This document shows positions 1 to 64,000 of a stretch of 64,000 nt of DNA, one piece after another. Origin of the DNA: Mesorhizobium sp. (lineage in GTDB: Bacteria; Pseudomonadota; Alphaproteobacteria; Rhizobiales; Rhizobiaceae); NCBI GenBank assembly GCA_004020545.1, contig SAQE01000001.1:124001-188000 (forward strand). Direction: 5' to 3'. Every line of letters starts with the position of its first letter. The stretch's first letter is position 1. The position numbers and the translations under genes are program-made. A model generated the notes under the pieces. It was not told the origin of the DNA. It did not search any database and saw only the letters and a program-made list of their open reading frames with translations.

Positions 1-882
1 CGGCTTTTCCGTATAAAAGGCCAGCTTGCGCTTGCCGGCCTTGGTCACGTTGATGCCGTCGTCGGAGCGCAGCCGCACCGCCTGGCCGTTGATGTCGGGA
101 CCGGAGGTGACGAAGGCGCCGTTCTCGTCGACGAAACCGTCCCAGACATCGACGAATTCGCCGCCATGATCCTGGGCAGCCGAATGATAGATGTCGTTGA
201 AGGCCAGCATGTCCGAGGTCATCTTCGCCACGCGGAACGCCGGGATGCCGACCCACAGGAAAGGCACCTTGGCCTCCTGTATGGCCTTGCCCAGCGCTTC
301 GGTGCGGCGTTCGTATTCCTTGGTCCAGTTCTCGGAGCGCGGCTGCTCGCGCACGTCGCCGACACGCATCTGCTGGCGATCGTTGGAGCCAAGCATGACC
401 ACCACGACGGAAGGCTTCTCCGTTTCGATCAGCGACTTGATCTCGACCGGCCAGTTGTAGAAATCCTCACGCACGAAGCCGGATGAACCGTTGCTGCGTG
501 AAACGATCCTGACGGCCGGATTGTCGGCAAAGGCGGTGTCCAGGCCCTCGGCCAGCCCGCCTGCCAGGAAATCGCCGACCACCAGCACGACGCGGGCATC
601 CGGCGTCTTCTCGACGATCGGCGTCTCCGGTTCGGCCGGCGGGCGCGGCTTGGGTTTCTTCCTTGGTTTCGGCCTTGCCTGCTGAATGTCGGCCGGCGGC
701 TCGATGCGCTCGCTGCGGCGCGGAAACAGGAGGTCGCGCAACGACCAGCCGCGGCTTTCCTCCTCTTGCGCGAAGGCAGGCGCATGGAAGGCGCCGGAGG
801 CGGCGACGGCAAGCACTGCGACGGCCAGAATGAGGATCGGCAGGCGGCGAACGATCAGCCAGATACGCGCAACCGTAACCAA
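1..882 (-). CDS. SGNH-hydrolase-like (DUF459) exported protein, 3' end cut by window
   Basis: Open to the window edge: 294 codons are read and no stop is reached. I start it at a TTG (882-880) because an in-frame TGA lies directly upstream and a GGAG sits about 7 nt before it. The N-terminus has a basic stretch and one hydrophobic segment (about residues 5-30) ending in AFAQE, so export or membrane anchoring is likely. A Pro/Lys-rich linker follows, then an SGNH-like fold with VVVGDFLAGGL (block I, with Asp where GDSL enzymes have the nucleophile motif) and VVVMLGSNDRQ (GSND block). This matches the DUF459 family of rhizobial periplasmic proteins, which are probably esterases or acyl-transferases acting on envelope glycans. 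The substrate is unknown. Confidence 0.8.
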   Translation of the reverse strand, partial: MVTVARIWLIVRRLPILILAVAVLAVAASGAFHAPAFAQEEESRGWSLRDLLFPRRSERIEPPADIQQARPKPRKKPKPRPPAEPETPIVEKTPDARVVLVVGDFLAGGLAEGLDTAFADNPAVRIVSRSNGSSGFVREDFYNWPVEIKSLIETEKPSVVVVMLGSNDRQQMRVGDVREQPRSENWTKEYERRTEALGKAIQEAKVPFLWVGIPAFRVAKMTSDMLAFNDIYHSAAQDHGGEFVDVWDGFVDENGAFVTSGPDINGQAVRLRSDDGINVTKAGKRKLAFYTEKP

Positions 883-993
883 TCAGGTCTCCATCCCTTG
901 GCGCATGACCGTGCAAACGCGGAGAAGTCATGCGCAAGCCGAAGCGCTACAGCATCCTTTCCGTATTTGAAAGGATTCACGCCACGGACGGCT

Positions 994-2214
994 CTACTGC
1001 TTGCGCAGCCATTTCAGCACTTCCAGGCTGGGATAGCCATCCTGGGTCAAGCCCACCTTTGCCTGGTAGGCCATGATGGCGGCCTTCGACCCATCGCCGA
1101 TCTTGCCGTCGAACTTGCCGTCATAATAGCCGTGCTCGGAAAGTCGCTTCTGCAATTCCTGCCGCTCTTCGAAGCTGAGCTTGGTGAAAGGCCGCTGCCA
1201 GTCCTGCACAAGCCCGGTGCCGCCGGCGATCTCGTCGGCGAGCAGGCCGACGGCCAAAGCGTATTTGTCGGCGTTGTTGTAGGCCTTGATGACCGAGAAG
1301 TTGCGAATCATCAGGAAGGCCGGGCCGCCTCGGCCGTCCGGCACTTTCAGCGTCGCCTTGTCGGTTAGGTTCCTGAACGGCTTGCCATTGGCCCTGGCGA
1401 CGCCGAGCGCCTGCCATTGCGCCAGCGTCTTCGATCCGGCGGACAGCTTGCCGGCCGGCAGGGTCACTTCGTAGCCCCAGGTCTTGCCTGCCTGCCAGCC
1501 GTTCTTCTTCAAGAGGTTGGCGGAGGTTGCCAGGGCATCGGGGATCGAGTTCCAGATGTCGCGCCGGCCGTTGCCGTCCATGTCGACCGCGTAGCGCTGG
1601 TAGCTGGTCGGGATGAACTGCGTCTGGCCCATCGCGCCGGCCCAGGAACCCATCAGGTGGCTTTCGTCGATGTCGCCGGTCTGCAGGATCTTCAACGCGG
1701 CGATCAGCTGGGTGCGGGCGTATTTCGACCGCTTCGGGTCGCCATAGGCAAGGGTCGCCAGCGAACGGATGACATTGCGCATGATGTCATCGCGCTTGAG
1801 CGTCTCGCCATAGTTGGATTCCATCGACCAGATGGCGAGAAGGATGTTGCGGTCGACACCGAACCTCGACTCGATGCGATCCAGCCACGGCTTCCATTTG
1901 CGCGCCATTGCCTGACCGTTGGCCACCGACTGGTCATGCACGCGGTTGTCGAAATAATCCCAGGCGGGAGCGGTGAATTCCGGCTGGGTGCGGGCCTTTT
2001 CCAGCACGACCGGGTCGGGCTCTATACCCCTCATGGCCTGATCGTAGACAGCGCCGGACACGCCGCCCTGCACGGCGGCGGCGCGGAAGCCGGCCACCCA
2101 CTGGCGAAACCCGGCATCGGCGAAAGCAGGTCCGGCAGGCATCAGCAAGGCGAGGGTCAGGCCGGCGGCCGTCACCATTGCCGTCAGGCGCCTTGCGGTG
2201 TTGCGAACGGACAT
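994..2214 (-). CDS. Lytic murein transglycosylase, MltB-like, with peptidoglycan-binding domain
   Basis: Cleaves the MurNAc-GlcNAc bond of peptidoglycan to give 1,6-anhydro ends, in the periplasm. The protein is 406 aa. A signal peptide covers about residues 1-34 (ending PAFADA). The SLT_2/MltB catalytic domain follows, with the presumed catalytic Glu near residue 132 in WSMESNYGE and the downstream GSWAGAMGQTQFIPTSY signature. The last 65 residues form a PG_binding_1 domain (LSEHGYYDGKFDGKIGDG). The start was chosen at MSVRN because AAGGAGG lies 5 nt upstream; an upstream in-frame start would add 12 residues with no signal character. Monocistronic. No lipobox is visible, so it is likely a soluble periplasmic form. 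Confidence 0.93.
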   Translation of the reverse strand: MSVRNTARRLTAMVTAAGLTLALLMPAGPAFADAGFRQWVAGFRAAAVQGGVSGAVYDQAMRGIEPDPVVLEKARTQPEFTAPAWDYFDNRVHDQSVANGQAMARKWKPWLDRIESRFGVDRNILLAIWSMESNYGETLKRDDIMRNVIRSLATLAYGDPKRSKYARTQLIAALKILQTGDIDESHLMGSWAGAMGQTQFIPTSYQRYAVDMDGNGRRDIWNSIPDALATSANLLKKNGWQAGKTWGYEVTLPAGKLSAGSKTLAQWQALGVARANGKPFRNLTDKATLKVPDGRGGPAFLMIRNFSVIKAYNNADKYALAVGLLADEIAGGTGLVQDWQRPFTKLSFEERQELQKRLSEHGYYDGKFDGKIGDGSKAAIMAYQAKVGLTQDGYPSLEVLKWLRKQ

Positions 2215-2362
2215 CTTTTCCTCCTTCGTCAAACAGGAAGGATCATTCAACGCCGAACTGGGTTAGTATTTAGTTTACCATAGGTGCCGCCGGGAACGAA
2301 AAGAGGGGGTCGCGGCTTTTAACCCTGCACGCTCAACTCCGCCGTTCGGTAGTTCAACATTT

Positions 2363-2392
2363 CGGCGTGAAAATGATTCCGGCGTGAAAATG
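2363..2392. repeat. Two 13-bp direct repeats upstream of galU
   Basis: CGGCGTGAAAATG occurs twice (2363-2375 and 2380-2392), 17 bp centre to centre, about 65-95 bp before the galU start. A second near-repeat, GAGCGGAT, follows between about 2408 and 2427. The spacing could suit a direct-repeat operator or result from a small duplication. No regulator is identified. Confidence 0.4.
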
Positions 2393-2455
2393 TCGGGGGG
2401 GATTGCGGAGCGGATCGCCGAGCGGATAATTGACCCAAAACATGGGTGAGGCAGC

Positions 2456-3361
2456 ATGAAGCCAGTTCGCAAGGCAGTTTTCCCGGTCGCCGGCCTGGGC
2501 ACACGGTTTCTTCCGGCCACCAAGGCCATTCCGAAGGAGATGCTGACCGTCGTCGACCGGCCGGTCATTCAATATGTCGTCGACGAGGCGCGCGATGCGG
2601 GCATCGAGCATTTCATCTTCGTGACCGGGCGCAACAAGGCGGTCATCGAGGACCATTTCGACGTTCAGTTCGAGCTCTACGACACGCTCGCTCAACGCGG
2701 CAAGGACGACCAACTCGCCCGCCTGCAGCGGCTGCAGCCGGCGCCGGGGCAGACCAGCTTCACGCGCCAGCAGGTGCCGATGGGGCTCGGCCACGCCGTC
2801 TGGTGCGCGCGAGAGCTGGTGGGCGACGAGCCTTTCGCGCTGCTATTGCCCGACATGATCATGCAGTCGGAGAAAAGCTGCATGAAAGGCATGATCGAGC
2901 TCTACGCCGAGACCGGCAACAACATCATCGCCGTGCAGGAATGCGACCCGGCCGAGGCGCATAAATACGGCATCGTCGGCCGCGGCGAGGATACCCATAA
3001 TGGCTTCCGCATTACCGGGATGGTGGAGAAGCCGAAGCTGGGCACGGCGCCCTCCAATCTCTTCATCAACGGGCGCTACATCCTGCAGCCGGAGATTTTC
3101 GGCCTCCTCGAAAGCCAGGAGCGCGGCGCAGGCAACGAGATCCAACTGACGGATGCGATGCTGAAGCTGGAGAAGCGGCAGCCCTTCTATGGCTATCACT
3201 ACAAGGGACGCACCTTCGATTGCGGCTCGCCGGAAGGCTTCGTCGAGGCCAATGTCGCCTTCGCGCTCTGGCGCAACGACATGAACGAGAGCATGGCCGG
3301 CGTCATCCGCACCCTGCTGGATGAAGTGCGGCCGGCAGAGCGGCGCGGCGCGGCATCGTAG
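2456..3361 (+). CDS. galU: UTP--glucose-1-phosphate uridylyltransferase
   Basis: Makes UDP-glucose from UTP and glucose-1-phosphate, the precursor for exopolysaccharide, cyclic glucan and LPS sugars; cytosolic. At 301 aa it has normal bacterial GalU length. The nucleotide-binding signature [17 protein letters not shown] is at about residues 13-29, followed by [13 protein letters not shown] and the family-typical [12 protein letters not shown] and NEIQLTDAM blocks. A GTGAGG ribosome site lies 5-6 nt before the ATG. It stands alone between the transglycosylase and the barrel protein. Its neighbours include another envelope-sugar gene (arabinose-5-phosphate isomerase). Confidence 0.96.
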
Positions 3362-3387
3362 GTTGTTGGCCAAGGCCAACCGTGCTT

Positions 3388-3577
3388 CGTCATCCTATGG
3401 CGGAGCAAGGAGCGAACCGACGCGGCGCAGACCATAGGATCCATGCCGTTACCTACGAGCGTCGCAGCGGTGCAGAACGACCTCTGCTCTGCGCCGCTTT
3501 TACTATTCGGCCCAAGTCACGGCATGGATCCTCGGGTCTGCGCGTCCGCTTCGCTACCGCTACGCCCGAGGATGACG
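3388..3577. repeat. Large intergenic palindromic repeat (type C) between galU and the barrel gene
   Basis: The outer arms CGTCATCCT (3388-3396) and AGGATGACG (3569-3577) are exact inverted repeats. A perfect 14-bp inner pair lies at 3436-3449 (AGGATCCATGCCGT) and 3519-3532 (ACGGCATGGATCCT). The middle carries CGAACGACCTCTGCTCTGCG-like sequence. This layout is typical of the mosaic intergenic elements common in rhizobia. It fills the convergent gap and ends 5 nt from the stop codon of the minus-strand barrel gene. Confidence 0.8.
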
Positions 3578-3582
3578 GAGCG

Positions 3583-5367
3583 TCAGCGCTGCACCTTCAG
3601 GCCGAGATAGACGCTGTTGGCGACATAGTCGCGTCCCGTCAGATTGCTGGTGAGCTTCTCTGTCCTCACCCGTGTGGTGAGGCCGGCATAGCGGTTCAGC
3701 CACCAGGTCAGCCCGGCCTCGGCGCTCAGGATCAGATCGTGGCCGTCGGAACCGGTATAGTCGCGCCAATCGAGGCCAAGCGCCGAATTCGCCGTCAGGT
3801 TGGCGCGGACCTGCCGCTCGCCGGTGAGCCGGCCCGAGTAAAGGACATCGCCGCTCTCGCCGGCCGCGGTCGTGCTCTCGATGGTGGTCCTTCCGGTGAG
3901 CCCGATGATGGTACCGCGCTCGGGCGACCATTTAAGATCGGCGTTGACATACGGCCCCGCATTGGCCGGCAGGCGGTCGTCATCGATCGCTTCGCGCAGC
4001 CAGCCGACAGAGAATTCGCCGGAGAGCTTGTCGTCCATGTCGAGCTCGAGGCCGGCGCGCGCACCGAGCCGCGTCGAGGAGCGCTCGTAGCCGTTGCTGT
4101 CGAGGCGCAGATCGTAGATCCGCCGGCCGGCTTCCACCTCGGCGAAGGGCGTGATGGCCGGCGAGACCTGGTAGCCGGCGCGCAAGGTCGCGGAGTAGAG
4201 CGTGGAGTCGCGGTCCTTCTGCGACAAGACGGTGCCGTCCGAGAGCTTGGCGTCGCCGTAGAAGTCGTGCGTGACCGCGCCGGTCAGCGTGTAGCGCATC
4301 TTGCCGACATCTTTCTCGACGCCGAGGCTGCCGTCCACCGTCTGCCGCAACGGTTGCGAGGTGACGCCGGCGATCGCATCCGGCGAGGACGCCGATTCCG
4401 GCACGGCCTCGTAGCCGAGCTTGGCGATGGCGCGCAGCTCATGATCGAGGTCGACATTGAGCTGGCCCTCGATCCGGCCCTGCGCATCGTTGATCTTCTG
4501 GCCCGAAAGCGTGTTGCGGAAGATGCCGTAGCCGTTGATGACAGCCGAATTCTCGCGCCAATCCGAGGTGGCGGAAAAACGCAGCGCCGTTTCGGACAGC
4601 ACCGCCGAGCTGCCGCCGCTGCTGCCGTCGGCGTTCGACGTCGCGGTGAAGCCCTGCTCGAGCGTGGGCCGGAAGACAAAGGTGCCGACCTTGATGCCGG
4701 GCGCGGCGAAGGGATCGTCCTCGGGCTTGACCTTCTGGCCCTCGATCGACCCGGTGCGCTCGGCCCCGGGATCGAGCTTCTGTCTGTCGACGCTGTCAAT
4801 CGTGACGGCGCGGCGGTTGGCGCTTTCTTCATCGATGGTCGCCGTATCGGCCTGGTCGCCGACAGCGGCGGTCTTGGCCGTGCTGCCGGTGGTCTCCCCG
4901 GGTTTCTTCTTGGCCTTTTTCTTGTCGGCCGCCTTGGCACCGTTTTTCGTGTCGGCATCGGCAGCGCGCTGCCTGGCGGTCGATGGCCGGCGCGGCTGGG
5001 CCGTGGTCTGATCGTCGGCGAACGGGTCGTCGGTTGCTTGCGGCTGGTCGAAGATGCTCTCGATCGCACCCGCTGTCTGATCGTCGTCCGGAACGGCCCC
5101 CGGGCTCTCCGGCTGGTAGGGGTTTGCTTGTGTCTGGTTGTCAGCCGCCGGAGCTGCCTGATCCTGCGATCCTTGCGCGCGCAATTGCCTCGCCTTGCGC
5201 TGCTGATCGGCCAGAATTGCCGATTCGGAGACTTCGCCGCGCAACTCGGTTTCCTGCGCGAAGACCGGCGCCGGAAGCAGCAAGGCAAGAACGCTCGCGG
5301 CCACCAGCAGCGTGCTGACGGCTATGCCCTTTCGACCGCTTTTCGTTTCAGGCTGGGCCCCGGACAT
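3583..5367 (-). CDS. Outer-membrane beta-barrel protein (putative porin, BBP2-like)
   Basis: 594 aa from the ATG at 5367; a GTG three codons upstream is also possible. The signal peptide spans about residues 10-40 (LLLPAPVFAQE). Residues 40-230 are a low-complexity Gln/Asp/Ala/Lys-rich region with no predicted fold. From about 230 to the end come alternating amphipathic strands rich in Gly/Tyr/Thr (e.g. GFTATSNADGSSGG, AEVEAGRRIYDLR), closing with a YLGLKVQ-type strand, as in outer-membrane barrels. I place it in the putative beta-barrel porin 2 type. The transported substrate is unknown; polysaccharide export is possible given galU nearby, but this is inference. A CtrA-like half site lies upstream. 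The stop codon is 5 nt from a repeat. Confidence 0.75.
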   Translation of the reverse strand: MSGAQPETKSGRKGIAVSTLLVAASVLALLLPAPVFAQETELRGEVSESAILADQQRKARQLRAQGSQDQAAPAADNQTQANPYQPESPGAVPDDDQTAGAIESIFDQPQATDDPFADDQTTAQPRRPSTARQRAADADTKNGAKAADKKKAKKKPGETTGSTAKTAAVGDQADTATIDEESANRRAVTIDSVDRQKLDPGAERTGSIEGQKVKPEDDPFAAPGIKVGTFVFRPTLEQGFTATSNADGSSGGSSAVLSETALRFSATSDWRENSAVINGYGIFRNTLSGQKINDAQGRIEGQLNVDLDHELRAIAKLGYEAVPESASSPDAIAGVTSQPLRQTVDGSLGVEKDVGKMRYTLTGAVTHDFYGDAKLSDGTVLSQKDRDSTLYSATLRAGYQVSPAITPFAEVEAGRRIYDLRLDSNGYERSSTRLGARAGLELDMDDKLSGEFSVGWLREAIDDDRLPANAGPYVNADLKWSPERGTIIGLTGRTTIESTTAAGESGDVLYSGRLTGERQVRANLTANSALGLDWRDYTGSDGHDLILSAEAGLTWWLNRYAGLTTRVRTEKLTSNLTGRDYVANSVYLGLKVQR

Positions 5368-5423
5368 CGTCACCACTGCTTGCGCGGCGCCGTCGCGCCA
5401 TACTTACCGAACCGTAAAGGCGG

Positions 5424-5431
5424 ATGGTTAA
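5424..5431 (-). promoter_or_regulatory. CtrA-like half site upstream of the barrel gene
   Basis: Reads TTAACCAT on the minus strand, the alphaproteobacterial CtrA half-site consensus, 57 bp before the barrel-gene ATG and in the divergent gap with the isomerase gene. A single half site is weak evidence. Confidence 0.35.
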
Positions 5432-5506
5432 CGGAGGGTTGAGGCGGGCCGTTTTCGCAACCCCCGGGAAGCGTGAAACGGCAATTCCGTTGGACAGGCG
5501 GGCGAC

Positions 5507-6547
5507 ATGGCGTTAATGGCATCTGCCATGCATGCGGGGTCCCCAGAAAGTAACCAGCCGGAAGAAAGAAAGCAGCCGGACAGGCAGGCTGCGATCGAAT
5601 CGGCGCTGAGAACGGTGGCGACGGAACAGGCCGGCATGGCGGCGCTTGCCGCCGCTCTCGACAACGGTTTGTCCGAACCATTCGCAGCCGCGGTGGAGGT
5701 CATCTCGCGGATCGAGGGCCGCGTGATCGTCACCGGCGTCGGCAAAAGCGGCCATATCGGCTCCAAGATCGCCGCCACGCTTGCCTCGACTGGCACGCCC
5801 GCCTTCTTCGTCCATCCGGCCGAGGCCAATCACGGCGATCTCGGCATGATCGCCAGGGACGACGCCATCATCGCCATGTCCTGGTCGGGCGAAAGCAAGG
5901 AACTGATGGGCATCGTCGCCTATTCCAGGCGCTTCTCGATCCCCCTGATCGCCATAACCTCGGGCGAGAACTCGGCGCTGGCGCGCGCTGCCGACGTCGT
6001 GCTGCTCCTGCCGGCGGTGCCGGAGGCCTGCCCGCACGGGCTGGCGCCGACGACATCGGCGCTGCTGCAACTGGTCATGGGCGACGCGCTGGCGATCGCG
6101 CTGCTCGAGGCGCGCGGCTTCACGCCGGATCACTTCCGCACCTTCCATCCCGGCGGCCAGCTTGGCGCCAACCTGACCCTGGTCTCGGAGATCATGCGGG
6201 TCGGCGATCAGGTTCCGCTTGCTCTTCTTGGCACCAAGATGCCGGAAGCGGTTATGACGCTTTCGCAGAAGAAGGTCGGTTGCGTCTGCATCGTCGATAC
6301 AGTCGGCAAGCTTGTTGGGATCATCACCGACGGCGATGTCGCGCGCAACCTGCACCGCAATCTGGCCAACGTCACCGTCGACGAGGTCATGACCCGGACG
6401 CCCAAGACGATCGATCCCCAGACGCTTGCCGGCACGGCGATCGCAATGCTCAACGAGCACAATATCGGCGCGCTGGTGGTGACCAAGAACAATATGCCGG
6501 TGGGCGTGGTCCATTTCCACGACCTGTTGCGCATCGGCGCCGCCTAG
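5507..6547 (+). CDS. kdsD: KpsF/GutQ-type arabinose-5-phosphate isomerase
   Basis: Interconverts ribulose-5-phosphate and arabinose-5-phosphate, the first step toward Kdo for LPS; cytosolic. 346 aa: a variable N-terminus, then a SIS sugar-isomerase domain (about 50-190; VTGVGKSGHIGSKIAATLAS, FVHPAEANHGDLG, HPGGQLG), then two CBS domains (about 220-340; VMTLSQKKVGCVCIVD and VMTRTPKTID). This is the standard KdsD architecture. Two more in-frame ATGs occur within the first ten codons, so the exact start is uncertain. Divergent from the barrel gene. Confidence 0.93.
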   Translation: MALMASAMHAGSPESNQPEERKQPDRQAAIESALRTVATEQAGMAALAAALDNGLSEPFAAAVEVISRIEGRVIVTGVGKSGHIGSKIAATLASTGTPAFFVHPAEANHGDLGMIARDDAIIAMSWSGESKELMGIVAYSRRFSIPLIAITSGENSALARAADVVLLLPAVPEACPHGLAPTTSALLQLVMGDALAIALLEARGFTPDHFRTFHPGGQLGANLTLVSEIMRVGDQVPLALLGTKMPEAVMTLSQKKVGCVCIVDTVGKLVGIITDGDVARNLHRNLANVTVDEVMTRTPKTIDPQTLAGTAIAMLNEHNIGALVVTKNNMPVGVVHFHDLLRIGAA

Positions 6548-6586
6548 GGCGGGAACCACCATCCCCGGCTCAGCCTGACCTGAGGT

Positions 6587-7084
6587 TCAAATCGCCTCGA
6601 CCGTCAGCTCAAGATCGGTGTCGGCGGCGCCGGTGACACGCACCTGCGTGCCGGCCGGCAGGTCCGGGCCGGAGACGCGCCACAGCGTGTCCCCCAGCCG
6701 TATGCGGCCGCGGCCGTTCTGGATCGGCTCGGCCAGCGTCGCCGTGCGGCCGACCATCTGCGCACCGCGGCGGTTGAGCAGCGGCTGGTCTACCTCGCCG
6801 GCGCGCGCCGCCGTCAGCCGCTTGCCGATGAAGGCCGAGATCACCGACAGGACGAGAAAGGCGAGCACCTGAACCTGCCACGTCCAAATGGCGGCATCCA
6901 TCTGGGCCTGCCAGGGCCAGATGGCAGCATAGCTGATGAGCAGCGAGATAGTGCCAATGATGAGGGCCGCGATGCCGATCCACAGCATGAACACGCCGGG
7001 CGCCACGACTTCCATCACCAGGAGCACGAAGCCGAGGACCATCCAGTTCCACGGACCGAGTTCCGAAACGATGCGGTCGATCAT
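6587..7084 (-). CDS. NfeD-like membrane protein
   Basis: 165 aa. Two to three hydrophobic helices lie in the first 90 residues (WMVLGFVLLVMEVVAPGVFML and following), then a small OB-fold NfeD domain to the end (VGRTATLAEPIQNGRGRIRLG, GPDLPAGTQVRVTG). Short NfeD proteins pair with SPFH/stomatin proteins and are thought to help organise membrane microdomains. It starts 28 nt after the SPFH gene on the same strand, with GGGAGAA before the ATG, so the two form the usual stomatin/NfeD operon. Confidence 0.92.
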   Translation of the reverse strand: MIDRIVSELGPWNWMVLGFVLLVMEVVAPGVFMLWIGIAALIIGTISLLISYAAIWPWQAQMDAAIWTWQVQVLAFLVLSVISAFIGKRLTAARAGEVDQPLLNRRGAQMVGRTATLAEPIQNGRGRIRLGDTLWRVSGPDLPAGTQVRVTGAADTDLELTVEAI

Positions 7085-7112
7085 TGACGTTCTCCCACCC
7101 AGACGGCACGGA

Positions 7113-8063
7113 TCAGTTGTCGGTAGGCCGCACGACCGGCGGGCGCGAGCCCTGCCGCGGCGTTCCGGAAGGACCGTCGCCCTTGAAGACTTCGCGGGCG
7201 ATCTCGCCGATGCCGCCCAGCGAGCCGATCAGCGACGAGGCTTCGAACGGCATCAGCACGATCTTGTTGTTGCTGGACGAGCCGATCCTGGCGAGCGCCT
7301 CGGTGTATTTCTGCGCGACGAAATAGTTGATCGCCTGCACGTCGCCCTTGGCGATGGCTTCCGACACCACCTGCGTCGCCTTGGCCTCGGCTTCCGCCGA
7401 GCGCTCGCGCGCTTCGGCGTCGCGGAAGGCGGCTTCCCTGCGGCCTTCGGCTTCGAGGATTTGCGACTGCTTCAGGCCTTCGGCGGCGAGGATCTGAGCG
7501 CGCTTGTCGCGTTCGGCCATCATCTGGCGGCCCATCGATTCCACCAGATTGGCCGGCGGGTTGATATCCTTGATCTCGACGCGGGTGATCTTGATGCCCC
7601 ACGGATGCGCCGCCTCATCGACGACACGCAGCAGGCGCTCGTTGATGGCGTCGCGGTTGGACAGCAATTCATCGAGATCCATCGAGCCCATGACGGTGCG
7701 GATGTTGGTCATGGTGAGGTTGAGGATGGCGTTCTGCAGCCCGGAGACCTGGTAAGCGGCCTGCGCCGCATTGAGAATCTGGAAGAAGGCGATCCCGTCA
7801 ACGCCGACGATGGCGTTGTCGCGGGTGATGATTTCCTGGCTCGGAACATCCAGCACCTGCTCCATCATATTCATCTTGGCGCCGATACGCTCGAAGATCG
7901 GGTTGATGATGTTGAGGCCAGGCGTCAGCGTCTTGGTGTACCGTCCGAAGCGCTCCACCGTGTAATTGTAACCTTGCGGCACCGTCTTGATGCCTTTGAA
8001 AAGAAGGATGACGACGAGAAAGACAAGAACAATGATGGCAATATCGAAACCGCTGAAGCCCAT
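7113..8063 (-). CDS. SPFH/Band 7 protein (paraslipin, QmcA-like)
   Basis: 316 aa. A single N-terminal membrane helix (about 3-22, [15 protein letters not shown]) is followed by the SPFH domain (about 25-185; [25 protein letters not shown]) and a charged Ala/Glu-rich coiled coil (about 185-260; [22 protein letters not shown]). This is the paraslipin form, which oligomerises in the inner membrane and is linked to quality control with FtsH. It is first in an operon with the NfeD gene. GAGGGAG sits 7 nt before the ATG. Confidence 0.94.
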
Positions 8064-8198
8064 TTCGTTTCTCCCTCAAAGGCGGCGACCTCGCGGAATC
8101 ACTTAAGTGTGTTTCCGCAACGTTACAATCATGTGATCGCTAATATTGGTTGGCGGAGGCTTTTGCGCACCGGTTTCAGGGTCTGTCGATGAAGCCCG

Positions 8199-9263
8199 TC
8201 ACACCCAGCCGGACAACTCGCGCCGCACCAGCGCCTCGATCACCGCCATGCCTTCGGCGCTGTCGTTGAGGCAAGGGATATGGGCGAAGTTCCTGCCGCC
8301 GGCGTGATGGAACGTCTCTGCCGCCTCGCGGCCGATCTCGTCCAGCGTTTCGATGCAGTCGACGGAGAAACCCGGATTGACGATGGCGATCGACTTGACG
8401 CCCTCCTTCGCCAGCTTCTCGACGGTGACGTCGGTGTAGGGCTGCAGCCATTCCTGCGCGCCGAAGCGCGACTGGAAGGTGGTGATGAGCTTTTTCTCAT
8501 CCCAACCGAGCCTTGCCCGCAGCAGCCGCGTCGTCTCGAGGCAATGCGCCCGATAGGGATCGCCCTTGTCGGAATAAGGCTTCGGAATACCGTGATAGGA
8601 GGCGATCACCACCTCCGGCACGAAATCGAGCGTCGCCAGATTTTGCTCGATCGAGCGGGCGAGCGCCTCGATATAGACCGGCTCGTCGTAATAGGGCGGC
8701 ACGCTGCGGATCGCCGGCGCATTCCTGATCTTCATCAGCGCCCGGAACAACTGGTCGTTGGCGGTCGCCGTCGTCGTCGCCGAATATTGCGGGTAGATCG
8801 GGAAGGAAAGGATGCGCTCGCAACCCTGTTCGACCAGCCGGCGGGCGACGCTTTCCGTCGAGGGATTGCCATAGCGCATCGCCCAGTCGACCACCACGTT
8901 CGGCAGGTCAGCGAGGGCACCGGCCAGCTTCTCGGCCTGAGAGCGGGTGAAGGTGCGCAGCGGCGATTCGTTCCTTTCCCGGTTCCAGATCCTGGCGTAG
9001 TTGGCGCCGGACATTTTTGGCCGCATCGTGAGAACCAGCCCGTAAAGGATCGGATACCAGATCGCCTTGTTGAGCTCGATGACCCGCGGATCGGAAAGGA
9101 ATTCCCTGAGATAGCGCCACATCGGCTTGAAATCGGTGCCGTCGGGCGTGCCGAGATTGATCAGCATGATGCCGATCTTGCCGGCCTTTATCGGCGCGGC
9201 GCCCGCCAGCGCCGGACCGGCGGTCTCGGCGGCTTTCGCATCGGCAGGGTTGGCAAGCGTCAT
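8199..9263 (-). CDS. hemH: Ferrochelatase
   Basis: Inserts Fe2+ into protoporphyrin IX, the last step of protoheme synthesis. 354 aa, slightly long at the N-terminus as in other rhizobial HemH. Visible signatures: MLINLGTPDGTD, the metal/porphyrin loop with the invariant His (SYHGIPKPYSDKGD), FQSRFGAQEWLQPYT, and the C-terminal NPGFSVDCIETLDEIG. The ATG at 9263 is preferred over the TTG just upstream because GGAG lies 7 nt before it. Monocistronic, following the 5'-nucleotidase gene on the same strand. Confidence 0.96.
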   Translation of the reverse strand: MTLANPADAKAAETAGPALAGAAPIKAGKIGIMLINLGTPDGTDFKPMWRYLREFLSDPRVIELNKAIWYPILYGLVLTMRPKMSGANYARIWNRERNESPLRTFTRSQAEKLAGALADLPNVVVDWAMRYGNPSTESVARRLVEQGCERILSFPIYPQYSATTTATANDQLFRALMKIRNAPAIRSVPPYYDEPVYIEALARSIEQNLATLDFVPEVVIASYHGIPKPYSDKGDPYRAHCLETTRLLRARLGWDEKKLITTFQSRFGAQEWLQPYTDVTVEKLAKEGVKSIAIVNPGFSVDCIETLDEIGREAAETFHHAGGRNFAHIPCLNDSAEGMAVIEALVRRELSGWV

Positions 9264-9361
9264 CAACGGTCTCCGGACAGGCGCCGTGAAACTAGCGACG
9301 CCCTGCTGCTTTTCAATGCAGCGTCTGGCCGCACCTTATCCCGCTCCCGCATGAAAACGGA

Positions 9362-9388
9362 ACACCCGCCCGGTTGCCGGACGGGTGT
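9362..9388 (-). terminator. Stem-loop terminator after the 5'-nucleotidase gene
   Basis: ACACCCGCCCGG (9362-9373) and CCGGACGGGTGT (9377-9388) pair over 12 bp with one mismatch and a 3-nt loop. On the minus strand the stem is followed by a weak T-rich stretch (TTCCGTTTTC). It lies 23 nt beyond the stop codon of the minus-strand gene. Confidence 0.65.
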
Positions 9389-9410
9389 CCCTGAATTTTC
9401 CGGCGAGAGA

Positions 9411-11453
9411 TTACTTCGCGGCCGGTGGAATGGTGAGCGTCGCGCCGAGCGGCAGCCGGCGCGGCCTGTAGTCCTTGTTGGCTTCCGAGATCAGCTTCCA
9501 TTTGGCGCCGTCGCCATAGTTTTTCTTGGCCAGGTCCCAATAGGTGTCACCGGCGGCGATCACGTGGCTGGTTTCTGCAGGTGTTGTCTCGGCCGGCTTG
9601 GCCGGTTCCGTAGCGGGGGCAACTGTCGCCGGAGCGGACTCGGCGGGTTTTGCCGCCTCCGACGTTGCCGGTGTCGTCTCGGCCGAAACCGTCGGCGGCG
9701 TGCCGGCGATGTCGCCGGAGTTGGACGGCAAAGCGGGCATTGCGGGTTCGGCGGGTTTGGCAGGCTCGGCCGCCGGCGCCTGGCTGGCGGCGGCAGTCTC
9801 AGCCGGTTTCGCCGGCTCGGCAGGTTCGGCAGCCGCGACCGTCGCGCCGACCTCGGTGATGCGGCCGTCGAGCTTCGGTGTGTAAGGCCGGTGCGCGGCG
9901 AGATAGTCGGCCACCACCTGCTCCAGGCCCGGACCGTAGTCATAGGCATCCGTGGCCTTCTCGGCGAAGACCTTGTAGCCGTCGCCGCCCTGGCGGACGT
10001 AGTTGTTTGTGGCGACCAGATACTGCTTGTCCGGATTGATCGGCGCCCAGGCGCCGTTCTCCATCACCTCGACCGATTTGACGCGGCCGGCATTGGGCGC
10101 CACCGACTTGTCGAAGGAATATTTCAGGCCGGCGACCTGCGGGAAGCGTCCCGCGCCGTCCTCGATCTGGCTGAGCCCGCTCTCCAGCCCCGCGACCAGA
10201 TCCTTGCCGGAGATCTTGAACGTCGCCAGCGTGTTCTGGAACGGCAGGACCGTCAGCACCTCGCCCATGGTCACGGTGCCCTGGTCGATCGAGGCGCGCA
10301 GCCCGCCGCCGTTCGAGATGACGATCTCGACGCCCTGGCCCTTCACGCGATCGAGGACGGCGTCGGAGACGAGGTTGCCCATCTCGCATTCCCGCGCCCG
10401 GCAATTCTCGCGGCTGCCGTCGATCGGCTTGGTGGTCTCGGCGACCTCCTTGTTCTTCAGCGCCTCGATCGGCGCGCCGAGTTCCTTGATGCGGGCGAGC
10501 ACGGCGGGATCGGGCGTGATCGACTTGTCGAGAAAGATCGGGTCGCCGCTCGCTTCCTTGACGACGCCGTTATCGTCGAACACGACCTTGAACTCGCCGA
10601 GATATTTCGAATAGGACGCCGCCTGCACGACCGGCACCTTGTAGCCGTCGGGGTTGTCGACCATCGTCGGGTAAGGGCCTGCCGCCTTGGGGTCGGTGTT
10701 GGACAGGAGCGTGTGGCTGTGGCCGCCGACCACCACGTCGATGCCCGGGATTTTCGCAATGACATCGCGCTCGCGGTTGTAGCCGATATGGGTGACGGCG
10801 ATGATCTTGTTGATGCCTTCTCCCTTCAGCTTCTCGACCTCGGCGGTGATCGACTTGACGTCGTCCGCGATGGCGATGTTGGGACCGGGCGAGGCGAGCT
10901 CCGGCGTGTCGTTGGTGACGGCGCCGACGATGCCGATCTTCTGGCCGCCGACCTCGACCACGATCGACGGCTTGACCTTGCCCGCGGCGCCGGACTTGTC
11001 GTTGGGCATGACATTGGCGCTGACGATCGGGAACTTCGCCTTGTCGAGGTAAGGCACCAGCGCGCTCTCGCCGTCGTCGAATTCGTGGTTGCCGAGCGTC
11101 ACCGCGTCGGGTTTCATCTGATTGAGAAACTCCTCCTCGGCGGCACCCTTATAGGTGATGTAGAACAGCGATCCCTGGAAGCTGTCGCCCGCGTTGAGCA
11201 GCAGCACGTTCTGGCCCTCGAGCTTCTTGCGCTCCTGCGCGATCGCCGTGACCAGCCGGCCCGCGCCGCCGATGCATTCGCCCTTGGTTTCCTCCTCGGC
11301 GGAACATGTCGACTCGTATTTGTTGTTGCCTTCGATGCGGCTATGCCAATCGTTGAAATGCAGGATGTTCAGCGTGTAGTCGGCAAAAGAGGTTCCGGCC
11401 GACAGGCCAAGCGTCGAGGCAGACAGGGCTAGAATGGCGGCAATCTTCTTCAT
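9411..11453 (-). CDS. Periplasmic bifunctional 5'-nucleotidase/metallophosphatase with C-terminal LysM
   Basis: 680 aa from the ATG preceded by CGGGAGACGAAG. Signal peptide about 1-24 (LSAGTSFADY). The metallophosphoesterase domain (about 25-290) shows the metal ligands ILHFNDWHS, LLNAGDSFQGS, TLGNHEFDDG and VVVGGHSHT. The 5_nucleotid_C domain (about 320-500) contains GNLVSDAVLD, ISNGGGLRASI and NNYVRQGGDGY. An Ala/Pro/Glu-rich linker of about 110 residues then leads to a LysM-type motif at the end (AAGDTYWDLAKKNYGDG). Predicted to hydrolyse nucleotides in the periplasm while tethered to peptidoglycan. The LysM tail is an unusual addition. A terminator stem follows the gene. Confidence 0.88.
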   Translation of the reverse strand: MKKIAAILALSASTLGLSAGTSFADYTLNILHFNDWHSRIEGNNKYESTCSAEEETKGECIGGAGRLVTAIAQERKKLEGQNVLLLNAGDSFQGSLFYITYKGAAEEEFLNQMKPDAVTLGNHEFDDGESALVPYLDKAKFPIVSANVMPNDKSGAAGKVKPSIVVEVGGQKIGIVGAVTNDTPELASPGPNIAIADDVKSITAEVEKLKGEGINKIIAVTHIGYNRERDVIAKIPGIDVVVGGHSHTLLSNTDPKAAGPYPTMVDNPDGYKVPVVQAASYSKYLGEFKVVFDDNGVVKEASGDPIFLDKSITPDPAVLARIKELGAPIEALKNKEVAETTKPIDGSRENCRARECEMGNLVSDAVLDRVKGQGVEIVISNGGGLRASIDQGTVTMGEVLTVLPFQNTLATFKISGKDLVAGLESGLSQIEDGAGRFPQVAGLKYSFDKSVAPNAGRVKSVEVMENGAWAPINPDKQYLVATNNYVRQGGDGYKVFAEKATDAYDYGPGLEQVVADYLAAHRPYTPKLDGRITEVGATVAAAEPAEPAKPAETAAASQAPAAEPAKPAEPAMPALPSNSGDIAGTPPTVSAETTPATSEAAKPAESAPATVAPATEPAKPAETTPAETSHVIAAGDTYWDLAKKNYGDGAKWKLISEANKDYRPRRLPLGATLTIPPAAK

Positions 11454-11587
11454 CTTCGTCTCCCGGATAAGCTGACCTGATGTGCTTAACGCCCTCGCTT
11501 GACTGGAACATAACAGCCAGCTCCGGGTCATGTTCACATCGCGTTTTGGTCGATGCAAGCGGAAATCGGGAGGAAGTTTGCCGGCAT

Positions 11588-11616
11588 AAAAAAGAACGGC
11601 GGCTTGCGCCGCCGTT
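11588..11616 (-). terminator. Rho-independent terminator downstream of omp10
   Basis: AACGGCGGC (11595-11603) and GCCGCCGTT (11608-11616) form a perfect 9-bp stem with a 4-nt loop. On the minus strand it is followed by CTTTTTT, a classical intrinsic terminator. It would end the omp10 transcript, beyond the intervening repeat. Confidence 0.85.
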
Positions 11617-11641
11617 GCCGGTCAGTTTGAAAGTTCAGCCC

Positions 11642-11747
11642 TTAGAGCGGCTCAGCGTTGCATAGAATCGCTGGCCCGCTCTAAGCATTTGTCTCGGCGC
11701 AATTCCGGACGGAAAACCGATACGCACTTTTCCTGGAATTGCTCTAA
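11642..11747. repeat. Two-module palindromic repeat (L1+R1) at the 3' end of omp10
   Basis: Module L: TTAGAGCGG (11642-11650) pairs with CCGCTCTAA (11676-11684). Module R: GCAATTCC at 11699 pairs with GGAATTGC ending at 11742, with an internal loop AAAACCG-N3-CGCACTTTT. The end CTCTAAG (11742-11748) contains the TAG stop of omp10. The same two-module layout recurs at 57111-57207 and, with different stems, at 30371-30478 and 61784-61890. Confidence 0.85.
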
Positions 11748-12115
11748 GCCCGGCGCGTCAGCACGAAATTCTGGCCGCTGGCGCTGGTGCAGTTGAGCTG
11801 GCTGGTCGAGACCATCAGGCAGTTGAAGCTGACCGGCGTCTGGCGGATCAGCGACGTGCCGTGGATCTCGACCGAGGTCGGGCCGGTCATGGTGTAGCTG
11901 CCTTCGGACAGCTTCTGGCCGGTGTCGGTGGCGACGGTCGCGAAGCTGCCTGCCGCGAAGGTCGACAGGCCGGTGCCCTTGGCGTCGATCCAGTTGCCCT
12001 CGACGCCCTTGGGCGCCGCTGCGATCGGCTCGGAAGGGCCGGTGGTGGTGCAGGCGGCAGCGGCCAGAAGGCTTGCCGCGGCGCCTGCCGAAAGCAATTT
12101 GCGCGCAATGGTCAT
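11744..12115 (-). CDS. omp10: Outer-membrane lipoprotein, Omp10 family
   Basis: 123 aa. A lipoprotein signal peptide of about 20 residues ends at a lipobox LLAAAAC, giving a lipid-modified Cys. The mature part matches Brucella Omp10 as I recall it: GVEGNWIDAKG, KLSEGSYTMTGP, a pair of cysteines (FNCLMVSTSQLNCTSASG) and a closing FVLTRR. The Brucella protein is a surface-exposed outer-membrane lipoprotein of about the same size; its function is unclear. The start at MTIARK is fixed by GAGGAGAGG 8 nt upstream. The stop codon lies in the end of a palindromic repeat. Confidence 0.88.
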   Translation of the reverse strand: MTIARKLLSAGAAASLLAAAACTTTGPSEPIAAAPKGVEGNWIDAKGTGLSTFAAGSFATVATDTGQKLSEGSYTMTGPTSVEIHGTSLIRQTPVSFNCLMVSTSQLNCTSASGQNFVLTRRA

Positions 12116-12191
12116 TTGAAAAACCTCTCCTCTCGCATCGGCCCGAAAATCGGCTTCGATTTCGGATGGCACGACGCGTCCATTCAATGTG

Positions 12192-12235
12192 CTAGAGCGG
12201 ACTTGGTGCGTCCGAATGGACGCATGTCGCTCTAG
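12192..12235. repeat. Stand-alone palindrome upstream of omp10
   Basis: The outer arms CTAGAGCG / CGCTCTAG (12192 and 12235 ends) enclose an inner hairpin GCGTCC-gaat-GGACGC. It resembles the L module of the two-module repeats without an R module. It lies 77 bp upstream of the omp10 start. Confidence 0.7.
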
Positions 12236-12301
12236 GCCGCCCGTCTTCAATCGCCCGATTTCCGGGCGATTGCAAGGTGGCGGGAGCTGTTGCCCAAGCT
12301 G

Positions 12302-13747
12302 CTATCGCACCAGGATGTTGCGGAACTGCCACGGATCGTCCCTGTCGAGATCTTCCGGGAAGAGTCCCGGGCGGTTATCGAGCGGCGTCCAGTCGGTGTA
12401 ATAGCCCCTGACCGGCCCAAGGTAAGGCAGTTGCACTTCCAGGCAGCGCCGGTAATCCATCTCGTCGGCCTCGACGATGCCGGCCATCGGATTTTCCAGT
12501 GCCCAGACCATGCCGGCGAGCACCGCAGAGGTGACCTGCAGGCCGGTGGCGTTCTGGTAAGGCGCCAGTTTGCGCGCCTCGGCCAGCGACAGCTGCGAAC
12601 CGTACCAGTAGGCATTCTTGTCGTGGCCGTAGAGCAGCACGCCGAGCTCGTCGACGCCGTCGACCAGCTCGTTCTCGTCGAGCACATGGTGGACAGGTTG
12701 CGCCTTGCCGGCGGCGCCGAACATCTCGTGCAGCGACAGCAAGGCGTCGTTGCAGGGGTGATAGGCATAATGGCAGGTCGGGCGGTAGTTCACCTTGCCC
12801 TTCTTGCCGCGCACGGTGAAGAAATCGGCGATCGAGATCGCCTCGTTATGCGTCACCAGGAAGCCGTATTGCGGGCCGGGCGTCGGACACCAGCTACGCA
12901 CGCGCGTGTTGGCGCCGGGCTGTTCCAGATAGATCGCCGCCTGCGAGCCGTTTTTGTGCTTCTTGCCGTTCTTCGGCATCCAGTTCTCATGCGTGCCCCA
13001 GCCGAGTTCGGACGGCTGCAGGCCTTCCGAGATGAAGCCCTCGACCGACCAGGTGTTCCAGAACACGTCCATCGGCTTCGGCTTCTTGGTGCGCTGCGTG
13101 TCGCGCTCGGCGATGTGGATGCCCTTGACGCCGGCCTTCTTCATCAGTTTCGCCCAGCCCTCGCGGTCGTGTTGTGCCGGCTCGGAAAACTCGAGCCCGA
13201 GATCGGTGGCGAGATGGAACAGCGCCTGCTTGACGAACCAGGAGACCATGCCGGGATTGGCGCCGCAGCAGGATATCGCCGTGGTGCCGCCGGGGTTCTT
13301 CTCCTTCTCCTGGCGCACGCTCTCGCGCAGCGCATAATTGGTGCGCGAGGCATTGTCGGCCGTCTCGTCGAAATAGAAGCCGAGCCACGGTTCGACCACG
13401 GTGTCGATGTAGAGCACGCCGAGCTTGCGGCAGAGCTTCATCAATTCGAGCGAGGAGGTGTCGACCGAAAGGTTGACGCACATGCCCTGGCCGCCGCCAT
13501 TGGTGAGAAGCGGGGTCAACAGCTTCTTGTAGTTCTTCTTGGTGACCGCGTCCTGCATGAAGGTGATCCCGCGCTCGTCGAGCAGCTTGCGGTCGGCGTC
13601 GAGCGGGTCGATGACGGCCATGCGCGACTTGTCGAACTTGAAATGGCGTTCGATCAGCGGCAGCGTTCCCCGCCCGATCGAGCCGAAGCCGATCATCACG
13701 ACAGGGCCGGTGATTTCACCGTAAACGGGCCAGTTTTCATTCGCCAT
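12302..13747 (-). CDS. hss: Homospermidine synthase
   Basis: NAD-dependent enzyme that joins two putrescines (or putrescine and spermidine) into sym-homospermidine, a main polyamine of many rhizobia; cytosolic. 481 aa, the usual length. An N-terminal Rossmann motif (VVMIGFGSIGRGTLPLI, about 17-33) is followed by long conserved stretches such as ISCCGANPGMVSWFVKQAL and VTHNEAISIADFF. The start MANENW is preceded at about 10 nt by AAGGAG. It is separated by a strong terminator from the N-demethylase-like gene upstream, so it has its own promoter. It pairs functionally with the decarboxylase gene near 39.4 kb. Confidence 0.95.
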   Translation of the reverse strand: MANENWPVYGEITGPVVMIGFGSIGRGTLPLIERHFKFDKSRMAVIDPLDADRKLLDERGITFMQDAVTKKNYKKLLTPLLTNGGGQGMCVNLSVDTSSLELMKLCRKLGVLYIDTVVEPWLGFYFDETADNASRTNYALRESVRQEKEKNPGGTTAISCCGANPGMVSWFVKQALFHLATDLGLEFSEPAQHDREGWAKLMKKAGVKGIHIAERDTQRTKKPKPMDVFWNTWSVEGFISEGLQPSELGWGTHENWMPKNGKKHKNGSQAAIYLEQPGANTRVRSWCPTPGPQYGFLVTHNEAISIADFFTVRGKKGKVNYRPTCHYAYHPCNDALLSLHEMFGAAGKAQPVHHVLDENELVDGVDELGVLLYGHDKNAYWYGSQLSLAEARKLAPYQNATGLQVTSAVLAGMVWALENPMAGIVEADEMDYRRCLEVQLPYLGPVRGYYTDWTPLDNRPGLFPEDLDRDDPWQFRNILVR

Positions 13748-13831
13748 TTTTTCGCACACTCCTTCAAACACAGGGAAAGCCCGGCATTTTCGCCGGTAGC
13801 CCTACACCACAGATCATTGTCACAAACCAGC

Positions 13832-13866
13832 AAAAAGCGCCAACCGCCGGCTAAGCCGGCTTGGCG
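13832..13866 (-). terminator. Rho-independent terminator of the N-demethylase-like gene
   Basis: On the minus strand CGCCAA-GCCGGC, a 3-nt loop, then GCCGGC-GG-TTGGCG form a long GC-rich stem followed by CTTTTT. It begins 6 nt after the stop codon of the upstream minus-strand gene and separates it from hss. Confidence 0.85.
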
Positions 13867-13871
13867 TTTGG

Positions 13872-14807
13872 TTAAGCTGCCCTGGCCATGCCGGCGAGGT
13901 ATGAAACCAGCCGGTCGCGGTCGGCGGTCAGGCCCTTGTAGTCGAGCTGTGCCTGATCGAGGGCATTGAGCTGCCCGGCGAAAGAGGCCGCGAGCGCTGG
14001 CTTGTCTGGGTGGCGGGCAAGCACGGCCAGCGGGTCGAGATGGATGCGGATTGTGAAGAGGATGTCGCGCGAGACCGGCAGCTTGCGCAGCGTTTGGCGC
14101 TCGATGCGGATGAAGGCATGCGCGTTGATGTCGCCGTCCGGAAAGCGCGTCGGGCGGTTGGTGGCACGGTCGAGGCGCTGGATGTTGGAGAGCGGATGAT
14201 AGAGTGCGTCGCCCGCCTGGATCGACCAGTTGAAGCGTTCGACCGCCTGGCCCTGCAGCCCGTCGAACATGCGGTTGATCAAATCGGCCGGCCGCGTGCC
14301 GGGGCCGAAGCCAGGCACGGGCGCATGGATCTCCTGCAGCGGCTTGCCGAATTTTTCCAGGAGCGACCAGGACGAGGGGAAGCACAGCGAGCCGGCGGCC
14401 AGCCGCCAGCCGCGCTCGTCGCGGCGCATGAGGATCAAATCCTCTTGGACGAGCAGGGACGCCTGGGCGAGTGGCGCTTCGCTCAATTCGGGAGGCAGTT
14501 CGCCGATCGTCTCGTCAAGGCCGACGACCTCGATATCCGAACCGGCACCCCGGTGGGTCTCAGGATATTTTGCCGGGAGATGGGCGGCGAGAAGGTCCAG
14601 CATTTCTTGCTGCGCGTCGCGAGTATCGCCTTCCTCGACAAAGACCTTTTCCGGGATTTCCGTGTAAAGCCGCCGCTTCTCTGCGAGATGGGGCAGAAGG
14701 AACCGATCGATCTCGATCCAGCGATCGAGCTCGAGCGGCTTGAGGCCGATGGTGAAGAGTTTCGAGGACCCGTCATAGGGCGTGTGGGTCGGCTGGCTAA
14801 CGGTCAT
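13872..14807 (-). CDS. Heme-dependent oxidative N-demethylase-like protein (DUF3445)
   Basis: 311 aa, soluble, no signal peptide. It carries the DUF3445 family blocks: an N-terminal LDRWIEIDRFLLPHLAEK, a central MRRDERGWRLAAGSLCFPS followed by WSLLEKFGKPLQEIHAPVPGF, and RIERQTLRKLP. Characterised members bind heme in a PAS-like fold and oxidatively demethylate secondary amines such as dimethylamine, releasing formaldehyde. The substrate here is not shown. No reductase partner is adjacent. It has its own terminator and lies just upstream of homospermidine synthase without being co-transcribed. Confidence 0.85.
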   Translation of the reverse strand: MTVSQPTHTPYDGSSKLFTIGLKPLELDRWIEIDRFLLPHLAEKRRLYTEIPEKVFVEEGDTRDAQQEMLDLLAAHLPAKYPETHRGAGSDIEVVGLDETIGELPPELSEAPLAQASLLVQEDLILMRRDERGWRLAAGSLCFPSSWSLLEKFGKPLQEIHAPVPGFGPGTRPADLINRMFDGLQGQAVERFNWSIQAGDALYHPLSNIQRLDRATNRPTRFPDGDINAHAFIRIERQTLRKLPVSRDILFTIRIHLDPLAVLARHPDKPALAASFAGQLNALDQAQLDYKGLTADRDRLVSYLAGMARAA

Positions 14808-14843
14808 GCTTTTCTCAAACAGAAACGACTGGCGGCTCCAGTG

Positions 14844-15506
14844 TCAGGCCAGTTGCGCCGGGATCAATCCGCGCAGCGAGTTGCCGACAAAGATCGCCTT
14901 CGCCGACTTGAGATCGTCGTAGCTGTAGATCGCTTCCACGGCGCGGCCTTCGTCCAGAAGCTCGCCGCGCAGTATTCCAGGCAGCAGGCCGCAATCGAGT
15001 CTTGGCGTGGCGAGCACGCCGTCGCCGAAGTCGGCGAAAAGATTGGTGATCGTTCCTTCGCAGAGTTCGCCGCGCTCGTTGGCGAGTAGCACTTCGTCGG
15101 CTTGCGTGATGAGATATTCGGCACGTGCGTGCGTGTAGACCTGTCGCCGGCTGGTCTTGTGGCGCAACAGCATGTCACTGGAATCGAGCCGGGTTCGCGC
15201 CAGCCGCAGCCGCCACACCTTGCCGGCCGGAAGCGGTTCGTAAGGCTGCGCGGCGGCTGTTGCCTCGCCATTGCGCTGCAGGGCAAGCCGGATGCGCATC
15301 GCGATCCGCTGCCCGCCGACCGCGCCCATCAGCACTTCGCCGATCCGTTGCGGGTCGCAGGCAAAGCCGAGCTCCGCGGCGGAAGCGTAAAGCCGCGCAA
15401 GATGGCGATCGAAGCGCAGGAAGCCCGAGCCAGGCTCCCAGCGCATGGTCTCGATCAGTTCGAAATCGGCACGGTTCCCGTCGCGAAGCGCGCTTTCAGA
15501 AGACAC
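14844..15506 (-). CDS. Class IV aminotransferase family protein, aminodeoxychorismate-lyase-like
   Basis: 220 aa. PLP fold-type IV: RFDRHLARLYASA, HKTSRRQVYTHARAE (region of the catalytic Lys), VLLANERGELCEGTITNLFAD and LDCGLLPGILRGELL are family hallmarks. Its start overlaps the end of pabB by 52 nt, so the two are translationally coupled and this is probably the 4-amino-4-deoxychorismate lyase step of p-aminobenzoate synthesis. It is shorter than E. coli PabC and resembles the C-terminal half of fused PabBC proteins. Annotation as a generic class IV aminotransferase is the safe fallback. Confidence 0.85.
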   Translation of the reverse strand: MSSESALRDGNRADFELIETMRWEPGSGFLRFDRHLARLYASAAELGFACDPQRIGEVLMGAVGGQRIAMRIRLALQRNGEATAAAQPYEPLPAGKVWRLRLARTRLDSSDMLLRHKTSRRQVYTHARAEYLITQADEVLLANERGELCEGTITNLFADFGDGVLATPRLDCGLLPGILRGELLDEGRAVEAIYSYDDLKSAKAIFVGNSLRGLIPAQLA

Positions 15507-16600
15507 TCCCGGTACTCCTCATCGGCCGTCGAATCGAAGACGACGCCGCCGCCGACATTGTAGACGGCCTCGCCATCGGCAAAGAGCGAGATGGTGCGGA
15601 TCGCCACCGAAAAGCGCATCGTGCCGCCGGGTGCGACCCAGCCGATGGCGCCGCAATAGACGTCGCGCGGCACGCTTTCCAGATCGTGCAAGATCTCCAT
15701 GGCGCGGATCTTCGGCGCACCGGTGATCGAGCCGCAAGGGAAAAGCGCGGCAAAGACCCGGCGAATGCCGACATCCGGCAAGAGTTTCGCCCGCACCCGG
15801 CTCACCATCTGATGCACGGTCGGATAGGTCTCGATGCGGAACAATTCCGGCACCTCCAGCGTGCCGACCTCGCTGATCAGCGAAATGTCGTTGCGCAGCA
15901 GGTCGACGATCATCCGGTTCTCGGCCTGGTTCTTCTCGTCGTTGCGCAGGAACGCCTTCAGCCGCGCGTCCTCGGCTTTGGTCGCGCCGCGCGGCGCGGT
16001 GCCCTTCATGGGGTGCGTCTCGATCATGCCTTCGGCGTCGATCTCGAAGAAGAGTTCCGGCGAACGCGACAGCACGACCGGATCACCAAGCGAAATCAGC
16101 GCGCCGTATTTCACCGGCTGGCGTTCGGTCAGCGCGTCGAAGGCGGCAAGCGCATCGCCGGACCATTGCGCATGGACCGGAAAGGTCAGATTGCCCTGGT
16201 AGCAGTCGCCCTTGCGGATGTGCTCATGAAGGCGCGCGAAGCGGACGGCATAGTCCCTGGCGGACCAGCTTGCCCTGGCGTCGAAGATCGGGCCGTTGCT
16301 GGCGGGGCCCGAACTCCTCGGCACAGCCTGTTCGAGCGGTGCGTCGAAGACGCCGAGGCAGATCAGCGGCGCGCGGCGGCCCTCAGGCAGCAATGGCACC
16401 AGCTTCGGCTCGAGCAGGTAGCCGGCCTCGTAGGAGAAATAGCCGGCCAGCCATTTGCCGGCGTCGGAGGCCGCCTGCGCTGCATCGAGCGCTGGCGCGA
16501 ACTCGTCCGCGTTGCGCGCGATGATGACGTCGTGCGGGCTGTCGAAGACGAGCTGGCGAGCGGTCTCGTCATTGCGGAAGATGGCTGAAGGCAGGAGCAT
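15455..16600 (-). CDS. pabB: Aminodeoxychorismate synthase component I
   Basis: Adds ammonia from the glutaminase partner to chorismate, giving 4-amino-4-deoxychorismate for folate. 381 aa, the short form lacking a long N-terminal domain. Chorismate-binding signatures: GDCYQGNLTFPVHA, SRSPELFFEID, THPMKGTAPRG, ENRMIVDLLRNDIS, ALFPCGSITGAPKIRAMEI. No PabA is encoded nearby; the glutaminase may be shared with TrpG or lie elsewhere. First gene of a two-gene operon with the class IV aminotransferase. Confidence 0.93.
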   Translation of the reverse strand: MLLPSAIFRNDETARQLVFDSPHDVIIARNADEFAPALDAAQAASDAGKWLAGYFSYEAGYLLEPKLVPLLPEGRRAPLICLGVFDAPLEQAVPRSSGPASNGPIFDARASWSARDYAVRFARLHEHIRKGDCYQGNLTFPVHAQWSGDALAAFDALTERQPVKYGALISLGDPVVLSRSPELFFEIDAEGMIETHPMKGTAPRGATKAEDARLKAFLRNDEKNQAENRMIVDLLRNDISLISEVGTLEVPELFRIETYPTVHQMVSRVRAKLLPDVGIRRVFAALFPCGSITGAPKIRAMEILHDLESVPRDVYCGAIGWVAPGGTMRFSVAIRTISLFADGEAVYNVGGGVVFDSTADEEYRECLLKARFATGTVPISN

Positions 16601-16777
16601 GAGCCTCGGATGCGGTCAATGGGCACCGTCGATCGCTCTATATGGGGGCTCAGCGAGGCGCAATCGAGGGAACGGCGTCAGGAGGCGCAAAGTCACGCAC
16701 GGTGCAAACATCCGTGCCCAAACCAAGGCGGCGTCCGCAATGGACGCCGCCTTGCACTGGTCATGGCGCATGCGGGA

Positions 16778-17494
16778 TCAGGTGTTGCTTGAGGTTCCAG
16801 CCGTCGGGAACTGGCGGGCGAATTCGGCCTCGTTGCCCGAGGCCAGCAATTTCGCCTGCTCGATCCATTTCTCACGCGCGATACGACCGTCGAAATTCAG
16901 CACGTCTTCGATGCGCTTGACGTCGGCCTCGGTCCAGGCGGCGATCTGGGCGTAGGTCGTGACGCCCTGGCCCTTGAGCAGCTTTTCGTTGACCGGCCCG
17001 ATGCCGATCAGGCGGCGCAGATTGTCGGCCTTGCCGGCGGGCACCTTCGGGGCAGCGGCTTTCTTCGGAGCCGGGGTCTTCTTCGGCGCCGTACTTGCCC
17101 TCGGCGTGGCGGATTTGGCCGCCGGCTTCGGCTGAGCCGCCGGCTTTGCTGCGGCGGGTTTGGCCGCAGCCGATTTCGCCGGCGCCGATTTGGCCGCGGC
17201 CGGTGTCGACATCAGCGCCGCCGGCGCAGGCGCGGCGGCCTTGTTGGCGCCGGTCTTGGCGGGCGTGGAAGGGGCTTCGCGCAGCCGGCCCTCAAGGTCG
17301 GCGCGGGCGCGGCTGCATGCGTCGAGTTCGCCGCTCAGGCGATTGGTATCGGCGCGCAATCTGTCGCGTTCGCTCTTCGTGCGGTCGAGATCGCCGCGCA
17401 GGCTGTCGAGCTCGCCGCGCAGCCGGCCCCAGAGGAACCAGCCAACCAGAACACCCACAATGAACGCCAGGAGCATGTAGAAGAAAGTGCTCAT
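16778..17494 (-). CDS. Membrane-anchored protein with coiled coil, Ala/Lys/Pro linker and helix-hairpin-helix C-terminus
   Basis: 238 aa. One N-terminal membrane helix (about 4-24, YMLLAFIVGVLVGWFLWG) is followed by a short coiled coil (about 26-70) and a low-complexity Ala/Lys/Pro linker (about 75-155). A C-terminal domain (about 158-225) has a helix-hairpin-helix-like LIGIGPVNEKLLKGQGVTTY and DGRIAREKWIEQAK. That C-terminal module occurs at the end of several alphaproteobacterial proteins, some annotated with NADH dehydrogenase subunits, and resembles DUF4332-type HhH domains. Function unknown; the anchored HhH could bind nucleic acid or protein. No operon partner. Confidence 0.7.
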   Translation of the reverse strand: MSTFFYMLLAFIVGVLVGWFLWGRLRGELDSLRGDLDRTKSERDRLRADTNRLSGELDACSRARADLEGRLREAPSTPAKTGANKAAAPAPAALMSTPAAAKSAPAKSAAAKPAAAKPAAQPKPAAKSATPRASTAPKKTPAPKKAAAPKVPAGKADNLRRLIGIGPVNEKLLKGQGVTTYAQIAAWTEADVKRIEDVLNFDGRIAREKWIEQAKLLASGNEAEFARQFPTAGTSSNT

Positions 17495-17854
17495 TTCCCT
17501 CTCCAGTCCGATCTGTCGGCCGCGGCCCGGAATGGCGAGCTTGCCGCAAGGATCGTCTATCGTTCCGCAGTCGGCGGAACAGCCGCTTCAATCGAGCTGT
17601 CGGCGCGTGGCTCTCCTCCAGCTGTAGCCGACGGCCGTCATCGCATCCGCCGAAGCGCAGCGCGGGCCGTCTCTGGCCTGCGCTATGCGTCCGGCTGAGC
17701 TTGAGGCGGGACGCTATCATACGGCCCGTGGAAAGCTAATTGAAAAATGCGGCGGAGAGTTATTGAAGAACAGATATTTAGGACAACAATAGAGCTGCCG
17801 CGAATATTCGTCCCGGCTAAATTGTTCTGGCCTATGCCGCCGGCGAAACGCCCG
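17495..17854. other. 360-bp gene-free interval
   Basis: I find no convincing coding sequence. The left part is GC-rich with CGGCGGAA-type partial inverted repeats; the right part (about 17735-17830) is distinctly AT-richer. Short open frames here lack ribosome sites and recognisable motifs. It separates the anchored HhH protein gene (start side) from the 3' end of oligopeptidase F, so it probably holds the promoter of the former. Confidence 0.5.
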
Positions 17855-19690
17855 TCATTTGTCGAGCGCTTCCAGTTCGTCGATCAGCGCGCCGATCACG
17901 CCAAGGCCGATCTGCCAGAAGGCGGGGTCCGTGGCGTCGAGGCCGAAGGGCGCCAGAAGCTCCGAGTGATGCTTGGTGCCGCCGGCGCGCAGCATCTCGA
18001 AATACTTCTCCTGAAAGCCGCGCTCGGCGTTTTGATAAACGGCATAGAGCGAGTTCACCAGGCAGTCGCCGAAGGCATAGGCGTAGACGTAGAAGGGCGA
18101 GTGGATGAAATGCGGGATGTAGGTCCAGAAGACCTCATAGCCGTCGCGCAGCTTGATCGCCGGCCCCAGGCTTTCGGCCTGGACCTCGAGCCAGAATTCT
18201 CCGAGCCTGTCCGAGGTCAGCTCGCCGTTGCGGCGCTCGGCATGCACCTTGCGCTCGAACTCGTAGAAGGCGATCTGGCGCACGACCGTGTTGATCATAT
18301 CCTCGACCTTCTGGGCGAGCATCGCCTTGCGCTCGCGTCTGTCGCTGGTCTGGTCGAGCAGCGAGCGGAAGGTCAGCATCTCGCCGAAGACAGAGGCCGT
18401 CTCCGCCAGCGTCAGCGGCGTCGCGGCCATCAGCGCGCCCTGGCCGCCGGCGAGCACCTGGTGCACGCCATGGCCAAGCTCGTGCGCCAGCGTCATCACA
18501 TCGCGCGGCTTGCCCATGTAGTTGAGCAACACATAAGGGTGTGCCGAAGGCACCGTGGGGTGGGCGAAGGCGCCGGGCGATTTGCCGGGCCGCACGGGCG
18601 CGTCGATCCAGTTGCGGTCGAAGAAGGTCCGCGCGATCTCGGCCATGTCGGGCGAGAAACGCTGGTAGGCCAACAGCACCGTATCCCTGGCGTCGTCCCA
18701 GCGGATCACCGCCTGCGGTGTCTCGGGCAGCGGGGCGTTGCGGTCCCAGTGGTTCATCACCTCCATGCCGAGCCAGCGTGCCTTCATCGCGTAGTAGCGG
18801 TGCGACAGGCGCGGATAGGCCTCGCGCACGGCGGCCGCCAGCGCATCGACCACGCCGCGCTCGACGCGGTTGGCGAGATGGCGTGAATCGGCGATGTCCT
18901 CGAAGCCGCGCCAGCGGTCGGAGATCTCCTTGTCCTTGGCGAGCGTGTTGGTGATCAGCGTGAAGGTGCGCAGGTTCTTGCGGAAGGTCGCGGCGAGCGC
19001 CTCGGAGGCGCGGCGGCGCGCTTCGCCATCAGCGTCCTGCAGCCGGTTCAGCGCCGGCTCCAGCGTCAGTTCCTCGCCGTCGACATCGAAGCGCAGGTCG
19101 GTCATCGTCTCGTCGAACAGGCGGTTCCAGGCGCCGCGTCCGGTGACCGACTTTTCATGGAACAGCTGCTCGACCCGGTCCTCGAGCTGGTAGGGCTTGT
19201 CCTTCCTGAGGTCGAGCACCCAGGGCCGGTAGTGGGCGAAGGCCGCGTCGGCCGCAAGCGCGCCTTCGATCACCGCATCGTCGATCAGGTTGAGCTCCAG
19301 CGCGAAGAACAAAAGATGCGCGCTGGCATCGGTCATCTTCTCCTGGACGTCGCCATAGAGCTTGGCGCGCTGCGGATCGGCGGTGTTGCCGGCATAGACC
19401 AGCCCCGCATAGGAGACGATGCGGCCGATCAGCTCCTCCAGCGCCTCATAGGCCTTCAGCGCCTCGCCGAGCCTGCCGGCGCCGCCGCGTTCGGCCTCGG
19501 TGGCCAAAGTGCCCTTCCAGCGGGCCTCGAAGGCGATGGCATCGCTTGCCGCCCTGGCGATGTCGCGCTTCAGCTCGGGCGCCTCCATGCCGGAGTAAAG
19601 ATCGACGAGGTTCCATTCCGGCAGATCGCCAAGCTCCGCCGCGCCGTGACCAGACGCCGTTGCAAGCCGCCGACCAAACATCATGCGCAT
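17855..19690 (-). CDS. pepF: Oligoendopeptidase F, M3 family
   Basis: Cytosolic zinc oligopeptidase that degrades short peptides. 611 aa. An N-terminal helical PepF domain (about 100-240) is followed by the M3 catalytic domain with the zinc motif MTLAHELGHGVHQ (HEXXH) and a downstream conserved Glu region (LAETASVFGEMLTFRSLL). The chosen ATG (19690) has AAGGT about 8 nt upstream; two TTGs just before it are possible starts. Divergent from the response regulator gene, so the 150-bp gap between them carries both promoters. Confidence 0.93.
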   Translation of the reverse strand: MRMMFGRRLATASGHGAAELGDLPEWNLVDLYSGMEAPELKRDIARAASDAIAFEARWKGTLATEAERGGAGRLGEALKAYEALEELIGRIVSYAGLVYAGNTADPQRAKLYGDVQEKMTDASAHLLFFALELNLIDDAVIEGALAADAAFAHYRPWVLDLRKDKPYQLEDRVEQLFHEKSVTGRGAWNRLFDETMTDLRFDVDGEELTLEPALNRLQDADGEARRRASEALAATFRKNLRTFTLITNTLAKDKEISDRWRGFEDIADSRHLANRVERGVVDALAAAVREAYPRLSHRYYAMKARWLGMEVMNHWDRNAPLPETPQAVIRWDDARDTVLLAYQRFSPDMAEIARTFFDRNWIDAPVRPGKSPGAFAHPTVPSAHPYVLLNYMGKPRDVMTLAHELGHGVHQVLAGGQGALMAATPLTLAETASVFGEMLTFRSLLDQTSDRRERKAMLAQKVEDMINTVVRQIAFYEFERKVHAERRNGELTSDRLGEFWLEVQAESLGPAIKLRDGYEVFWTYIPHFIHSPFYVYAYAFGDCLVNSLYAVYQNAERGFQEKYFEMLRAGGTKHHSELLAPFGLDATDPAFWQIGLGVIGALIDELEALDK

Positions 19691-19846
19691 CAACAATTAC
19701 CTTTTTGAATCAGGGCCAGAATCAAAGGGAAAGGAGAAGCCGGTCAAATCCTAAGGAATTCGTTCACCGGGTTTTTTGAAACCTTATTTAGAACCCTGTG
19801 CCAAGATGATCCATGGGGATTTCTCGGGCGGGCAATTCAGACAGTC

Positions 19847-21388
19847 ATGACAGGTTCCATACTCATAGTCGATGACGATCCCGTGCAGCGCAGGCTGCTC
19901 GAAGCGGCGGTGACGAAATTCGGCCACAGCGCCATCGTCACCGATGGCGGCGAGGCGGGCCTGGATGTGCTCGACGGGCCGAATGCCCGTGATGTCTCGG
20001 TCGTCATCCTCGACCTGGTCATGCCCGGCCTCGACGGCATCGGCGTGCTGAAGGCGATGCGCGAGCGCGAGATCAACCTGCCTGTCATCGTGCAGACCGC
20101 GCAGGGCGGCATCGAGACGGTTGTCTCGGCCATGCGTCACGGCGCTTTCGATTTCGTCGTCAAGCCGGCCTCGCCCGACAGGCTGCAGACGTCGATTTCC
20201 AATGCCTTGAAGGTCGAGGCGGTCGAGGACGAGATGAAACGCACGTCGCGGCGTCGCGGTGGCCATCTCACCTTCAAGGACCTCATCACCCGCAGCCCGG
20301 CTATGGACCGGGTGATCCGCCTCGGGCAGAAGGCGGCGGCCTCCAACATCCCGATCCTGATCGAAGGCGAATCCGGCGTCGGCAAGGAACTGGTGGCGCG
20401 CGCTATCCAGGGCAGTGGCGACCGCCGCTCAAAACCCTTCGTCACCGTTAATTGCGGCGCCATTCCCGACAATCTGGTCGAATCGATCCTGTTCGGCCAT
20501 GAGAAGGGCTCCTTCACCGGCGCCACCGACAAGCACACCGGCAAGTTCGTCGAGGCGCATTCCGGCACGCTGTTCCTGGACGAGATCGGCGACCTGCCGC
20601 TCGACGTCCAGGTCAAACTGTTGCGCGCCGTCCAGGAGGGCGAGGTCGACCCGGTCGGCGGCCGCTCGACCGTCAAGGTCGACATAAGGCTGATCTCGGC
20701 GACGCACCGCAACCTTTTGCAGCAGGTCAAGGACGGCAAGTTCCGCGAGGACCTGTTCTACCGGCTGAACGTCTATCCGATCTTCGTGCCGCCGCTGCGC
20801 GACCGACGTGAGGATATTCCCTATCTGGTCAAGCACTTCATGGAAAAGGTGGCGCCGGCCGATCCGCGCCGCCGTCTCACCGGCATATCGGCCAAGACGC
20901 TGGCGATGCTGCAGGCCTATGACTGGCCGGGCAACATCCGCCAACTGGAGAATGCGGTGTTCAGGGCGTCCGTGCTGGCCGAAGGCGAGCTGCTGACCGA
21001 AGAGGAATTCCCGCAAATCCGGGCGCAGGTCGAAGGCACGGTGAACCTGGGCGCCGAACCGGCGCCGGCCGCTGGACTGGCTGCGGACGAACCGCGGCCA
21101 GTCGATCAAGCCGCTTCCGACGAGGCCGGTGCCGCCCTGCGCGAGAGCGACGCCCCGGCGCGGCTGCAGCTCCGCTTCGGCACGCTGAGAGCCCTGGACG
21201 AGCGTGGCAACGTGCGGGCGCTGGCCGATGTCGAACTCGAAATGATCAAGCTCGCGATCGACCACTATAACGGTCAGATGAGCGAAGTGGCGCGCCGCCT
21301 TGGCATCGGCCGCTCCACGCTCTACCGCAAGTTGAAGGAATATGGCATTGATCCCGAAGCGGGTCGTCTCGACAGGCTCGCCTCCTGA
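19847..21388 (+). CDS. Sigma-54-dependent response regulator, NtrC type
   Basis: 513 aa. Receiver domain (about 5-120) with phospho-acceptor Asp56 in ILDLVMPG and the acidic pair DDD at 9-11. AAA+ domain (about 145-375) with Walker A GESGVGKE (174-181), a sigma-54 contact loop GSFTGA (221-226; the common form is GAFTGA) and Walker B TLFLDEIGD (241-249). A variable Ala/Glu linker leads to a C-terminal Fis-type HTH (MSEVARRLGIGRSTLYRKLKE). It should activate sigma-54 promoters after phosphorylation. No histidine kinase gene is adjacent, so it is an orphan within this window, and its targets cannot be read here. Confidence 0.93.
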   Translation: MTGSILIVDDDPVQRRLLEAAVTKFGHSAIVTDGGEAGLDVLDGPNARDVSVVILDLVMPGLDGIGVLKAMREREINLPVIVQTAQGGIETVVSAMRHGAFDFVVKPASPDRLQTSISNALKVEAVEDEMKRTSRRRGGHLTFKDLITRSPAMDRVIRLGQKAAASNIPILIEGESGVGKELVARAIQGSGDRRSKPFVTVNCGAIPDNLVESILFGHEKGSFTGATDKHTGKFVEAHSGTLFLDEIGDLPLDVQVKLLRAVQEGEVDPVGGRSTVKVDIRLISATHRNLLQQVKDGKFREDLFYRLNVYPIFVPPLRDRREDIPYLVKHFMEKVAPADPRRRLTGISAKTLAMLQAYDWPGNIRQLENAVFRASVLAEGELLTEEEFPQIRAQVEGTVNLGAEPAPAAGLAADEPRPVDQAASDEAGAALRESDAPARLQLRFGTLRALDERGNVRALADVELEMIKLAIDHYNGQMSEVARRLGIGRSTLYRKLKEYGIDPEAGRLDRLAS

Positions 21389-21768
21389 GACGCAAGCCTG
21401 AGTCCAGCTTGCCATCCTAAAATCCGAGTCAATTTGTCGCTTTTCGGTCTGGAGGGCGCTGTTTTCCGGCGGCTTGCACGCCCGCGATCACGCATTGCGG
21501 CAAACGGTAACAGATCGTGTTCCGGTCTGAGCCGAATTCTTGATCTAAACCAGTGATTTACCACGAAACGCGTTGCATCATTTTTGACGGGATATCGCCA
21601 CGGTGTTACCGCATTTCGGCTTCAATAAGCGATGATTAACCATTAGGATCGATATTCGGATGTGAGAACCACGCATCCGTTTGGGCAAATCCGGGGACAA
21701 ACGGTCAGCCTGCAAGGCCTTTTGATTTGAACCAAGTCGAACGACACACAGACGGGCGGCATTTTCAT
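21389..21768. other. Intergenic region upstream of the DUF882 gene, with a CtrA-like half site
   Basis: About 380 bp without a convincing gene. It holds TTAACCAT at 21636-21643, a match to the alphaproteobacterial CtrA half site, about 130 bp before the ATG of the DUF882 gene. The sequence from 21480 to 21660 is AT-richer than the surrounding genes, as expected of a promoter region. No terminator stem with a T-run is evident after the response regulator gene. Confidence 0.45.
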
Positions 21769-23607
21769 ATGAGCGTCTGGCCAAGGTGGCTGACGTTTGT
21801 GATTTTGGCCGTCGGGTTCCTCTCGGCAGCGACCTCCGGCGCGAGGGCCGAAGTCCGCACGCTGAAGCTCTATCACCTGCATACGCACGAAAAGGCCGAG
21901 ATCGTCTACAAGCGCAATGGCCGCTACGATCCGGAAGGCTTGCGCAAGATCAACATCATCCTGCGCGACTGGCGCCGCAACGAGCCGACCAAGATGGATC
22001 CGCGGCTGCTCGACCTGGTGTGGGAAGCCTATCGTGAGAGCGGCTCGTCGGATTACATCCAGGTCGTCTGCGGCTATCGTTCGCCGTCCACCAACGCGTT
22101 GCTGCGCAGCCGCAGCCGCGGCGTCGCCGAGAAAAGCCAGCACATGCTCGGCAAGGCGATGGACTTCTATATTCCCGGAGTGCCGCTGAAGAAGCTGCGC
22201 AACATCGGCCTCAAGATGCAGGGCGGTGGTGTCGGCTATTATCCGAGCTCCGGCTCGCCCTTCGTCCACATGGATGTCGGCAACGTGCGCCACTGGCCGG
22301 GCATCAGCCGTCAGGAACTGGTCAGCCTGTTCCCGAACGGCAAGACGCTGCATGTGCCGAGCGACGGCCGGCCGCTGCCGGGCTATGAACAGGCGATGGC
22401 CGCCTATAAGGCGCGCAAGGGCTCGGGCACGCCCAATATCGAGCTGGCCAGCGCCGGCGGGTCGAGCAAGCGGTCCGGCGGGCTGCTTGCGGCCTGGTTC
22501 GGTGGTGGCGCCGACGAGGCCGACGACGATGCCGATGCTGGCGGCGGCGCACCGGAGCCCCAGCCCAAGGTCGTGAAGCAGGTGGCGGCAGCCAAGAGCA
22601 GCAGCTTGCCGGGCATCGCGATCGTCTCGCCGCAGAACGCCAAGCGCGCCAACATCCCGCAGATCGCGGATGACAGCGCGGATGATTCGCAGCAGCAGGA
22701 CACGCCGGAAACGATCATCGCCGCGCTGCCGCCGAAGGAGGTCCCGTTGCCCGCCTTCGCGCCGCGTCCGAAAGCCGATGTCGGCCAGCAGACGCCTGAA
22801 AACGTGCCGTTCGCCACGGCGGACGCCTCGGCCACGACCGAGCAGGCAGTGGCGACAGCGCATGCTCCGGCCAATGTACCGTTCGGCATGGCCAGTGCGG
22901 GTGAGGCCGCGGCCGCCGATCCTGCCCAGGTGGCGGTCAACAACATCCCGCTGCCGACCTGGCGTCCCGATCGCTCCACTCCGGCTGAACTGTCGCTCAA
23001 GGACAAGAACGTGCTTCTGGCGCTGGCGGAAACGGCCTCACAGGACAAGAGCACGACCGATGCCTTCTCGGTGCTGCCGACGGCGCGGCCCGACGCGGGC
23101 AAACCGGATGAGATCAAGGCTGTCCTCGAACAGGCCAGCGCAACCACCGAAGCCGGTTCGAGCGGAGCCGAATATGAGGTCGCTTCACTATCGGAGCCTC
23201 AGCCTCGCTCGGCGTTCAACGATCCGTCGGGCATCGATGCGGCCTCGCCGCGTGAAGCCATCGCCGCCCGTCCGGCCGGCACCGACCCAGCGCAAGCGAT
23301 CGGCGCCGGTGTGAAGACGACGCGCAAGGAGGCCAGGGCTTCCACCAGCGACCTGCGGCCGGGACCGAAGGCGATGGTGGTGGCAACGCCGCCGCAGGCG
23401 GCGCGTTGGGCGCTGGGCAGCGGCGAGAACATCGCCACTGTTTCCGACCCGACGACGGCGCCGCGCTATGCCTATAACATGGTGCATACGCCGCCGAGCG
23501 AGGTCTATACGGCCGGCTTCCAGGCGGATGCGCAGATGCCGGATGCCAACCGTTTCACCGGCAACGCCGTGAAGTTCCTTTCGGTTGCCCGTTTCCAAAC
23601 GAAATAA
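21769..23607 (+). CDS. DUF882/YcbK-like peptidoglycan-hydrolase-family protein with long disordered tail
   Basis: 612 aa from this ATG; a TTG 42 nt upstream would add 14 polar residues before the signal peptide. Signal peptide about 1-28 (FLSAATSGARAE). The DUF882/M15-like domain (about 30-195) keeps the zinc-site layout: VCGYRSPSTNALLRSRS, SQHMLGKAMDFYIP (His, Asp) and FVHMDVGNVRHWPG (His). The remaining 400 residues are Ala/Pro/Ser/Thr-rich with repeats of PLPAFAPRP/PLPTWRPDR type and no fold. YcbK-like proteins are taken to trim peptide cross-links or be inactive relatives. The unusually long tail suggests a wall- or periplasm-spanning tether. Confidence 0.8.
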   Translation: MSVWPRWLTFVILAVGFLSAATSGARAEVRTLKLYHLHTHEKAEIVYKRNGRYDPEGLRKINIILRDWRRNEPTKMDPRLLDLVWEAYRESGSSDYIQVVCGYRSPSTNALLRSRSRGVAEKSQHMLGKAMDFYIPGVPLKKLRNIGLKMQGGGVGYYPSSGSPFVHMDVGNVRHWPGISRQELVSLFPNGKTLHVPSDGRPLPGYEQAMAAYKARKGSGTPNIELASAGGSSKRSGGLLAAWFGGGADEADDDADAGGGAPEPQPKVVKQVAAAKSSSLPGIAIVSPQNAKRANIPQIADDSADDSQQQDTPETIIAALPPKEVPLPAFAPRPKADVGQQTPENVPFATADASATTEQAVATAHAPANVPFGMASAGEAAAADPAQVAVNNIPLPTWRPDRSTPAELSLKDKNVLLALAETASQDKSTTDAFSVLPTARPDAGKPDEIKAVLEQASATTEAGSSGAEYEVASLSEPQPRSAFNDPSGIDAASPREAIAARPAGTDPAQAIGAGVKTTRKEARASTSDLRPGPKAMVVATPPQAARWALGSGENIATVSDPTTAPRYAYNMVHTPPSEVYTAGFQADAQMPDANRFTGNAVKFLSVARFQTK

Positions 23608-23627
23608 CGAGCCCGCCGGTGCCGCAA

Positions 23628-23658
23628 AGGCCGCGTTGTCGGACAACAGCGCGGCTTT
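23628..23658 (+). terminator. Probable terminator after the DUF882 gene
   Basis: AAAGG-CCGCG-TTGT then ACAA-cag-CGCGG-CTTTT: a two-part stem with a 3-nt bulge and flanking A/T runs, 20 nt beyond the stop codon and before tRNA-Gln. Confidence 0.6.
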
Positions 23659-23698
23659 TGCTCCTTCATCCCTGGCGGCATATTTGACCGGCCGACCA

Positions 23699-23772
23699 TC
23701 CCGCTTCGTCTAATGGTAGGACAGCGCCCTTTGAAGGCGTGAATCGTGGTTCGAATCCATGAGCGGGAACCA
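23699..23772 (+). tRNA. tRNA-Gln (anticodon TTG), CCA encoded
   Basis: A full cloverleaf folds by eye. Acceptor TCCCGCT (23699-23705) pairs with AGCGGGA (23762-23768). The D arm is GTCT-AATGGTA-GGAC. The anticodon stem GCGCC/GGCGT has loop CTTTGAA (anticodon TTG). The T arm CGTGG-TTCGAAT-CCATG follows, with discriminator A and encoded CCA. The U1-A72 first pair fits tRNA-Gln species charged through Glu-tRNA and the GatCAB amidotransferase. It is isolated between the DUF882 gene and an AraC/SDR pair. Confidence 0.92.
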
Positions 23773-23894
23773 GCCGGCGGTCGTGTCTTCCGGCCGGCGC
23801 AGGATGCCATCACGCAAGCCTAGACCTCTCGTGAGGCCGGAACGGCTCGCGCTTTTTCGGGTTAGGATGCGTTCGTTCCAAACCGGGGATATTC

Positions 23895-23921
23895 ATGAAG
23901 AAGATTCTGCTGGCGGCTTGA
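23895..23921 (+). pseudogene. Possible truncated gene start (MKKILLAA then stop)
   Basis: A nine-codon frame, ATG to TGA, reads like the first residues of a signal peptide. It is preceded by GGGGATATTC and cut off 7 nt before the 3' end of the convergent AraC gene. It may be the stump of a secreted-protein gene whose remainder was lost when the AraC/SDR pair arrived beside the tRNA. Chance is not excluded. Confidence 0.3.
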
Positions 23922-23927
23922 GGCAGG

Positions 23928-24821
23928 CTAGTCAATTTCCAGTGCAGGCGCTTCGCCCCTCGCCAGGAGCCGAGCGGCGTCACGGGCCGGAGGCAAGCCG
24001 AACTGGCGCGCATACTCACGGCTGAACTGGGATGCGCTTTCATAACCGACGGTAAAGGCGACACGCGCGGCGTTGCCCGGCCGTGCGATGAGCAGATGGC
24101 GGGCCTCGAGCAGACGGACCTGCTTCTGATACTGGATCGGGCTCATGGCGGTCGCTGCCTTGAAGTGGCGATGAAACGCGGCGTTGCTCATATGAGCGAG
24201 CGTGGCCAGCTCCGTCACATCGATCGGCTCGTTGTAGTGCGCGCGAATCCATTGGGTGGCGCGCCGGATCTGCGACAGGCGTCCATCGGCGCGCGCGAGT
24301 TGGCGCAGCTTCGCACCTTGCGGGCCTTGCAGCAGCCGAAACGCGATCTCCCGTTCGAGCATAGGCGCGAGCACGGGGATCTCGTTCGGCCTGTCGAGCA
24401 GCCGCAGCATCCGGCGCCACGCGTCAAGCAGCTCGTCATCGGCGGGATAGGTCACGAAGTCGTCGCTGCCGGCCGCCGGCTTGTGTTCGATGAGCAATGT
24501 GGCAATCAGCTCGATATCGAGGCTGAAAGCAATGGCCATATAAGGATGGGCGGCGCTCGCCTCGATCAGCTGGCTGGTGGCGGGTGTCTCGACCGCATAG
24601 ACGAAACAGCTGCCGGCGCTGTAGCGAAGCGTGCGGTCGCCGATCAGCACCGATTTCGCGCCCTGCAGCACGAACAGGGCGGTCGGCTGGCAAAGCTCGG
24701 GCAGCGGCGGCGTCGGAACCTCGCTGCGGCCGATCGTGACGCGCGGAACGGCCGTCCCTGTGCGCCGTCCACGTGCGTGGCGGCCGGCAATTGCGATCAA
24801 CTCCTGGAGCGCCTCGTTCAT
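23928..24821 (-). CDS. AraC-family transcriptional regulator
   Basis: 297 aa. The N-terminal AraC_N-type cupin-like sensor (about 20-170) includes CQPTALFVLQGAKSVLIGD and ETPATSQLIEAS. The C-terminal double HTH (about 195-285) includes NEPIDVTELATLAHMSNAAF, PIQYQKQVRLLEARHLL and VGYESASQFSREYARQFG. This subtype usually stands beside and controls an oxidoreductase gene. Here it diverges from an SDR gene across 150 bp that should carry both promoters. The inducer is unknown. Confidence 0.9.
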   Translation of the reverse strand: MNEALQELIAIAGRHARGRRTGTAVPRVTIGRSEVPTPPLPELCQPTALFVLQGAKSVLIGDRTLRYSAGSCFVYAVETPATSQLIEASAAHPYMAIAFSLDIELIATLLIEHKPAAGSDDFVTYPADDELLDAWRRMLRLLDRPNEIPVLAPMLEREIAFRLLQGPQGAKLRQLARADGRLSQIRRATQWIRAHYNEPIDVTELATLAHMSNAAFHRHFKAATAMSPIQYQKQVRLLEARHLLIARPGNAARVAFTVGYESASQFSREYARQFGLPPARDAARLLARGEAPALEID

Positions 24822-24972
24822 CGTTTCAGCATTGCCGATCCGCGCAAGCCGCGCAACGAGGTGACGCGCAAGCGCGCACCCAAGTGACAGGATTAGGCAA
24901 GAGCGTGAGAGCTTTCGGCGCGCGAAACCGACCGGTTCACGTCATTTCTAGGTCTCTGCAAAGGAGATGGAT

Positions 24973-25722
24973 ATGACGACACGGAAGAATGCGCTGGTGA
25001 CCGGCGCCAACAAGGGCATCGGCCTCGAGACTGCCCGCCGGCTGGCGGCGATTGGGTTCAAGGTCTGGCTCGGCGCCCGGGACTCGAAGCGCGGTACGGC
25101 CGCGGCAGAAGCGCTGCGCGGCGAAGGGTTCGACGCCGAGTGGCTCGAGCTCGACGTCACCAGCGACGAGAGCGTCGCGGCCGCGTCCAAGACCGTCGCG
25201 GCGCGGACACCCAGCCTCGATGTGCTGGTCAACAATGCCGGCATCGCCCCAGGATATGTCGCCGCGCTCGGCCCGGACGGCCGTTACGAACGGCCGCCGA
25301 GCCGGGAAGATGTCGTCGACATGAAGGCCACCTATGACGTCAACGTCTTCGGGCCGGTCCGCGTCACCCAGGCATTCCTGCCGCTGCTGCTGGCATCATC
25401 CGGCGCTCGCGTCGTCATGCTGAGCAGCTATCTCGGCTCGATCGCACGCGCGGCCGGCGAAAGCCAGTCACCCATTGTCATGGGCTATGGCAGCTCGAAG
25501 ACGGCGCTCAATGCCGTCACCGTGGCCTTCGCCAGGGAACTTGCGCCAAGCGGCATCATGGTCAATGCCGCCGCTCCCGGCTACACCGCGACGGATCTCA
25601 ACGGGCACAAAGGTCACCGTACGGTGCAGCAGGCGACCGAGATCATCGTACGGCTGGCCACGCTGGATGCCGGCGGGCCGACCGGCGGTTATTTCGACGA
25701 AAACGGTCCGCTGCCTTGGTGA
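24973..25722 (+). CDS. SDR-family oxidoreductase, likely target of the AraC regulator
   Basis: 249 aa. NAD(P)-binding TGANKGIGLETAR (GxxxGxG), NNAG motif (VLVNNAGIAPG), catalytic Ser in MLSSYLGS and YGSSK (Tyr-x-x-x-Lys). It resembles carbonyl-reductase-like SDRs. An ATG 6 nt upstream (24967) directly abuts AAGGAG, too close to initiate; this ATG has the site at 6-nt spacing, so it is chosen. Divergent from the AraC gene. The substrate cannot be read from sequence. Confidence 0.9.
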   Translation: MTTRKNALVTGANKGIGLETARRLAAIGFKVWLGARDSKRGTAAAEALRGEGFDAEWLELDVTSDESVAAASKTVAARTPSLDVLVNNAGIAPGYVAALGPDGRYERPPSREDVVDMKATYDVNVFGPVRVTQAFLPLLLASSGARVVMLSSYLGSIARAAGESQSPIVMGYGSSKTALNAVTVAFARELAPSGIMVNAAAPGYTATDLNGHKGHRTVQQATEIIVRLATLDAGGPTGGYFDENGPLPW

Positions 25723-25746
25723 GCGCAGGTGGAATTTTGTTTTGAC

Positions 25747-25795
25747 GCAATTCCGGACGGAAAGCCGGTGTCCACTTTTCCTGGAATTGCGTTAG
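25747..25795. repeat. Single R-module palindrome (R2) at the 3' end of eda
   Basis: GCAATTCC at 25747 pairs with GGAATTGC ending at 25790, with internal AAAGCCG-N3-TCCACTTTT. The next bases, GTTAG, contain the complement of the eda stop codon TAA. No L module is present. It lies in the convergent gap with the SDR gene. Confidence 0.8.
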
Positions 25796-26427
25796 GCCAG
25801 CTTGCTCGCCTCGCGCGCGAGCGCTTCGATCTCATCCCATTTGCCGGCCTTGATCAGATCGTCGGGCGCGACCCACGAACCGCCGACGCAGATGACGTTG
25901 GGCAGGCTGAGATAGTCGGCGGCATTCTTTGCCGTTATGCCGCCGGTCGGGCAGAACTTCACGTCGGCGAGCGGCGAGGCGAAGGCTTTCAGCGAAGCGA
26001 TGCCGCCCGACTGCTCGGCCGGAAAGAATTTCAGGAAGCGCAAGCCGGCTTCGCGCGCGGCCATGATCTCGCCCGGCGTGATGGCGCCGGGCAGCAGCGG
26101 CACGGGGCTGCCCTTCGCCGTATCGAGGAGCTGGCTTGTGATGCCGGGACTGACGATGAATTTCGAGCCGGCGGCGGCTGCCTCGTCGAATTGCCTGGCA
26201 TCGAGAATGGTGCCGGCGCCAACGATCGCGTCCTCGACCTCGGCCGCGACGCGGCGGATCGCTTCCAGGGCGTCGGCGGTGCGCAGCGTGATCTCGATCG
26301 CCCTCAAGCCGCCGCGCGACAGGGCGCGGGCGAGCGGCACGGCGTCGGCGACATTGGCGATCTTGAGCACCGGGATGACAGGCTGACCATTGAGAAGCGA
26401 CAGAAGCTTTTCGGTCTTGCTGGTCAT
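25792..26427 (-). CDS. eda: KDPG/KHG aldolase
   Basis: Cleaves 2-keto-3-deoxy-6-phosphogluconate to pyruvate and glyceraldehyde-3-phosphate in the Entner-Doudoroff pathway, the main glycolytic route in rhizobia; also acts on 4-hydroxy-2-oxoglutarate. 211 aa. Class I aldolase signatures: the catalytic Glu in [22 protein letters not shown] and the Schiff-base Lys in FLKFFPAEQ, plus CPTGGI near the C-terminus. No edd is adjacent. The stop codon is supplied by the end of a palindromic repeat. Confidence 0.94.
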
Positions 26428-26579
26428 TCACTGTTCTCCATTGCGATCGATTTCAACCGATTAGCAGAAGGGGTAACCCAAGTCCACGGAGCCAGGGCGT
26501 GTCGCGATGTCACGCAGCGGACCGCCGCGTCGGGGGAGTTTCCTCTGCCTTGAAACCGCTTTCAGCACGGTCTAGTGGC

Positions 26580-27515
26580 ATGGGCATGACAACAGCCAAG
26601 GAAATTCAGCCAATCCTCGTTGCCGCGCTCTATAAATTCGCGCGGCTCGATGGATACGAGGGCCTGCGCACACCGCTCGCCGCCTTCTGCCGCGAGCGCG
26701 GCATCAAGGGCACGCTGCTTCTGGCGCATGAGGGCATCAACGGCACGGTCGCCGGCAGCGAGGAAGCGATCTCGGCGCTGATCGACCACCTCCAGGCGAT
26801 CGAAGGGCTTGCCGGCCTGGAGGTCAAATACAGCGCTGCCGCCGACATGCCGTTCCACCGCATGAAAGTGCGGCTGAAGCGCGAGATCGTCACCATGGGC
26901 GTCGACGATCTCGACCCCGCGACCAGCGCCGGCACCTATGTCGCGCCGGCCGACTGGAATTCGCTGATCTCTGACGCCGATACGTTGGTGATCGACACGC
27001 GCAACGCCTACGAGGTGTCGATCGGCACCTTCAAGGGCGCCGTCGATCCGAAAACCGCCAGCTTTCGCGAGTTCCCGGCCTGGGTCGAGCAGCACCGCGA
27101 TGAGCTCGAAGGCCGCAAGGTGGCGATGTTCTGCACCGGCGGCATTCGCTGCGAGAAGGCGACGGCCTATGTGAAATCGCTTGGCTTCAGGCAAGTCTTC
27201 CATCTCAAGGGCGGCATCCTGAAATACCTCGAAGAGGTGCCGGCCGAAGAGAGCCTGTGGCAGGGCGAGTGTTTCGTCTTCGACGAGCGGGTTTCCGTGT
27301 CGCATGGACTGGCCGAAGGCGAAGCCGAGCTGTGCCGTGCGTGTCGGCATCCGCTCACCACCGGGGATCGGCTTTCGCCGAAATATGTCGTCGGCGTTTC
27401 CTGCCCGCATTGCTTCGAGGCGCGCTCCGACGAGGACCGCGCCCGCTACGCCGAGCGGCATCGCCAGGTGGAACTGGCGCAACGGCGCGGCGAACGGCGG
27501 CATATCGGAAGCTGA
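26580..27515 (+). CDS. trhO: tRNA uridine(34) hydroxylase, rhodanese family
   Basis: Introduces the 5-hydroxyl of 5-hydroxyuridine at position 34 of certain tRNAs, using oxygen. 311 aa from this ATG; a second ATG two codons later is equally possible, and no clear ribosome site separates them. N-terminal acylphosphatase-like domain (about 12-105; [34 protein letters not shown]). Rhodanese domain (about 125-225) with the active Cys in [16 protein letters not shown]-terminal Cys-rich segment ([15 protein letters not shown]). The family was formerly named YceA. Divergent from eda. Confidence 0.93.
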
Positions 27516-27532
27516 GGCGTATCGCTGCGATC

Positions 27533-27892
27533 TCAGGTTACCGAATAGCGATCGATGACCCAGAGCCAGGTCCCGTCGCTCTGCCGGCGGGCGACCTCGC
27601 TTGTTATGCTGCCGTCCGGCAACTTCGTTGAGGTAAGCGCCAGATCGCCGTTGACGAGGGCAGGGCGCTGCTCGCCGCGCTGGAACTTTCGTCCCGCGGC
27701 GAAGCTCTTCTCGAAGAGCGCGCGGATGGCCTTTCGGCCTCGCGTCAGTTCTCCTTCGCCGCTGTCGACCACCGCGTCGGCCTCGAAAAGCGCCAGCATT
27801 CCCTCGACATCTCCGGCCCATTGCCGCTCGATCAGCAGGCGCTCGAGATCCTGCGGATCGCGCGCCGGCTCGCGGCTGGCTGCATCAGACAT
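27533..27892 (-). CDS. NTF2-like small protein (SgcJ/DUF4440 type)
   Basis: 119 aa, no signal peptide. The cone-shaped NTF2/SnoaL-type fold is suggested by the pattern LIERQWAGDVEGMLALFEADAV, GRKAIRALFEKSF, LTSTKLPDGSITSEVARR and WLWVIDRYSV at the end. Such proteins are small enzymes or stress-associated binding proteins; nothing here fixes a ligand. It converges on trhO and diverges from the TerB-like gene. Confidence 0.7.
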   Translation of the reverse strand: MSDAASREPARDPQDLERLLIERQWAGDVEGMLALFEADAVVDSGEGELTRGRKAIRALFEKSFAAGRKFQRGEQRPALVNGDLALTSTKLPDGSITSEVARRQSDGTWLWVIDRYSVT

Positions 27893-28087
27893 TCAAGTTG
27901 CTCCTTCGCACTGCCGGCGGTCTTTAGCCGAAGCGCTCGTTGCCCCGATACATCCACCTCTGATCCGATGCCGGCATCGGGCCAAAACAGTCCGCCCGTC
28001 ATTGTAATGTCAACGCGCGGGGCCTACGTCTTGCCGGTCCGAAACTTCGCCCGGGCGCATTTGGCCGGGCCAATTCTGGAGGCATTG

Positions 28088-28816
28088 ATGCTCGACCCCA
28101 AAAAGCTGCTCGACGACCTTCTCGGCTCGCAAATTCCTGGCACGGGATCGACCGTTCGCGACAAGGCGGGGCAGGCGGTGCAGATGGCGAAGGACAATCC
28201 GCTCGCCGCTGGCGCACTGGCCGCGGTGCTGCTCGGCACCGGCACAGGCCGGCAGGTGACGGGTGCCGCCATCAAGCTCGGCGGCCTGGCGGCCATCGGC
28301 GGCCTCGCCTACAAGGCCTATCAGAACTACAAGAACGGCGCCGAGCCGGCGCAGGCCCCGGCCACGGGCGAGCCGGAACTGCTGCCGCCGCCCAAGGATA
28401 CCGCCTTCGATCCCTCGCAGGCGCCGCAAGGCGAGGCCGAGTTCACGCTAATGCTGGTCAGGGCGATGATCTCCGCAGCCAAGGCGGATGGCCATGTCGA
28501 CGACGAGGAGCGGCAGAAGATCGCCGACAAGCTCAAGCTCGCCGGCATCGGGGCGGATGCGGAAAAGTTCCTGATGACCGAGCTCGAGAGCCCGCTCGAC
28601 CTCGACACGCTGGTCGCAAGCGCCAAGACCGACGCGCAGAAGCTCGAGCTCTACACCGCCTCGCGTCTCACCATCGATCCCAACACCCGCACCGAGCGCG
28701 GCTATCTCGATCTGCTCGCCGGCCGCCTCGGCCTGCCGGACGCGCTGGTCGACCATGTCGAGGCGACGGTGTCGGCGGCGAAGGTGGCGGCTGGAGCTGC
28801 GTCCAATCCGCGCTGA
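28088..28816 (+). CDS. TerB-like/DUF533 membrane-associated protein
   Basis: 242 aa. The start MLDPKKLL is fixed by CTGGAGG 6 nt upstream. A Gly/Ala-rich hydrophobic segment (about 38-80; AAGALAAVLLGTGTGRQVTG, LGGLAAIGGLAYKAYQNY) is followed by a Pro/Ala linker and a C-terminal TerB-like helical domain (about 115-235; ISAAKADGHVDDEERQKIAD). This is the DUF533/YebE type, a putative inner-membrane protein of unknown role. Membership of the TerB superfamily does not imply tellurite resistance. Confidence 0.82.
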   Translation: MLDPKKLLDDLLGSQIPGTGSTVRDKAGQAVQMAKDNPLAAGALAAVLLGTGTGRQVTGAAIKLGGLAAIGGLAYKAYQNYKNGAEPAQAPATGEPELLPPPKDTAFDPSQAPQGEAEFTLMLVRAMISAAKADGHVDDEERQKIADKLKLAGIGADAEKFLMTELESPLDLDTLVASAKTDAQKLELYTASRLTIDPNTRTERGYLDLLAGRLGLPDALVDHVEATVSAAKVAAGAASNPR

Positions 28817-28859
28817 CAAGTTCGGGTTGGTAAACGCGCTCGCGGTGTGTTGCTGGCCG

Positions 28860-28874
28860 TTAACCTTTCGTTAA
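28860..28874 (+). promoter_or_regulatory. Full CtrA-type box TTAA-N7-TTAA
   Basis: TTAACCTTTCGTTAA matches the full alphaproteobacterial CtrA box TTAA-N7-TTAA exactly. It lies 44 bp after the DUF533 stop and about 210 bp before the next gene, with a terminator-like stem in between. It could drive a short transcript ending at about 28970, or act on the SDR gene. Confidence 0.45.
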
Positions 28875-28940
28875 CCCAGCAAGCGCATCATTCTAGGCAG
28901 TCGGACCGGCTTTTCCTCCTCCCAAGCGCGGTTCAGATCA

Positions 28941-28967
28941 GGGCGGTCGCCAATGGCCGCCCTTTTT
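28941..28967 (+). terminator. Rho-independent terminator
   Basis: GGGCGG, a loop of about 15 nt that can pair internally, then CCGCCC followed by TTTTT. It lies about 125 nt after the DUF533 stop and about 70 nt downstream of a CtrA-type box. Confidence 0.7.
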
Positions 28968-29081
28968 GTCGGCCCCTAGTCTTGCCGGCCTCTTCTCTTT
29001 TGTCGGCGAGAGCCGCTTGCCACGGTCCCCATCATTTGCGATGCCACGTCTTCTTCCAGCAATGACCGGGGAGGGATGACG

Positions 29082-29843
29082 ATGACCGCCATGACAGAGA
29101 AAACCGCCATCGTTACCGGTGCCGGCACCGGCATCGGCAAGAGCGTCGCCACGACGCTGCTCCAGGCCGGATGGAACACCGTGTTCTGCGGCCGGCGCAA
29201 GAAGCTGCTCGAGGAGGCGATCGCCGAGGCCGGGAAGACGAGCGCCAAAGCGCTGGCTGTCGCTTGCGACATCAGCAAGGCCGCCGAAGTCGAGGACATG
29301 TTCGAGACCGTGGTGGAGGCGTTCGGGCGCGTCGACCTGCTCTTCAACAATGCTGGCACGGGTTACAAGTCGACGCTGATCGACGAGATCCCGGTCGAGG
29401 TCTGGAACGACGTCGTGGGCGTCAACCTCACCGGCTCGTTCCTGTGCGCCCGCGCCGCCTTCGGCGTCATGCGCCGGCAAATGCCGATGGGCGGGCGCAT
29501 CATCAACAACGGCTCGGTGTCGGCCTATGCGCCGCGCCCGGGCTCGGCGCCCTACACGGCGACCAAGCACGCCATCACCGGCCTGACCAAGACGCTGGCG
29601 CTCGACGGCCGACCCTACGATATTGCCTGCGGCCAGATCGACATCGGCAATGCGTTGACCGAGATGGCGCAGCCGATGACGGTCGGCGTGCCGCAGGCCA
29701 ACGGCTCCATCGCCGCCGAAGCGGTGATGGATGTCCAGCGCGTCGCCGACGCAGTGCTGCACATGGCGAGCCTGCCGCTCGACGCCAACGTGCTGTTCAT
29801 GACCGTGATGGCAACGAAGATGCCGTTTGTCGGGCGCGGGTAG
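29082..29843 (+). CDS. SDR-family oxidoreductase
   Basis: 253 aa. Cofactor motif TGAGTGIGKSVA, NNAGTGYKS, catalytic Ser in INNGSVSAYAP and Tyr/Lys in YTATKHAITG. Classical SDR fold; the substrate is unassigned. Three in-frame ATGs lie close together (29076, 29082, 29091). GGGGAGG is best spaced for the one at 29082, and the first overlaps the site. Not operonic with the SHOCT gene, which converges on it. Confidence 0.9.
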   Translation: MTAMTEKTAIVTGAGTGIGKSVATTLLQAGWNTVFCGRRKKLLEEAIAEAGKTSAKALAVACDISKAAEVEDMFETVVEAFGRVDLLFNNAGTGYKSTLIDEIPVEVWNDVVGVNLTGSFLCARAAFGVMRRQMPMGGRIINNGSVSAYAPRPGSAPYTATKHAITGLTKTLALDGRPYDIACGQIDIGNALTEMAQPMTVGVPQANGSIAAEAVMDVQRVADAVLHMASLPLDANVLFMTVMATKMPFVGRG

Positions 29844-29872
29844 CGGCCCCGAGCGCTGATCGAACGCAGCGC

Positions 29873-30226
29873 CTATTCGCCGAGCACCCGCCGCCGCTCC
29901 TCGAACTCGTTCTTATCGATCTCGCCGCGCGCGAACCGCTCCTTGAGAATGTCAAGTGCCGTGCGCCCCGGCAGCGGCTGATGGGGTGGCATGACAGTCG
30001 GGCCGCCCAGCCAGCGAGCGAGCGGCACGACGGCGGCTACCAGCACGACGAAAAAGAGGATCATGAACAACGGGCCGAAAATCATCATCCAACCTCCGCC
30101 CCACCACATCATGCCGGGACCATAGGCATACCTGTCGGCATCCGACGCCTGAGCCCAGGCAACGCCGGGCGCAAGGGCCAGGACCACGCTCATCGCCGCG
30201 GTCGACCTCAGCAGACCTTTCCGCAT
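29873..30226 (-). CDS. Small SHOCT-domain membrane protein
   Basis: 117 aa. A cleavable signal or first helix (about 12-25, ending AWAQA) precedes a Gly/Met/Trp-rich stretch (YGPGMMWWGGGWMM) and a second strong helix (about 48-68, LFMILFFVVLVAAVVPLA). A C-terminal SHOCT motif follows (ALDILKERFARGEIDKNEFE EE-type helix pair, about 85-115). SHOCT segments are short oligomerisation modules. The function is unknown; such proteins often accompany copper or redox genes, but none is adjacent. Confidence 0.8.
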   Translation of the reverse strand: MRKGLLRSTAAMSVVLALAPGVAWAQASDADRYAYGPGMMWWGGGWMMIFGPLFMILFFVVLVAAVVPLARWLGGPTVMPPHQPLPGRTALDILKERFARGEIDKNEFEERRRVLGE

Positions 30227-30580
30227 GGGCTTGCTCCATCATTGACGCTTAGCATTCTATACCGTCGAGCAGCCCGGCATCTTGCGCCAGATCAAACGCG
30301 ACAATGCTTGCGACGGTCATGCTGAAGGACTCCAGCCGGACCATCGCAAAGACGCATCTGACGGATTCGCTTAAAGCGCGTCGCGATCTTTCGGATTCGC
30401 TTTGTGCGCTTTAGGTTTTTGATTTTACGCATGTCTTTGTCCCGAAGCCGGCTCCCACTTTCGGGAGACATGCTTTAGGGCGGGCAGCTCACGAGAGCGG
30501 CCCGAGCGAGCTGATCTCGACCAACCCGGTGTCGGCTCGGCGAGCCCGCTCGCCATCTCCTACGAGTGGAGGGTGGAAGC
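30227..30580. other. Gene-free interval carrying a two-module repeat
   Basis: 354 bp between the SHOCT gene start and the aminotransferase 3' end. It holds the composite palindrome at 30371-30478 and otherwise nothing I can support as coding. The SHOCT promoter should be in 30227-30370. Confidence 0.5.
30371..30478. repeat. Two-module palindromic repeat (L6+R6)
   Basis: Module L: TTAAAGCGC at 30371 pairs with GCGCTTTA ending at 30412. An AT-rich joint GGTTTTTGATTTTAC follows, then module R: GCATGTCT at 30429 pairs with AGACATGC ending at 30473, with internal AAGCCG-N3-CCCACTTT. Its layout matches 61784-61890 almost base for base in the joint. Confidence 0.85.
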
Positions 30581-31765
30581 TTACTTTGCCAAAAACGCCT
30601 CGATCCGCTCCAGCGCGCGCAGGATGTTCTCCTCGGAATTGGCGTAGGAGAGCCGGACATAGCCTTCGCCGAGCACGCCGAAGTCCGGACCGCCGATCAA
30701 GGCCACGCCGGCGTCTTCCAACAGCGCCGAGGCAAGCTTCTTGGCTTTCCAGCCGGTCTTCGACACGTTGGGGAAGGCATAGAAGGCGCCCTTCGGCGTG
30801 ATGCAGGAAATGCCTGGCAGCGCATTCAGGCCCTCGACCACAATCTTCCTGCGATTGTCGAAAGCGCGCATCATCTTTTCGACATCGTCCTGCGGGCCGT
30901 CTATCGCGGCGATGCCGGCATACTGGCTCGGCGCGTTGACGCAGGACCAGCAGTTGACCGCCAGCTTGCGCACCTTGTCGTAGAGATAGGCGCCCTTTTC
31001 GCCGTTCGGCCAGATCGACCAGCCCATGCGCCAACCGGTCATCGCCCAGGTCTTCGACCAGCCGTTGAGCACGATCAGCCTGTCGCGGATTTCCGGAAAA
31101 CTGAGCAGCGAGCAATGCGTCTCGCCGTCATAGGTCATGACGTCGTAGATCTCGTCGGACAGGATAGCGACCTCAGGGTGCTTCTCCAGTCCCTTGACCA
31201 GTTTCTCGATCTCGGCCCTCGGGGTGACGCCGCCGGTCGGGTTGGCGGGCGAGTTGAGGATCAGGAGCCTTGTCTTCGGCGTGATCAGCGCCAGCGTCTC
31301 CTCGGCCGAGAAGGCAAAGCCGTTCTCCTCGCGGATCGGCACGGGAACGGGCGCGGCGCCGGTGAACTCGATCATCGAGCGGTAGATGGGAAAGCCGGGA
31401 TCCGGATAGAGAATCTCCGCGCCCGGTTCGCCGAACATCAGGATCGCGGCGAACATGGTCGGCTTGCCGCCAGGCAGGATCATCACGTTTTCGGCCGACA
31501 CCTCGACGCCGGTGGTGGTCAGCGTGCGGCGCACCACCGCCTCGCGGGTGGCCAGCAGCCCGTTGGCGGGCGTGTAGCCATGATGGCCGTCGCGCAGCGC
31601 CTTGATCGCCGCCTCGACGATGTGCTGCGGCGTCTTGAAGTCGGGCTGGCCGATGCCGAGATTGATGATGTCGCGGCCCTGATGGGCAAGCGCGGTGGCG
31701 CGAGCCAGCACGGCAAACGCATTTTCCTCGCCGAGACGGTCGAAGGCCGCGATCGTGTGGAGCAT
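30581..31765 (-). CDS. PLP-dependent aminotransferase, class I/II
   Basis: 394 aa from MLHTIAAF (GGGACGGGAAAA upstream). Fold-type I signatures: INLGIGQPDFKTP near the N-terminus, YTPANGLLATREA, PANPTGGVTP (substrate/PLP Asn), SDEIYDVMTYDG (Asp and Tyr) and the Schiff-base Lys in VLNGWSKTWAMTGWRMGW. It resembles aspartate/aromatic-type aminotransferases of subgroup I-gamma. Amino-donor specificity cannot be assigned. Divergent from the GNAT gene. Confidence 0.92.
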   Translation of the reverse strand: MLHTIAAFDRLGEENAFAVLARATALAHQGRDIINLGIGQPDFKTPQHIVEAAIKALRDGHHGYTPANGLLATREAVVRRTLTTTGVEVSAENVMILPGGKPTMFAAILMFGEPGAEILYPDPGFPIYRSMIEFTGAAPVPVPIREENGFAFSAEETLALITPKTRLLILNSPANPTGGVTPRAEIEKLVKGLEKHPEVAILSDEIYDVMTYDGETHCSLLSFPEIRDRLIVLNGWSKTWAMTGWRMGWSIWPNGEKGAYLYDKVRKLAVNCWSCVNAPSQYAGIAAIDGPQDDVEKMMRAFDNRRKIVVEGLNALPGISCITPKGAFYAFPNVSKTGWKAKKLASALLEDAGVALIGGPDFGVLGEGYVRLSYANSEENILRALERIEAFLAK

Positions 31766-31848
31766 TTTTCCCGTCCCTGTGGTTCTTTCTGTTGGCGAGC
31801 GTTTTTGTGAGCGTCTGCTCCCAAATGTCAAACGGATTGGAGTTTTCG

Positions 31849-32535
31849 GTGTCGGAAAATCTCAAGGATTGGCGGCCGCGCCCTCGTCCGGAACGTAAAG
31901 TGCTCGAAGGCCGCTATGTCCGCCTGGAGCCGTTGAGCGCGGCAAAGCATGGCGATGGGCTTTACGAGGCGTCGTCTGTGGCCGACGTCGATGGCCGCTT
32001 CGCCTGGCTGCCGGATTATCCGCCGGAAACCCGCGCCGCGTTCCAGCCTTGGCTGGACAAGGTCGAGGCGAGCGAGGATCCGCTGTTCTTCGCCGTCATC
32101 GACAAGGCGAGCGGCAAGGTCGCCGGGCGCCAGACACTGATGCGCATCGATGCCGCCAACGGCGTCATCGAGATCGGCAACATCTATTGGGGGCCGCTGA
32201 TCTCGCGCAGGCCGCAAGCGACCGAAGCGCAGTTCCTGTTCACGAAATACGCCTTCGACGAGCTCGGCTATCGCCGCTACGAATGGAAATGCAACAACCT
32301 CAACGAACCGTCGAAGCGCGCGGCGGAACGTTTCGGCTTCAAGTTCGAGGGCATTTTCCGCCAGCATCTTGTGGTAAAGGGCGAAAACCGCGATACGGCG
32401 TGGTATTCGATCATCGACAAGGAGTGGCCGGCTTTGCGCAAGGCCTATGAGGCCTGGCTCGATCCGGCGAACTTCGATGGCGAGGGCCGCCAGAAGCGGC
32501 GGCTCGAGGATTTCCGCGCCGAGTTCGGCGCATAA
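31849..32535 (+). CDS. GNAT N-acetyltransferase, RimJ/RimL-like
   Basis: 228 aa. I choose the GTG at 31849 because GGAG lies exactly 6 nt upstream; an in-frame ATG 24 nt earlier has no ribosome site. An N-terminal charged stretch (RPRPRPERKVLEGRYVRLEP) leads into the GNAT core with EIGNIYWGPLISRRPQATEA and the C-terminal RYEWKCNNLNEPSKRAAERF and FKFEGIFRQ, typical of ribosomal-protein-acetyltransferase-like GNATs (DUF of the YokL type). The acceptor is unknown. Confidence 0.88.
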   Translation: MSENLKDWRPRPRPERKVLEGRYVRLEPLSAAKHGDGLYEASSVADVDGRFAWLPDYPPETRAAFQPWLDKVEASEDPLFFAVIDKASGKVAGRQTLMRIDAANGVIEIGNIYWGPLISRRPQATEAQFLFTKYAFDELGYRRYEWKCNNLNEPSKRAAERFGFKFEGIFRQHLVVKGENRDTAWYSIIDKEWPALRKAYEAWLDPANFDGEGRQKRRLEDFRAEFGA

Positions 32536-32548
32536 CGGGAGCGCTTCG

Positions 32549-33550
32549 ATGGCGCATGATCACCGCTCGCATGGGGCCGGTGCACACGACCATAGCCATG
32601 GCTACGGCGCCGGGCACATGCATGGATCGACCGACAAGAAGCGCGTGCTGATCGCGGCCTGTCTGACGGCTGGCTTCATGGTCGCGGAGGCGCTCGGCGG
32701 CCTGCTCACCGGCTCGCTGGCGCTGCTTGCGGACGCCGGTCACATGCTGGCGGACGCGATCGCGCTCGGCCTTGCCTGGTATGCCTTCCATCTCGCCGGC
32801 CGCCCTGCCACCGGCCGCCTCACCTACGGCTTCGCCCGGGTCAAGACGCTGGTCGCCTACACCAACGGCATCGCCATTTTCGTCATCGCGCTGTGGATCG
32901 TCTATGAAGCCTGGGGACGGCTGATGCACCCGGCGCCGGTGCTGGGCGGACCGATGCTGGTGGTGGCAGTCGCCGGCCTCCTGGTCAACATCGCCTCCTT
33001 CCTCGTGCTGCACGGCGGCGATCGCGAGGGCCTGAACATGCGCGGCGCCGTCCTGCATGTGCTGGGCGACTTGCTTGGCTCGGCCGCGGCAATCGTGGCC
33101 GCCCTGATCATCCTGGCAACCGGCTGGACGCCCATCGATCCGATCCTCTCCGTCCTGGTGTCGCTGCTGATCCTGTCGACGGCGTGGTCGCTGATGCGCG
33201 AGGCCGCCCATGTGCTGCTCGAAGGCGTGCCGGCAAGCCTCGACCGCGACCTGATCGCCAAGGATATCGAAGGCGCGGTCAAGGGCGTGCGCGAGGTGCA
33301 CCACATGCATGTCTGGTCGCTCGACGGCACCACCAACATGGCAACACTGCACGCCTGCCTGAATGACGGTGTCGATCCGCACGTGGCGGTGAGCGCCATC
33401 AAGAAACGGCTTGCCGCGAAGCACGGCATCGATCATGCAACGGTGGAGCCCGAGTTCGGCCTCTGCTCCGACAGCCATGACGGGCACGACCATCGCCATG
33501 ATCACGACCACGCGCATGATGCGCCTCCCGATCGCCGCCATTATCATTGA
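32549..33550 (+). CDS. CDF-family zinc/divalent-cation efflux transporter (CzcD/ZitB-like)
   Basis: 333 aa; start fixed by GGGAGCG 8 nt before ATG. A His-rich cytosolic N-terminus (HDHRSHGAGAHDHSHGYG) is followed by six membrane helices with the metal-site motifs ADAGHMLADAIAL (HxxxD) and VLHVLGDLLGSAAA. The C-terminal cytosolic domain has VREVHHMHVWSLDG. A second His/Asp cluster forms the tail (HDGHDHRHDHDHAHD). It exports Zn2+ (or Co2+/Cd2+) from the cytosol using protons. Not co-directional with a metal regulator. Confidence 0.93.
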   Translation: MAHDHRSHGAGAHDHSHGYGAGHMHGSTDKKRVLIAACLTAGFMVAEALGGLLTGSLALLADAGHMLADAIALGLAWYAFHLAGRPATGRLTYGFARVKTLVAYTNGIAIFVIALWIVYEAWGRLMHPAPVLGGPMLVVAVAGLLVNIASFLVLHGGDREGLNMRGAVLHVLGDLLGSAAAIVAALIILATGWTPIDPILSVLVSLLILSTAWSLMREAAHVLLEGVPASLDRDLIAKDIEGAVKGVREVHHMHVWSLDGTTNMATLHACLNDGVDPHVAVSAIKKRLAAKHGIDHATVEPEFGLCSDSHDGHDHRHDHDHAHDAPPDRRHYH

Positions 33551-33601
33551 CGCGTGCCTGATGATGAACTTAAACGACCTCGGGCCAAGGAACGCCTGCT
33601 G

Positions 33602-33808
33602 ATGGATCGCGAGACGCGCAACGCGGCGATCGCCGCGGCCTGGATACTGCTGCTGTTCGGCCTCGCCGCCTATTTCCTGCCGACCATCATGTTGGCCGCC
33701 GGCAAGGTCTCGACCGTCCTGGCCGCCGTCATCGCCGCGATCTTCATGGTGGGGCTGTTCGTCGTCCTGTGGCTGCGCGGACGCAGCCAGCGCAAGAAGG
33801 GTCTCTAA
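33602..33808 (+). CDS. Small two-helix membrane protein
   Basis: 68 aa, charged N-terminus then two hydrophobic helices (AAAWILLLFGLAAYFLPTIM and VLAAVIAAIFMVGLFVVLWL) and a basic end (RGRSQRKKGL). A GTG at 33554 could add 16 residues; the ATG with AAGGA about 10 nt upstream is preferred. It lies 51 nt after the zinc exporter and 2 nt before the DenD-like gene, so all three may be one transcript. Function unknown. Confidence 0.65.
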   Translation: MDRETRNAAIAAAWILLLFGLAAYFLPTIMLAAGKVSTVLAAVIAAIFMVGLFVVLWLRGRSQRKKGL

Positions 33809-33810
33809 AG

Positions 33811-34785
33811 ATGAGAATTCTGATTACGGGTGCCGCCGGCATGGTGGGCCGGAAGCTGATTGCACGGCTGGCCAAGGGCGGCACACTCGCCGGCCGCAAG
33901 ATCACGGCGCTCGATCTGCACGACATCGTGCCGGCGCAGGCGCCGGTGATCGACGGCGTGGAAGTCGCCATCCATACCGGCGACTTAGCCGCATCCGGAG
34001 CGGCGGCAAGCCTGATCGGTTCGCGCCCGGACGTGATCTTCCATCTTGCCGGCATCGTGTCCGGCGAGGCGGAGGCCAATTTCGATCTCGGCTACCGCGT
34101 CAATCTCGACGGCACGCGTGCGCTGTTCGACGCCGTGCGGCTGGCGGGTTTTGCGCCGCGCCTGGTCTTCACCTCGTCGATCGCCGTGTTCGGCGCGCCG
34201 TTCCCGGATGTCATCCCGGACGAGTTCCACCCGATGCCGCTCACCTCCTACGGCACGCAGAAGCAGATGAGTGAAGCGCTGCTTGCGGACTATACGCGGC
34301 GCGGCTTCTTCGACGGCGTCGGCATCCGGCTGCCGACGATCTGCGTTCGCCCCGGCAAGCCGAACAAGGCTGCGTCGAGCTTCTTCTCCGGCATCATCCG
34401 CGAGCCGCTCAGCGGCCAGGAGGCGATCCTGCCGGTGCCGCGCTCGGTGCTGCACACCCATGCCAGCCCGCGCTCGGCGGTCAATTTCCTGATCCATGCG
34501 GCGGAGATCGACGGCAATGCGGTCGGGCCGCGCCGCAACCTCACCATGCCCGGAGTCGCCGTCACTGTCGGCGAGCAGATCGAGGCGCTGGAGCGTATCG
34601 CGGGATCGGATGTCGTGAAGCGCATCCGGGAGCAGCCCGACGAGACGATCTGGGCGATCGTCAAAGGCTGGCCGACGCGCTTCGAGGCGCGGCGGGCGAG
34701 GGAGCTTGGTTTTGTCGCCGAAAAGAATTTCGACGAGATCATCCTGGCCCATATCGAGGATGAGTTGGGCGGGAAGATCTCCTGA
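33811..34785 (+). CDS. denD: NAD-dependent epimerase/dehydratase, D-erythronate-dehydrogenase-like
   Basis: 324 aa extended SDR. Rossmann start RILITGAAGMVGRKLI, LAGIVSGEAEANFDLG, catalytic FTSSIAVFG and YGTQKQMSE (Tyr-x-x-x-Lys). The C-terminal part (TIWAIVKGWPTRFEARRARELGF) fits DenD, which oxidises D-erythronate to 2-oxo-tetronate in acid-sugar breakdown. Partner genes of that route (DenK/OtnK-type kinase, OtnC aldolase) are not here, so the substrate is provisional. Confidence 0.8.
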   Translation: MRILITGAAGMVGRKLIARLAKGGTLAGRKITALDLHDIVPAQAPVIDGVEVAIHTGDLAASGAAASLIGSRPDVIFHLAGIVSGEAEANFDLGYRVNLDGTRALFDAVRLAGFAPRLVFTSSIAVFGAPFPDVIPDEFHPMPLTSYGTQKQMSEALLADYTRRGFFDGVGIRLPTICVRPGKPNKAASSFFSGIIREPLSGQEAILPVPRSVLHTHASPRSAVNFLIHAAEIDGNAVGPRRNLTMPGVAVTVGEQIEALERIAGSDVVKRIREQPDETIWAIVKGWPTRFEARRARELGFVAEKNFDEIILAHIEDELGGKIS

Positions 34786-34801
34786 ACCGATTCGGGCGGC
34801 T

Positions 34802-36028
34802 TCAGGCGCCGCCCGTCAGGCTGGCCGACAAAAGCAGCAGCCCGACCAGGAAGATGAAGGCCGCGCCGCCGATCTCGACGATCGAATGGATGCGGTTGCC
34901 GAGATATCCGTCGCCGGCGAAATAGACCGCCCAGTTCTTGGCGGTCACCGCGAGCGTCGCGAGCGCCGAGACGGTGATCGCGGTGCCGATCGACATCGCA
35001 AGCACCGAGAGCAGTCCGCCAAGCCAAAGCCCGTTGAGAAGCGCGAAGCTCAGCACGATCAGCGCGCCGGAGCAGGGACGGATGCCGACTGCGGCAACGG
35101 CCGACCAGGCGGTCTTCCAGTCGAAGCGATCGCCTGAAAGCAGCGCCGGATCCGGCGCATGCGAATGGCCGCAGGTCTCGCAGACTTCGCCCGCGCCATG
35201 GTCGTGATGATGCTGCTCTGCATGATCATGAGCGGCGTGGTCGTGATGATGGTGATCGTGCGCGCCGTGATCATGTGCGTCGTGGCTGTGTGCGTGCGAA
35301 TGCGCCACATGATCATGGTCGTGATGCGCGTGCGACGCATGGACATGCGCCGCGTGGGCATGCGCGTGAGCGTGTGAGTGTCCCGCGTGCGAGTGTCCGG
35401 CATGGGAATGCCCGCCATGCGAATGGCCGGCATGGGCGGCCGACAGGCTGTAGGCGGGACTTCTGCCGAACAGCCGAAGAATGGATGGGCCCGCCTTGCG
35501 CCAGAGCAGCCAGGCGCCGAACAGGGTGACCAGCACAAAGCTGGAGATTTCGAGGAACCAGGCCGCGTCGGTCATCGACACCGCCGTGCCGCGCAGCACG
35601 AAATAGGCAAGCACCATGACGACGACCGCCGTCAGGCCCTGCAGCAGTGCCGAGACGAAGGACAGCAGGATGCCGCGCTTCAGCGCCACTTCGTTGGCGA
35701 CCATGTAGGACGAGATCACCGCCTTGCCATGCCCGGGACCGGCGGCGTGAAAGATGCCATAGGCGAAGGAGAGGCCGACCAGCAGCCAGAGCTTGCTACC
35801 GTCCTGGCGCATCACCTTCATCGCGGCTGCCAGCGAATGGTAGAATTCCTGCTGCCGGACATTGATCCACATCAGGATATGGGCGAACGGACCGGAGGTG
35901 CTTGGCGCCATGCCGTCATTGGTGCCGATGCCGAGCGAGCTCTGGGCATGGGCGATGCCGGGCAGATGCGTCATCACCAGGGTGGCGGCCAAAAGGCCGA
36001 GCGCCAAGCGCAGCGATGGTTTCATCAC
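34802..36028 (-). CDS. NicO/RcnA-type nickel-cobalt transporter with very His-rich loop
   Basis: 408 aa. A signal-like first helix (about 7-28) precedes NicO-family membrane segments with HAAGPGHGKAVISSY and GIRPCSGALIVLSFALLNG, both typical of Ni/Co exporters. Between them is a loop of about 90 residues (roughly 198-290; nucleotides about 35150-35440) dominated by His with Ala/Asp/Ser/Gly, plus a CETCGHSH Cys pair. The loop should bind divalent metal on one membrane face. Immediately downstream of the DUF1007 gene (3-nt gap), so the two are co-expressed, a pairing seen in many proteobacteria. Confidence 0.88.
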   Translation of the reverse strand: MMKPSLRLALGLLAATLVMTHLPGIAHAQSSLGIGTNDGMAPSTSGPFAHILMWINVRQQEFYHSLAAAMKVMRQDGSKLWLLVGLSFAYGIFHAAGPGHGKAVISSYMVANEVALKRGILLSFVSALLQGLTAVVVMVLAYFVLRGTAVSMTDAAWFLEISSFVLVTLFGAWLLWRKAGPSILRLFGRSPAYSLSAAHAGHSHGGHSHAGHSHAGHSHAHAHAHAAHVHASHAHHDHDHVAHSHAHSHDAHDHGAHDHHHHDHAAHDHAEQHHHDHGAGEVCETCGHSHAPDPALLSGDRFDWKTAWSAVAAVGIRPCSGALIVLSFALLNGLWLGGLLSVLAMSIGTAITVSALATLAVTAKNWAVYFAGDGYLGNRIHSIVEIGGAAFIFLVGLLLLSASLTGGA

Positions 36029-36031
36029 CGG

Positions 36032-36718
36032 TTATCCTTCTGGCGGGCAGTTCAGTTCGAGCTTGGTGGCGAAGATCTTGCTCATGTCTGTGCCCGTCGG
36101 ATCGTTGAAGAAAGCGTCCGTCAGGGTCTTCTGGTTTTCCTTGATCGCTTCGTCGGGATCGGGGCGGACCACCTTCTTGGTGCAGTTCGAGGGCAGGCCC
36201 TCGACGGTAAGATTGGCGTCGTCGGTGAAATCGATCGCCGTGTAGAAGGTCGGATCGTAAACGCCGATGTCGATCTTGCCGGCGAGCTTGATCGGCGTCT
36301 TCGGTTCGGACTCGAACAGGATGATCAACTGATCATTGTCGAAGTTCGCCATCAGATGCGGCGGCGGGACCATCGGCACGTCCTTGCCGTCCTGCGTGAC
36401 CAATTGGAAGTAGTTGAATTCGGCCAGCGAGGAATGGACGGTGTCGGCCACTTCCTTGAGCTCTTTGTCGTCAAGCTTCAGATCGGAGTTCTTGTCGAAC
36501 TCCATCATCACAGTGCTCGAAAACAGATCGTCGAAACGCCACAGATGGCGCAGCGCTTTCACACTTTGGTGATCCTCGCTCAGGATCACGTCGAGGCGGG
36601 CTTCGGCAAAGACGTGCGGATGCACCTCGGCCGGCTCGACCGCGGCAAATGTCATTGCTGCGGCCGAAGCCAGCATGGTTGCTTGCCGTTTCAGGTGCAT
36701 TCCGGGTTGCGATTCCAT
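36032..36718 (-). CDS. DUF1007 periplasmic protein, partner of the NicO transporter
   Basis: 228 aa; the ATG six codons later (MHLKRQ) may be the true start. Signal peptide to about residue 31 (MTFAAVEPAEVHPHV). The mature N-terminus HPHVFAEARLDVIL with a His pair is the family hallmark and probably a metal ligand. A mixed beta fold with FSSTVMMEFDKN follows, then a C-terminal Cys (FATKLELNCPPEG) as the last residues. Function unproven; presumed to deliver or sense Ni/Co for the exporter encoded 3 nt downstream. Confidence 0.85.
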   Translation of the reverse strand: MESQPGMHLKRQATMLASAAAMTFAAVEPAEVHPHVFAEARLDVILSEDHQSVKALRHLWRFDDLFSSTVMMEFDKNSDLKLDDKELKEVADTVHSSLAEFNYFQLVTQDGKDVPMVPPPHLMANFDNDQLIILFESEPKTPIKLAGKIDIGVYDPTFYTAIDFTDDANLTVEGLPSNCTKKVVRPDPDEAIKENQKTLTDAFFNDPTGTDMSKIFATKLELNCPPEG

Positions 36719-36777
36719 CGACTTCGGGGTGGAACCCGAGAGTTAACACAAAGGGGGCGAAATTGGGACGCGGGGTA

Positions 36778-37677
36778 TCACGCGGCGTCGCGCGTCCTGA
36801 ACCAGTGCACCAGGAAATCGACGAAGACGCGGACCTTGGCGGGCAGGTAGCGCCGGTGCGGGTAGACGGCGAAGATGCCGCTGCCCGAAAGAATGCGCTC
36901 GTCGAGCACGCTCACCAGCCGGCCGCTTGCGACGTCGGGCGCGGCGATGAAATCCGGCAGCATGGCGAAGCCCAGGCCCGACGCGGCGGCCGCTCTAGCC
37001 GCCATTGGGCTGTTCACCTCGATCGGGCCCGACACCGTGACGCTCACCGAATCCTCGCCGTCGCCCTTGAAGCGCCAGTTGGCTAAAGAGCGGCCGTTGG
37101 TGTCGACGATGCACGGCATGCTGGAAAGGTCCTGCGGCCGCGTCGGCATGCCGTGCTTGGCGATCAGCTCGGGCGACGCGCAAAGCTTGACCGAAAACGG
37201 CGCCAGGCGCCTGGCGATCAGCGAGGAACTCTCAAGCCGCGAGATGCGCACGGCAAGGTCGAAGCCCTCCTCGACCAGATCGACGAAGCGGTCGTCGAGC
37301 TGGATGTCGAGCACGATGTCGGGGTGCTGCTTGGCGAAGTCGATCAGCGACTGTCCGATCGGCGCGTCGGCGAAGGTGCGGGCGGCCGAAAGCTTGATGC
37401 GGCCGCGCACGTCGCCGGAGGATTCGCGTACGGCGTCTGCCAGGCTGTCGACCTCGCGCACGATTTCGGAGGCGCGCTGATAATAGGTGTGGCCGGCTTC
37501 GGTCAGCGAGAACTGCCTGGTGGTGCGGTTCAACAACAGCGCGCCGAGCTCGTCCTCCAGCTCGCGCACATATTTCGACAGCAGCGCCTTCGAGCGGCCG
37601 ATCTTGCGCGCGGCGGCCGAGAAGCCTTCGGCCTCGACCACGTCGATGAAGGCGCGCATACGGGTCAATGTGTCCAT
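36778..37677 (-). CDS. LysR-family transcriptional regulator
   Basis: 299 aa. N-terminal winged HTH (about 3-62; MRAFIDVVEAEGFSAAARKI, SKALLSKYVRELEDELG, LLNRTTRQFSLTEAG) and a C-terminal substrate-binding domain (about 90-295), in the CrgA/AaeR-like subgroup. The start codon follows the amidase stop by 2 nt, so it is co-transcribed with the amidase gene. That is less usual than the divergent LysR arrangement and suggests it acts elsewhere or autoregulates through the amidase promoter. Confidence 0.92.
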   Translation of the reverse strand: MDTLTRMRAFIDVVEAEGFSAAARKIGRSKALLSKYVRELEDELGALLLNRTTRQFSLTEAGHTYYQRASEIVREVDSLADAVRESSGDVRGRIKLSAARTFADAPIGQSLIDFAKQHPDIVLDIQLDDRFVDLVEEGFDLAVRISRLESSSLIARRLAPFSVKLCASPELIAKHGMPTRPQDLSSMPCIVDTNGRSLANWRFKGDGEDSVSVTVSGPIEVNSPMAARAAAASGLGFAMLPDFIAAPDVASGRLVSVLDERILSGSGIFAVYPHRRYLPAKVRVFVDFLVHWFRTRDAA

Positions 37678-37679
37678 GA

Positions 37680-38879
37680 TCAGACCTTTCGTGCCGCGTC
37701 GAGAATCCTACGGCCGATCCGTATCAGGGCGACATCGCTGCCGGAAGGGCCGAGCAGCGACAGGCCGAAGGGCGCGCCGTCGACACGTCCCAATGGGAGC
37801 GTGATCTGCGGAAAGCCCGACAGGCCGGCGAGACACAGCAGATGCAGCGCTCGTTCGCGATAAGCCTGGAACTGTTCCGGCGTGCTGGCGGCAAGCGGCG
37901 CAGCGCCTGGAACGGTCGGCATAACGAGGAAACCGTTGTTGCCGAGCAGGGCGCTGAGCTCCGAACGAAAGGCTGTGCGGCGCGCCGTTTCGGCCTCTAC
38001 CGTCTTGGCATCGATCGTGCGGCCGAAGCCGAAACGCTCGTCGACGCCCGGGCCGAGGCCGTGGTTGCCGGCCGAGATCCAGCCGCCATGCACCTGCCAG
38101 GCCTCATAGGCCTGCAGCCGGCGAAAGCACCAGTAGAGGTCGTCCGGGAACGAGGCGAAGGCATATTCGGTCTCGGTCGGCTCGCCGATGACGGTGGCGG
38201 CCAGCTTCTTCATCCGATCAAGCTCGGCGGCTTCAGCCGGACCGGCGACGAAGGCATCGAGCCAGCGGATCGACAGCGGGCGGTTGAGCGGATGCTGATG
38301 ACTGTCACGGCCGAGCAAAAGCTTGCCGACCGCTTCATAGGTCTCGATGTCGTCGGCGAACCAGCTGAAGGTGTCGAAGCTCGGCGCCAGCTTCATCGCG
38401 CCATCGAGCGGGATGCGGCCGTGGCTGGTGCGCAGCCCGATCAGGCCGCAGAAGCTCGCCGGAGCGCGGATCGAGCCGCCGGTATCGGAACCGATGGCGA
38501 TGTCGGCCAGCCCGCCGGCGACCGCCGCCGCCGATCCCGAGGAGGAACCGCCGGTCACGCGGTCCGGAGCGGCCGCGTTCACCGGGAAAGGGAAATGCGA
38601 ATTCTGCCCGAACAGTGAGAAGGCGAGCTCGTCGGTCTGCGTCTTGCCGACGAAGCGCGCACCGGCGTCGAGAATCATCTGGACGGCGTCGGCCGTCTGC
38701 GAGGCGGCGTGAGCCTGCTCGAACTTGCGCGGGTTGCCGCAGCCGGTGCGATAGCCGGCGACGTCGTAAATGTCCTTTACGGCCAGGCGCAGGCCGGCAA
38801 GCGGGCCTAATTCCGCATTGGCCACAGGCATTTGGCGCAGATCGAGGAAGGCGTTGAGAGGGCCGTGAGTGCCTGGCAT
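37680..38879 (-). CDS. Amidase, AS (amidase signature) family
   Basis: 399 aa from MPGTHGPL. The Ser-cisSer-Lys triad is visible: Lys in LRLAVKDIYDV, cis-Ser in TGGSSSGSAAAVAGG and nucleophile Ser in GSDTGGSIRAPASFCG. Close to indole-acetamide/aryl-acylamide type amidases of about 400 aa. The substrate is unknown. First gene of a two-gene unit with the LysR regulator and divergent from the decarboxylase leader. Confidence 0.92.
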   Translation of the reverse strand: MPGTHGPLNAFLDLRQMPVANAELGPLAGLRLAVKDIYDVAGYRTGCGNPRKFEQAHAASQTADAVQMILDAGARFVGKTQTDELAFSLFGQNSHFPFPVNAAAPDRVTGGSSSGSAAAVAGGLADIAIGSDTGGSIRAPASFCGLIGLRTSHGRIPLDGAMKLAPSFDTFSWFADDIETYEAVGKLLLGRDSHQHPLNRPLSIRWLDAFVAGPAEAAELDRMKKLAATVIGEPTETEYAFASFPDDLYWCFRRLQAYEAWQVHGGWISAGNHGLGPGVDERFGFGRTIDAKTVEAETARRTAFRSELSALLGNNGFLVMPTVPGAAPLAASTPEQFQAYRERALHLLCLAGLSGFPQITLPLGRVDGAPFGLSLLGPSGSDVALIRIGRRILDAARKV

Positions 38880-38953
38880 CGTTCGATTTCCGGATACGGT
38901 CCACAAACATTGTTCGATGCCGGAATTTTTACAACCGGCGCTTACGATTTTTA

Positions 38954-38982
38954 TTGATTGTGAAACCCTTCGCTCTTATATC
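38954..38982 (+). promoter_or_regulatory. Predicted promoter of the decarboxylase leader
   Basis: -35 TTGATT (38954-38959), 17-bp spacer, -10 TATATC (38977-38982). Transcription would start near 38990, just before the structured leader. Confidence 0.55.
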
Positions 38983-38989
38983 GCGCTTG

Positions 38990-39420
38990 CCCAAAGTCGC
39001 ACGTGCCTGTGGGTGTCCGCCGATCCTCGAATGGTGAGGGCAACCGGTAAGGTAACTGGAGCCAACCCCTCCAGTCGGTCTAGTGGCCAACCGCCAGACC
39101 GAGGACACCTTGAAGCAACGACGGTGCGGGCCTTTCTGGTGTCTGCCGGTCGTCCAAAGACCGGGGTTACTGAAGAGGCACACCTTCATTGCCGGCAGTG
39201 CGGACGGGGTCCTCCCATCCAAGCCAAGGCAGACAAAGCGAACCGAGGCCGGGCAAGGCCAGGTTCACCGCCGCGAGACGGCGATTCGTGGTTCCGGGGT
39301 CTCCACCGGCTGGTTCCACGGATTTTCCGTCCCGCCTTTGTCCACAGCGAGTTCGCGAGGCTGAGCGCCCGCGCCCCGCAGCCTTTGTGCGCGCCGAAAG
39401 GCGCCGATGGAGAGACCTCG
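38990..39420 (+). ncRNA. speF-type structured leader RNA upstream of the ornithine/lysine decarboxylase gene
   Basis: A roughly 430-nt untranslated leader. GGTGTCC (39012-39018) pairs with GGACACC (39103-39109), closing a multibranch region with hairpins CCTC/GAGG, ACTGGAG (39055-39061)/CTCCAGT (39069-39075) and CGGTCT (39076-39081)/AGACCG (39096-39101). Downstream, GGTGT (39138-39142) pairs with ACACC (39180-39184), around or beside CCGGTC (39146-39151)/GACCGG (39159-39164). GACACC at 39104 can instead pair with GGTGTC at 39138, giving two exclusive states. GGTCTC near 39299 can cover GAGACC at the ribosome site (39409-39417). Position and gene fit the alphaproteobacterial speF motif, described as a conserved leader of ornithine decarboxylase genes. 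The ligand or mechanism is unproven. Confidence 0.8.
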
Positions 39421-40554
39421 ATGGCCACCCAGCGCATCCTTGACTTCCTTGCCACCCGACGTCCGAACGGCCCCTGCCTCGTCGTCGACCTCGATGTCGT
39501 GCGCGACAATTTCCGCGCCTTCGAGAAGGCGCTGCCCGATTCCAAGATCTACTATGCGGTGAAAGCAAACCCGGCGCCGGAGATCCTGCGCCTTCTTGCT
39601 GCGATGGGCTCGTCCTTCGACACCGCGTCGGTTGCCGAGGTTGAGATGGCGATGGACGCCGGCGCGCCGGCGGACCGCATTTCCTTCGGCAACACCATCA
39701 AGAAGGAGCGCGACATCCAGCGCGCCTACCAGCTCGGCATCCGCCTCTATGCGGTGGATTGCGTCGAGGAGGTCGAGAAGATCGCCCGCGCCGCTCCCGG
39801 CTCGCGCGTGTTCTGCCGCGTGCTGACCGACGGCGAGGGCGCCGAATGGCCGCTGTCGCGCAAGTTCGGCTGCGTGCCGGCGATGGCCGTCGACGTGCTG
39901 CGCCATGCCAGGGGTCTCGGCCTGGACGCCTATGGCGTGTCGTTCCATGTCGGCTCGCAGCAGACTGATCTCACGGCCTGGGATCGCGCGCTGGGCGATG
40001 CCAAGAAGGTGTTCGCGACGCTTGCCGAGGAAGGCATCGTCTTGAAGATGGTCAACATGGGCGGCGGTTTCCCGACCCGTTACCTGAAGGATGTGCCGGC
40101 GGCGCAGGCTTACGGCCAGGCGATCTTCTCGGCGCTGCGCAAGCATTTCGGCAACGCGCTGCCCGAGACGATCGTCGAGCCGGGCCGCGGCATGGTCGGC
40201 AATGCCGGCGTCATCAAGTCGGAAGTCGTGCTGATCTCGAAGAAGGCCGACAACGACAATGTGCGCTGGGTGTTCCTCGACATCGGCAAGTTCGGCGGCC
40301 TCGCCGAGACCATGGACGAGGCGATCCGCTATCCGATCGTCACTCGCCATGACGGCTCGGAAACCGCCCCTTGCGTGCTCGCCGGCCCGACCTGCGATTC
40401 GGCGGACGTGATGTACGAGAAGACGCCCTATCCACTGCCCCTGTCGCTGACCATCGGCGACGAGGTGCTGATCGAAGGCACCGGCGCCTACACGACGACC
40501 TATTCCTCGGTCGCGTTCAACGGCTTCGAGCCGCTCCGATCCTACGTGATCTGA
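39421..40554 (+). CDS. Ornithine/lysine decarboxylase, alanine-racemase fold
   Basis: Makes putrescine from ornithine (or cadaverine from lysine), the precursor for homospermidine; cytosolic. 377 aa, fold-type III. PLP Lys48 in YYAVKANP, FDTASVAEVEMAMDAGA, HVGSQQ (His stacking on PLP), MGGGFPTRY, EPGRGMVGNAG and the catalytic Cys325 in GPTCDSADVMYE, with a C-terminal AYTTTYSSVAFNGF. The GGAGAG ribosome site lies 6-8 nt before ATG. Controlled by the long leader upstream. Family members in rhizobia accept ornithine and lysine, so specificity is not assigned. Confidence 0.94.
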   Translation: MATQRILDFLATRRPNGPCLVVDLDVVRDNFRAFEKALPDSKIYYAVKANPAPEILRLLAAMGSSFDTASVAEVEMAMDAGAPADRISFGNTIKKERDIQRAYQLGIRLYAVDCVEEVEKIARAAPGSRVFCRVLTDGEGAEWPLSRKFGCVPAMAVDVLRHARGLGLDAYGVSFHVGSQQTDLTAWDRALGDAKKVFATLAEEGIVLKMVNMGGGFPTRYLKDVPAAQAYGQAIFSALRKHFGNALPETIVEPGRGMVGNAGVIKSEVVLISKKADNDNVRWVFLDIGKFGGLAETMDEAIRYPIVTRHDGSETAPCVLAGPTCDSADVMYEKTPYPLPLSLTIGDEVLIEGTGAYTTTYSSVAFNGFEPLRSYVI

Positions 40555-40607
40555 GCGGTTCACAAGAACCGCTCAGATCATCCGGCGCGGGCGATCATGT
40601 CGCCCGC
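40548..40607 (+). terminator. Tandem hairpins at the 3' end of the decarboxylase gene
   Basis: GATCTGAGCGGTTC (40548-40561) and GAACCGCTCAGATC (40566-40579) form a perfect 14-bp stem with a 4-nt loop, and the TGA stop codon (40552-40554) lies inside the stem. A second hairpin, GCGGGCGA (40587-40594)/TCGCCCGC (40600-40607), follows. There is no T-run, so they may stabilise the 3' end or stop transcription only weakly. Confidence 0.65.
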
Positions 40608-40654
40608 CCGGGCTCGCTTGTGGAACAGATCTCCGCTCGTGAAGGATCGCGGAA

Positions 40655-41257
40655 ATGGACAATGCAGATTTCATCGTCGAGGGCGCCGCGCGCCGGGTAA
40701 TCTCCCCCTCGAGGGGGGAGATGGCCCGCGCCTTCGTCATCCTTGCCGAAGGCGCCGGTGACATGCTGGCGCGCGAGGCGCTGCTCGACCGCGCCATGGG
40801 GCCGAAGCGCAGGAAGAAATCATCCGAGAAGTTGCGGCGCGGCCGCCGGCCGTCGGAAGGCCTGGCCTTTGTCGCGCGCGATCCGTCGGGCGCGGTCGTC
40901 GGGACGGTTCGGCTGTGGGACGTGACACTGGGCGAGAACGGTCCGGCAGCGCTTCTGCTCGGGCCGCTGGCGGTCGAGCCGGGGTTGAAGAGCGGCGGCA
41001 TCGGTTCGGCGCTGATGCGGCACGCGGTCGCCGAGGCCGCGCGGCTTGGCCATGGCGCGATCCTGCTCGTCGGCGATGCGCCTTACTACGGGCGGTTCGG
41101 CTTTTCGGCGGACCGCACCGGCTCGCTCGCCATGCCTGGCCCCTACGAGCGGCACCGGCTGCTGGCGCTGGAGCTGAAGGACGGCGCGCTCGACGGTGCC
41201 AAGGGCACGATCAAGGCCGCGGGGCGCAAGGTGAAGGCACTGGATTTCGTCGCCTAA
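40655..41257 (+). CDS. GNAT N-acetyltransferase with a palindrome in its N-terminal codons
   Basis: 200 aa. The family core starts at about residue 26 (FVILAEGAGDMLAREALLDRAMG) and runs through GLAFVARDPSGAVVGTVRLWDV, LGPLAVEPGLKSGGIGSALM (acetyl-CoA loop) and ILLVGDAPYYGRFGF, as in YhbS-type acetyltransferases. The first 25 residues contain a translated near-perfect palindrome (ISPSRGEM). AAGGA 8 nt before this ATG supports the start; the ATG after the palindrome (40721) has no room for a ribosome site. Target unknown. Confidence 0.82.
   Translation: MDNADFIVEGAARRVISPSRGEMARAFVILAEGAGDMLAREALLDRAMGPKRRKKSSEKLRRGRRPSEGLAFVARDPSGAVVGTVRLWDVTLGENGPAALLLGPLAVEPGLKSGGIGSALMRHAVAEAARLGHGAILLVGDAPYYGRFGFSADRTGSLAMPGPYERHRLLALELKDGALDGAKGTIKAAGRKVKALDFVA
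40700..40722. repeat. Near-perfect 23-bp palindrome inside the GNAT coding sequence
   Basis: The arms ATCTCCCCC and GGGGGAGAT flank TCGAG with one extra G. This CTCCCCC-GGGGGAG unit is a common intergenic hairpin in Rhizobiales. Here it is in frame and adds ISPSRGEM to the protein. Confidence 0.75.
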
Positions 41258-41275
41258 ATCTGGCGGAGAAGCGCG

Positions 41276-41315
41276 GATGCGGCGTCACGCGTTCAAAGAA
41301 GCGCGGCGCCGCATC
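41276..41315. terminator. Possible bidirectional stem in a convergent gap
   Basis: GATGCGGCG (41276-41284) and CGCCGCATC (41307-41315) are exact inverted repeats with a 22-nt loop, between the 3' ends of the GNAT and SCP2 genes. There is no T-run, so the terminator role is tentative. Confidence 0.4.
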
Positions 41316-41340
41316 GTAGGGTATAGTCTCTCGACGTCGG

Positions 41341-41625
41341 TTAGCCGAGCAACTGGCTGAGCGCCATGGCGACCGTCATGTCGCCCTCGACCTTCAGCTT
41401 GCCGGCCATGAAAGCCATGGTCGGGTTGAGGTCGCCGGCGATCAGCGAGTCGAGATCGTCGAGCGAGAGCTTGATTGTGCAGTCGGTCGGGGCATCGGCG
41501 GTCGAGACGGTCGCGCCGTCGATGACGATGACGCCTTCGCTCCCGGTGTCGAACTTGACCGAGTGCTCGAAACCCGCGCTTGCCACGCGCGACTTGATCT
41601 TGTCGGCAATCTCCTGAACGCCCAT
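41341..41625 (-). CDS. SCP2 sterol-carrier domain protein
   Basis: 94 aa single-domain protein; start MGVQEIADK fixed by GAGGAG about 7 nt upstream. The SCP2 pattern is clear: VIVIDGATVSTADAPTDCTI, LSLDDLDSLIAGDLNPTMAF, GKLKVEGDMTVAMALSQLL. Stand-alone bacterial SCP2 proteins bind acyl chains or sterol-like lipids in the cytosol. A 16-bp TTGACGT palindrome 112 bp upstream and two CCATGC/GCATGG palindromes beyond it suggest regulated expression. Confidence 0.9.
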   Translation of the reverse strand: MGVQEIADKIKSRVASAGFEHSVKFDTGSEGVIVIDGATVSTADAPTDCTIKLSLDDLDSLIAGDLNPTMAFMAGKLKVEGDMTVAMALSQLLG

Positions 41626-41736
41626 GGCGGTTCTCCTCGTTTGGTTGCGTTTGACGCGCACCGGCCCTTGGCCGCTGGGCGAGGCGCCGCGTCGCGCGGG
41701 AGCGCGGCGACAGCCACCGGCGCATATAGCTTCGGG

Positions 41737-41752
41737 TTGACGTTTACGTCAA
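41737..41752. promoter_or_regulatory. 16-bp palindromic operator candidate upstream of the SCP2 gene
   Basis: TTGACGTTTACGTCAA: arms TTGACGT and ACGTCAA, 2-bp centre. The form resembles operators of MerR-type regulators of acyl-CoA and branched-chain amino-acid breakdown (LiuR-like), which would fit a lipid-binding gene. No such regulator is in the window. Confidence 0.45.
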
Positions 41753-41760
41753 CGCGGCCG

Positions 41761-41792
41761 CCATGCGGCATGGTGGTAACCATGCGGCATGG
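41761..41792. repeat. Two copies of CCATGCGGCATGG, 19 bp apart
   Basis: Identical 13-bp copies at 41761-41773 and 41780-41792; each is itself a CCATGC/GCATGG inverted repeat around one base. Two helical turns separate them. They are either an operator pair or a duplicated hairpin. Confidence 0.5.
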
Positions 41793-41854
41793 CGCGTCAG
41801 CCGGCGGATGGTTGAGGCGGTACATCCAACCCGGCGAAAGCACCGGCGGCGCGA

Positions 41855-42376
41855 TCAATGCTGCTTGAAGGCCTTGGTCATTTCCTGGGCTGTTTCGCCG
41901 GCGCCCCTGCGGCGGCGAATGGCATTGTCGCGGATCTCATCCTTGGACAGGAAGTTGACCTGGTCGATCAGCACGTCATGCACCAGTTCGACGCCGACGC
42001 GGGCGTTGACGGTGTCGCGGATCGATTTGCGGAAGGCATCGAGATCGATCGTCTCCTTCTTGGTGAAATCGATCTGAGGATTGGCGTAGAGATAGGAATA
42101 GACTTGGTCGGTTATCAGTGCCGGCGCCGGGATCGACAGCTTCTTTATCTGCTCCGGTTCCACCGTGTAGACCAGCTTGGTCAGGAAATAGCCATCGATC
42201 TTGGCGTCCTTGATGAGGGGCACCGAAATGATGTCGGTCTTGACGTAATCGAGCCCGCCCAGCATCGGCTTCGGCGGCTCGCCGACGCCGCGCTCGCCCG
42301 CCGCCTGGAAGGAATAGAACACCGCGCCGAGCGTGGCGGCGCAGATCCAAAGCGCTGCGGCGATGAACTTGATCAC
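41855..42376 (-). CDS. Membrane-anchored protein of the flagellar cluster, FliL-like topology
   Basis: 173 aa from a GTG at 42376 (GGAAGG upstream). One N-terminal membrane helix (about 2-22, IKFIAAALWICAATLGAVFY) and a periplasmic domain with DIISVPLIKDAKIDGYFLTK and VELVHDVLIDQVNFLSKDE. The topology recalls FliL, the basal-body protein next to the stator, but similarity is too weak to name it. It is last in the minus-strand flagellar block, 31 nt after the FlgN-like gene, so a motility role is likely by position. Confidence 0.65.
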   Translation of the reverse strand: MIKFIAAALWICAATLGAVFYSFQAAGERGVGEPPKPMLGGLDYVKTDIISVPLIKDAKIDGYFLTKLVYTVEPEQIKKLSIPAPALITDQVYSYLYANPQIDFTKKETIDLDAFRKSIRDTVNARVGVELVHDVLIDQVNFLSKDEIRDNAIRRRRGAGETAQEMTKAFKQH

Positions 42377-42407
42377 CGGATCCTTCCTTGCGCCGTTGCC
42401 ATCACAT

Positions 42408-42830
42408 TCAGGCCCGGGCGTATCCGAATTCGCCGGCCGAGTAGGTGCCGTCGGCATCGGCGCGCTGGATGGCGTTCTTCAACAGCGTGGCGACCTCGTT
42501 GACGGCGTTGAGATGGGCAAGGATCGCCGCCTCGTTCTTCGCCAGCTTCTGGCGCAGCCGCGCCAGCCCCTCGCGATGCTGCTCGAGGAACTCGATCTCA
42601 TTGGCGCCCTTCAAGGCACGGGTCAGCTCGTAGAGATAGCGGCTCTTGCGCGCGTTGGAGGCCTTGAGGTCGTAGCCGGTTCCGCTGCGGATACCCGCCG
42701 TTTCCTCGTCCACTGCTTCTTCGATACGGCCGATGATGGCGGCTAGGTTGCCGGGCCGCGCAGGCGCGATCGATGCTTCCGTGGCGGTGGTCCGTGCAGG
42801 CAGATTGGAAAGGTCCGTTTGGTCGGCCAT
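42408..42830 (-). CDS. FlgN-like flagellar export chaperone
   Basis: 140 aa, all-helical. The N-terminal third is low-complexity, then coiled-coil helices (LAAIIGRIEEAVDEETAGIR, SRYLYELTRALKGANEIEFLEQ, LRQKLAKNEAAILAHL) and a flexible tail. Size, helicity and position fit FlgN, the cytosolic chaperone of the hook-associated proteins FlgK and FlgL (FlgL is encoded at the other end of the cluster). It starts 8 nt after the FlgJ-like gene. Direct sequence motifs for FlgN are weak, so this is partly by context. Confidence 0.65.
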   Translation of the reverse strand: MADQTDLSNLPARTTATEASIAPARPGNLAAIIGRIEEAVDEETAGIRSGTGYDLKASNARKSRYLYELTRALKGANEIEFLEQHREGLARLRQKLAKNEAAILAHLNAVNEVATLLKNAIQRADADGTYSAGEFGYARA

Positions 42831-42838
42831 GTAAGTCC

Positions 42839-43408
42839 CTAGATATTGATGTCCGTTTTTATGGTTGTGTCGTCGCCCGTCATCGACCGGGCAGCCTTGC
42901 GCTCAAGCTCCTCGACCATCGAGGTCGAAAGCCTGGTCTGCCGGTCGATCTCGGCTTTCTCCGGTCCGCCCCCAACGGGCCCGACCGGCACCTTATGCTT
43001 GCCGTCCAGATAGTGGTCGGCGAGCATCGATTTCGCGATGCCTATGCCGCCGTGCGCGGCCATGACATCGGCCACCTTTTCGGCGAGCTGCGACTTCCAC
43101 ATGTCGCCGGCCAGGCCTTTGCCGTAAACGCCCTCGGTGTCCTTGGGCATCATGTTTTGGATGAAGGTCGTCAGCACCATCGCCTCGAAGCGCTGGAATT
43201 TTTTCGCCGGGTTCGCTGCCTCCGCTCTATCGGCCATGGTGCGTGAGACCACGGAACTGGCATCGACTGTGGCTGACGGATCGATGGAGAATGTGCCTGG
43301 AGCCCCGCCGGACCGCCTTAAGAGCGCAGCCCGCGCGGCCTCGACATCGGCCGGCTCCGCGGCGCGGGCGACGTCCATCACGATGTCGCTGGGTGGTGAG
43401 ATGGCCAA
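42839..43408 (-). CDS. FlgJ-like flagellar rod-binding protein (no muramidase domain)
   Basis: 189 aa. The rod-binding domain at about 88-140 shows FEAMVLTTFIQNMMPKD, GLAGDMWKSQLAEKVADVMA and GGIGIAKSML, the FlgJ N-terminal signature. The C-terminal peptidoglycan hydrolase of gamma-proteobacterial FlgJ is absent, as in other rhizobia. I choose a TTG start (43408) because the encoded AISPPSDIV matches the conserved N-terminus and AAGG lies about 10 nt upstream; an ATG 10 codons later is the alternative. The upstream gap holds a 13-bp tandem repeat. Confidence 0.75.
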   Translation of the reverse strand: MAISPPSDIVMDVARAAEPADVEAARAALLRRSGGAPGTFSIDPSATVDASSVVSRTMADRAEAANPAKKFQRFEAMVLTTFIQNMMPKDTEGVYGKGLAGDMWKSQLAEKVADVMAAHGGIGIAKSMLADHYLDGKHKVPVGPVGGGPEKAEIDRQTRLSTSMVEELERKAARSMTGDDTTIKTDINI

Positions 43409-43476
43409 GAAAGCACTGCCTTTTTTGCCGGGTCTTGTTAGTTGCACAATGACCCAACAAGCTTGTGGCAGGCTTA

Positions 43477-43513
43477 CCAGGGGATCTGGCCAGGGGACTT
43501 GGCCAGGGATCGG
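43477..43513. repeat. 13-bp tandem repeat, nearly three copies
   Basis: CCAGGGGATCTGG, CCAGGGGACTTGG, then the shorter CCAGGGATCGG follow head to tail. They lie about 70 bp upstream of the FlgJ-like start, in the gap between it and the Rieske/FAD gene. Confidence 0.7.
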
Positions 43514-43628
43514 ATTGCCGAAGTTGGATCGTCCGTCCGCCGGGCGCCCGGGCACGGATCTCCGCCGTTGGCGTCCAGCGTCTCGACACTGCTCGAACGC
43601 TTTTCGGCAGTCGCGTTCGAACGCGTGA

Positions 43629-45155
43629 TCAAGCCATGGAAACTTCGCAGGCCAGCGCCTGCACGTCACGGCCGATGGCGGCGACGGCGACAATCTTGCC
43701 GTCTTTCTTGTAGCCGACCAGACAATCGCGATCGGCGATGCTCCCGTCGATCTCGACGGAGTCCCACGACCGGGCGTAGCCGACATAGCGGATCGATACG
43801 TCGTAGTGCTCGCTCCAGAAGAACGGGACGCTCGAGAAGGGTTGCCGAAGGCCGAGCATGTTTTGCGCCGCGGTCTGCCCCTGGCGTTCCGCCACGACCC
43901 AGTGCTCGACGCGCCGCGATTCAGCTGTGTTCAAGTCAAGCCACTGGGCGACGTCGCCGGCAGCGAATATGCCGGCCACGCTCGTCTCGAGGAACTCGTT
44001 CACGAGCACACCCTGGTCGACGGCGATGCCCGCATCGGCGGCCAGCGAGACGCGCGGCTTCACGCCGACGCCGACGACGACGAAATCGGCATCGATCACG
44101 CTGCCATCGCTCAACGCGACCGCCTCGGCGGTTATCCGTTCAGCCGTCGCGCCCAGATGGAAAACGACGCCATGCTCTTGGTGCAGCGAGCGAATGAATG
44201 CGCCAAGTTCCGATCCGAGGACTGCTTCAAGCGGATAGGCCTCCGGCGCGACAACGTGGACCGCGAGACCGCGCTTGCGGAGGGCGGCCGCCACCTCCAG
44301 TCCGATGAACCCCGCGCCGAGCAAGACCGCCGTCTTCGAGTTTTGAGCGTGCTTGATAATAGAGCGGCTGTCGGCCAGCGACCGCAATGTGAAGACGTGG
44401 TCGCGATCGGCGCCGGCAAGCGGCAGACGAACCGGCTCAGCCCCCGTCGCCAGCAGAAGGCGGTCGAATGGAAAAACCCGCCCGTCATCCGCAATCACCG
44501 CCCGAGAGTCGATGTCGATACGCTCACATATCGTCCGCAACTGGAGGTCGATCTTGTTGCGGGCGTAGAATTTGGGGCCGCGCAGCGGAATCCATGCCTC
44601 CGGCGCCGTCCCGGCAAGATAATCCTTGGACAGGTTGGGGCGATCGTAAGGTGCATCATCATCCGAACTGAGCAAGGTGATTTCGCCGGCGAAGCGGCTG
44701 CGGCGCAGCATTTCGGCGGCCGCGAACCCGGCGGCGCCACCACCCACAATAACGATGCGCTCCTGTTGGCCAGCCGCATCGGGCTGCGACGACGGTGTGG
44801 CCTCCTTGTCTGCCGAAACCTTGCCGGTCACGAAGACACGATCGCCTCGGCGTTCCACGCTCCATCGCTGCAGCGGGTCGAAGGCCGGCGCGGCGAGTGC
44901 CTCGCCGGTACGGAGGTTGAAGCAGGCGTGGTGCCAGGGGCATCGAACCGTGTCGTCGACCACGATCCCCTCGGCCAGCGGCCCACCGTAATGGGTGCAC
45001 TTGCCCGCGATCGCCAGCACTTCCTCGCCGACAAGCGCCAGAAGCACCGGTTCCTCGCCGACATGCCCGGCAAGCAGCCCCTTGTCGCCAAATGCGGCAA
45101 TCGGCACTCCGATCGTCAAGTCGGGACCCATATCCGGATTTTGCTGCGCGGCCAT
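43629..45155 (-). CDS. Rieske-domain FAD/NAD(P) oxidoreductase, AIFL/rubredoxin-reductase type
   Basis: 508 aa; start MAAQQN with GAAGGAG about 8 nt upstream. N-terminal Rieske [2Fe-2S] domain (about 13-115) with ligands C53-x-H55 (CTHYGGPL) and C72-x2-H75 (CPWHHACF). A Ser/Asp linker leads to the FAD module (IVIVGGGAAGFAAAEML), a second Rossmann motif for NAD(P)H (VLLGAGFIGLEVAAAL) and GIFAAGDVAQW. The C-terminal dimerisation domain resembles aromatic-dioxygenase ferredoxin reductases. Likely an NAD(P)H-dependent electron-transfer enzyme; the partner is unknown. It lies in the flagellar cluster without an obvious motility role. Confidence 0.9.
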   Translation of the reverse strand: MAAQQNPDMGPDLTIGVPIAAFGDKGLLAGHVGEEPVLLALVGEEVLAIAGKCTHYGGPLAEGIVVDDTVRCPWHHACFNLRTGEALAAPAFDPLQRWSVERRGDRVFVTGKVSADKEATPSSQPDAAGQQERIVIVGGGAAGFAAAEMLRRSRFAGEITLLSSDDDAPYDRPNLSKDYLAGTAPEAWIPLRGPKFYARNKIDLQLRTICERIDIDSRAVIADDGRVFPFDRLLLATGAEPVRLPLAGADRDHVFTLRSLADSRSIIKHAQNSKTAVLLGAGFIGLEVAAALRKRGLAVHVVAPEAYPLEAVLGSELGAFIRSLHQEHGVVFHLGATAERITAEAVALSDGSVIDADFVVVGVGVKPRVSLAADAGIAVDQGVLVNEFLETSVAGIFAAGDVAQWLDLNTAESRRVEHWVVAERQGQTAAQNMLGLRQPFSSVPFFWSEHYDVSIRYVGYARSWDSVEIDGSIADRDCLVGYKKDGKIVAVAAIGRDVQALACEVSMA

Positions 45156-45330
45156 GGTGGCTCTCCTTCGGGGTGTTTGCCGACGATCCATTCATTCGAA
45201 TGCCGGACCCAGAATTGACGCCGCGCCAGCCAAAAGGTTCCTGAGATTGATAGCCGGCGCGGTCCTTGTCGGATCGCCGCACGCAGTGCTTGCAGACGCC
45301 AGGCATCAGGTCAGGGCGGAATTCTCGCCG

Positions 45331-45714
45331 CTACTCGTCACGCCGCCTCTGCGTGATCAGGTCGAGCCGCTCGCGGTCGGAGCGCTCGCGCTCGTCGCGG
45401 CGGCGCACGTCCTTGTAGGCGCGCTCGACCATGTTGGTGCGTGCCGTTGCCCTGGCGATCAGCGCCGCCTCCTGCCGAGCATTATCGAGGCTCTGTTCCT
45501 TCCGGCCGAGCGCGGCGGCGATGCGGCGATGGTAAAGCGCCGGGAACAGACCGGCCAACGAGCTGTCGGTGTCGAAATGCTCGATGAGTTCCCTCGCTTC
45601 CGATTCCGCCGCCGCGGCCGCCGAGAGGAAGCCCGCATGCCGGGTCTCATGCAGCGCCTTCAATTGTTCCTGTACCTTGACCAGCTTCTTCAGGCGATCC
45701 TTGCGCGAGGTCAT
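45331..45714 (-). CDS. FliJ-like flagellar export coiled-coil protein
   Basis: 127 aa, helical throughout with heptad-like patterns (LKKLVKVQEQLKALHETRHA, and a second helix to the end rich in Arg/Glu: AYKDVRRRDERERSDRERL). Two long antiparallel helices of this length match FliJ, the stalk of the flagellar ATPase. It starts 4 nt after fliR. FliJ sequences are poorly conserved, so the call rests on shape and position. Confidence 0.65.
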   Translation of the reverse strand: MTSRKDRLKKLVKVQEQLKALHETRHAGFLSAAAAAESEARELIEHFDTDSSLAGLFPALYHRRIAAALGRKEQSLDNARQEAALIARATARTNMVERAYKDVRRRDERERSDRERLDLITQRRRDE

Positions 45715-45718
45715 TGGG

Positions 45719-46471
45719 CTACCTCGCCAGCGTCAGGTCGACAAAGCCGTCGACGAACAGCGACAGCAACGTGCCGACGGCGAAGTAGAAGATGATCATC
45801 CCGCCGGCGATGACGAAGGGCAGCGAGATGAAATAGACCGGGATCTGCGGCGTCAGCTTGTTGACGAAGCCGATCGTCAGATTGACCAGGATGGCATAGG
45901 CGACGAAGGGGCTGCCGAGCCGGATGACCAGGAAGAACGCGTCCGACACCGTGTCGGTGACGTCGACGAGCGCGGCCTGCGGGTTGAAGAAGACGTTGAC
46001 CGGGGCGACCGTGTAGGAAGCGACCAGCGCGCGCACGATCTCGTGGTCGAAGTCGAAGACGAAAAGCAAAAGCAGCGCCGAGAACGAGATGATGGCGGCA
46101 AGTGCCGCCTGCGGCTCGGGCTCCTCGATCGCCGGCCCGCCAGAGCCGCCATAGCCGATCAGCATGGCGATTGCCGAACCCATGAAGCGCAGCGCTTCCA
46201 TGTAAAGCCTGGTCATGGCGCCGATCAGCCCGCCGACCAGAAGCTCGGAAACGATCATCGGCGCCAGGATTTGCGGGCGCGGGTCGACATAAGGGTAGAT
46301 GCGGTCCCACAGGAAAGCGAGCAGGCCGCCGGTGGCGGCGACCGACACGAACAGGCGGACCTGGATCGGCACGCGGGCGCTGGATATGCCCGGCATCAGC
46401 ATGAAGCAGGCGCCGATACGGCAGAAGGCGAGGAAGGCGGCGATGACGACGCCTTGCGAGAGCGCGTTCAC
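45719..46471 (-). CDS. fliR: Flagellar type III export protein FliR
   Basis: Inner-membrane part of the flagellar export gate, with FliP and FliQ. 250 aa with six hydrophobic segments, [22 protein letters not shown] near the N-terminus and [18 protein letters not shown]-like sequence ([20 protein letters not shown]) near the C-terminus, both FliR hallmarks. Its ATG overlaps the flhA stop by 4 nt (ATGA), so translation is coupled. Confidence 0.94.
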
Positions 46472-48555
46472 GAGATCGTTCCGAGCACCTTGATCTCGAC
46501 GCCCTTGGCGATCTCGACATGGGAGAGAACGGGAAGCGTCGTGAAGAGCCGCTCGATGATCATGCGTACATAGGGGCGCGCGTCCGGCGCGGTGACGAGG
46601 ACAAAGCGCTCGCCGGCTTCGAGATGCTTGCGGATCGCCTTGGTCGCGTCCTGGCCGAATTCCTCGAGCTGGCGCGGATCGATGTCGAACTCGCGCACCT
46701 CGCCCTTGGCGTCACGCTTGAGGCTTTGATGGAAAGCAAGGTCCCAGCGGTTGCCGAGGCGCAGCACCTTGAGCATGCCGCCCTCGGAGAGATCGCCGCA
46801 GATCTGCTGCGCCATGCGGATGCGCACGTGCTCGACGATCTGCTCGGTGCGGCGCACATGCGGCGCGATCTCGGCGATGGCCTCGATGATCAGGTGCAGG
46901 TTGCGGATCGAGACGCGCTCGGCAAGCAGAAGCTTCAGCACCGCCTGCAGGCCGGGATAGGAGATGTGCGAGGTGCAGATTTCGTCGGCTAGCTTGCGGT
47001 ATTCGGGGTCCAGCCGCTCGAGCAGAGCCTTCATGTCCTTGTAGGACAGAAGCTGCGGCAGGTTGTTGCGGATGACCTCGGAGAGGTGGGTGAGCAGCAC
47101 CGACATGTTGTCGGCGAAGGTGTAGTTCTCGCGCTTCAGATCCTCGGCGAAGGTCTCGAGCACCGAATAGGCGCGCATGCCGAAAGCCGGCTCGCGGATC
47201 TCCTCGCCTGGGATATCGGGCACGCCGCGCGTGCCGAGCAGCACCATGATTTCGCCGACGCGCATCTGGTATTCGGCAACGACCGTGCCGTGAACCTTGA
47301 TCTGATAGCTCTTGGGCGGGATGGCGAAATCGTCGGCGACGCGCACCTCCGGCACGACGAAGCCGTATTGCTGGGCGAATTTCTTGCGCATCTTCGACAT
47401 GCGGAACACCAGTTCCTGATGCGCCACCAGCAGCCGGGTCGAGAGCTGCTTGCCGATCAGCAGCTCGATCTCGGCTGTGGCCAGGGACGCCTTGACCGAG
47501 TTCTTCTCTTCCTCGGCCTTGTTCGCCTTTTCCTGGCTCTTCTGCGCCTCGGCCGCGGCCAGCGCCCGGTTGTGACGCAACGGGATGACGTAGCCGAGCC
47601 CGGCCATGGCGCCGGCCAGCGCAAAGAACGGGAACAGCGGCAGGCCGGGCATCAGGCCAAGGATGACCAGCAGCGAGGCCGCGACATAGAGGGCGCGCGG
47701 ATGGGCGCCGAGCTGGCCGAACACCGCCTGGTTGGCGGAGCCGCGGGTACCGCCCTTGGAGACCAGCATGCCGGCGGCAAGCGAGACGATGAGGGCCGGG
47801 ATCTGGGTGACGAGGCCGTCGCCGACCGACAGCTTGATGAAGACGTCGGCCGCCTGGCTGAGGCCCATGCCGTGGCGCAGATAGCCGATGGCAATGCCGC
47901 CGACGATGTTGATGGCAGTGATGATAAGTCCGGCGATCGCGTCGCCGCGCACGAATTTCGAGGCGCCGTCCATGGAGCCGAAGAAGGAGGATTCCTCCTC
48001 CAACTCGCGGCGGCGGAGCTGCGCCGTCTTGTCGTCGATCATGCCGGCCGAAAGGTCGGCGTCGATCGACATCTGCTTGCCGGGGATGGCGTCGAGGGTG
48101 AAGCGCGCGCCGACCTCGGCGATGCGGGTGGCGCCCTTGGTGATGACGATGAAGTTCACCACGATCAGGATCATGAAGACGATGAGGCCAATGACGAAGT
48201 CGCTCGACATCACCAGCTTCGAGAAGCCGGAGATGACATAGCCGGCGGCGTGCGTGCCCTCATTGCCGTGCGACAGGATCATGCGCGTGGTGGCGATGTT
48301 GAGCGACAGCCGCAGCATCGTGGCGATGAGCAGCACAGTCGGGAAGGACGAGAAATCCAACGGCCGCTGGATCCACAGCGCGACCATCAGGATCAGCACC
48401 GACAGCGCGATCGAGAAGGCAAGGCCGATATCGATGAGGAAGGCCGGGATCGGCAGGAACAGCACCGCCAGGATGACGACGATGCCGAGCGCGAAGAAGA
48501 CGTCGCGGCCGTTCTTGGCCGCCACGCCGGACGGGATTGTTTCGCTGATCGCCAT
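46468..48555 (-). CDS. flhA: Flagellar type III export protein FlhA
   Basis: Proton-driven export gate subunit. 695 aa from MAISETIP (GAGGACGAC upstream). The N-terminal half has about eight membrane helices with the FHIPEP signature region ([20 protein letters not shown], then [20 protein letters not shown] and [11 protein letters not shown]). The C-terminal cytosolic domain includes [15 protein letters not shown] and [18 protein letters not shown]. It heads block 2 of the flagellar cluster and must be transcribed from the 159-bp gap shared with the divergent monooxygenase gene, because fliQ, its usual upstream neighbour, is 13 kb away. Confidence 0.96.
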
Positions 48556-48714
48556 GTCGTCCTCGAATCCAGACTTGCCCAGCACAAAGGCAGTCCTCCG
48601 ACCGTAGCCGGCCAAGCTTGCGCGAGGGTGGGAGAGGGGCTACTGCCGGGCTCGGTGGAAGACGCGGCGCCGGAAGACGGCGAAGGTCAGCCCGGAAATT
48701 GCAGGGAGAAGAAC

Positions 48715-49014
48715 ATGCTCCTGATCATCGGCACCATTCGTCTGCCGTCGGAGCGGCTCGCCGAGGCCAGGCCGGCCATGGAGAAGATGATCTCGGCCAG
48801 CCGCGCCGAACCCGGCTGTCTCGAATATTCCTATGCGCAGGATGTGTTGGACGCGGGGCTCATCCATGTTTGCGAAGCCTGGCGGGATCGCGCCGCGCTC
48901 GACGCGCATTTCAAGTCGAGCCACATTGCCGAATGGCGCGCAAGCTGGGCGGAGCTCGGCATCGGGGACCGGAAACTCACACTCTACGAGGCGGGCGAGG
49001 GTACTGCGACCTAA
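48715..49014 (+). CDS. ABM-family quinol-monooxygenase-like protein
   Basis: 99 aa single ferredoxin-like domain: LLIIGTIRLPSERLAEARPA, EPGCLEYSYAQDVLDAG, HVCEAWRDRAALDAHFKSSH. Typical of YgiN-type monooxygenases or dimeric alpha-beta barrel proteins; the substrate is unknown. GGGAGAAGAAC precedes the ATG. Divergent from flhA and first of the foreign genes between the two flagellar blocks. Confidence 0.87.
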   Translation: MLLIIGTIRLPSERLAEARPAMEKMISASRAEPGCLEYSYAQDVLDAGLIHVCEAWRDRAALDAHFKSSHIAEWRASWAELGIGDRKLTLYEAGEGTAT

Positions 49015-49087
49015 CCGGCGCGACTGACAAGCGGTCAAGCCGTCGCCAATCGGCGCAGCGCCAAAATGGCGCCACAAGCGGTCGGCA

Positions 49088-50947
49088 TTGCGGTTGCCAC
49101 GTATTGTCGCCGGGCGTATCAGGCACGGCACCTTTCCATCCTCCGCATACCGGCGAGCCGCTCCCTTGCCTGCCAGAAACGAACCGCAAGTCTACGCCCG
49201 CCGGCTTCGGGCGGTGCTGATCAATTCGATCCCCGTGCTCGAGGCGCGCGGCATCGTCATCGTGCTGATGGCGGGCCTCGTCGGTGTGATCGCGGGCGCG
49301 CTGGTCACCGGCATGAGCGAGCTCGTTCAAGCCATGCATTGGCTGCTCTTCGACGTGCAGCCCGGCGGCCGGCTTTCGGCGATGTTTTCGCTGGCCAATC
49401 CTGTGCAGGCGATGTTTCCGGCGATGGGTGGCCTGCTGCTCGGCCTCTCGGTGATCTGGCTGCGAAAGCGAAAATTCCGCACCCCAGTCGACCCGATCGA
49501 GGCCAATGCACTCTATGGCGGGCGCATGTCGCTCACCGATACTTTCATCATCGTCGCCCAGACCATGATCTCCAGCGGCTTCGGCGCTTCGGTCGGTTTG
49601 GAAGCCGGCTACACGCAGATCGGCTCCGGCGTCGCCTCGCGGCTGGCCCGCGCCTTCCGGCTGCGCCGCAACGACGTGCGGATCCTGGTCGGCTGCGGCG
49701 CCGCCGGCGCCATCGCGGCCGCCTTCGACGCGCCGCTGACCGGCGCCTTTTACGGCTTCGAGTTGGTCATCGGCATCTATTCGGTCGCCAATGTGGCGCC
49801 GGTGATGACGGCGGCGATCGCGGCCTCGCTGACGGCCGAAATGTTCGGCGGCGTGCCGTTCCCGCTGGAACTCGCAGGCCTGCCGACGCTGACCGTCGGC
49901 CAGTATGTGCCGTTCCTGCTGTTAGGGCTGCTCGGCGGGGCGGCGTCTATCGCGATCATGCATCTGGTGAGCATTGTCGAGCGCATCTTCGTGCGGCTGG
50001 CGATCGACGCTTCGGTCAGGCCTTTCGTCGGCGGCATCGTTGTCGGGTTGCTCGGGCTGGTCACGCCGCAGGTGCTTTCCAGCGGGCATGGCGCGCTGCA
50101 TCGCGAGTTCGCCATGAACTACGGGCTTCCCGTGGTGGCCAGCGTCTTCGTGCTGAAGCTCGCCGCCTCGGCGATCTCGCTCGGCTCCGGTTTCCGCGGC
50201 GGCCTGTTCTTTGCCTCGCTGTTCCTGGGCGCACTGCTTGGCAAGGTCTTTGCCGGCGTCATGGCGCTGACCGCGCCAGCAATCGCGCTCGATCCGGCCG
50301 TCTCGGCCGTCGTCGGCATGACCTCGCTCGCCGTCGGTGTCGTCGGCGGTCCGCTGACCATGACCTTCCTGGCGCTGGAATCGACGCGCGACCTGACACT
50401 CACCGGCGTGGTGCTGGCGGCTTCGATCATGTCGGCGATCCTGGTGCGCGAGACCTTCGGCTACTCCTTCTCGACCTGGCGCTTCCACCTGCGCGGCGAG
50501 ACGATCCGCAGCGCCCACGATGTCGGCTGGATGCGCAGCCTCAATGTCGGCTCGATGATGCGCAAGGATGTCCGCACGATCGATGCGTCGACGACACTTG
50601 CCGAATTCCGCAAGGAAATCCCGCTCGGCTCCGCCCAGCGCGTCATCGCCGTCGGAGAGGGCCAGCACTATGCTGGCGTGTTGCTCGTTCCCGAACTGCA
50701 CAGCGATCTTTCCGACGGCGCCACGCCGGTGCAGGCGCTCGCCCAGTTCAAGGATGCGGTGCTGGTGCCGTCGATGAACGTCCAATCCGCCGCCGAGACC
50801 TTCCAGCGTGCAGGCGCTGAAGAGCTGGCTGTCGTCGAGGATTTCGACGACCGCATCGTTCTCGGCCTGCTCACCGAAAGCCATCTGATGCGGCGCTACG
50901 CCGAGGAGCTCGACAAGGCGCGGCGGGATCTCTCGGGTGAGAGGTAG
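49088..50947 (+). CDS. Clc-family chloride channel/transporter with C-terminal CBS pair
   Basis: 619 aa from a TTG; a later TTG (about 49171) is possible, and no good ribosome site is seen for either, so the start is uncertain. About ten to twelve membrane helices (about 50-440), with SGFGASVGLEAGYTQIGSG (selectivity motif of the GREGP type), SSGHGALH and LGSGFRGGLFFASLF. Two CBS-like regions follow at about 495-610. It moves chloride, possibly in exchange for protons. The CBS pair suggests nucleotide control. Confidence 0.87.
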   Translation: MRLPRIVAGRIRHGTFPSSAYRRAAPLPARNEPQVYARRLRAVLINSIPVLEARGIVIVLMAGLVGVIAGALVTGMSELVQAMHWLLFDVQPGGRLSAMFSLANPVQAMFPAMGGLLLGLSVIWLRKRKFRTPVDPIEANALYGGRMSLTDTFIIVAQTMISSGFGASVGLEAGYTQIGSGVASRLARAFRLRRNDVRILVGCGAAGAIAAAFDAPLTGAFYGFELVIGIYSVANVAPVMTAAIAASLTAEMFGGVPFPLELAGLPTLTVGQYVPFLLLGLLGGAASIAIMHLVSIVERIFVRLAIDASVRPFVGGIVVGLLGLVTPQVLSSGHGALHREFAMNYGLPVVASVFVLKLAASAISLGSGFRGGLFFASLFLGALLGKVFAGVMALTAPAIALDPAVSAVVGMTSLAVGVVGGPLTMTFLALESTRDLTLTGVVLAASIMSAILVRETFGYSFSTWRFHLRGETIRSAHDVGWMRSLNVGSMMRKDVRTIDASTTLAEFRKEIPLGSAQRVIAVGEGQHYAGVLLVPELHSDLSDGATPVQALAQFKDAVLVPSMNVQSAAETFQRAGAEELAVVEDFDDRIVLGLLTESHLMRRYAEELDKARRDLSGER

Positions 50948-51070
50948 CGAGACCTCCCCGCGTACCTTGTCGATCCGCCGCCGCGCCTTTCTCCTGCAGA
51001 CATACCCCTCCAGCTTGCAAGCCTGGCCCAAATACTGGCCCGGGTCTGGCGCCACGCGCGGCTTGGCAAA

Positions 51071-51089
51071 TGTACAGTGGTACTGTACA
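51071..51089. promoter_or_regulatory. 19-bp palindromic operator upstream of the XRE-cupin gene
   Basis: TGTACAGTGGTACTGTACA: perfect 8-bp arms TGTACAGT / ACTGTACA with a 3-bp centre, 25 bp before the regulator ATG. A likely binding site for the regulator encoded immediately downstream, which would give autoregulation and control of the transport operon. Confidence 0.65.
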
Positions 51090-51113
51090 AAGTGTTAAGT
51101 GGAGGAAGACGGG

Positions 51114-51779
51114 ATGCCCAAGGCTTCGGATGACGGCCAGGCTCCGGCAGCAAACGGTGCCGGCTCGGCTGCGACGCATGCCCAACAGGTGCTGGGCATG
51201 CGGCTCAAGAGCCTTCGCCTCGCCCGCCGGCTGTCGTTGCGCGACCTCGCGGAGGCGACTGGCACGAGCGCCAGCTTCATCAGCCAGCTCGAGCGCGGTC
51301 TGACCGGCGCAAGCACCGCCTCGCTCAACCAGATGGCCTCGGCGCTGGGCGTCAGCGTTGCGATGCTGTTCGAGGAAAGCGCGAGCCAGAACCACGGTGT
51401 CCTGAGGCGCAGCGAGCGGCCTAGCCTTCCGCCCAGCGGCGGTTGCCGCAAGATGCTGCTGTCGCGGCCGCCGCTCAGCGACATGGAAGTCTATGTCGGT
51501 GAGCTCGACATCGGCGGGTCGACCGGTTCCGAACAATACACGCATGGCAACGCGCACGAGATGCTCGTCGTGCTGCGCGGGATCGTCGAGGTGTCCCTCG
51601 GCGATGCACGCCATGTGCTGGAGGAAGGCGACAGCATCGAATACGCGACATCGACACCACATCGAACCGAGAACATCGGCAGCGGCCGGGCCGAGGTGAT
51701 GTGGATCATCGCGCCGCCGACTTCGGCGCGCGCCGAGCTCGATCAATACAAGGCCTGGAAACCGCTCGCGGCCAGGTAG
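51114..51779 (+). CDS. XRE-family regulator with C-terminal cupin (PuuR-like)
   Basis: 221 aa. The ATG at 51114 has GGAGG 8 nt upstream; a GTG 15 nt earlier overlaps that site and is rejected. HTH_3 domain (about 28-85; LRLARRLSLRDLAEATGTSA, FISQLERGLTGAS) and cupin_2 domain (about 135-210; HGNAHEMLVVLRGIVEVSLG). This architecture is shared with PuuR, repressor of putrescine utilisation. It heads the polyamine-type ABC operon and lies beside a palindrome. The cupin is the likely ligand sensor. Confidence 0.9.
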   Translation: MPKASDDGQAPAANGAGSAATHAQQVLGMRLKSLRLARRLSLRDLAEATGTSASFISQLERGLTGASTASLNQMASALGVSVAMLFEESASQNHGVLRRSERPSLPPSGGCRKMLLSRPPLSDMEVYVGELDIGGSTGSEQYTHGNAHEMLVVLRGIVEVSLGDARHVLEEGDSIEYATSTPHRTENIGSGRAEVMWIIAPPTSARAELDQYKAWKPLAAR

Positions 51780-51817
51780 TCCGATTAAACGCGGGCATCA
51801 ACGGGAGAGTTGCAGTT

Positions 51818-52894
51818 ATGTTGAAGTCGAAACTTGTGGGTCTTGGCGCCGCGCTGACGCTTGGTGTTCTGACAACCGCTGCCTTCGCACAGGACAAGCC
51901 TGTCGCGGGCGAGGTGAAGGAGGGTTCGCTCAAGGGCAAGACCCTGACCTTCGTCTCCTATGGCGGCATCTATCAGGACGGCCAGGCGGCGGCGCTGAAG
52001 GAGTTCGTCGACAAGTCCGGCGTCAAGCTGCTCAATGACGGCCCGACCGAAATCGCCAAGCTGCAGGCCCAGGTCGAGTCCGGCAATGTCACCTGGGACG
52101 TCGTCGATACCGGCGATCTGCCGCCTTATGTCCACTGCGGCAAGTTGTTCCAAAAGCTCGATCTCTCCAAGCTCGACGTCTCTAAAATTCCCGAGGGCCA
52201 GGTCGGCGAGTGCTCGGTGCCGGCGATGAACTACGGCGTCGTGCTGATGTACAACAAGGAGAAGTACAAGGATAACCCGCCCCAGAGCTGGGCCGACTTC
52301 TTCGATACCGAAAAGTTCCCGGGCGTGCGCGCTCTCGACGGCTCCGGCGATCCGACCGGCGGCCTGCTCGAACAGGCGTTCAAGGTGGCGGGCGGCGATC
52401 CGAAGGCGATGACGGCTGCCGATATCGACAAGGCCATCGACGTCATCCGCAAGCTCGGCCCCGACACGATCTATTGGAAGACGGGCGCGGAATCGCAGCA
52501 GCTCGCCGAGTCCGGCGAAGCCGACATGCTGATGATGTGGACCGGCCGCGCCATGACGGCGGTCAAGAACGGCGCCAAATATGCGCCCGCCTGGCAGGAT
52601 TGGCTGGTGGTGATGGACCAGATGACGATCCCCGTCGGCGTCAAGGACACCGATGCGGCCTATGCGCTGCTCAATGCCTATCTCGGCAAGCAGTCGCAGG
52701 AGATCCTGGCGCAGCAGACCTCCTACACGCCGATCAACAACGACGCGCAGCCCAAGGTCGACCAATCCGTCGCGGCCTTCCTGACCAACACGCCCGAGCG
52801 CCAGACGCAGGGCTACAAGCAGAACATCAAGTTCTGGGTCGAGAACTTCCCGCTGGCGCAGGAGAAGTGGTCCGCGCTGATGGCCGGCAACTGA
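51818..52894 (+). CDS. ABC transporter substrate-binding protein, PotD-like
   Basis: 358 aa, periplasmic. Signal peptide about 1-24 (LTTAAFAQ). Class II binding-protein fold: TLTFVSYGGIYQDGQAAALK, WDVVDTGDLPPYV, MNYGVVLMYNKEKY, SWADFFDTEKFPGVRAL, and DMLMMWTGRAM and TIPVGVKDTD later. Belongs to the spermidine/putrescine group. First structural gene after the regulator, 38 nt downstream, with GGGAGAG 9 nt before ATG. Exact ligand not determined; polyamine or a related amine is inferred from the family and the downstream oxidase. Confidence 0.9.
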   Translation: MLKSKLVGLGAALTLGVLTTAAFAQDKPVAGEVKEGSLKGKTLTFVSYGGIYQDGQAAALKEFVDKSGVKLLNDGPTEIAKLQAQVESGNVTWDVVDTGDLPPYVHCGKLFQKLDLSKLDVSKIPEGQVGECSVPAMNYGVVLMYNKEKYKDNPPQSWADFFDTEKFPGVRALDGSGDPTGGLLEQAFKVAGGDPKAMTAADIDKAIDVIRKLGPDTIYWKTGAESQQLAESGEADMLMMWTGRAMTAVKNGAKYAPAWQDWLVVMDQMTIPVGVKDTDAAYALLNAYLGKQSQEILAQQTSYTPINNDAQPKVDQSVAAFLTNTPERQTQGYKQNIKFWVENFPLAQEKWSALMAGN

Positions 52895-52916
52895 CCGGCT
52901 GACGGAGGTAAAGCCC

Positions 52917-53786
52917 GTGAGCGCGCTCGAACCGACGACGCTTTCTGCCGAGAGACGGGCAGGGTGGGCATGGCGGCCGTTCGCGCTCACGCTGCCGGCG
53001 CTGGTGCTGCTTGCCGCGGTGATCGGCTACCCGCTGATCACCATCGTGCTGCGCAGCCTCTCGGAGCCGGAATGGGGCGTGCAGAACTACGCCTGGTTCT
53101 TCGGCGCGCCCGTCAATCTCGCGGTGCTCCAGCGGACCTTCGCTATCTCGGCCTGGGTCACGCTCGTCTGCGTCGTGTGTGCCTATCCTTACGCCTATCT
53201 GATGACCGCGGTCGGGCCGCGCGTACGGCTGGTGCTGGTGCTCTGCGTGCTCATCCCGTTCTGGGTGAGCGGGGTGGTGCGCACCTTGTCCTGGGTGATC
53301 CTGCTGCAGGATTCCGGCGTCATCAACTCGCTGCTGCGGTCGGCCGACTTCGCGGGCATCCGGCTGATCCGCACCCAGACGGGCGTGGTGATCGGCATGG
53401 CGCAGGTGCTTTTGCCCTTCATGATCCTGCCGCTCTATTCGGTGATGAAAGGCATCGATATCAGGTTGGTACAAGCAGCGCGAAGCCTCGGCGCCCGACC
53501 GTCCCGCGCCTTCTTCACGGTCTATTTGCCGCTGTCGCTGCCGGGCGTCTATGCCGGCGCCGTCATCGTCTTCATCCTGGCGCTCGGCTTCTACATCACG
53601 CCGGCGCTGCTCGGCGGACCGCGCTCGACCATGTTGTCGACTCTGGTTCAAACCCAGGTGCTCAGCCTCCTGCAATGGGGACGCGGCGGCGCGATGGGCG
53701 TGGTGCTGCTGGTCACGACCTTCTTGCTCCTGGCGCTCGCGGCGCCGGTGATGCGGTCGCGGCACCGGGAAGCGGGTCGACGCTGA
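52917..53786 (+). CDS. ABC transporter permease, PotB-like
   Basis: 289 aa, GTG start with GGAGGT 6 nt upstream. Six membrane helices. The BPD_transp_1 EAA-type loop reads QAARSLGARPSRAFFTVYLP. It shares the TGA/ATG junction with the next permease (stop 53784-53786, start 53786). Confidence 0.92.
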   Translation: MSALEPTTLSAERRAGWAWRPFALTLPALVLLAAVIGYPLITIVLRSLSEPEWGVQNYAWFFGAPVNLAVLQRTFAISAWVTLVCVVCAYPYAYLMTAVGPRVRLVLVLCVLIPFWVSGVVRTLSWVILLQDSGVINSLLRSADFAGIRLIRTQTGVVIGMAQVLLPFMILPLYSVMKGIDIRLVQAARSLGARPSRAFFTVYLPLSLPGVYAGAVIVFILALGFYITPALLGGPRSTMLSTLVQTQVLSLLQWGRGGAMGVVLLVTTFLLLALAAPVMRSRHREAGRR

Positions 53787-54583
53787 TGGAGATGAAGCCG
53801 CTCACCCGCGCCGTCCTCGGCCTCGTCTGCCTGCTGGTGGCGATCTGGCTGGTGGCGCCGACGCTGGTCGTCGTGCCGATGTCCTTTAACGGCAACAAGT
53901 CGCTCGCCTTTCCGCCGCAAGGCTTCTCCTGGCAGTGGTACCAGAATTTCGTCACCAACCCGGAATGGTCGACCGCCTTCCTCAACTCGCTGAAGGTAGC
54001 CTCGATCGTGGCGGTGCTGGCGACGGTGCTCGGCACGCTCGCCGCCTTCGGCCTCGACCGCATGAAGGCGCGGCCGGCCAATCTGTTGCGGATGCTGATG
54101 CTGACGCCGATGGTGGTGCCGGGCGTGGTTCTGGCGATCGGCATCTATGCCGTCTATCTCGACGCCCAGCTCGTCGGGACGCTGCCGGGTTTCGTGCTCG
54201 CTCACACCATCCTGGCGCTGCCCTTCGTGCTGATTGCAGTCTCGGCCAATCTCGAAGTGTTCGACAGGCGCCTGGAGACGGCGGCGGCGAGCCTCGGCGC
54301 CGGCGCGCTCACCACGTTCCGCACGGTGACGCTGCCGCTGATCCTGCCCGGCATCCTGTCAGGGCTGCTCTTCGCCTTCGCGACGTCCTTCGACGAGATC
54401 ATCGTCTCGCTCTTCATCACCAATCCCTATCTCAAAACGCTGCCGGTGCAGATCTTCTCCTCGATCACGCGCGACGCCGACCCGACGGTCGCCGCTGTCG
54501 GCACGATCCTTTTGTGCGCCACCACGATCCTGATCGGCGGCGGCATGCTTCTTCTTGGCCGCGAGCGGAAGGGACGCCTATGA
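53786..54583 (+). CDS. ABC transporter permease, PotC-like
   Basis: 265 aa, six helices. Start overlaps the previous stop by one base (TGATG). The EAA loop ETAAASLGAGALTTFRTVTLP contacts the ATPase, and the family segment FATSFDEIIVSLFI is present. Its own stop overlaps the ATPase ATG (ATGA). Confidence 0.92.
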   Translation: MEMKPLTRAVLGLVCLLVAIWLVAPTLVVVPMSFNGNKSLAFPPQGFSWQWYQNFVTNPEWSTAFLNSLKVASIVAVLATVLGTLAAFGLDRMKARPANLLRMLMLTPMVVPGVVLAIGIYAVYLDAQLVGTLPGFVLAHTILALPFVLIAVSANLEVFDRRLETAAASLGAGALTTFRTVTLPLILPGILSGLLFAFATSFDEIIVSLFITNPYLKTLPVQIFSSITRDADPTVAAVGTILLCATTILIGGGMLLLGRERKGRL

Positions 54584-55695
54584 ACCCGAGACCGGAAAAT
54601 CGCGGCGCGGCGATCGAGCTCGAAACGGTCAGCAAGGCCTATGGCAGCTTCCGGGCGCTGGACGGCGTGTCGCTCGGGATCGAGCCCGGAGAGTTCATGA
54701 CGCTGCTTGGGCCCAGCGGCTCGGGCAAGACGACGACGCTCAATGTGATCGCCGGCTTTACCGATGTGACCAGCGGCAAGCTGCGGGTCGGCGGCAACAG
54801 TGTCGTCGGCGTGCCGGCGCACAAGCGCAACATCGGCGTCGTCTTCCAGCATTATGCGTTGTTCCCGCACATGACGGTCGGCCGCAACGTCGCCTATCCG
54901 CTGACGCTGCGCGGCGTCGATCAGGCGAAGCGCAAGGCGCGCGTGGCGGAAGCGCTCGACATGGTCAAGATGGGCGACTTCGCGCATCGTTATCCGAGCG
55001 AATTGTCGGGCGGCCAGCAGCAGCGCGTGGCGCTGGCGCGGGCCATCGTCTTCGATCCGCCTCTGCTCCTGATGGATGAGCCGCTCGGCGCGCTCGATAA
55101 GAGGTTGCGCGAATGGCTGCAGCTCGAGATCAAACGCATCCACCGCGAGCTCGGCACCACCTTTGTCTATGTCACGCACGACCAGGAAGAAGCCCTGGTG
55201 CTGTCCGACCGCATCGCCGTGTTCAACCGCGGGCGGATCGAGCAGGTCGGCACTGGGCGCCAGCTCTATGACGAGCCGGCGACGCTGTTTGTCGGCCGCT
55301 TCATCGGCGACTCCACCGTGCTGCGCGGCGAGGCGAGAAGCGACGGCACCAGCACCGCGCTGGGCATCGCCGGCGAGACGGTCACCGCGCCGCGCCGGCT
55401 TACGGGCGAGGCCAATCCCGTCATGCTGCTGCGGCCGGAGAAACTCAGCCTCCGCCGGCCCGACCAGAAGGCGGCTGCCGGCGCCAACCGGTTGTCGGGA
55501 ACGATCGCCGAAGCGATCTATCTCGGCTCAGGCTCGAAATACGAGGTGAAGCTCGGCGACGGCGCGATGGCGATCGTGCGCTCGCCGCTGACGGGCGAGA
55601 GCTTTGGCCTCGGCGAAAAGGTGGAGCTCTGCTTCGACGGCGCCGACGCCAAGCTTCTGCCTGACGACAGCACGGCCGACACGACGCTCACCTGA
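54580..55695 (+). CDS. ABC transporter ATP-binding protein, PotA-like
   Basis: 371 aa. Walker A GPSGSGKTT (about 44-52), Q-loop VFQHYALFPHM, signature LSGGQQQRVALA, Walker B LLLMDEPLGALD and switch His in VTHDQEEAL, then a C-terminal TOBE domain (about 290-360; LRPEKLSLRRPD). Drives the PotBC-like permease. Fourth gene of a tightly packed operon with 1- to 4-nt overlaps. Confidence 0.94.
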   Translation: MNPRPENRGAAIELETVSKAYGSFRALDGVSLGIEPGEFMTLLGPSGSGKTTTLNVIAGFTDVTSGKLRVGGNSVVGVPAHKRNIGVVFQHYALFPHMTVGRNVAYPLTLRGVDQAKRKARVAEALDMVKMGDFAHRYPSELSGGQQQRVALARAIVFDPPLLLMDEPLGALDKRLREWLQLEIKRIHRELGTTFVYVTHDQEEALVLSDRIAVFNRGRIEQVGTGRQLYDEPATLFVGRFIGDSTVLRGEARSDGTSTALGIAGETVTAPRRLTGEANPVMLLRPEKLSLRRPDQKAAAGANRLSGTIAEAIYLGSGSKYEVKLGDGAMAIVRSPLTGESFGLGEKVELCFDGADAKLLPDDSTADTTLT

Positions 55696-55728
55696 ACCTC
55701 TTCTCACCTGCTCCCTGGAAATCACCCC

Positions 55729-57114
55729 ATGCAAGTCAAGCGCAACGGCGACATCTCGTTCTGGTATGCGGATCTGGGCGCGGTTCCCGCGCCGCGCCCG
55801 TCTTTGCCCGCCGACATCGAAGCCGACGTCGCAATCGTCGGCGCCGGCTATACGGGGCTCTGGACCGCCTATTATCTGAAGAAGGCAAAGCCCTCGCTTC
55901 GCATCGTGCTTCTCGAACGCGAGTTCGCCGGCTTCGGCGCTTCCGGGCGCAATGGCGGCTGGCTGTCGGGCGGCTTCGGCTGGTCGCGCGAAAAATATCT
56001 CAAGACCTCGACAAGGCAAGGCGTGACCGCCATGCAGGAGGCGATGGCAGGCTGCGTCGACGAAGTGATCCGGGTGGCGGCCGAAGAAGGCATCGACGCC
56101 GACATCCGCCGCGCCGACAATCTGACGGTCGCCACCAATCCGGCGCAGCTCGAGCGCGTGCGCGAGGAATGCGAAACGATCCGCTCCTGGGATGCCGATC
56201 CCGAGCGCATCGAACTGCTCGATGCTGCAGCGACGCGCGCGCGCATCAACATCCGGAATGTCATGGGTGGTTTCGTCATCCATGGCCAGGCGCGGGTGCA
56301 GCCGGCCAAGCTGGTGCGTGGGCTGGCGGAAGCGGTCGAGCGGCTCGGCGTGCCGATCTACGAAAAGACAACGGTCACGGCGATTGCCAAGGGTAGCGTG
56401 ACCACCGACCGAGGCACGGTGCGGGCCGAAACCATCATCCGCGCGACGGAGGGCTTCACGGCCGGCATTCCGGGGGAAGAACGGACATGGCTGGCGCTCA
56501 ACAGCGCGCAGATCGTCACCGAGCCGCTGTCGCCGGAACTCTGGCGCGAGATCGGCTGGGAAGGCCATGAGCTGCTCGGCAATGCGGCGCATGCCTATTG
56601 CTATGCCCAGCGCACGCGCGAAGGGCGCATCACCATGGGCGGGCGCGGCGTGCCTTATCGCTACGGCTCGCGCACCGACGTCAACGGCCAGACGCAGCAG
56701 GCGACGATCGACCAGTTGCACACGATCCTGACGACCCTTTTGCCGCAGACGGCCGGATGCCGCATCGACCACGCCTGGTGCGGCGTGCTCGGCGTGCCGC
56801 GCGACTGGTGCACGACGGTCGGCCTCGATCCCAGGACCCGGATCGGCTGGGCCGGCGGCTATGTCGGGCTCGGCGTCTCGAGCTCCAACCTTTCGGGTCG
56901 CACGCTTGCCGATCTGATCCTCGGCAATGACACGGATCTGACGCGCCTGCCCTGGGTCAACCGCAAGGTGCGACACTGGGAGCCGGAGCCCTTCCGATGG
57001 CTCGGCGTCCACTCGATGTATCAGCTCTACCGCATCGCCGACCAACGCGAGGCGGCGGGGCTCAATCACACCTCGAAGCTTGCCGCTCTGGCCGACAGCA
57101 TCACGGGCCATTAG
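55729..57114 (+). CDS. FAD-dependent amine oxidoreductase, PuuB/DadA-like
   Basis: 461 aa, cytosolic. N-terminal FAD motif VAIVGAGYTGLWTAYYL, then GASGRNGGWLSGGFGW (typical of gamma-glutamylputrescine oxidase and related DAO enzymes), a VQPAKLVRGLAEAVERLG region and C-terminal GYVGLGVSSSNLSGRTLADL. It oxidises an amine, with H2O2 or electron transfer as by-product. It sits 33 nt after the transporter ATPase, so imported amine is the likely substrate. A PuuA-type ligase is absent, so the compound need not be gamma-glutamylated. The stop codon lies in the end of a repeat. Confidence 0.9.
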   Translation: MQVKRNGDISFWYADLGAVPAPRPSLPADIEADVAIVGAGYTGLWTAYYLKKAKPSLRIVLLEREFAGFGASGRNGGWLSGGFGWSREKYLKTSTRQGVTAMQEAMAGCVDEVIRVAAEEGIDADIRRADNLTVATNPAQLERVREECETIRSWDADPERIELLDAAATRARINIRNVMGGFVIHGQARVQPAKLVRGLAEAVERLGVPIYEKTTVTAIAKGSVTTDRGTVRAETIIRATEGFTAGIPGEERTWLALNSAQIVTEPLSPELWREIGWEGHELLGNAAHAYCYAQRTREGRITMGGRGVPYRYGSRTDVNGQTQQATIDQLHTILTTLLPQTAGCRIDHAWCGVLGVPRDWCTTVGLDPRTRIGWAGGYVGLGVSSSNLSGRTLADLILGNDTDLTRLPWVNRKVRHWEPEPFRWLGVHSMYQLYRIADQREAAGLNHTSKLAALADSITGH

Positions 57115-57207
57115 AGCGGGTCGGCGTCCGCCGAACCGTTCTAACTATTTGTTTTGCCGCAATTCCGGACGGAAAACCGCTGCACAGTTTTCTTGGAATT
57201 GCTCTAG
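57111..57207. repeat. Two-module palindromic repeat (L3+R3) between the oxidase and cupin genes
   Basis: Module L: TTAGAGCGG at 57111 pairs with CCGTTCTAA ending at 57144, and its first bases contain the TAG stop of the oxidase gene. Module R: GCAATTCC at 57159 pairs with GGAATTGC ending at 57202, loop AAAACCG-N3-CACAGTTTT. The element ends 2 nt before the ATG of the cupin gene. Confidence 0.85.
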
Positions 57208-57209
57208 TC

Positions 57210-57581
57210 ATGGAGACCACCAGCTTGATCGACCTTTCGACTTTCCACGACCTCGCCAAGGCCGATATCGGAGCGTTCTCGCCCAAGCCGACATCCGTCG
57301 AAGGCAATCAGGTCGAGGCCGTGCGCTCCTTCTTCCAGTCGCCGGACGGGACCATCGACATCGGCATCTGGGAATGCACGCCTGGCCGCTTCACCGCCGA
57401 CCGTTCGCGTTCGTCGGAAATCTGCCACATCATTTCCGGCCGCGTGGAAGTGAGCCGCGCCGACGGCGAGATGCGCGAGCTCGGACCGGGAGATCTGCTC
57501 GTCCTGCCGCGAGGATGGAAAGGCGAATGGCTGATCCATGAGACGACACGCAAGCTCTACATGATCCAGAGTGGCGGCTGA
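57210..57581 (+). CDS. Cupin-domain protein (DUF861 type)
   Basis: 123 aa. Cupin motifs: WECTPGRFTADRSRSSEICH, IISGRVEVSRADG and ELGPGDLLVLPRGWKGEW. Similar to ethanolamine- or (S)-ureidoglycine-type small cupins often found at the end of amine-catabolism operons. It follows the PuuB-like gene with only a palindromic repeat between, and that repeat has replaced any normal ribosome site (the nearest GGA is about 13 nt away). Expression may therefore be low or coupled. Function unknown. Confidence 0.82.
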   Translation: METTSLIDLSTFHDLAKADIGAFSPKPTSVEGNQVEAVRSFFQSPDGTIDIGIWECTPGRFTADRSRSSEICHIISGRVEVSRADGEMRELGPGDLLVLPRGWKGEWLIHETTRKLYMIQSGG

Positions 57582-57601
57582 ACGTCGTCCCTTGTTTTGA
57601 C

Positions 57602-57644
57602 GCATGTCGTTCCCCAAACCGCTACACACTTTTGGGCGACATGC
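57602..57644. repeat. Single R-module palindrome (R7) at the 3' end of the MFS gene
   Basis: GCATGTCG at 57602 pairs with CGACATGC ending at 57644, with internal AAACCG-N3-CACACTTTT. The MFS stop codon (57646-57648) abuts it with one base between. It lies in the convergent gap after the cupin gene. Confidence 0.8.
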
Positions 57645-57645
57645 A

Positions 57646-59289
57646 TCAGTGGTCGATTGGCCCCCTCGGTGAGACGAGCGCCGTGCCGGCAGTGGTCGGG
57701 CGTTCGATCATGCGGCGCACGCGCGGCGGGTTCTCGCCGCTGTGGAGCGCGCGGATGCGCTCGCCGACCACTGCGTCGGCATGGGTGGCGCGCCGGTTGT
57801 GGCGGATGTACTCGACCCAGGTCGGCGTGTGGTAGTGCTCGATCCAGATGCCCGGATTTTCGAGGTCGCGCGCGAGCGTCCAGTTGCGGGCGCCGTCGCG
57901 GCGGCGGATGCGGCCGCGCTCGGCCATGGTGGCGAGGAACTCCGGCACATCCTCCTCGCGGATGACGTATTCGATCATGATGGCGATCGGGCCGCTGCGC
58001 GGCTTCAAGTCGAGCGACAGCATCGGCTCCTTGAACCGGTTGAGGGGGTCGAGGTTGAGAACCGTCTGCTTCGGCAACGGCAGGAAGAAGCCGATGGCGC
58101 CGCCGGCAAGCATGGCGACGGCGGCAGCCATCAATGCGGTCTCGGCGCCATGGGCGTCGGCGACGACGCCCCAGATCCAGCTCCCCAGCGCAATGCCGCC
58201 GAAGGTCGCCGTCTGGTAGATCGACAGCACGCGGCCGACCACCCAGCGCGGCGTCGACATCTGCACCGTGACGTTGAAATGCGAGAGCGCGATCACCCAG
58301 CAGGCGCCGCCGATGAGCAGGCCGGCCGATGTCTGCCAGGCATTGTGGCTGACCGCTGCGTTGAGGGCGCAGAGCGCAAAGCCGGCAAAGGCGGCGCGCA
58401 CCATCGTTTCTGAGGATAGCAACTGTCTCAGCCGCACGCTGATCAGTGCGCCGCCGACCGCGCCGATGCCGAAGGCGCCGAGCATGATGCCGTAGGTCAG
58501 CGCATCGCCCTTGACGACGTCGCGCGCCACGAGCGGCAGCAGCGCCAGCACCGCGCCGGCGCTGAAGCCGAAGGCCGAGCCTCTCGCCAGCACCTTGCCG
58601 ATGTTTGGCGACATGGCGACGTAGCGCAGGCCGGCGCCCATCGCGGCGCCGAGCGCCTCGCGCGGCAGCGTCGGCGCCGGCATTTCCGGCTTCCAGCGGA
58701 ACAGCACGACAATCAGCCCGATATAGCTGATGGCGTTGGCGGCGAAGGCGGCGGCCGCACCCGCGGCGGCAACGATGACGCCGCCGATCGCCGGGCCGAC
58801 GCTGCGTGTGATGTTGAAGCCCATCGAGTTGAGCGCGATCGCCGCCGGCACCTTGGCGCGCGGCACCATGTCGCCGACGGAGGCCTGCCATGACGGGCTG
58901 TTCAGCGCCGTGCCGCTGTCGATCAGGAAGGTGAAGGCAAGCAGTGTCCACGGCGTCATCCAGCCGAACCACGTGAACACCGTCAGCAGCGCCGAAACCA
59001 CCAGCATGAATGTTTGCGCCACCAGCATGACCTTGCGGCGGTTGAAGCTGTCGGCGATGGCGCCGGCAATGAGCGCGAACAGCATGATCGGCAGCGTGGT
59101 CGAGGCCTGGACCAGCGCCACCTGGTAGGAAGAAGTGGCGATCGTGGTCATCATCCAGGCGGCGCCGACGCCCTGGATCAGACCACCGAAATTCGACACC
59201 AGGCTGGCCGACCAGACGGCGCGGAAGATGCCGTGCCGGAACGGCGCCAGCGCCGAGACACGTTCGCTTTCCGGCTCGTCGTCGATCAT
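57646..59289 (-). CDS. MFS transporter (EntS-like, MFS_3) with C-terminal ABM-like domain
   Basis: 547 aa from MIDDEPES. Twelve hydrophobic segments (about 25-415), opening with FRHGIFRAVWSASLVSNFGG and containing DSGTALNSPSWQASVGDMVP and GAFGIGAVGGALISVRLRQL, as in the enterobactin-exporter-like branch. After helix 12 a soluble domain of about 110 residues (IAIMIEYVIREEDVPEFLAT, WIEHYHTPTWVEYIRHNRR) resembles the dimeric alpha-beta barrel of ABM proteins, an architecture known in this MFS subgroup. The exported compound is unknown. Confidence 0.87.
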   Translation of the reverse strand: MIDDEPESERVSALAPFRHGIFRAVWSASLVSNFGGLIQGVGAAWMMTTIATSSYQVALVQASTTLPIMLFALIAGAIADSFNRRKVMLVAQTFMLVVSALLTVFTWFGWMTPWTLLAFTFLIDSGTALNSPSWQASVGDMVPRAKVPAAIALNSMGFNITRSVGPAIGGVIVAAAGAAAAFAANAISYIGLIVVLFRWKPEMPAPTLPREALGAAMGAGLRYVAMSPNIGKVLARGSAFGFSAGAVLALLPLVARDVVKGDALTYGIMLGAFGIGAVGGALISVRLRQLLSSETMVRAAFAGFALCALNAAVSHNAWQTSAGLLIGGACWVIALSHFNVTVQMSTPRWVVGRVLSIYQTATFGGIALGSWIWGVVADAHGAETALMAAAVAMLAGGAIGFFLPLPKQTVLNLDPLNRFKEPMLSLDLKPRSGPIAIMIEYVIREEDVPEFLATMAERGRIRRRDGARNWTLARDLENPGIWIEHYHTPTWVEYIRHNRRATHADAVVGERIRALHSGENPPRVRRMIERPTTAGTALVSPRGPIDH

Positions 59290-59450
59290 GGTTGCTGTTC
59301 CGCCTTCATCTGCTGCCTCGCGCTTGCCGCGCGCCAGGGTCGCGCCGGCGACTCGCCAAAGGATCGCGGCCCAACAACAGGAAGGCAAAGGCGAAAATGC
59401 GTCGGCGAAGCTTTAAGCCAAGCATCTTGCCGGTCTGGACCAACCCTTGC

Positions 59451-61316
59451 CTATTTCGCGCCCCTGGTTTCGGAATGCAGCGCCTCGGTGAGGCTGCCTG
59501 CGGTCTCGCCGCCTATATACAGTCTCAGCAGCATCTCCATGCCGACGAGGCGCAGTCTCGACGATTCCTCGCTTGCGGCCATGTCGATGAGGTCATCCAG
59601 CTCCGATGCCGACCATTTCATGGCGTCGCGCAGGAAGCCGCCGCGCAGCAAGCCCTGCGTGCCGGCCGAAAAGGCATGGGACATCTCGAAGCCATTCTTT
59701 GCCGCATAGATGTTTTCACTCGGCAGATAACGTTCGGCGACCTTCTTCAGCAGCCATTTGCTAGTCCTGTTGCGGTATTTGTGCCGTCTCGGCAGATGTA
59801 TCGCGAAATCGATCAGCCGGCTCTCCAGAAAGGGAACTCGCAGCTCGACGGAGGCGGCCATGCTGAGGCGGTCATGCCGGTGCAGCAGGTCCTGCAGGTG
59901 CGAATAGAGATCGTAGAGGCAGCTTGCCAGGAAGGCGCGGTCGCTGTCCGGGCTGACGCCGTCGAGCCGATCGAACAGCTTGGTTTGCAGGAAGTTCAGT
60001 TCCGGCGAGAGCGCTCGCAGCACGATGTTGCGGTCCCAGGGCGAGCCGCGGCCAATCGAATTGCGGAACGGGGAGCGACGAAGCCGCGCGAATTTCCGGT
60101 CCCGGGCGGCCTTCGAGCGAAACAGGCGTCGCAGCCATGACTGACGCCAAAGCCTGATGGTCGACGCCTGCCATTTATAACCGCCGAACAGCTCGTCCGA
60201 ACCTTCGCCGGTGAGCAGCACCTTGACGCCGTCGGCGCGGCATTGATCCGCGAGCGCCAGCAAGCCCGCCACGCTGGCGTGCCAACCGTCGCTTTCGAGA
60301 TGCCAGACCGCGCGCGGCCACAGCTTGAGGAAGCGATCGCGGTCGACAGGCACCCGGCGGACGCTTACGCCGACGTGGCGGCCGGTCCGCTCGGCGCTTT
60401 CGGCCTCGCTGCGGCCGAGCTGCGGGTCGACGACATAGCCGTGCATCTCCGGCCTGTAGCGCTTGGCAAGCGCGGTGATCAGACCGGAATCGACACCGCC
60501 GCTGCAGGCGGTGGCCAGGCCGGCATCGGCGATGCAATGCAGCTCGACGCTGTCTTCGAGCAGCGCCTCAAGGGTTGCCATATGCCCGTCATCGGACGTC
60601 CTGTCGTCGACGATGCGCGATGTCTCCAGGACGTCGAGCACATGCCAGAAACGCTGCTTCTCGATGCCGCCATCGCTGATCTTCCAGAGCCCGGCGGGAG
60701 GCAGGCGCTCGATGCCTTCGAAGACGCTGTAGCTGGAATCGCGGCTCTGCCAGGCAAGCCGCAAGGTGAGCTCGCGCGCGTCGACCCTGCGCGTAAAGTC
60801 GTGGCAGGCGAGGATTGCCTTGTCCTCGGAGGCGAACAGCAGCCGGTCTGCGGTGTCGGCCACCGATATCGGCTTGATGCCAAGCCTGTCGCGGGCAAGC
60901 CACAACGCACCGTCGCGCTGATCGAAATAGGCGAAGGCAAACATGCCGTCGAACAGCGGCACAGCTTTTTCGACGCCCCAGTGGTGCAGGGCCTGGAGCA
61001 CCACCTCGGTGTCGGAGACCGTGCGGAACTCGAGGCCTTCGGCTTCCAGCGTCTTGCGCAGCGAACGGTAGTTGTAGACTTCGCCGTTGTAGCAAAGGAC
61101 GCCGTCGCCGTCGGTTGTCAGCATGGGTTCTCGCGCGGCGGGCGAGGGGTCGATGATGGTGAGCCGGCGGTGGCCGAGCGCCAGCCTGGCGCCGTTCCAA
61201 CTGTCGTGATCGTCGGGGCCGCGATGCGCCAGCGCCTGCATCATGCGGGCGATGTCTGAAAGATCGCCGGCGCCGATCGGATCGCGCTTTCGCCAGACGC
61301 CGGCTATCCCACACAT
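59451..61316 (-). CDS. asnB: Asparagine synthase (glutamine-hydrolysing), AsnB family
   Basis: 621 aa from MCGIAGVW, so Cys2 is the N-terminal glutaminase nucleophile. The Ntn amidotransferase domain (1-200) contains LAHRGPDDHDSW, GHRRLTIIDPS and CYNGEVYNYRSLR. The synthetase domain (about 225-600) has the PP-loop ATACSGGVDSGLITALA and LLTGEGSDELFGGYKW. Either housekeeping asparagine synthesis or, as with many stand-alone rhizobial AsnB paralogues, amidation of a surface polysaccharide. The sequence does not decide. It lies next to fliQ, upstream of the MFS gene on the same strand. Confidence 0.9.
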   Translation of the reverse strand: MCGIAGVWRKRDPIGAGDLSDIARMMQALAHRGPDDHDSWNGARLALGHRRLTIIDPSPAAREPMLTTDGDGVLCYNGEVYNYRSLRKTLEAEGLEFRTVSDTEVVLQALHHWGVEKAVPLFDGMFAFAYFDQRDGALWLARDRLGIKPISVADTADRLLFASEDKAILACHDFTRRVDARELTLRLAWQSRDSSYSVFEGIERLPPAGLWKISDGGIEKQRFWHVLDVLETSRIVDDRTSDDGHMATLEALLEDSVELHCIADAGLATACSGGVDSGLITALAKRYRPEMHGYVVDPQLGRSEAESAERTGRHVGVSVRRVPVDRDRFLKLWPRAVWHLESDGWHASVAGLLALADQCRADGVKVLLTGEGSDELFGGYKWQASTIRLWRQSWLRRLFRSKAARDRKFARLRRSPFRNSIGRGSPWDRNIVLRALSPELNFLQTKLFDRLDGVSPDSDRAFLASCLYDLYSHLQDLLHRHDRLSMAASVELRVPFLESRLIDFAIHLPRRHKYRNRTSKWLLKKVAERYLPSENIYAAKNGFEMSHAFSAGTQGLLRGGFLRDAMKWSASELDDLIDMAASEESSRLRLVGMEMLLRLYIGGETAGSLTEALHSETRGAK

Positions 61317-61404
61317 GGCCCGCCGGCCGCTTCTGCCTGATCCATGGCTTCCCGAAGTCTGTCCGAATTCCAAAGACGCTGCCGAAGCCGGCGCGGTTCA
61401 CAAT

Positions 61405-61453
61405 CTAGAGCAATTCCAGGAAAAGTGCGTAGCGGTTTTCCGTCCGAGACCGG
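61405..61453. repeat. Degenerate R-module palindrome (R4) between asnB and fliQ
   Basis: Reads on the minus strand as GGACGG-AAAACCG-N3-CGCACTTTT-CCTGGAATTGCTC. The right arm and loop are intact, while the left GCAATTCC arm is degenerate. It lies 40 nt beyond the fliQ stop. Confidence 0.65.
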
Positions 61454-61492
61454 CTGCAAGTGGACTGGCCCAGCGCCCGCGACAGGCGTACG

Positions 61493-61759
61493 TCAGAAGC
61501 CGTGCTCGATGCGTTCGAAGATGACGTTGGTGAAAGCCGAGATCTGGCTGCCGATGAACGGACCGGTCAGCGCCACCACCAGCATGATGGCGACGATCTT
61601 GGGCACGAAGGTGAGGGTGATTTCCTGGATCTGGGTCAGCGCCTGGATGAGCGCGATGCCAATGCCGACCGCCATCGCCACAAGCACCACCGGGGCGGAT
61701 GCGGTCAGCACCGTCCACACCGCGTACTGCACGATATCGAGCGCATCGGCCTCATTCAT
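61493..61759 (-). CDS. fliQ: Flagellar type III export protein FliQ
   Basis: 88 aa, two membrane helices: VVLVAMAVGIGIALIQALTQ IQE-type segment and LTFVPKIVAIMLVVALTGPF. Small subunit of the export gate. Last gene of flagellar block 1. A 107-bp palindromic repeat separates it from flgD, and flhA, its normal successor, is 13 kb away. Confidence 0.94.
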   Translation of the reverse strand: MNEADALDIVQYAVWTVLTASAPVVLVAMAVGIGIALIQALTQIQEITLTFVPKIVAIMLVVALTGPFIGSQISAFTNVIFERIEHGF

Positions 61760-61783
61760 AGGCAGACCCCCTGGCGAAACCAG

Positions 61784-61890
61784 CTAAAGCAGGTCGCGTG
61801 AAAAAGGATTCACGCGACCTGCTTTAGGTTTTTTGATTTTAAGCATGTCTTCGTCCCGAAACCGGACCCACTTTCGGGAGACCTGCTTAG
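61784..61890. repeat. Two-module palindromic repeat (L5+R5) between flgD and fliQ
   Basis: Module L is nearly perfect: 19-bp arms at 61784-61802 and 61809-61827 (CTAAAGCAGG... / ...CCTGCTTTAG). An AT-rich joint GTTTTTTGATTTTAA follows. Module R: GCATGTCT at 61843 pairs with AGACCTGC ending at 61886, internal AAACCG-N3-CCCACTTT. The flgD stop codon TAA (61887-61889) lies in the final TTAG. Confidence 0.88.
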
Positions 61891-62294
61891 GCGGCCGGCT
61901 TGATCGATACGCCCGCGCCGACGGGGATTTCAGTGCCGTCCTGCAGCACCGCGATCAGGCCGCTGCTGGCGAGCTTCACCGAAGCCACGGTCCCCGTGGT
62001 GTTGCCGTCGGCGGAAGTGATGGAACGGCCGATCAGCGCGTCGGCCTGCGACAGCGCCGAGGATTGCATGATCTGATCGAGCTTGCTGTTGGTCTGCACC
62101 GACTGCTCGACCTGCGAAAAGGTCGCGAGCTGCGCGACATACTGCGTCGAATCCATCGGCTTGGTCGGGTCCTGGTTCTTCATCTCGGCGATCAGAAGCT
62201 TCAGGAACGACTGGTAGTCGACCGCCGTCTTCGAGGTCTGCTGGCTTGCCTGGTTGGCGCCAACCGGGATCGTCGTTGTCATGTCCACGGCCAT
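61887..62294 (-). CDS. flgD: Flagellar hook-cap (basal-body rod modification) protein FlgD
   Basis: 135 aa, the short alphaproteobacterial form lacking the C-terminal Ig-like domain. FlgD signature: DYQSFLKLLIAEMKNQDPTK, DSTQYVAQLATFSQVEQSV, then a short beta region ending IPVGAGVSIKPAA. Needed as scaffold for hook assembly; exported. It starts 2 nt after flbT. The stop codon lies in the end of a repeat. Confidence 0.93.
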   Translation of the reverse strand: MAVDMTTTIPVGANQASQQTSKTAVDYQSFLKLLIAEMKNQDPTKPMDSTQYVAQLATFSQVEQSVQTNSKLDQIMQSSALSQADALIGRSITSADGNTTGTVASVKLASSGLIAVLQDGTEIPVGAGVSIKPAA

Positions 62295-62296
62295 CT

Positions 62297-62734
62297 TTAT
62301 GCTCCCACAGCCAGCGCGCGCGGCGCTTCCGGAATGTCGTCATTGCCGCCAAGCGCCTGGCGCTCGAGCGGATAGAGCGCCCGTATCGCCTTCAGCGCCT
62401 CGTAGATGTGATCCTCGCCGACCATGCGGTCGATCTGCTTCAGCGCGCCGCAGATATCCTGATTGTCGAAGCTGGCGATGAGCATCGGCAGCGAGCGGCG
62501 GAACATGTCGCGGGCCTCGGAGGCACCCGCCGGATTCACGAGCATGATCTGCACGATGAAGTAGAGTTGCCTGAGCGGCGTCGAGGCCTGCTCGGCCTGG
62601 ATGACATGGCTTTCGAGCAGGAACTGGACGTCGTTCATCAGCTCGATGGTGACCTTGCGATCGACACGAATGACGGCGCCGTTGATGTAGATCTTCTCGT
62701 TCGGCTTCAGCGAGATCTTCAGCGTGTTGGTCAT
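62297..62734 (-). CDS. flbT: Flagellar biosynthesis repressor FlbT
   Basis: 145 aa. LKISLKPNEKIYINGAVIRV, MNDVQFLLESHVIQAEQAST and LRQLYFIVQIMLV are family-typical. In Caulobacter FlbT binds the 5' end of flagellin mRNA and limits its translation; in Brucella it acts as an activator. Its ATG overlaps the flaF stop by 4 nt. Confidence 0.95.
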   Translation of the reverse strand: MTNTLKISLKPNEKIYINGAVIRVDRKVTIELMNDVQFLLESHVIQAEQASTPLRQLYFIVQIMLVNPAGASEARDMFRRSLPMLIASFDNQDICGALKQIDRMVGEDHIYEALKAIRALYPLERQALGGNDDIPEAPRALAVGA

Positions 62735-63078
62735 TGGATGCCGTCTCGGATGATCTGGGAGACCTCGATCAGTCCTTCGAAATTGTTGGCGCGGCCCTGC
62801 CGGATGTCTTCCGTCTCACGCAGCAGCCATAGGCCGATGGAGATCAGGTTGGCGCGCAGTTCCTTGGGCAGCGCATTGTCGCTGGAGCCGAGGTCCTCGA
62901 CGAAGGTGGTCCAGATGCGGTTGGTGAAGTGCAGTGCCTCGACTGCTTCCATCGACTCCGGGCCGACGGCAGCCGCCGCGGCCAGCATGTCGATCGATCG
63001 GGTGAGCAATTGCCGCTCCCGATCCTTGGCGTCGGCGACGGAGTCGGTCTGGATGTCGGCGTAGGAGTATTGATACAT
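62731..63078 (-). CDS. flaF: Flagellar biosynthesis regulator FlaF
   Basis: 115 aa, helical. YSYADIQTDSVADAKDRERQ, LHFTNRIWTTFVEDLGSSDN and LPKELRANLISIGLWLLRE fit FlaF, which opposes FlbT in controlling flagellin synthesis or secretion in Caulobacter. It follows flgL by 31 nt and overlaps flbT. Confidence 0.94.
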   Translation of the reverse strand: MYQYSYADIQTDSVADAKDRERQLLTRSIDMLAAAAAVGPESMEAVEALHFTNRIWTTFVEDLGSSDNALPKELRANLISIGLWLLRETEDIRQGRANNFEGLIEVSQIIRDGIQ

Positions 63079-63109
63079 CGTCGGAGCTCTGCCGTTCCGG
63101 TTTATGTGT

Positions 63110-64000
63110 TCAGGTGAGATAGTTCAGCAGGCTGAGCTGCTGCAGGCGCGCGGTCAAGGCGAAGGACGTTTCGATATGCTGGGTCAGGTCGGCCACGCGG
63201 GTGGCGGCTTCAGCGGGATCGACGCCTTCGAGGTCGACGATATGCTTCTCGAAGAGATCGACCTGCGTCTTCATGCGGTCGCTGGCATCGGACACGCGCT
63301 TCTGGGCCAGGCCCACCTCGGACCGCACCTGGACGATGCCGCCGATGGCCTCGCCGACCAGTTCCTGCGCACGGCTGGCGATCGTATTCTGGGCGGCTTC
63401 GCTGATGTTGCCGGTGACAAGAGTGCTGACCATGGCGGCCGCCATGGCGAGCTTGCGGATGCCCTGTTCGTTGGCGCTGACCGAGGTCTGGGTGGTTTCG
63501 TTCAGCGAAATGCGGCTGGTGATCTGGTCGTCGGTGGCGCTCGACCAGTTGGTTTGCCAGCCGGAGCCCAGGAATTGCGGCTCGACCTGGGTGGTGATGA
63601 AGTCGTCCATCTGGGCGGCGGTGATGTTGGTGGCTGCCGGGTCGTTCTGGGTGAAGCCGAAGTAGCTGGTGAACGCAGCGTCGAACGCCGCCTTGGCGGG
63701 CGAGCCGGCCGCGCTGAAATCGTCGATCGGCTTGACGTCGGTGTTGGTGCCGGCAAACAGATATTCGCCGTTGACGCTGGTGTTCAGGATGCCCGTCATC
63801 TGCTGCAGCGCCGAGGCGCCGGCGGTCTGCAGGACGCTGGTCGAGGAGTCGCCCGACACGCCGGCGGTCAGCGCGGACAGGAAGCTCTGCGCGACATCGG
63901 AGAGCTGGCCGAGCGAATCCTGGGTCGATGTCAGCCGAGCGCCGACCAGCGCGTTGGAATCGATGATGCCGTTCAGCCGGTCGAGGTCGCGCTGGAAGGT
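63110..64000 (-). CDS. flgL: Flagellar hook-associated protein FlgL, 5' end beyond window
   Basis: 297 codons present; the N-terminal start lies outside. Flagellin-like repeats of helices (QSFLSALTAGVSGDSSTSVL, GEYLFAGTNTDVKPI) and a C-terminal flagellin D0-type helix ending QHIETSFALTARLQQLSLLN identify a hook-filament junction protein. The FAGTNTDVKPIDD motif is typical of rhizobial FlgL. First visible gene of block 1; flgK and flgE are expected just beyond the edge. Confidence 0.9.
   Translation of the reverse strand, partial: TFQRDLDRLNGIIDSNALVGARLTSTQDSLGQLSDVAQSFLSALTAGVSGDSSTSVLQTAGASALQQMTGILNTSVNGEYLFAGTNTDVKPIDDFSAAGSPAKAAFDAAFTSYFGFTQNDPAATNITAAQMDDFITTQVEPQFLGSGWQTNWSSATDDQITSRISLNETTQTSVSANEQGIRKLAMAAAMVSTLVTGNISEAAQNTIASRAQELVGEAIGGIVQVRSEVGLAQKRVSDASDRMKTQVDLFEKHIVDLEGVDPAEAATRVADLTQHIETSFALTARLQQLSLLNYLT

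Follow-up and report, generated by a model that had tools for sequence, protein, structure and literature searches.

A few short bacterial repeats that meet genes at their ends have already been described, and our comparisons with them refer to the accessible parts of each cited paper. The RUP element of Streptococcus pneumoniae, together with IS630-Spn1, resembles the elements studied here in having a TA target, a short non-coding unit and IS630-like ends (PMC2229807, PMC3049150). The present elements, unlike RUP, are rhizobial, reside in a GC-rich host, carry two hairpins, have a Y-TA-R target and often lie in stop codons, and the 3' end of one type (type A) resembles IS ends only weakly. 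For BOX, also from S. pneumoniae, the accessible text lists 36 CDSs whose extreme 3' end overlaps a BOX element that encodes their stop, and reports no strong sign of truncation relative to orthologues (PMC3049150). BOX differs in its host and its proposed partner, ISSpn2, and that text gives no mechanism by which a stop codon becomes a target. The termini of GTAG-tagged REPs often give the flanking ORFs their TAG stop, and these REPs are found mainly where the neighbouring genes are convergent or in tandem (PMC3733652, in part). They are 20-40 bp long and linked to tyrosine transposases, whereas the elements here end in TA on either side and duplicate their target. ERIC/RU-1 and further small mobile sequences of enterobacteria likewise have TA ends, TA duplication, stem-loops and some copies at gene 3' ends; in the accessible part of PMC2759123, RU-1 at ECA3499 replaces the stop and lengthens the protein, whereas in our case the first triplet of the element ends the gene. 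In the accessible text of the open-access literature that we searched, nothing described a mechanism by which rhizobial repeats would use the stop codon as their target. Osteras reportedly described Rhizobium-specific intergenic mosaic elements (RIMEs) in 1995. We take these as a presumptive lead to the identity of our elements, both being intergenic repeats of rhizobia, and relatives of type A are present in plasmids of S. meliloti. That species also has annotated RIMEs (PMC2573895, in part), and no comparable RIME sequence was found in the accessible portions of PMC2573895, PMC1273637, PMC3687685, PMC2245857 and PMC2267715.

We analyzed a window of 64,000 nucleotides from Mesorhizobium sp. 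and a 1.23-Mb sample of the same genome. Two types of short element without a transposase of their own were defined by profiles built from seeds set in one orientation, and all counts use these profiles. Type A (~104 bp) and type B (~106 bp; profile lengths 104 and 106) both carry two hairpins per complete copy, and both ends of a complete element are TA. The original prediction named five exact coincidences between elements and stop codons in the window, four of which were found as described. A complete 104-bp type A element with TA at both ends (11643..11746, + strand) has as its 3' TA the TA of the stop (TAG, 11744-11746) of an omp10-like gene on the - strand (longest ORF 11744..12250; start at 12115 by the gene caller versus 12250 by longest ORF). 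A Pfam search with the omp10-like protein gave no match. This site is empty in genome G011, where the flanks are 97-98% identical. A type A element missing its 5' part (25736..25794, +) ends in TAACGC as against the consensus TAGAGC, and contains in that end the stop (TAA, 25792-25794) of eda, a KDPG aldolase gene by Pfam (25792..26427, -). The stop (TAG, 57112-57114) of a puuB-like FAD-dependent oxidoreductase (Pfam; 55729..57114, +) is the 5' end of a type A element complete at both ends (57112..57206, +), whose joined flanks give the target TTAG. The stop of flgD (Pfam; 61887..62294, -; TAA, 61887-61889) lies in the end of a type B element with both ends present (61785..61889, +; 3' end shifted one base to TA). 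The fifth case, an MFS transporter (MFS_3 by Pfam; 57646..59289, -), was also real, but its TGA had been placed one base from the element; TGA 57646-57648 in fact forms the outermost three bases of a type B element of which only the 3' part is left (57590..57648, +). Two elements were intergenic: a complete type B copy recognized by its profile (30372..30477, +) and a type A remnant (61406..61447, -) whose site in relatives is either empty or filled in either orientation. The single ORF entering the type B copy at 30372..30477 was short and weak (score 14). Three Rfam matches exceeded the gathering score in the window, none of them on an element. A sixth case had been counted with the others, an inverted repeat (CGTCATCC...GGATGACG; 3388..3577) near the stop at 3583. 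This is an unrelated, separate family with no fixed distance to stops (six copies by BLAST in the sample; stop-to-end distances 8, 21, 25, 29, 29, 66, 72 and 90), and it was dropped.

The 1.23-Mb sample contained 78 elements. An end was considered complete if at most 3 positions separated it from the end of the profile, which gave 115 complete ends; ends not starting with TA were moved one base where that gave TA, and genes were called by our own coding-score script. The T of a stop codon fell on the terminal T of the element at 28 of the 115 complete ends, while none had a stop 1-4 nt away on the outside. A stop lay 5-265 nt outside at 37 ends and inside the element at five, and 45 ends had no inward gene within 400 nt. 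Without the one-base correction, 25 ends coincided with a stop and three were off by one. Element ends coincide with stops far above naive chance, and the measured terminus-to-stop distances bear out the observed coincidence and extend it beyond the window. We also examined genes that were called with a coding score of 20 or more and have a reading frame running into an element. The frame ended at the terminal triplet in 28 of 31, against one third expected from frame alone (P=6e-11). The result speaks against a reading in which the element lands in the 3' coding part of a gene, truncates it and brings a new stop.

Joining the flanks gave 40 targets, of which 37 were YTAR; CTAG was the commonest (18/40). 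Where TA was intact at both ends, 22 of 24 targets were YTAR, while for the other 16 of the 40 TA was assumed and the outer bases alone were read. In almost every joined target a purine followed the TA, and such a target lying in frame was thus a stop before the insertion, which is a second point against truncation. TA duplication was demonstrated at one intergenic site, that of the type A remnant at 61406..61447, which reads CAATC-TA-G/A in three loci where it is empty (L122, L123 and L131) and CAATC-TA-GAGC...GCTC-TA-GCC in its filled counterpart (L126). In a fifth locus, L132, this site is filled by an element in reverse orientation. The flgD site fits TA duplication as well, but its far end is one base short.

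We consider it very probable that both types are miniature non-autonomous transposons that insert in Y-TA-R, duplicate the TA and rebuild TAR stops. The element would enter the TA of the target and duplicate it, and any TAA or TAG stop with a pyrimidine before it would be usable. The gene would then read its own TA followed by the first base of the element (G or A), giving TAG or TAA, and with the stop rebuilt at the same codon the protein would usually be unchanged. The stop codon would in this way be the target of the transposon, with target duplication and a purine-first end repairing it. Such a mechanism is simple, and it is offered for a pattern that the accessible accounts of BOX and GTAG REPs report without one. 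In a GC-rich genome YTAR would be scarce within genes and damaging to hit there, and many of the sites where insertion is tolerated would therefore be stop codons. The sample contained 177 YTAR stops, and stop codons made up 22% of the YTAR sites in non-coding DNA and stops taken together, rising to 61% in convergent gaps. Only three of the 78 elements lay inside called genes, where selection presumably removes insertions. The original prediction had offered either a preference for 3' ends or the survival of clean frame ends as the cause; both seem to contribute, given the YTAR preference (37/40) and the few insertions inside genes (3/78). The mechanism also suggests how 78 copies per 1.23 Mb persist in a gene-dense genome without protein damage.

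Whether the excess at stops goes beyond this target preference depends on the chance model, and the nulls disagree. Against tetramer-matched sites, a model applied to the 24 elements (of 40) that keep an intact TA on each side, 14 coincidences were observed versus 5.5 expected (P=1e-4), and against YTAR sites without regard to gene arrangement 16 were observed versus 8.7 expected (P=0.007, n=40). Once both YTAR and gene arrangement were matched, 12.9 were expected for the 16 observed (P=0.16, n=39/40), which is not significant. The excess over the two cruder models would suit an active process that directs elements to stops or to the 3' ends of transcripts over and above any sequence preference, for instance by way of termination or ribosome release. 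So would the three stops (omp10, MFS and C111:186837) at which one species carries type A and a different species type B. However, a strong YTAR target would also be reused, and with the arrangement-matched null showing no significant excess we regard active targeting as improbable.

Relatives without the element were compared for 12 genes. For eight of the 12, element-free relatives mostly ended at the same codon (93/100), and for all 12 the count was 99/163. The omp10-like gene ended at the same codon in 24/24 same-genus loci, the puuB-like gene in 19/19 loci with or without the element (one G002 site counted twice), the MFS gene in 17/20 and flgD in 10/13 relatives scored empty. At the flgD site 10/13 empty relatives have a TAR stop, and at the omp10 site 20/23 empty relatives now have TGA, which is not a YTAR target. 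C144:33198 had no homologue in the stretch of G011 compared. Since the element-free relatives of these eight genes mostly stop at the same codon, the stop usually predated the element, contrary to the original prediction that the element brings its own; judged from these comparisons, the element would in most cases supply merely the third base of the rebuilt TAG or TAA in eight of the 12 genes. On the other hand, eda ended at the same codon in none of 19 empty relatives, being one codon shorter than 17 of them; from the remaining two it differs by two and three missing codons. In one convergent pair both genes ended earlier than in their empty relatives (same codon in 0/16 and 0/15), and C105:48927 was variable (6/13). 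The shorter eda and convergent pair are what truncation would predict, and in these cases and at C105:48927 some insertions therefore either shortened the protein or came after a previous change. These remain exceptions; as a general rule truncation was rejected on the frame test and the empty relatives, and we hold it to be quite unlikely. Two outcomes had been named as counting against the original prediction, and only one was found: for eight of the 12 genes empty relatives mostly end at the same codon, while element ends do coincide with stops.

A possible mobilising partner was looked for among IS630-family elements, with candidates taken from same-genus genomes. Terminal repeats bounded 13 of 32 IS630-family loci in the genus. 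The bounded copies had YTAR targets in 12/13 and CTAG in 9/13, and three of 13 lay in stop codons. Three DDE_3 (PF13358) loci were found in the window's own genome, and none of them was flanked by matching ends. When 21 type A 5' ends were compared with 19 IS ends drawn from 10 bounded loci (all 13 except L278, L291 and L292), the mean identity to the best IS end was 18.95/26 and the best was 25/26, while the highest mean of 200 shuffles was 9.67. Similarity was weak to moderate for the type A 3' end (mean 10.95/26) and the type B ends (14.0 and 10.0 of 26), for which the highest shuffled means were 9.36-9.86. By this sequence comparison, the type A 5' end has a terminal repeat in common with IS630-family transposons of the genus. 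We infer that an IS630-family transposase mobilises type A in trans, and type B may rely on a related enzyme, which would give these orphan repeats of rhizobia a partner of the IS630 type. The existence of such elements with a matching end in the genus weighs against a reading of them as REP-type palindromes that a RAYT enzyme mobilises and whose end, GTAG, would give the stop. GTAG REPs do often supply TAG stops in the accessible text cited above, but a GTAG REP is a palindrome tagged at only one end and without target duplication. The present units are ~105 bp long, have TA at both ends and duplicate the target TA, making a REP origin most improbable.

Gene arrangement was biased. Of the 78 elements, 77 could be placed, with 24 in convergent, 48 in tandem and five in divergent gaps, where non-coding DNA amounted to 14.4, 80.2 and 38.4 kb, respectively; density was high in convergent gaps, lower in tandem gaps, and divergent gaps held few. 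The maximum in convergent gaps and the two hairpins per complete copy would fit selection after insertion for a putative 3'-end function, as terminators or mRNA-stabilising hairpins. Avoidance of promoters, however, suffices for the arrangement bias, and a 3'-end function leaves the base-exact coincidence with stops and the gap at 1-4 nt unexplained; we find it rather unlikely. More tentatively, and still with doubt, the element ends may themselves be adapted to stop codons, with purine-first ends and a YTAR target selected in IS630-type elements and their MITEs in GC-rich bacteria. If so, a lineage would gain hundreds of neutral landing sites in a genome dense with genes, and the mobilising IS would share the same refuge.

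Small samples from two further genomes, of other species, gave weak support for the coincidence, with two of nine ends facing an inward gene at a stop in G003 (11 elements in 220 kb) and three of four in G021 (10 elements in 400 kb). In annotated Rhizobium and Sinorhizobium plasmids, all 16 gene/element overlaps that we opened were exactly the 3-bp stop, and one of them overlapped at both element ends. For annotation, a gene and a repeat may legitimately have three bases in common.

The window (G000:C100:124001-188000, in a draft genome of 7.0 Mb) carries copies of two short palindromic repeat families, type A of ~104 bp (TAGAGC...GCTCTA) and type B of ~106 bp (TAAAGC...GCTTTA), both built from two hairpins and carrying TA at either end. 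The five coincidences of an element end with a gene stop, at the omp10-like, eda, puuB-like FAD oxidoreductase, flgD and MFS genes, had been read off the sequence and were then matched to the gene calls of a coding-score script and to Pfam; all five stood up. The TGA of the MFS gene, which the original prediction had placed one base from the element, is actually the terminal triplet of the element.

We searched a 1.23-Mb sample (~18% of the genome including the window; 11 contigs chosen as known copy carriers) with profiles of both types at E <= 1e-3 and, with overlaps removed, retained 78 elements (45 type A and 33 type B). The predicted proximity of element ends to stops was borne out: the T of the stop fell on the terminal T of the element at 28 of the 115 complete ends, while no stop lay 1-4 nt outside any of the 115. 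This count includes three coincidences that rest on moving a non-TA end by one base where TA was thereby reached. The stop lay 5-265 nt outside the element at 37 ends and inside it at 5, and no inward gene was found within 400 nt at the remaining 45. Of 31 genes that entered an element and scored 20 or more for coding, 28 stopped at its first triplet, where one third would be expected (P=6e-11). In one of the three exceptions the terminal triplet of the element is CAA, and the gene continues in frame to a stop 12 nt later. Three elements (C121:13500, C144:70069 and C33:93655) were located within predicted genes.

For the 40 elements complete at both ends, the joined flanks read Y-TA-R (YTAR) in 37 cases and CTAG in 18; TA was intact at both ends in 24, of which 22 had Y-TA-R. 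At the site of an intergenic remnant in the window (61406), empty relatives have CAATCTAG or CAATCTAA, one relative (L126) has a complete type A element with TA on either side and another (L132) has an insertion in the opposite orientation. This site is a case of TA target duplication. Elsewhere in the genome (C66:20177-20336), two type A elements abut or overlap as if the TA end of one had served as the target for the other. The mechanism that we propose is clear: the TA of the stop serves as target and is restored by the purine-first end of the element. BOX repeats (PMC3049150) and GTAG REPs (PMC3733652) are described as supplying stop codons, and RUP (PMC2229807) and RU-1/ERIC (PMC2759123) as small mobile elements with a TA target; among the papers listed by our searches of open-access literature, none described a repeat that inserts into the TA of the stop codon itself and restores the stop through a purine-first end.

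Whether stops are hit more often than their share of targets depended on the null used. With elements masked except at stops, the YTAR counts in the sample were 442 within genes, 639 between genes and 177 at stops. Among the 40 elements complete at both ends, 16 touched a stop, against 5.0 expected if all non-coding and stop TA were equal (P=1e-5) and 8.7 under the YTAR null (P=0.007). With a tetramer-matched null for the 24 elements with intact TA, 14 were observed and 5.5 expected (P=1e-4); when both YTAR and gene arrangement were matched (39 elements), 16 were observed and 12.9 expected (P=0.16). Elements were frequent in convergent gaps and scarce in divergent gaps. The simplest reading is that target preference, along with loss of insertions from genes and promoters, accounts for the stop positions; a modest extra preference for stops may act on top of target preference.

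For 12 element-terminated genes with same-genus homologues, end codons were compared by tblastn with in-frame extension, and 99 of the 163 relatives scored as empty had the same end codon. This comparison with orthologues lacking the element, on which the original prediction was to be judged, came out divided. Eight genes (omp10, puuB-like, MFS, flgD, C111:186837, C111:189835, C105:53202 and C100:123664) had the same end codon in 93 of 100 empty relatives, a count in which a puuB-like site of G002 enters twice and which also includes some remnants that escaped the profiles and one case interrupted by the end of a contig. The agreement did not extend to eda, which is shorter by one or more codons than in empty relatives (0/19), to C105:48927, whose end codon is variable (6/13), or to the convergent pair C144:142725-142828, which differed on both sides (0/16 and 0/15, counts in which several alignments overrun the true end and G011 appears twice). 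The closest empty omp10 site, in G011, has surroundings 97-98% identical and TAA at that place; where the element is present, the gene side reads TAG and the far side TA-A, the pattern expected after insertion into a TAA stop. The stop codons of omp10, MFS and C111:186837 hold a type A or a type B element depending on the species. In G003 (L154), type B occupies the omp10 stop codon that carries type A in the window.

Both types were also searched for in annotated plasmids. Among the type B matches listed, 32 of 40 records were annotated and 15 of these had a gene under the match, and of the 60 entries in the type A spread list, 29 were annotated with at least 97% query coverage and 5 of these had such a gene; since the plasmid gene table is incomplete, records without a gene may hide missed ones. 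We inspected 16 gene-bearing places, spread over 15 records (for type B, 9 of the 15; for type A, all 5 and the further matches H32 and H120), leaving out six type B places with product names already represented, the low-coverage type A matches H135 and H137, which have a gene, and other gene-bearing rows of one plasmid list. The overlap was exactly three bases, the stop codon, in all 16. One type B element in NZ_CP104041.1 (L258) ends two convergent genes, and at each end gene and element have the stop triplet in common.

As a potential mobilising partner we considered DDE_3 (PF13358), found in 100 of the 119 same-genus genomes searched. Terminal repeats beside TA bounded 13 of the 32 loci examined (a looser boundary scan adds L265, L273 and L280), with a YTAR target in 12 of the 13 and CTAG in 9; the terminal TAG ends the neighbouring gene at three (L272, L279 and L292). 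One locus, L266, has two overlapping ORFs and an end, TAGAGCGGTTCAGCTTTTGACAGAATCG, in which 25 of the 26 bases after TA are identical to a type A copy (C111:186734). The type A 3' end and both type B ends match the bounded-locus ends less well than the type A 5' end, so from end similarity a DDE_3 element is a well supported candidate partner solely for the 5' part of type A.

Several other features were seen in the window. A separate inverted-repeat family at 3388-3577, with ends CGTCATCC/GGATGACG, had 6 copies in the sample, with no fixed distance to stops. At 35197-35362, imperfect direct repeats (CATGGTCGTGATGATG...) within a reverse-strand called gene (34802-36025) perhaps encode a His/Asp-rich, metal-binding-like stretch (a guess). 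Rfam matches at 38989-39291 comprise an ar45 sRNA (153 bits) with a speF leader (93 bits) immediately after it; both lie upstream of the gene called at 39421.
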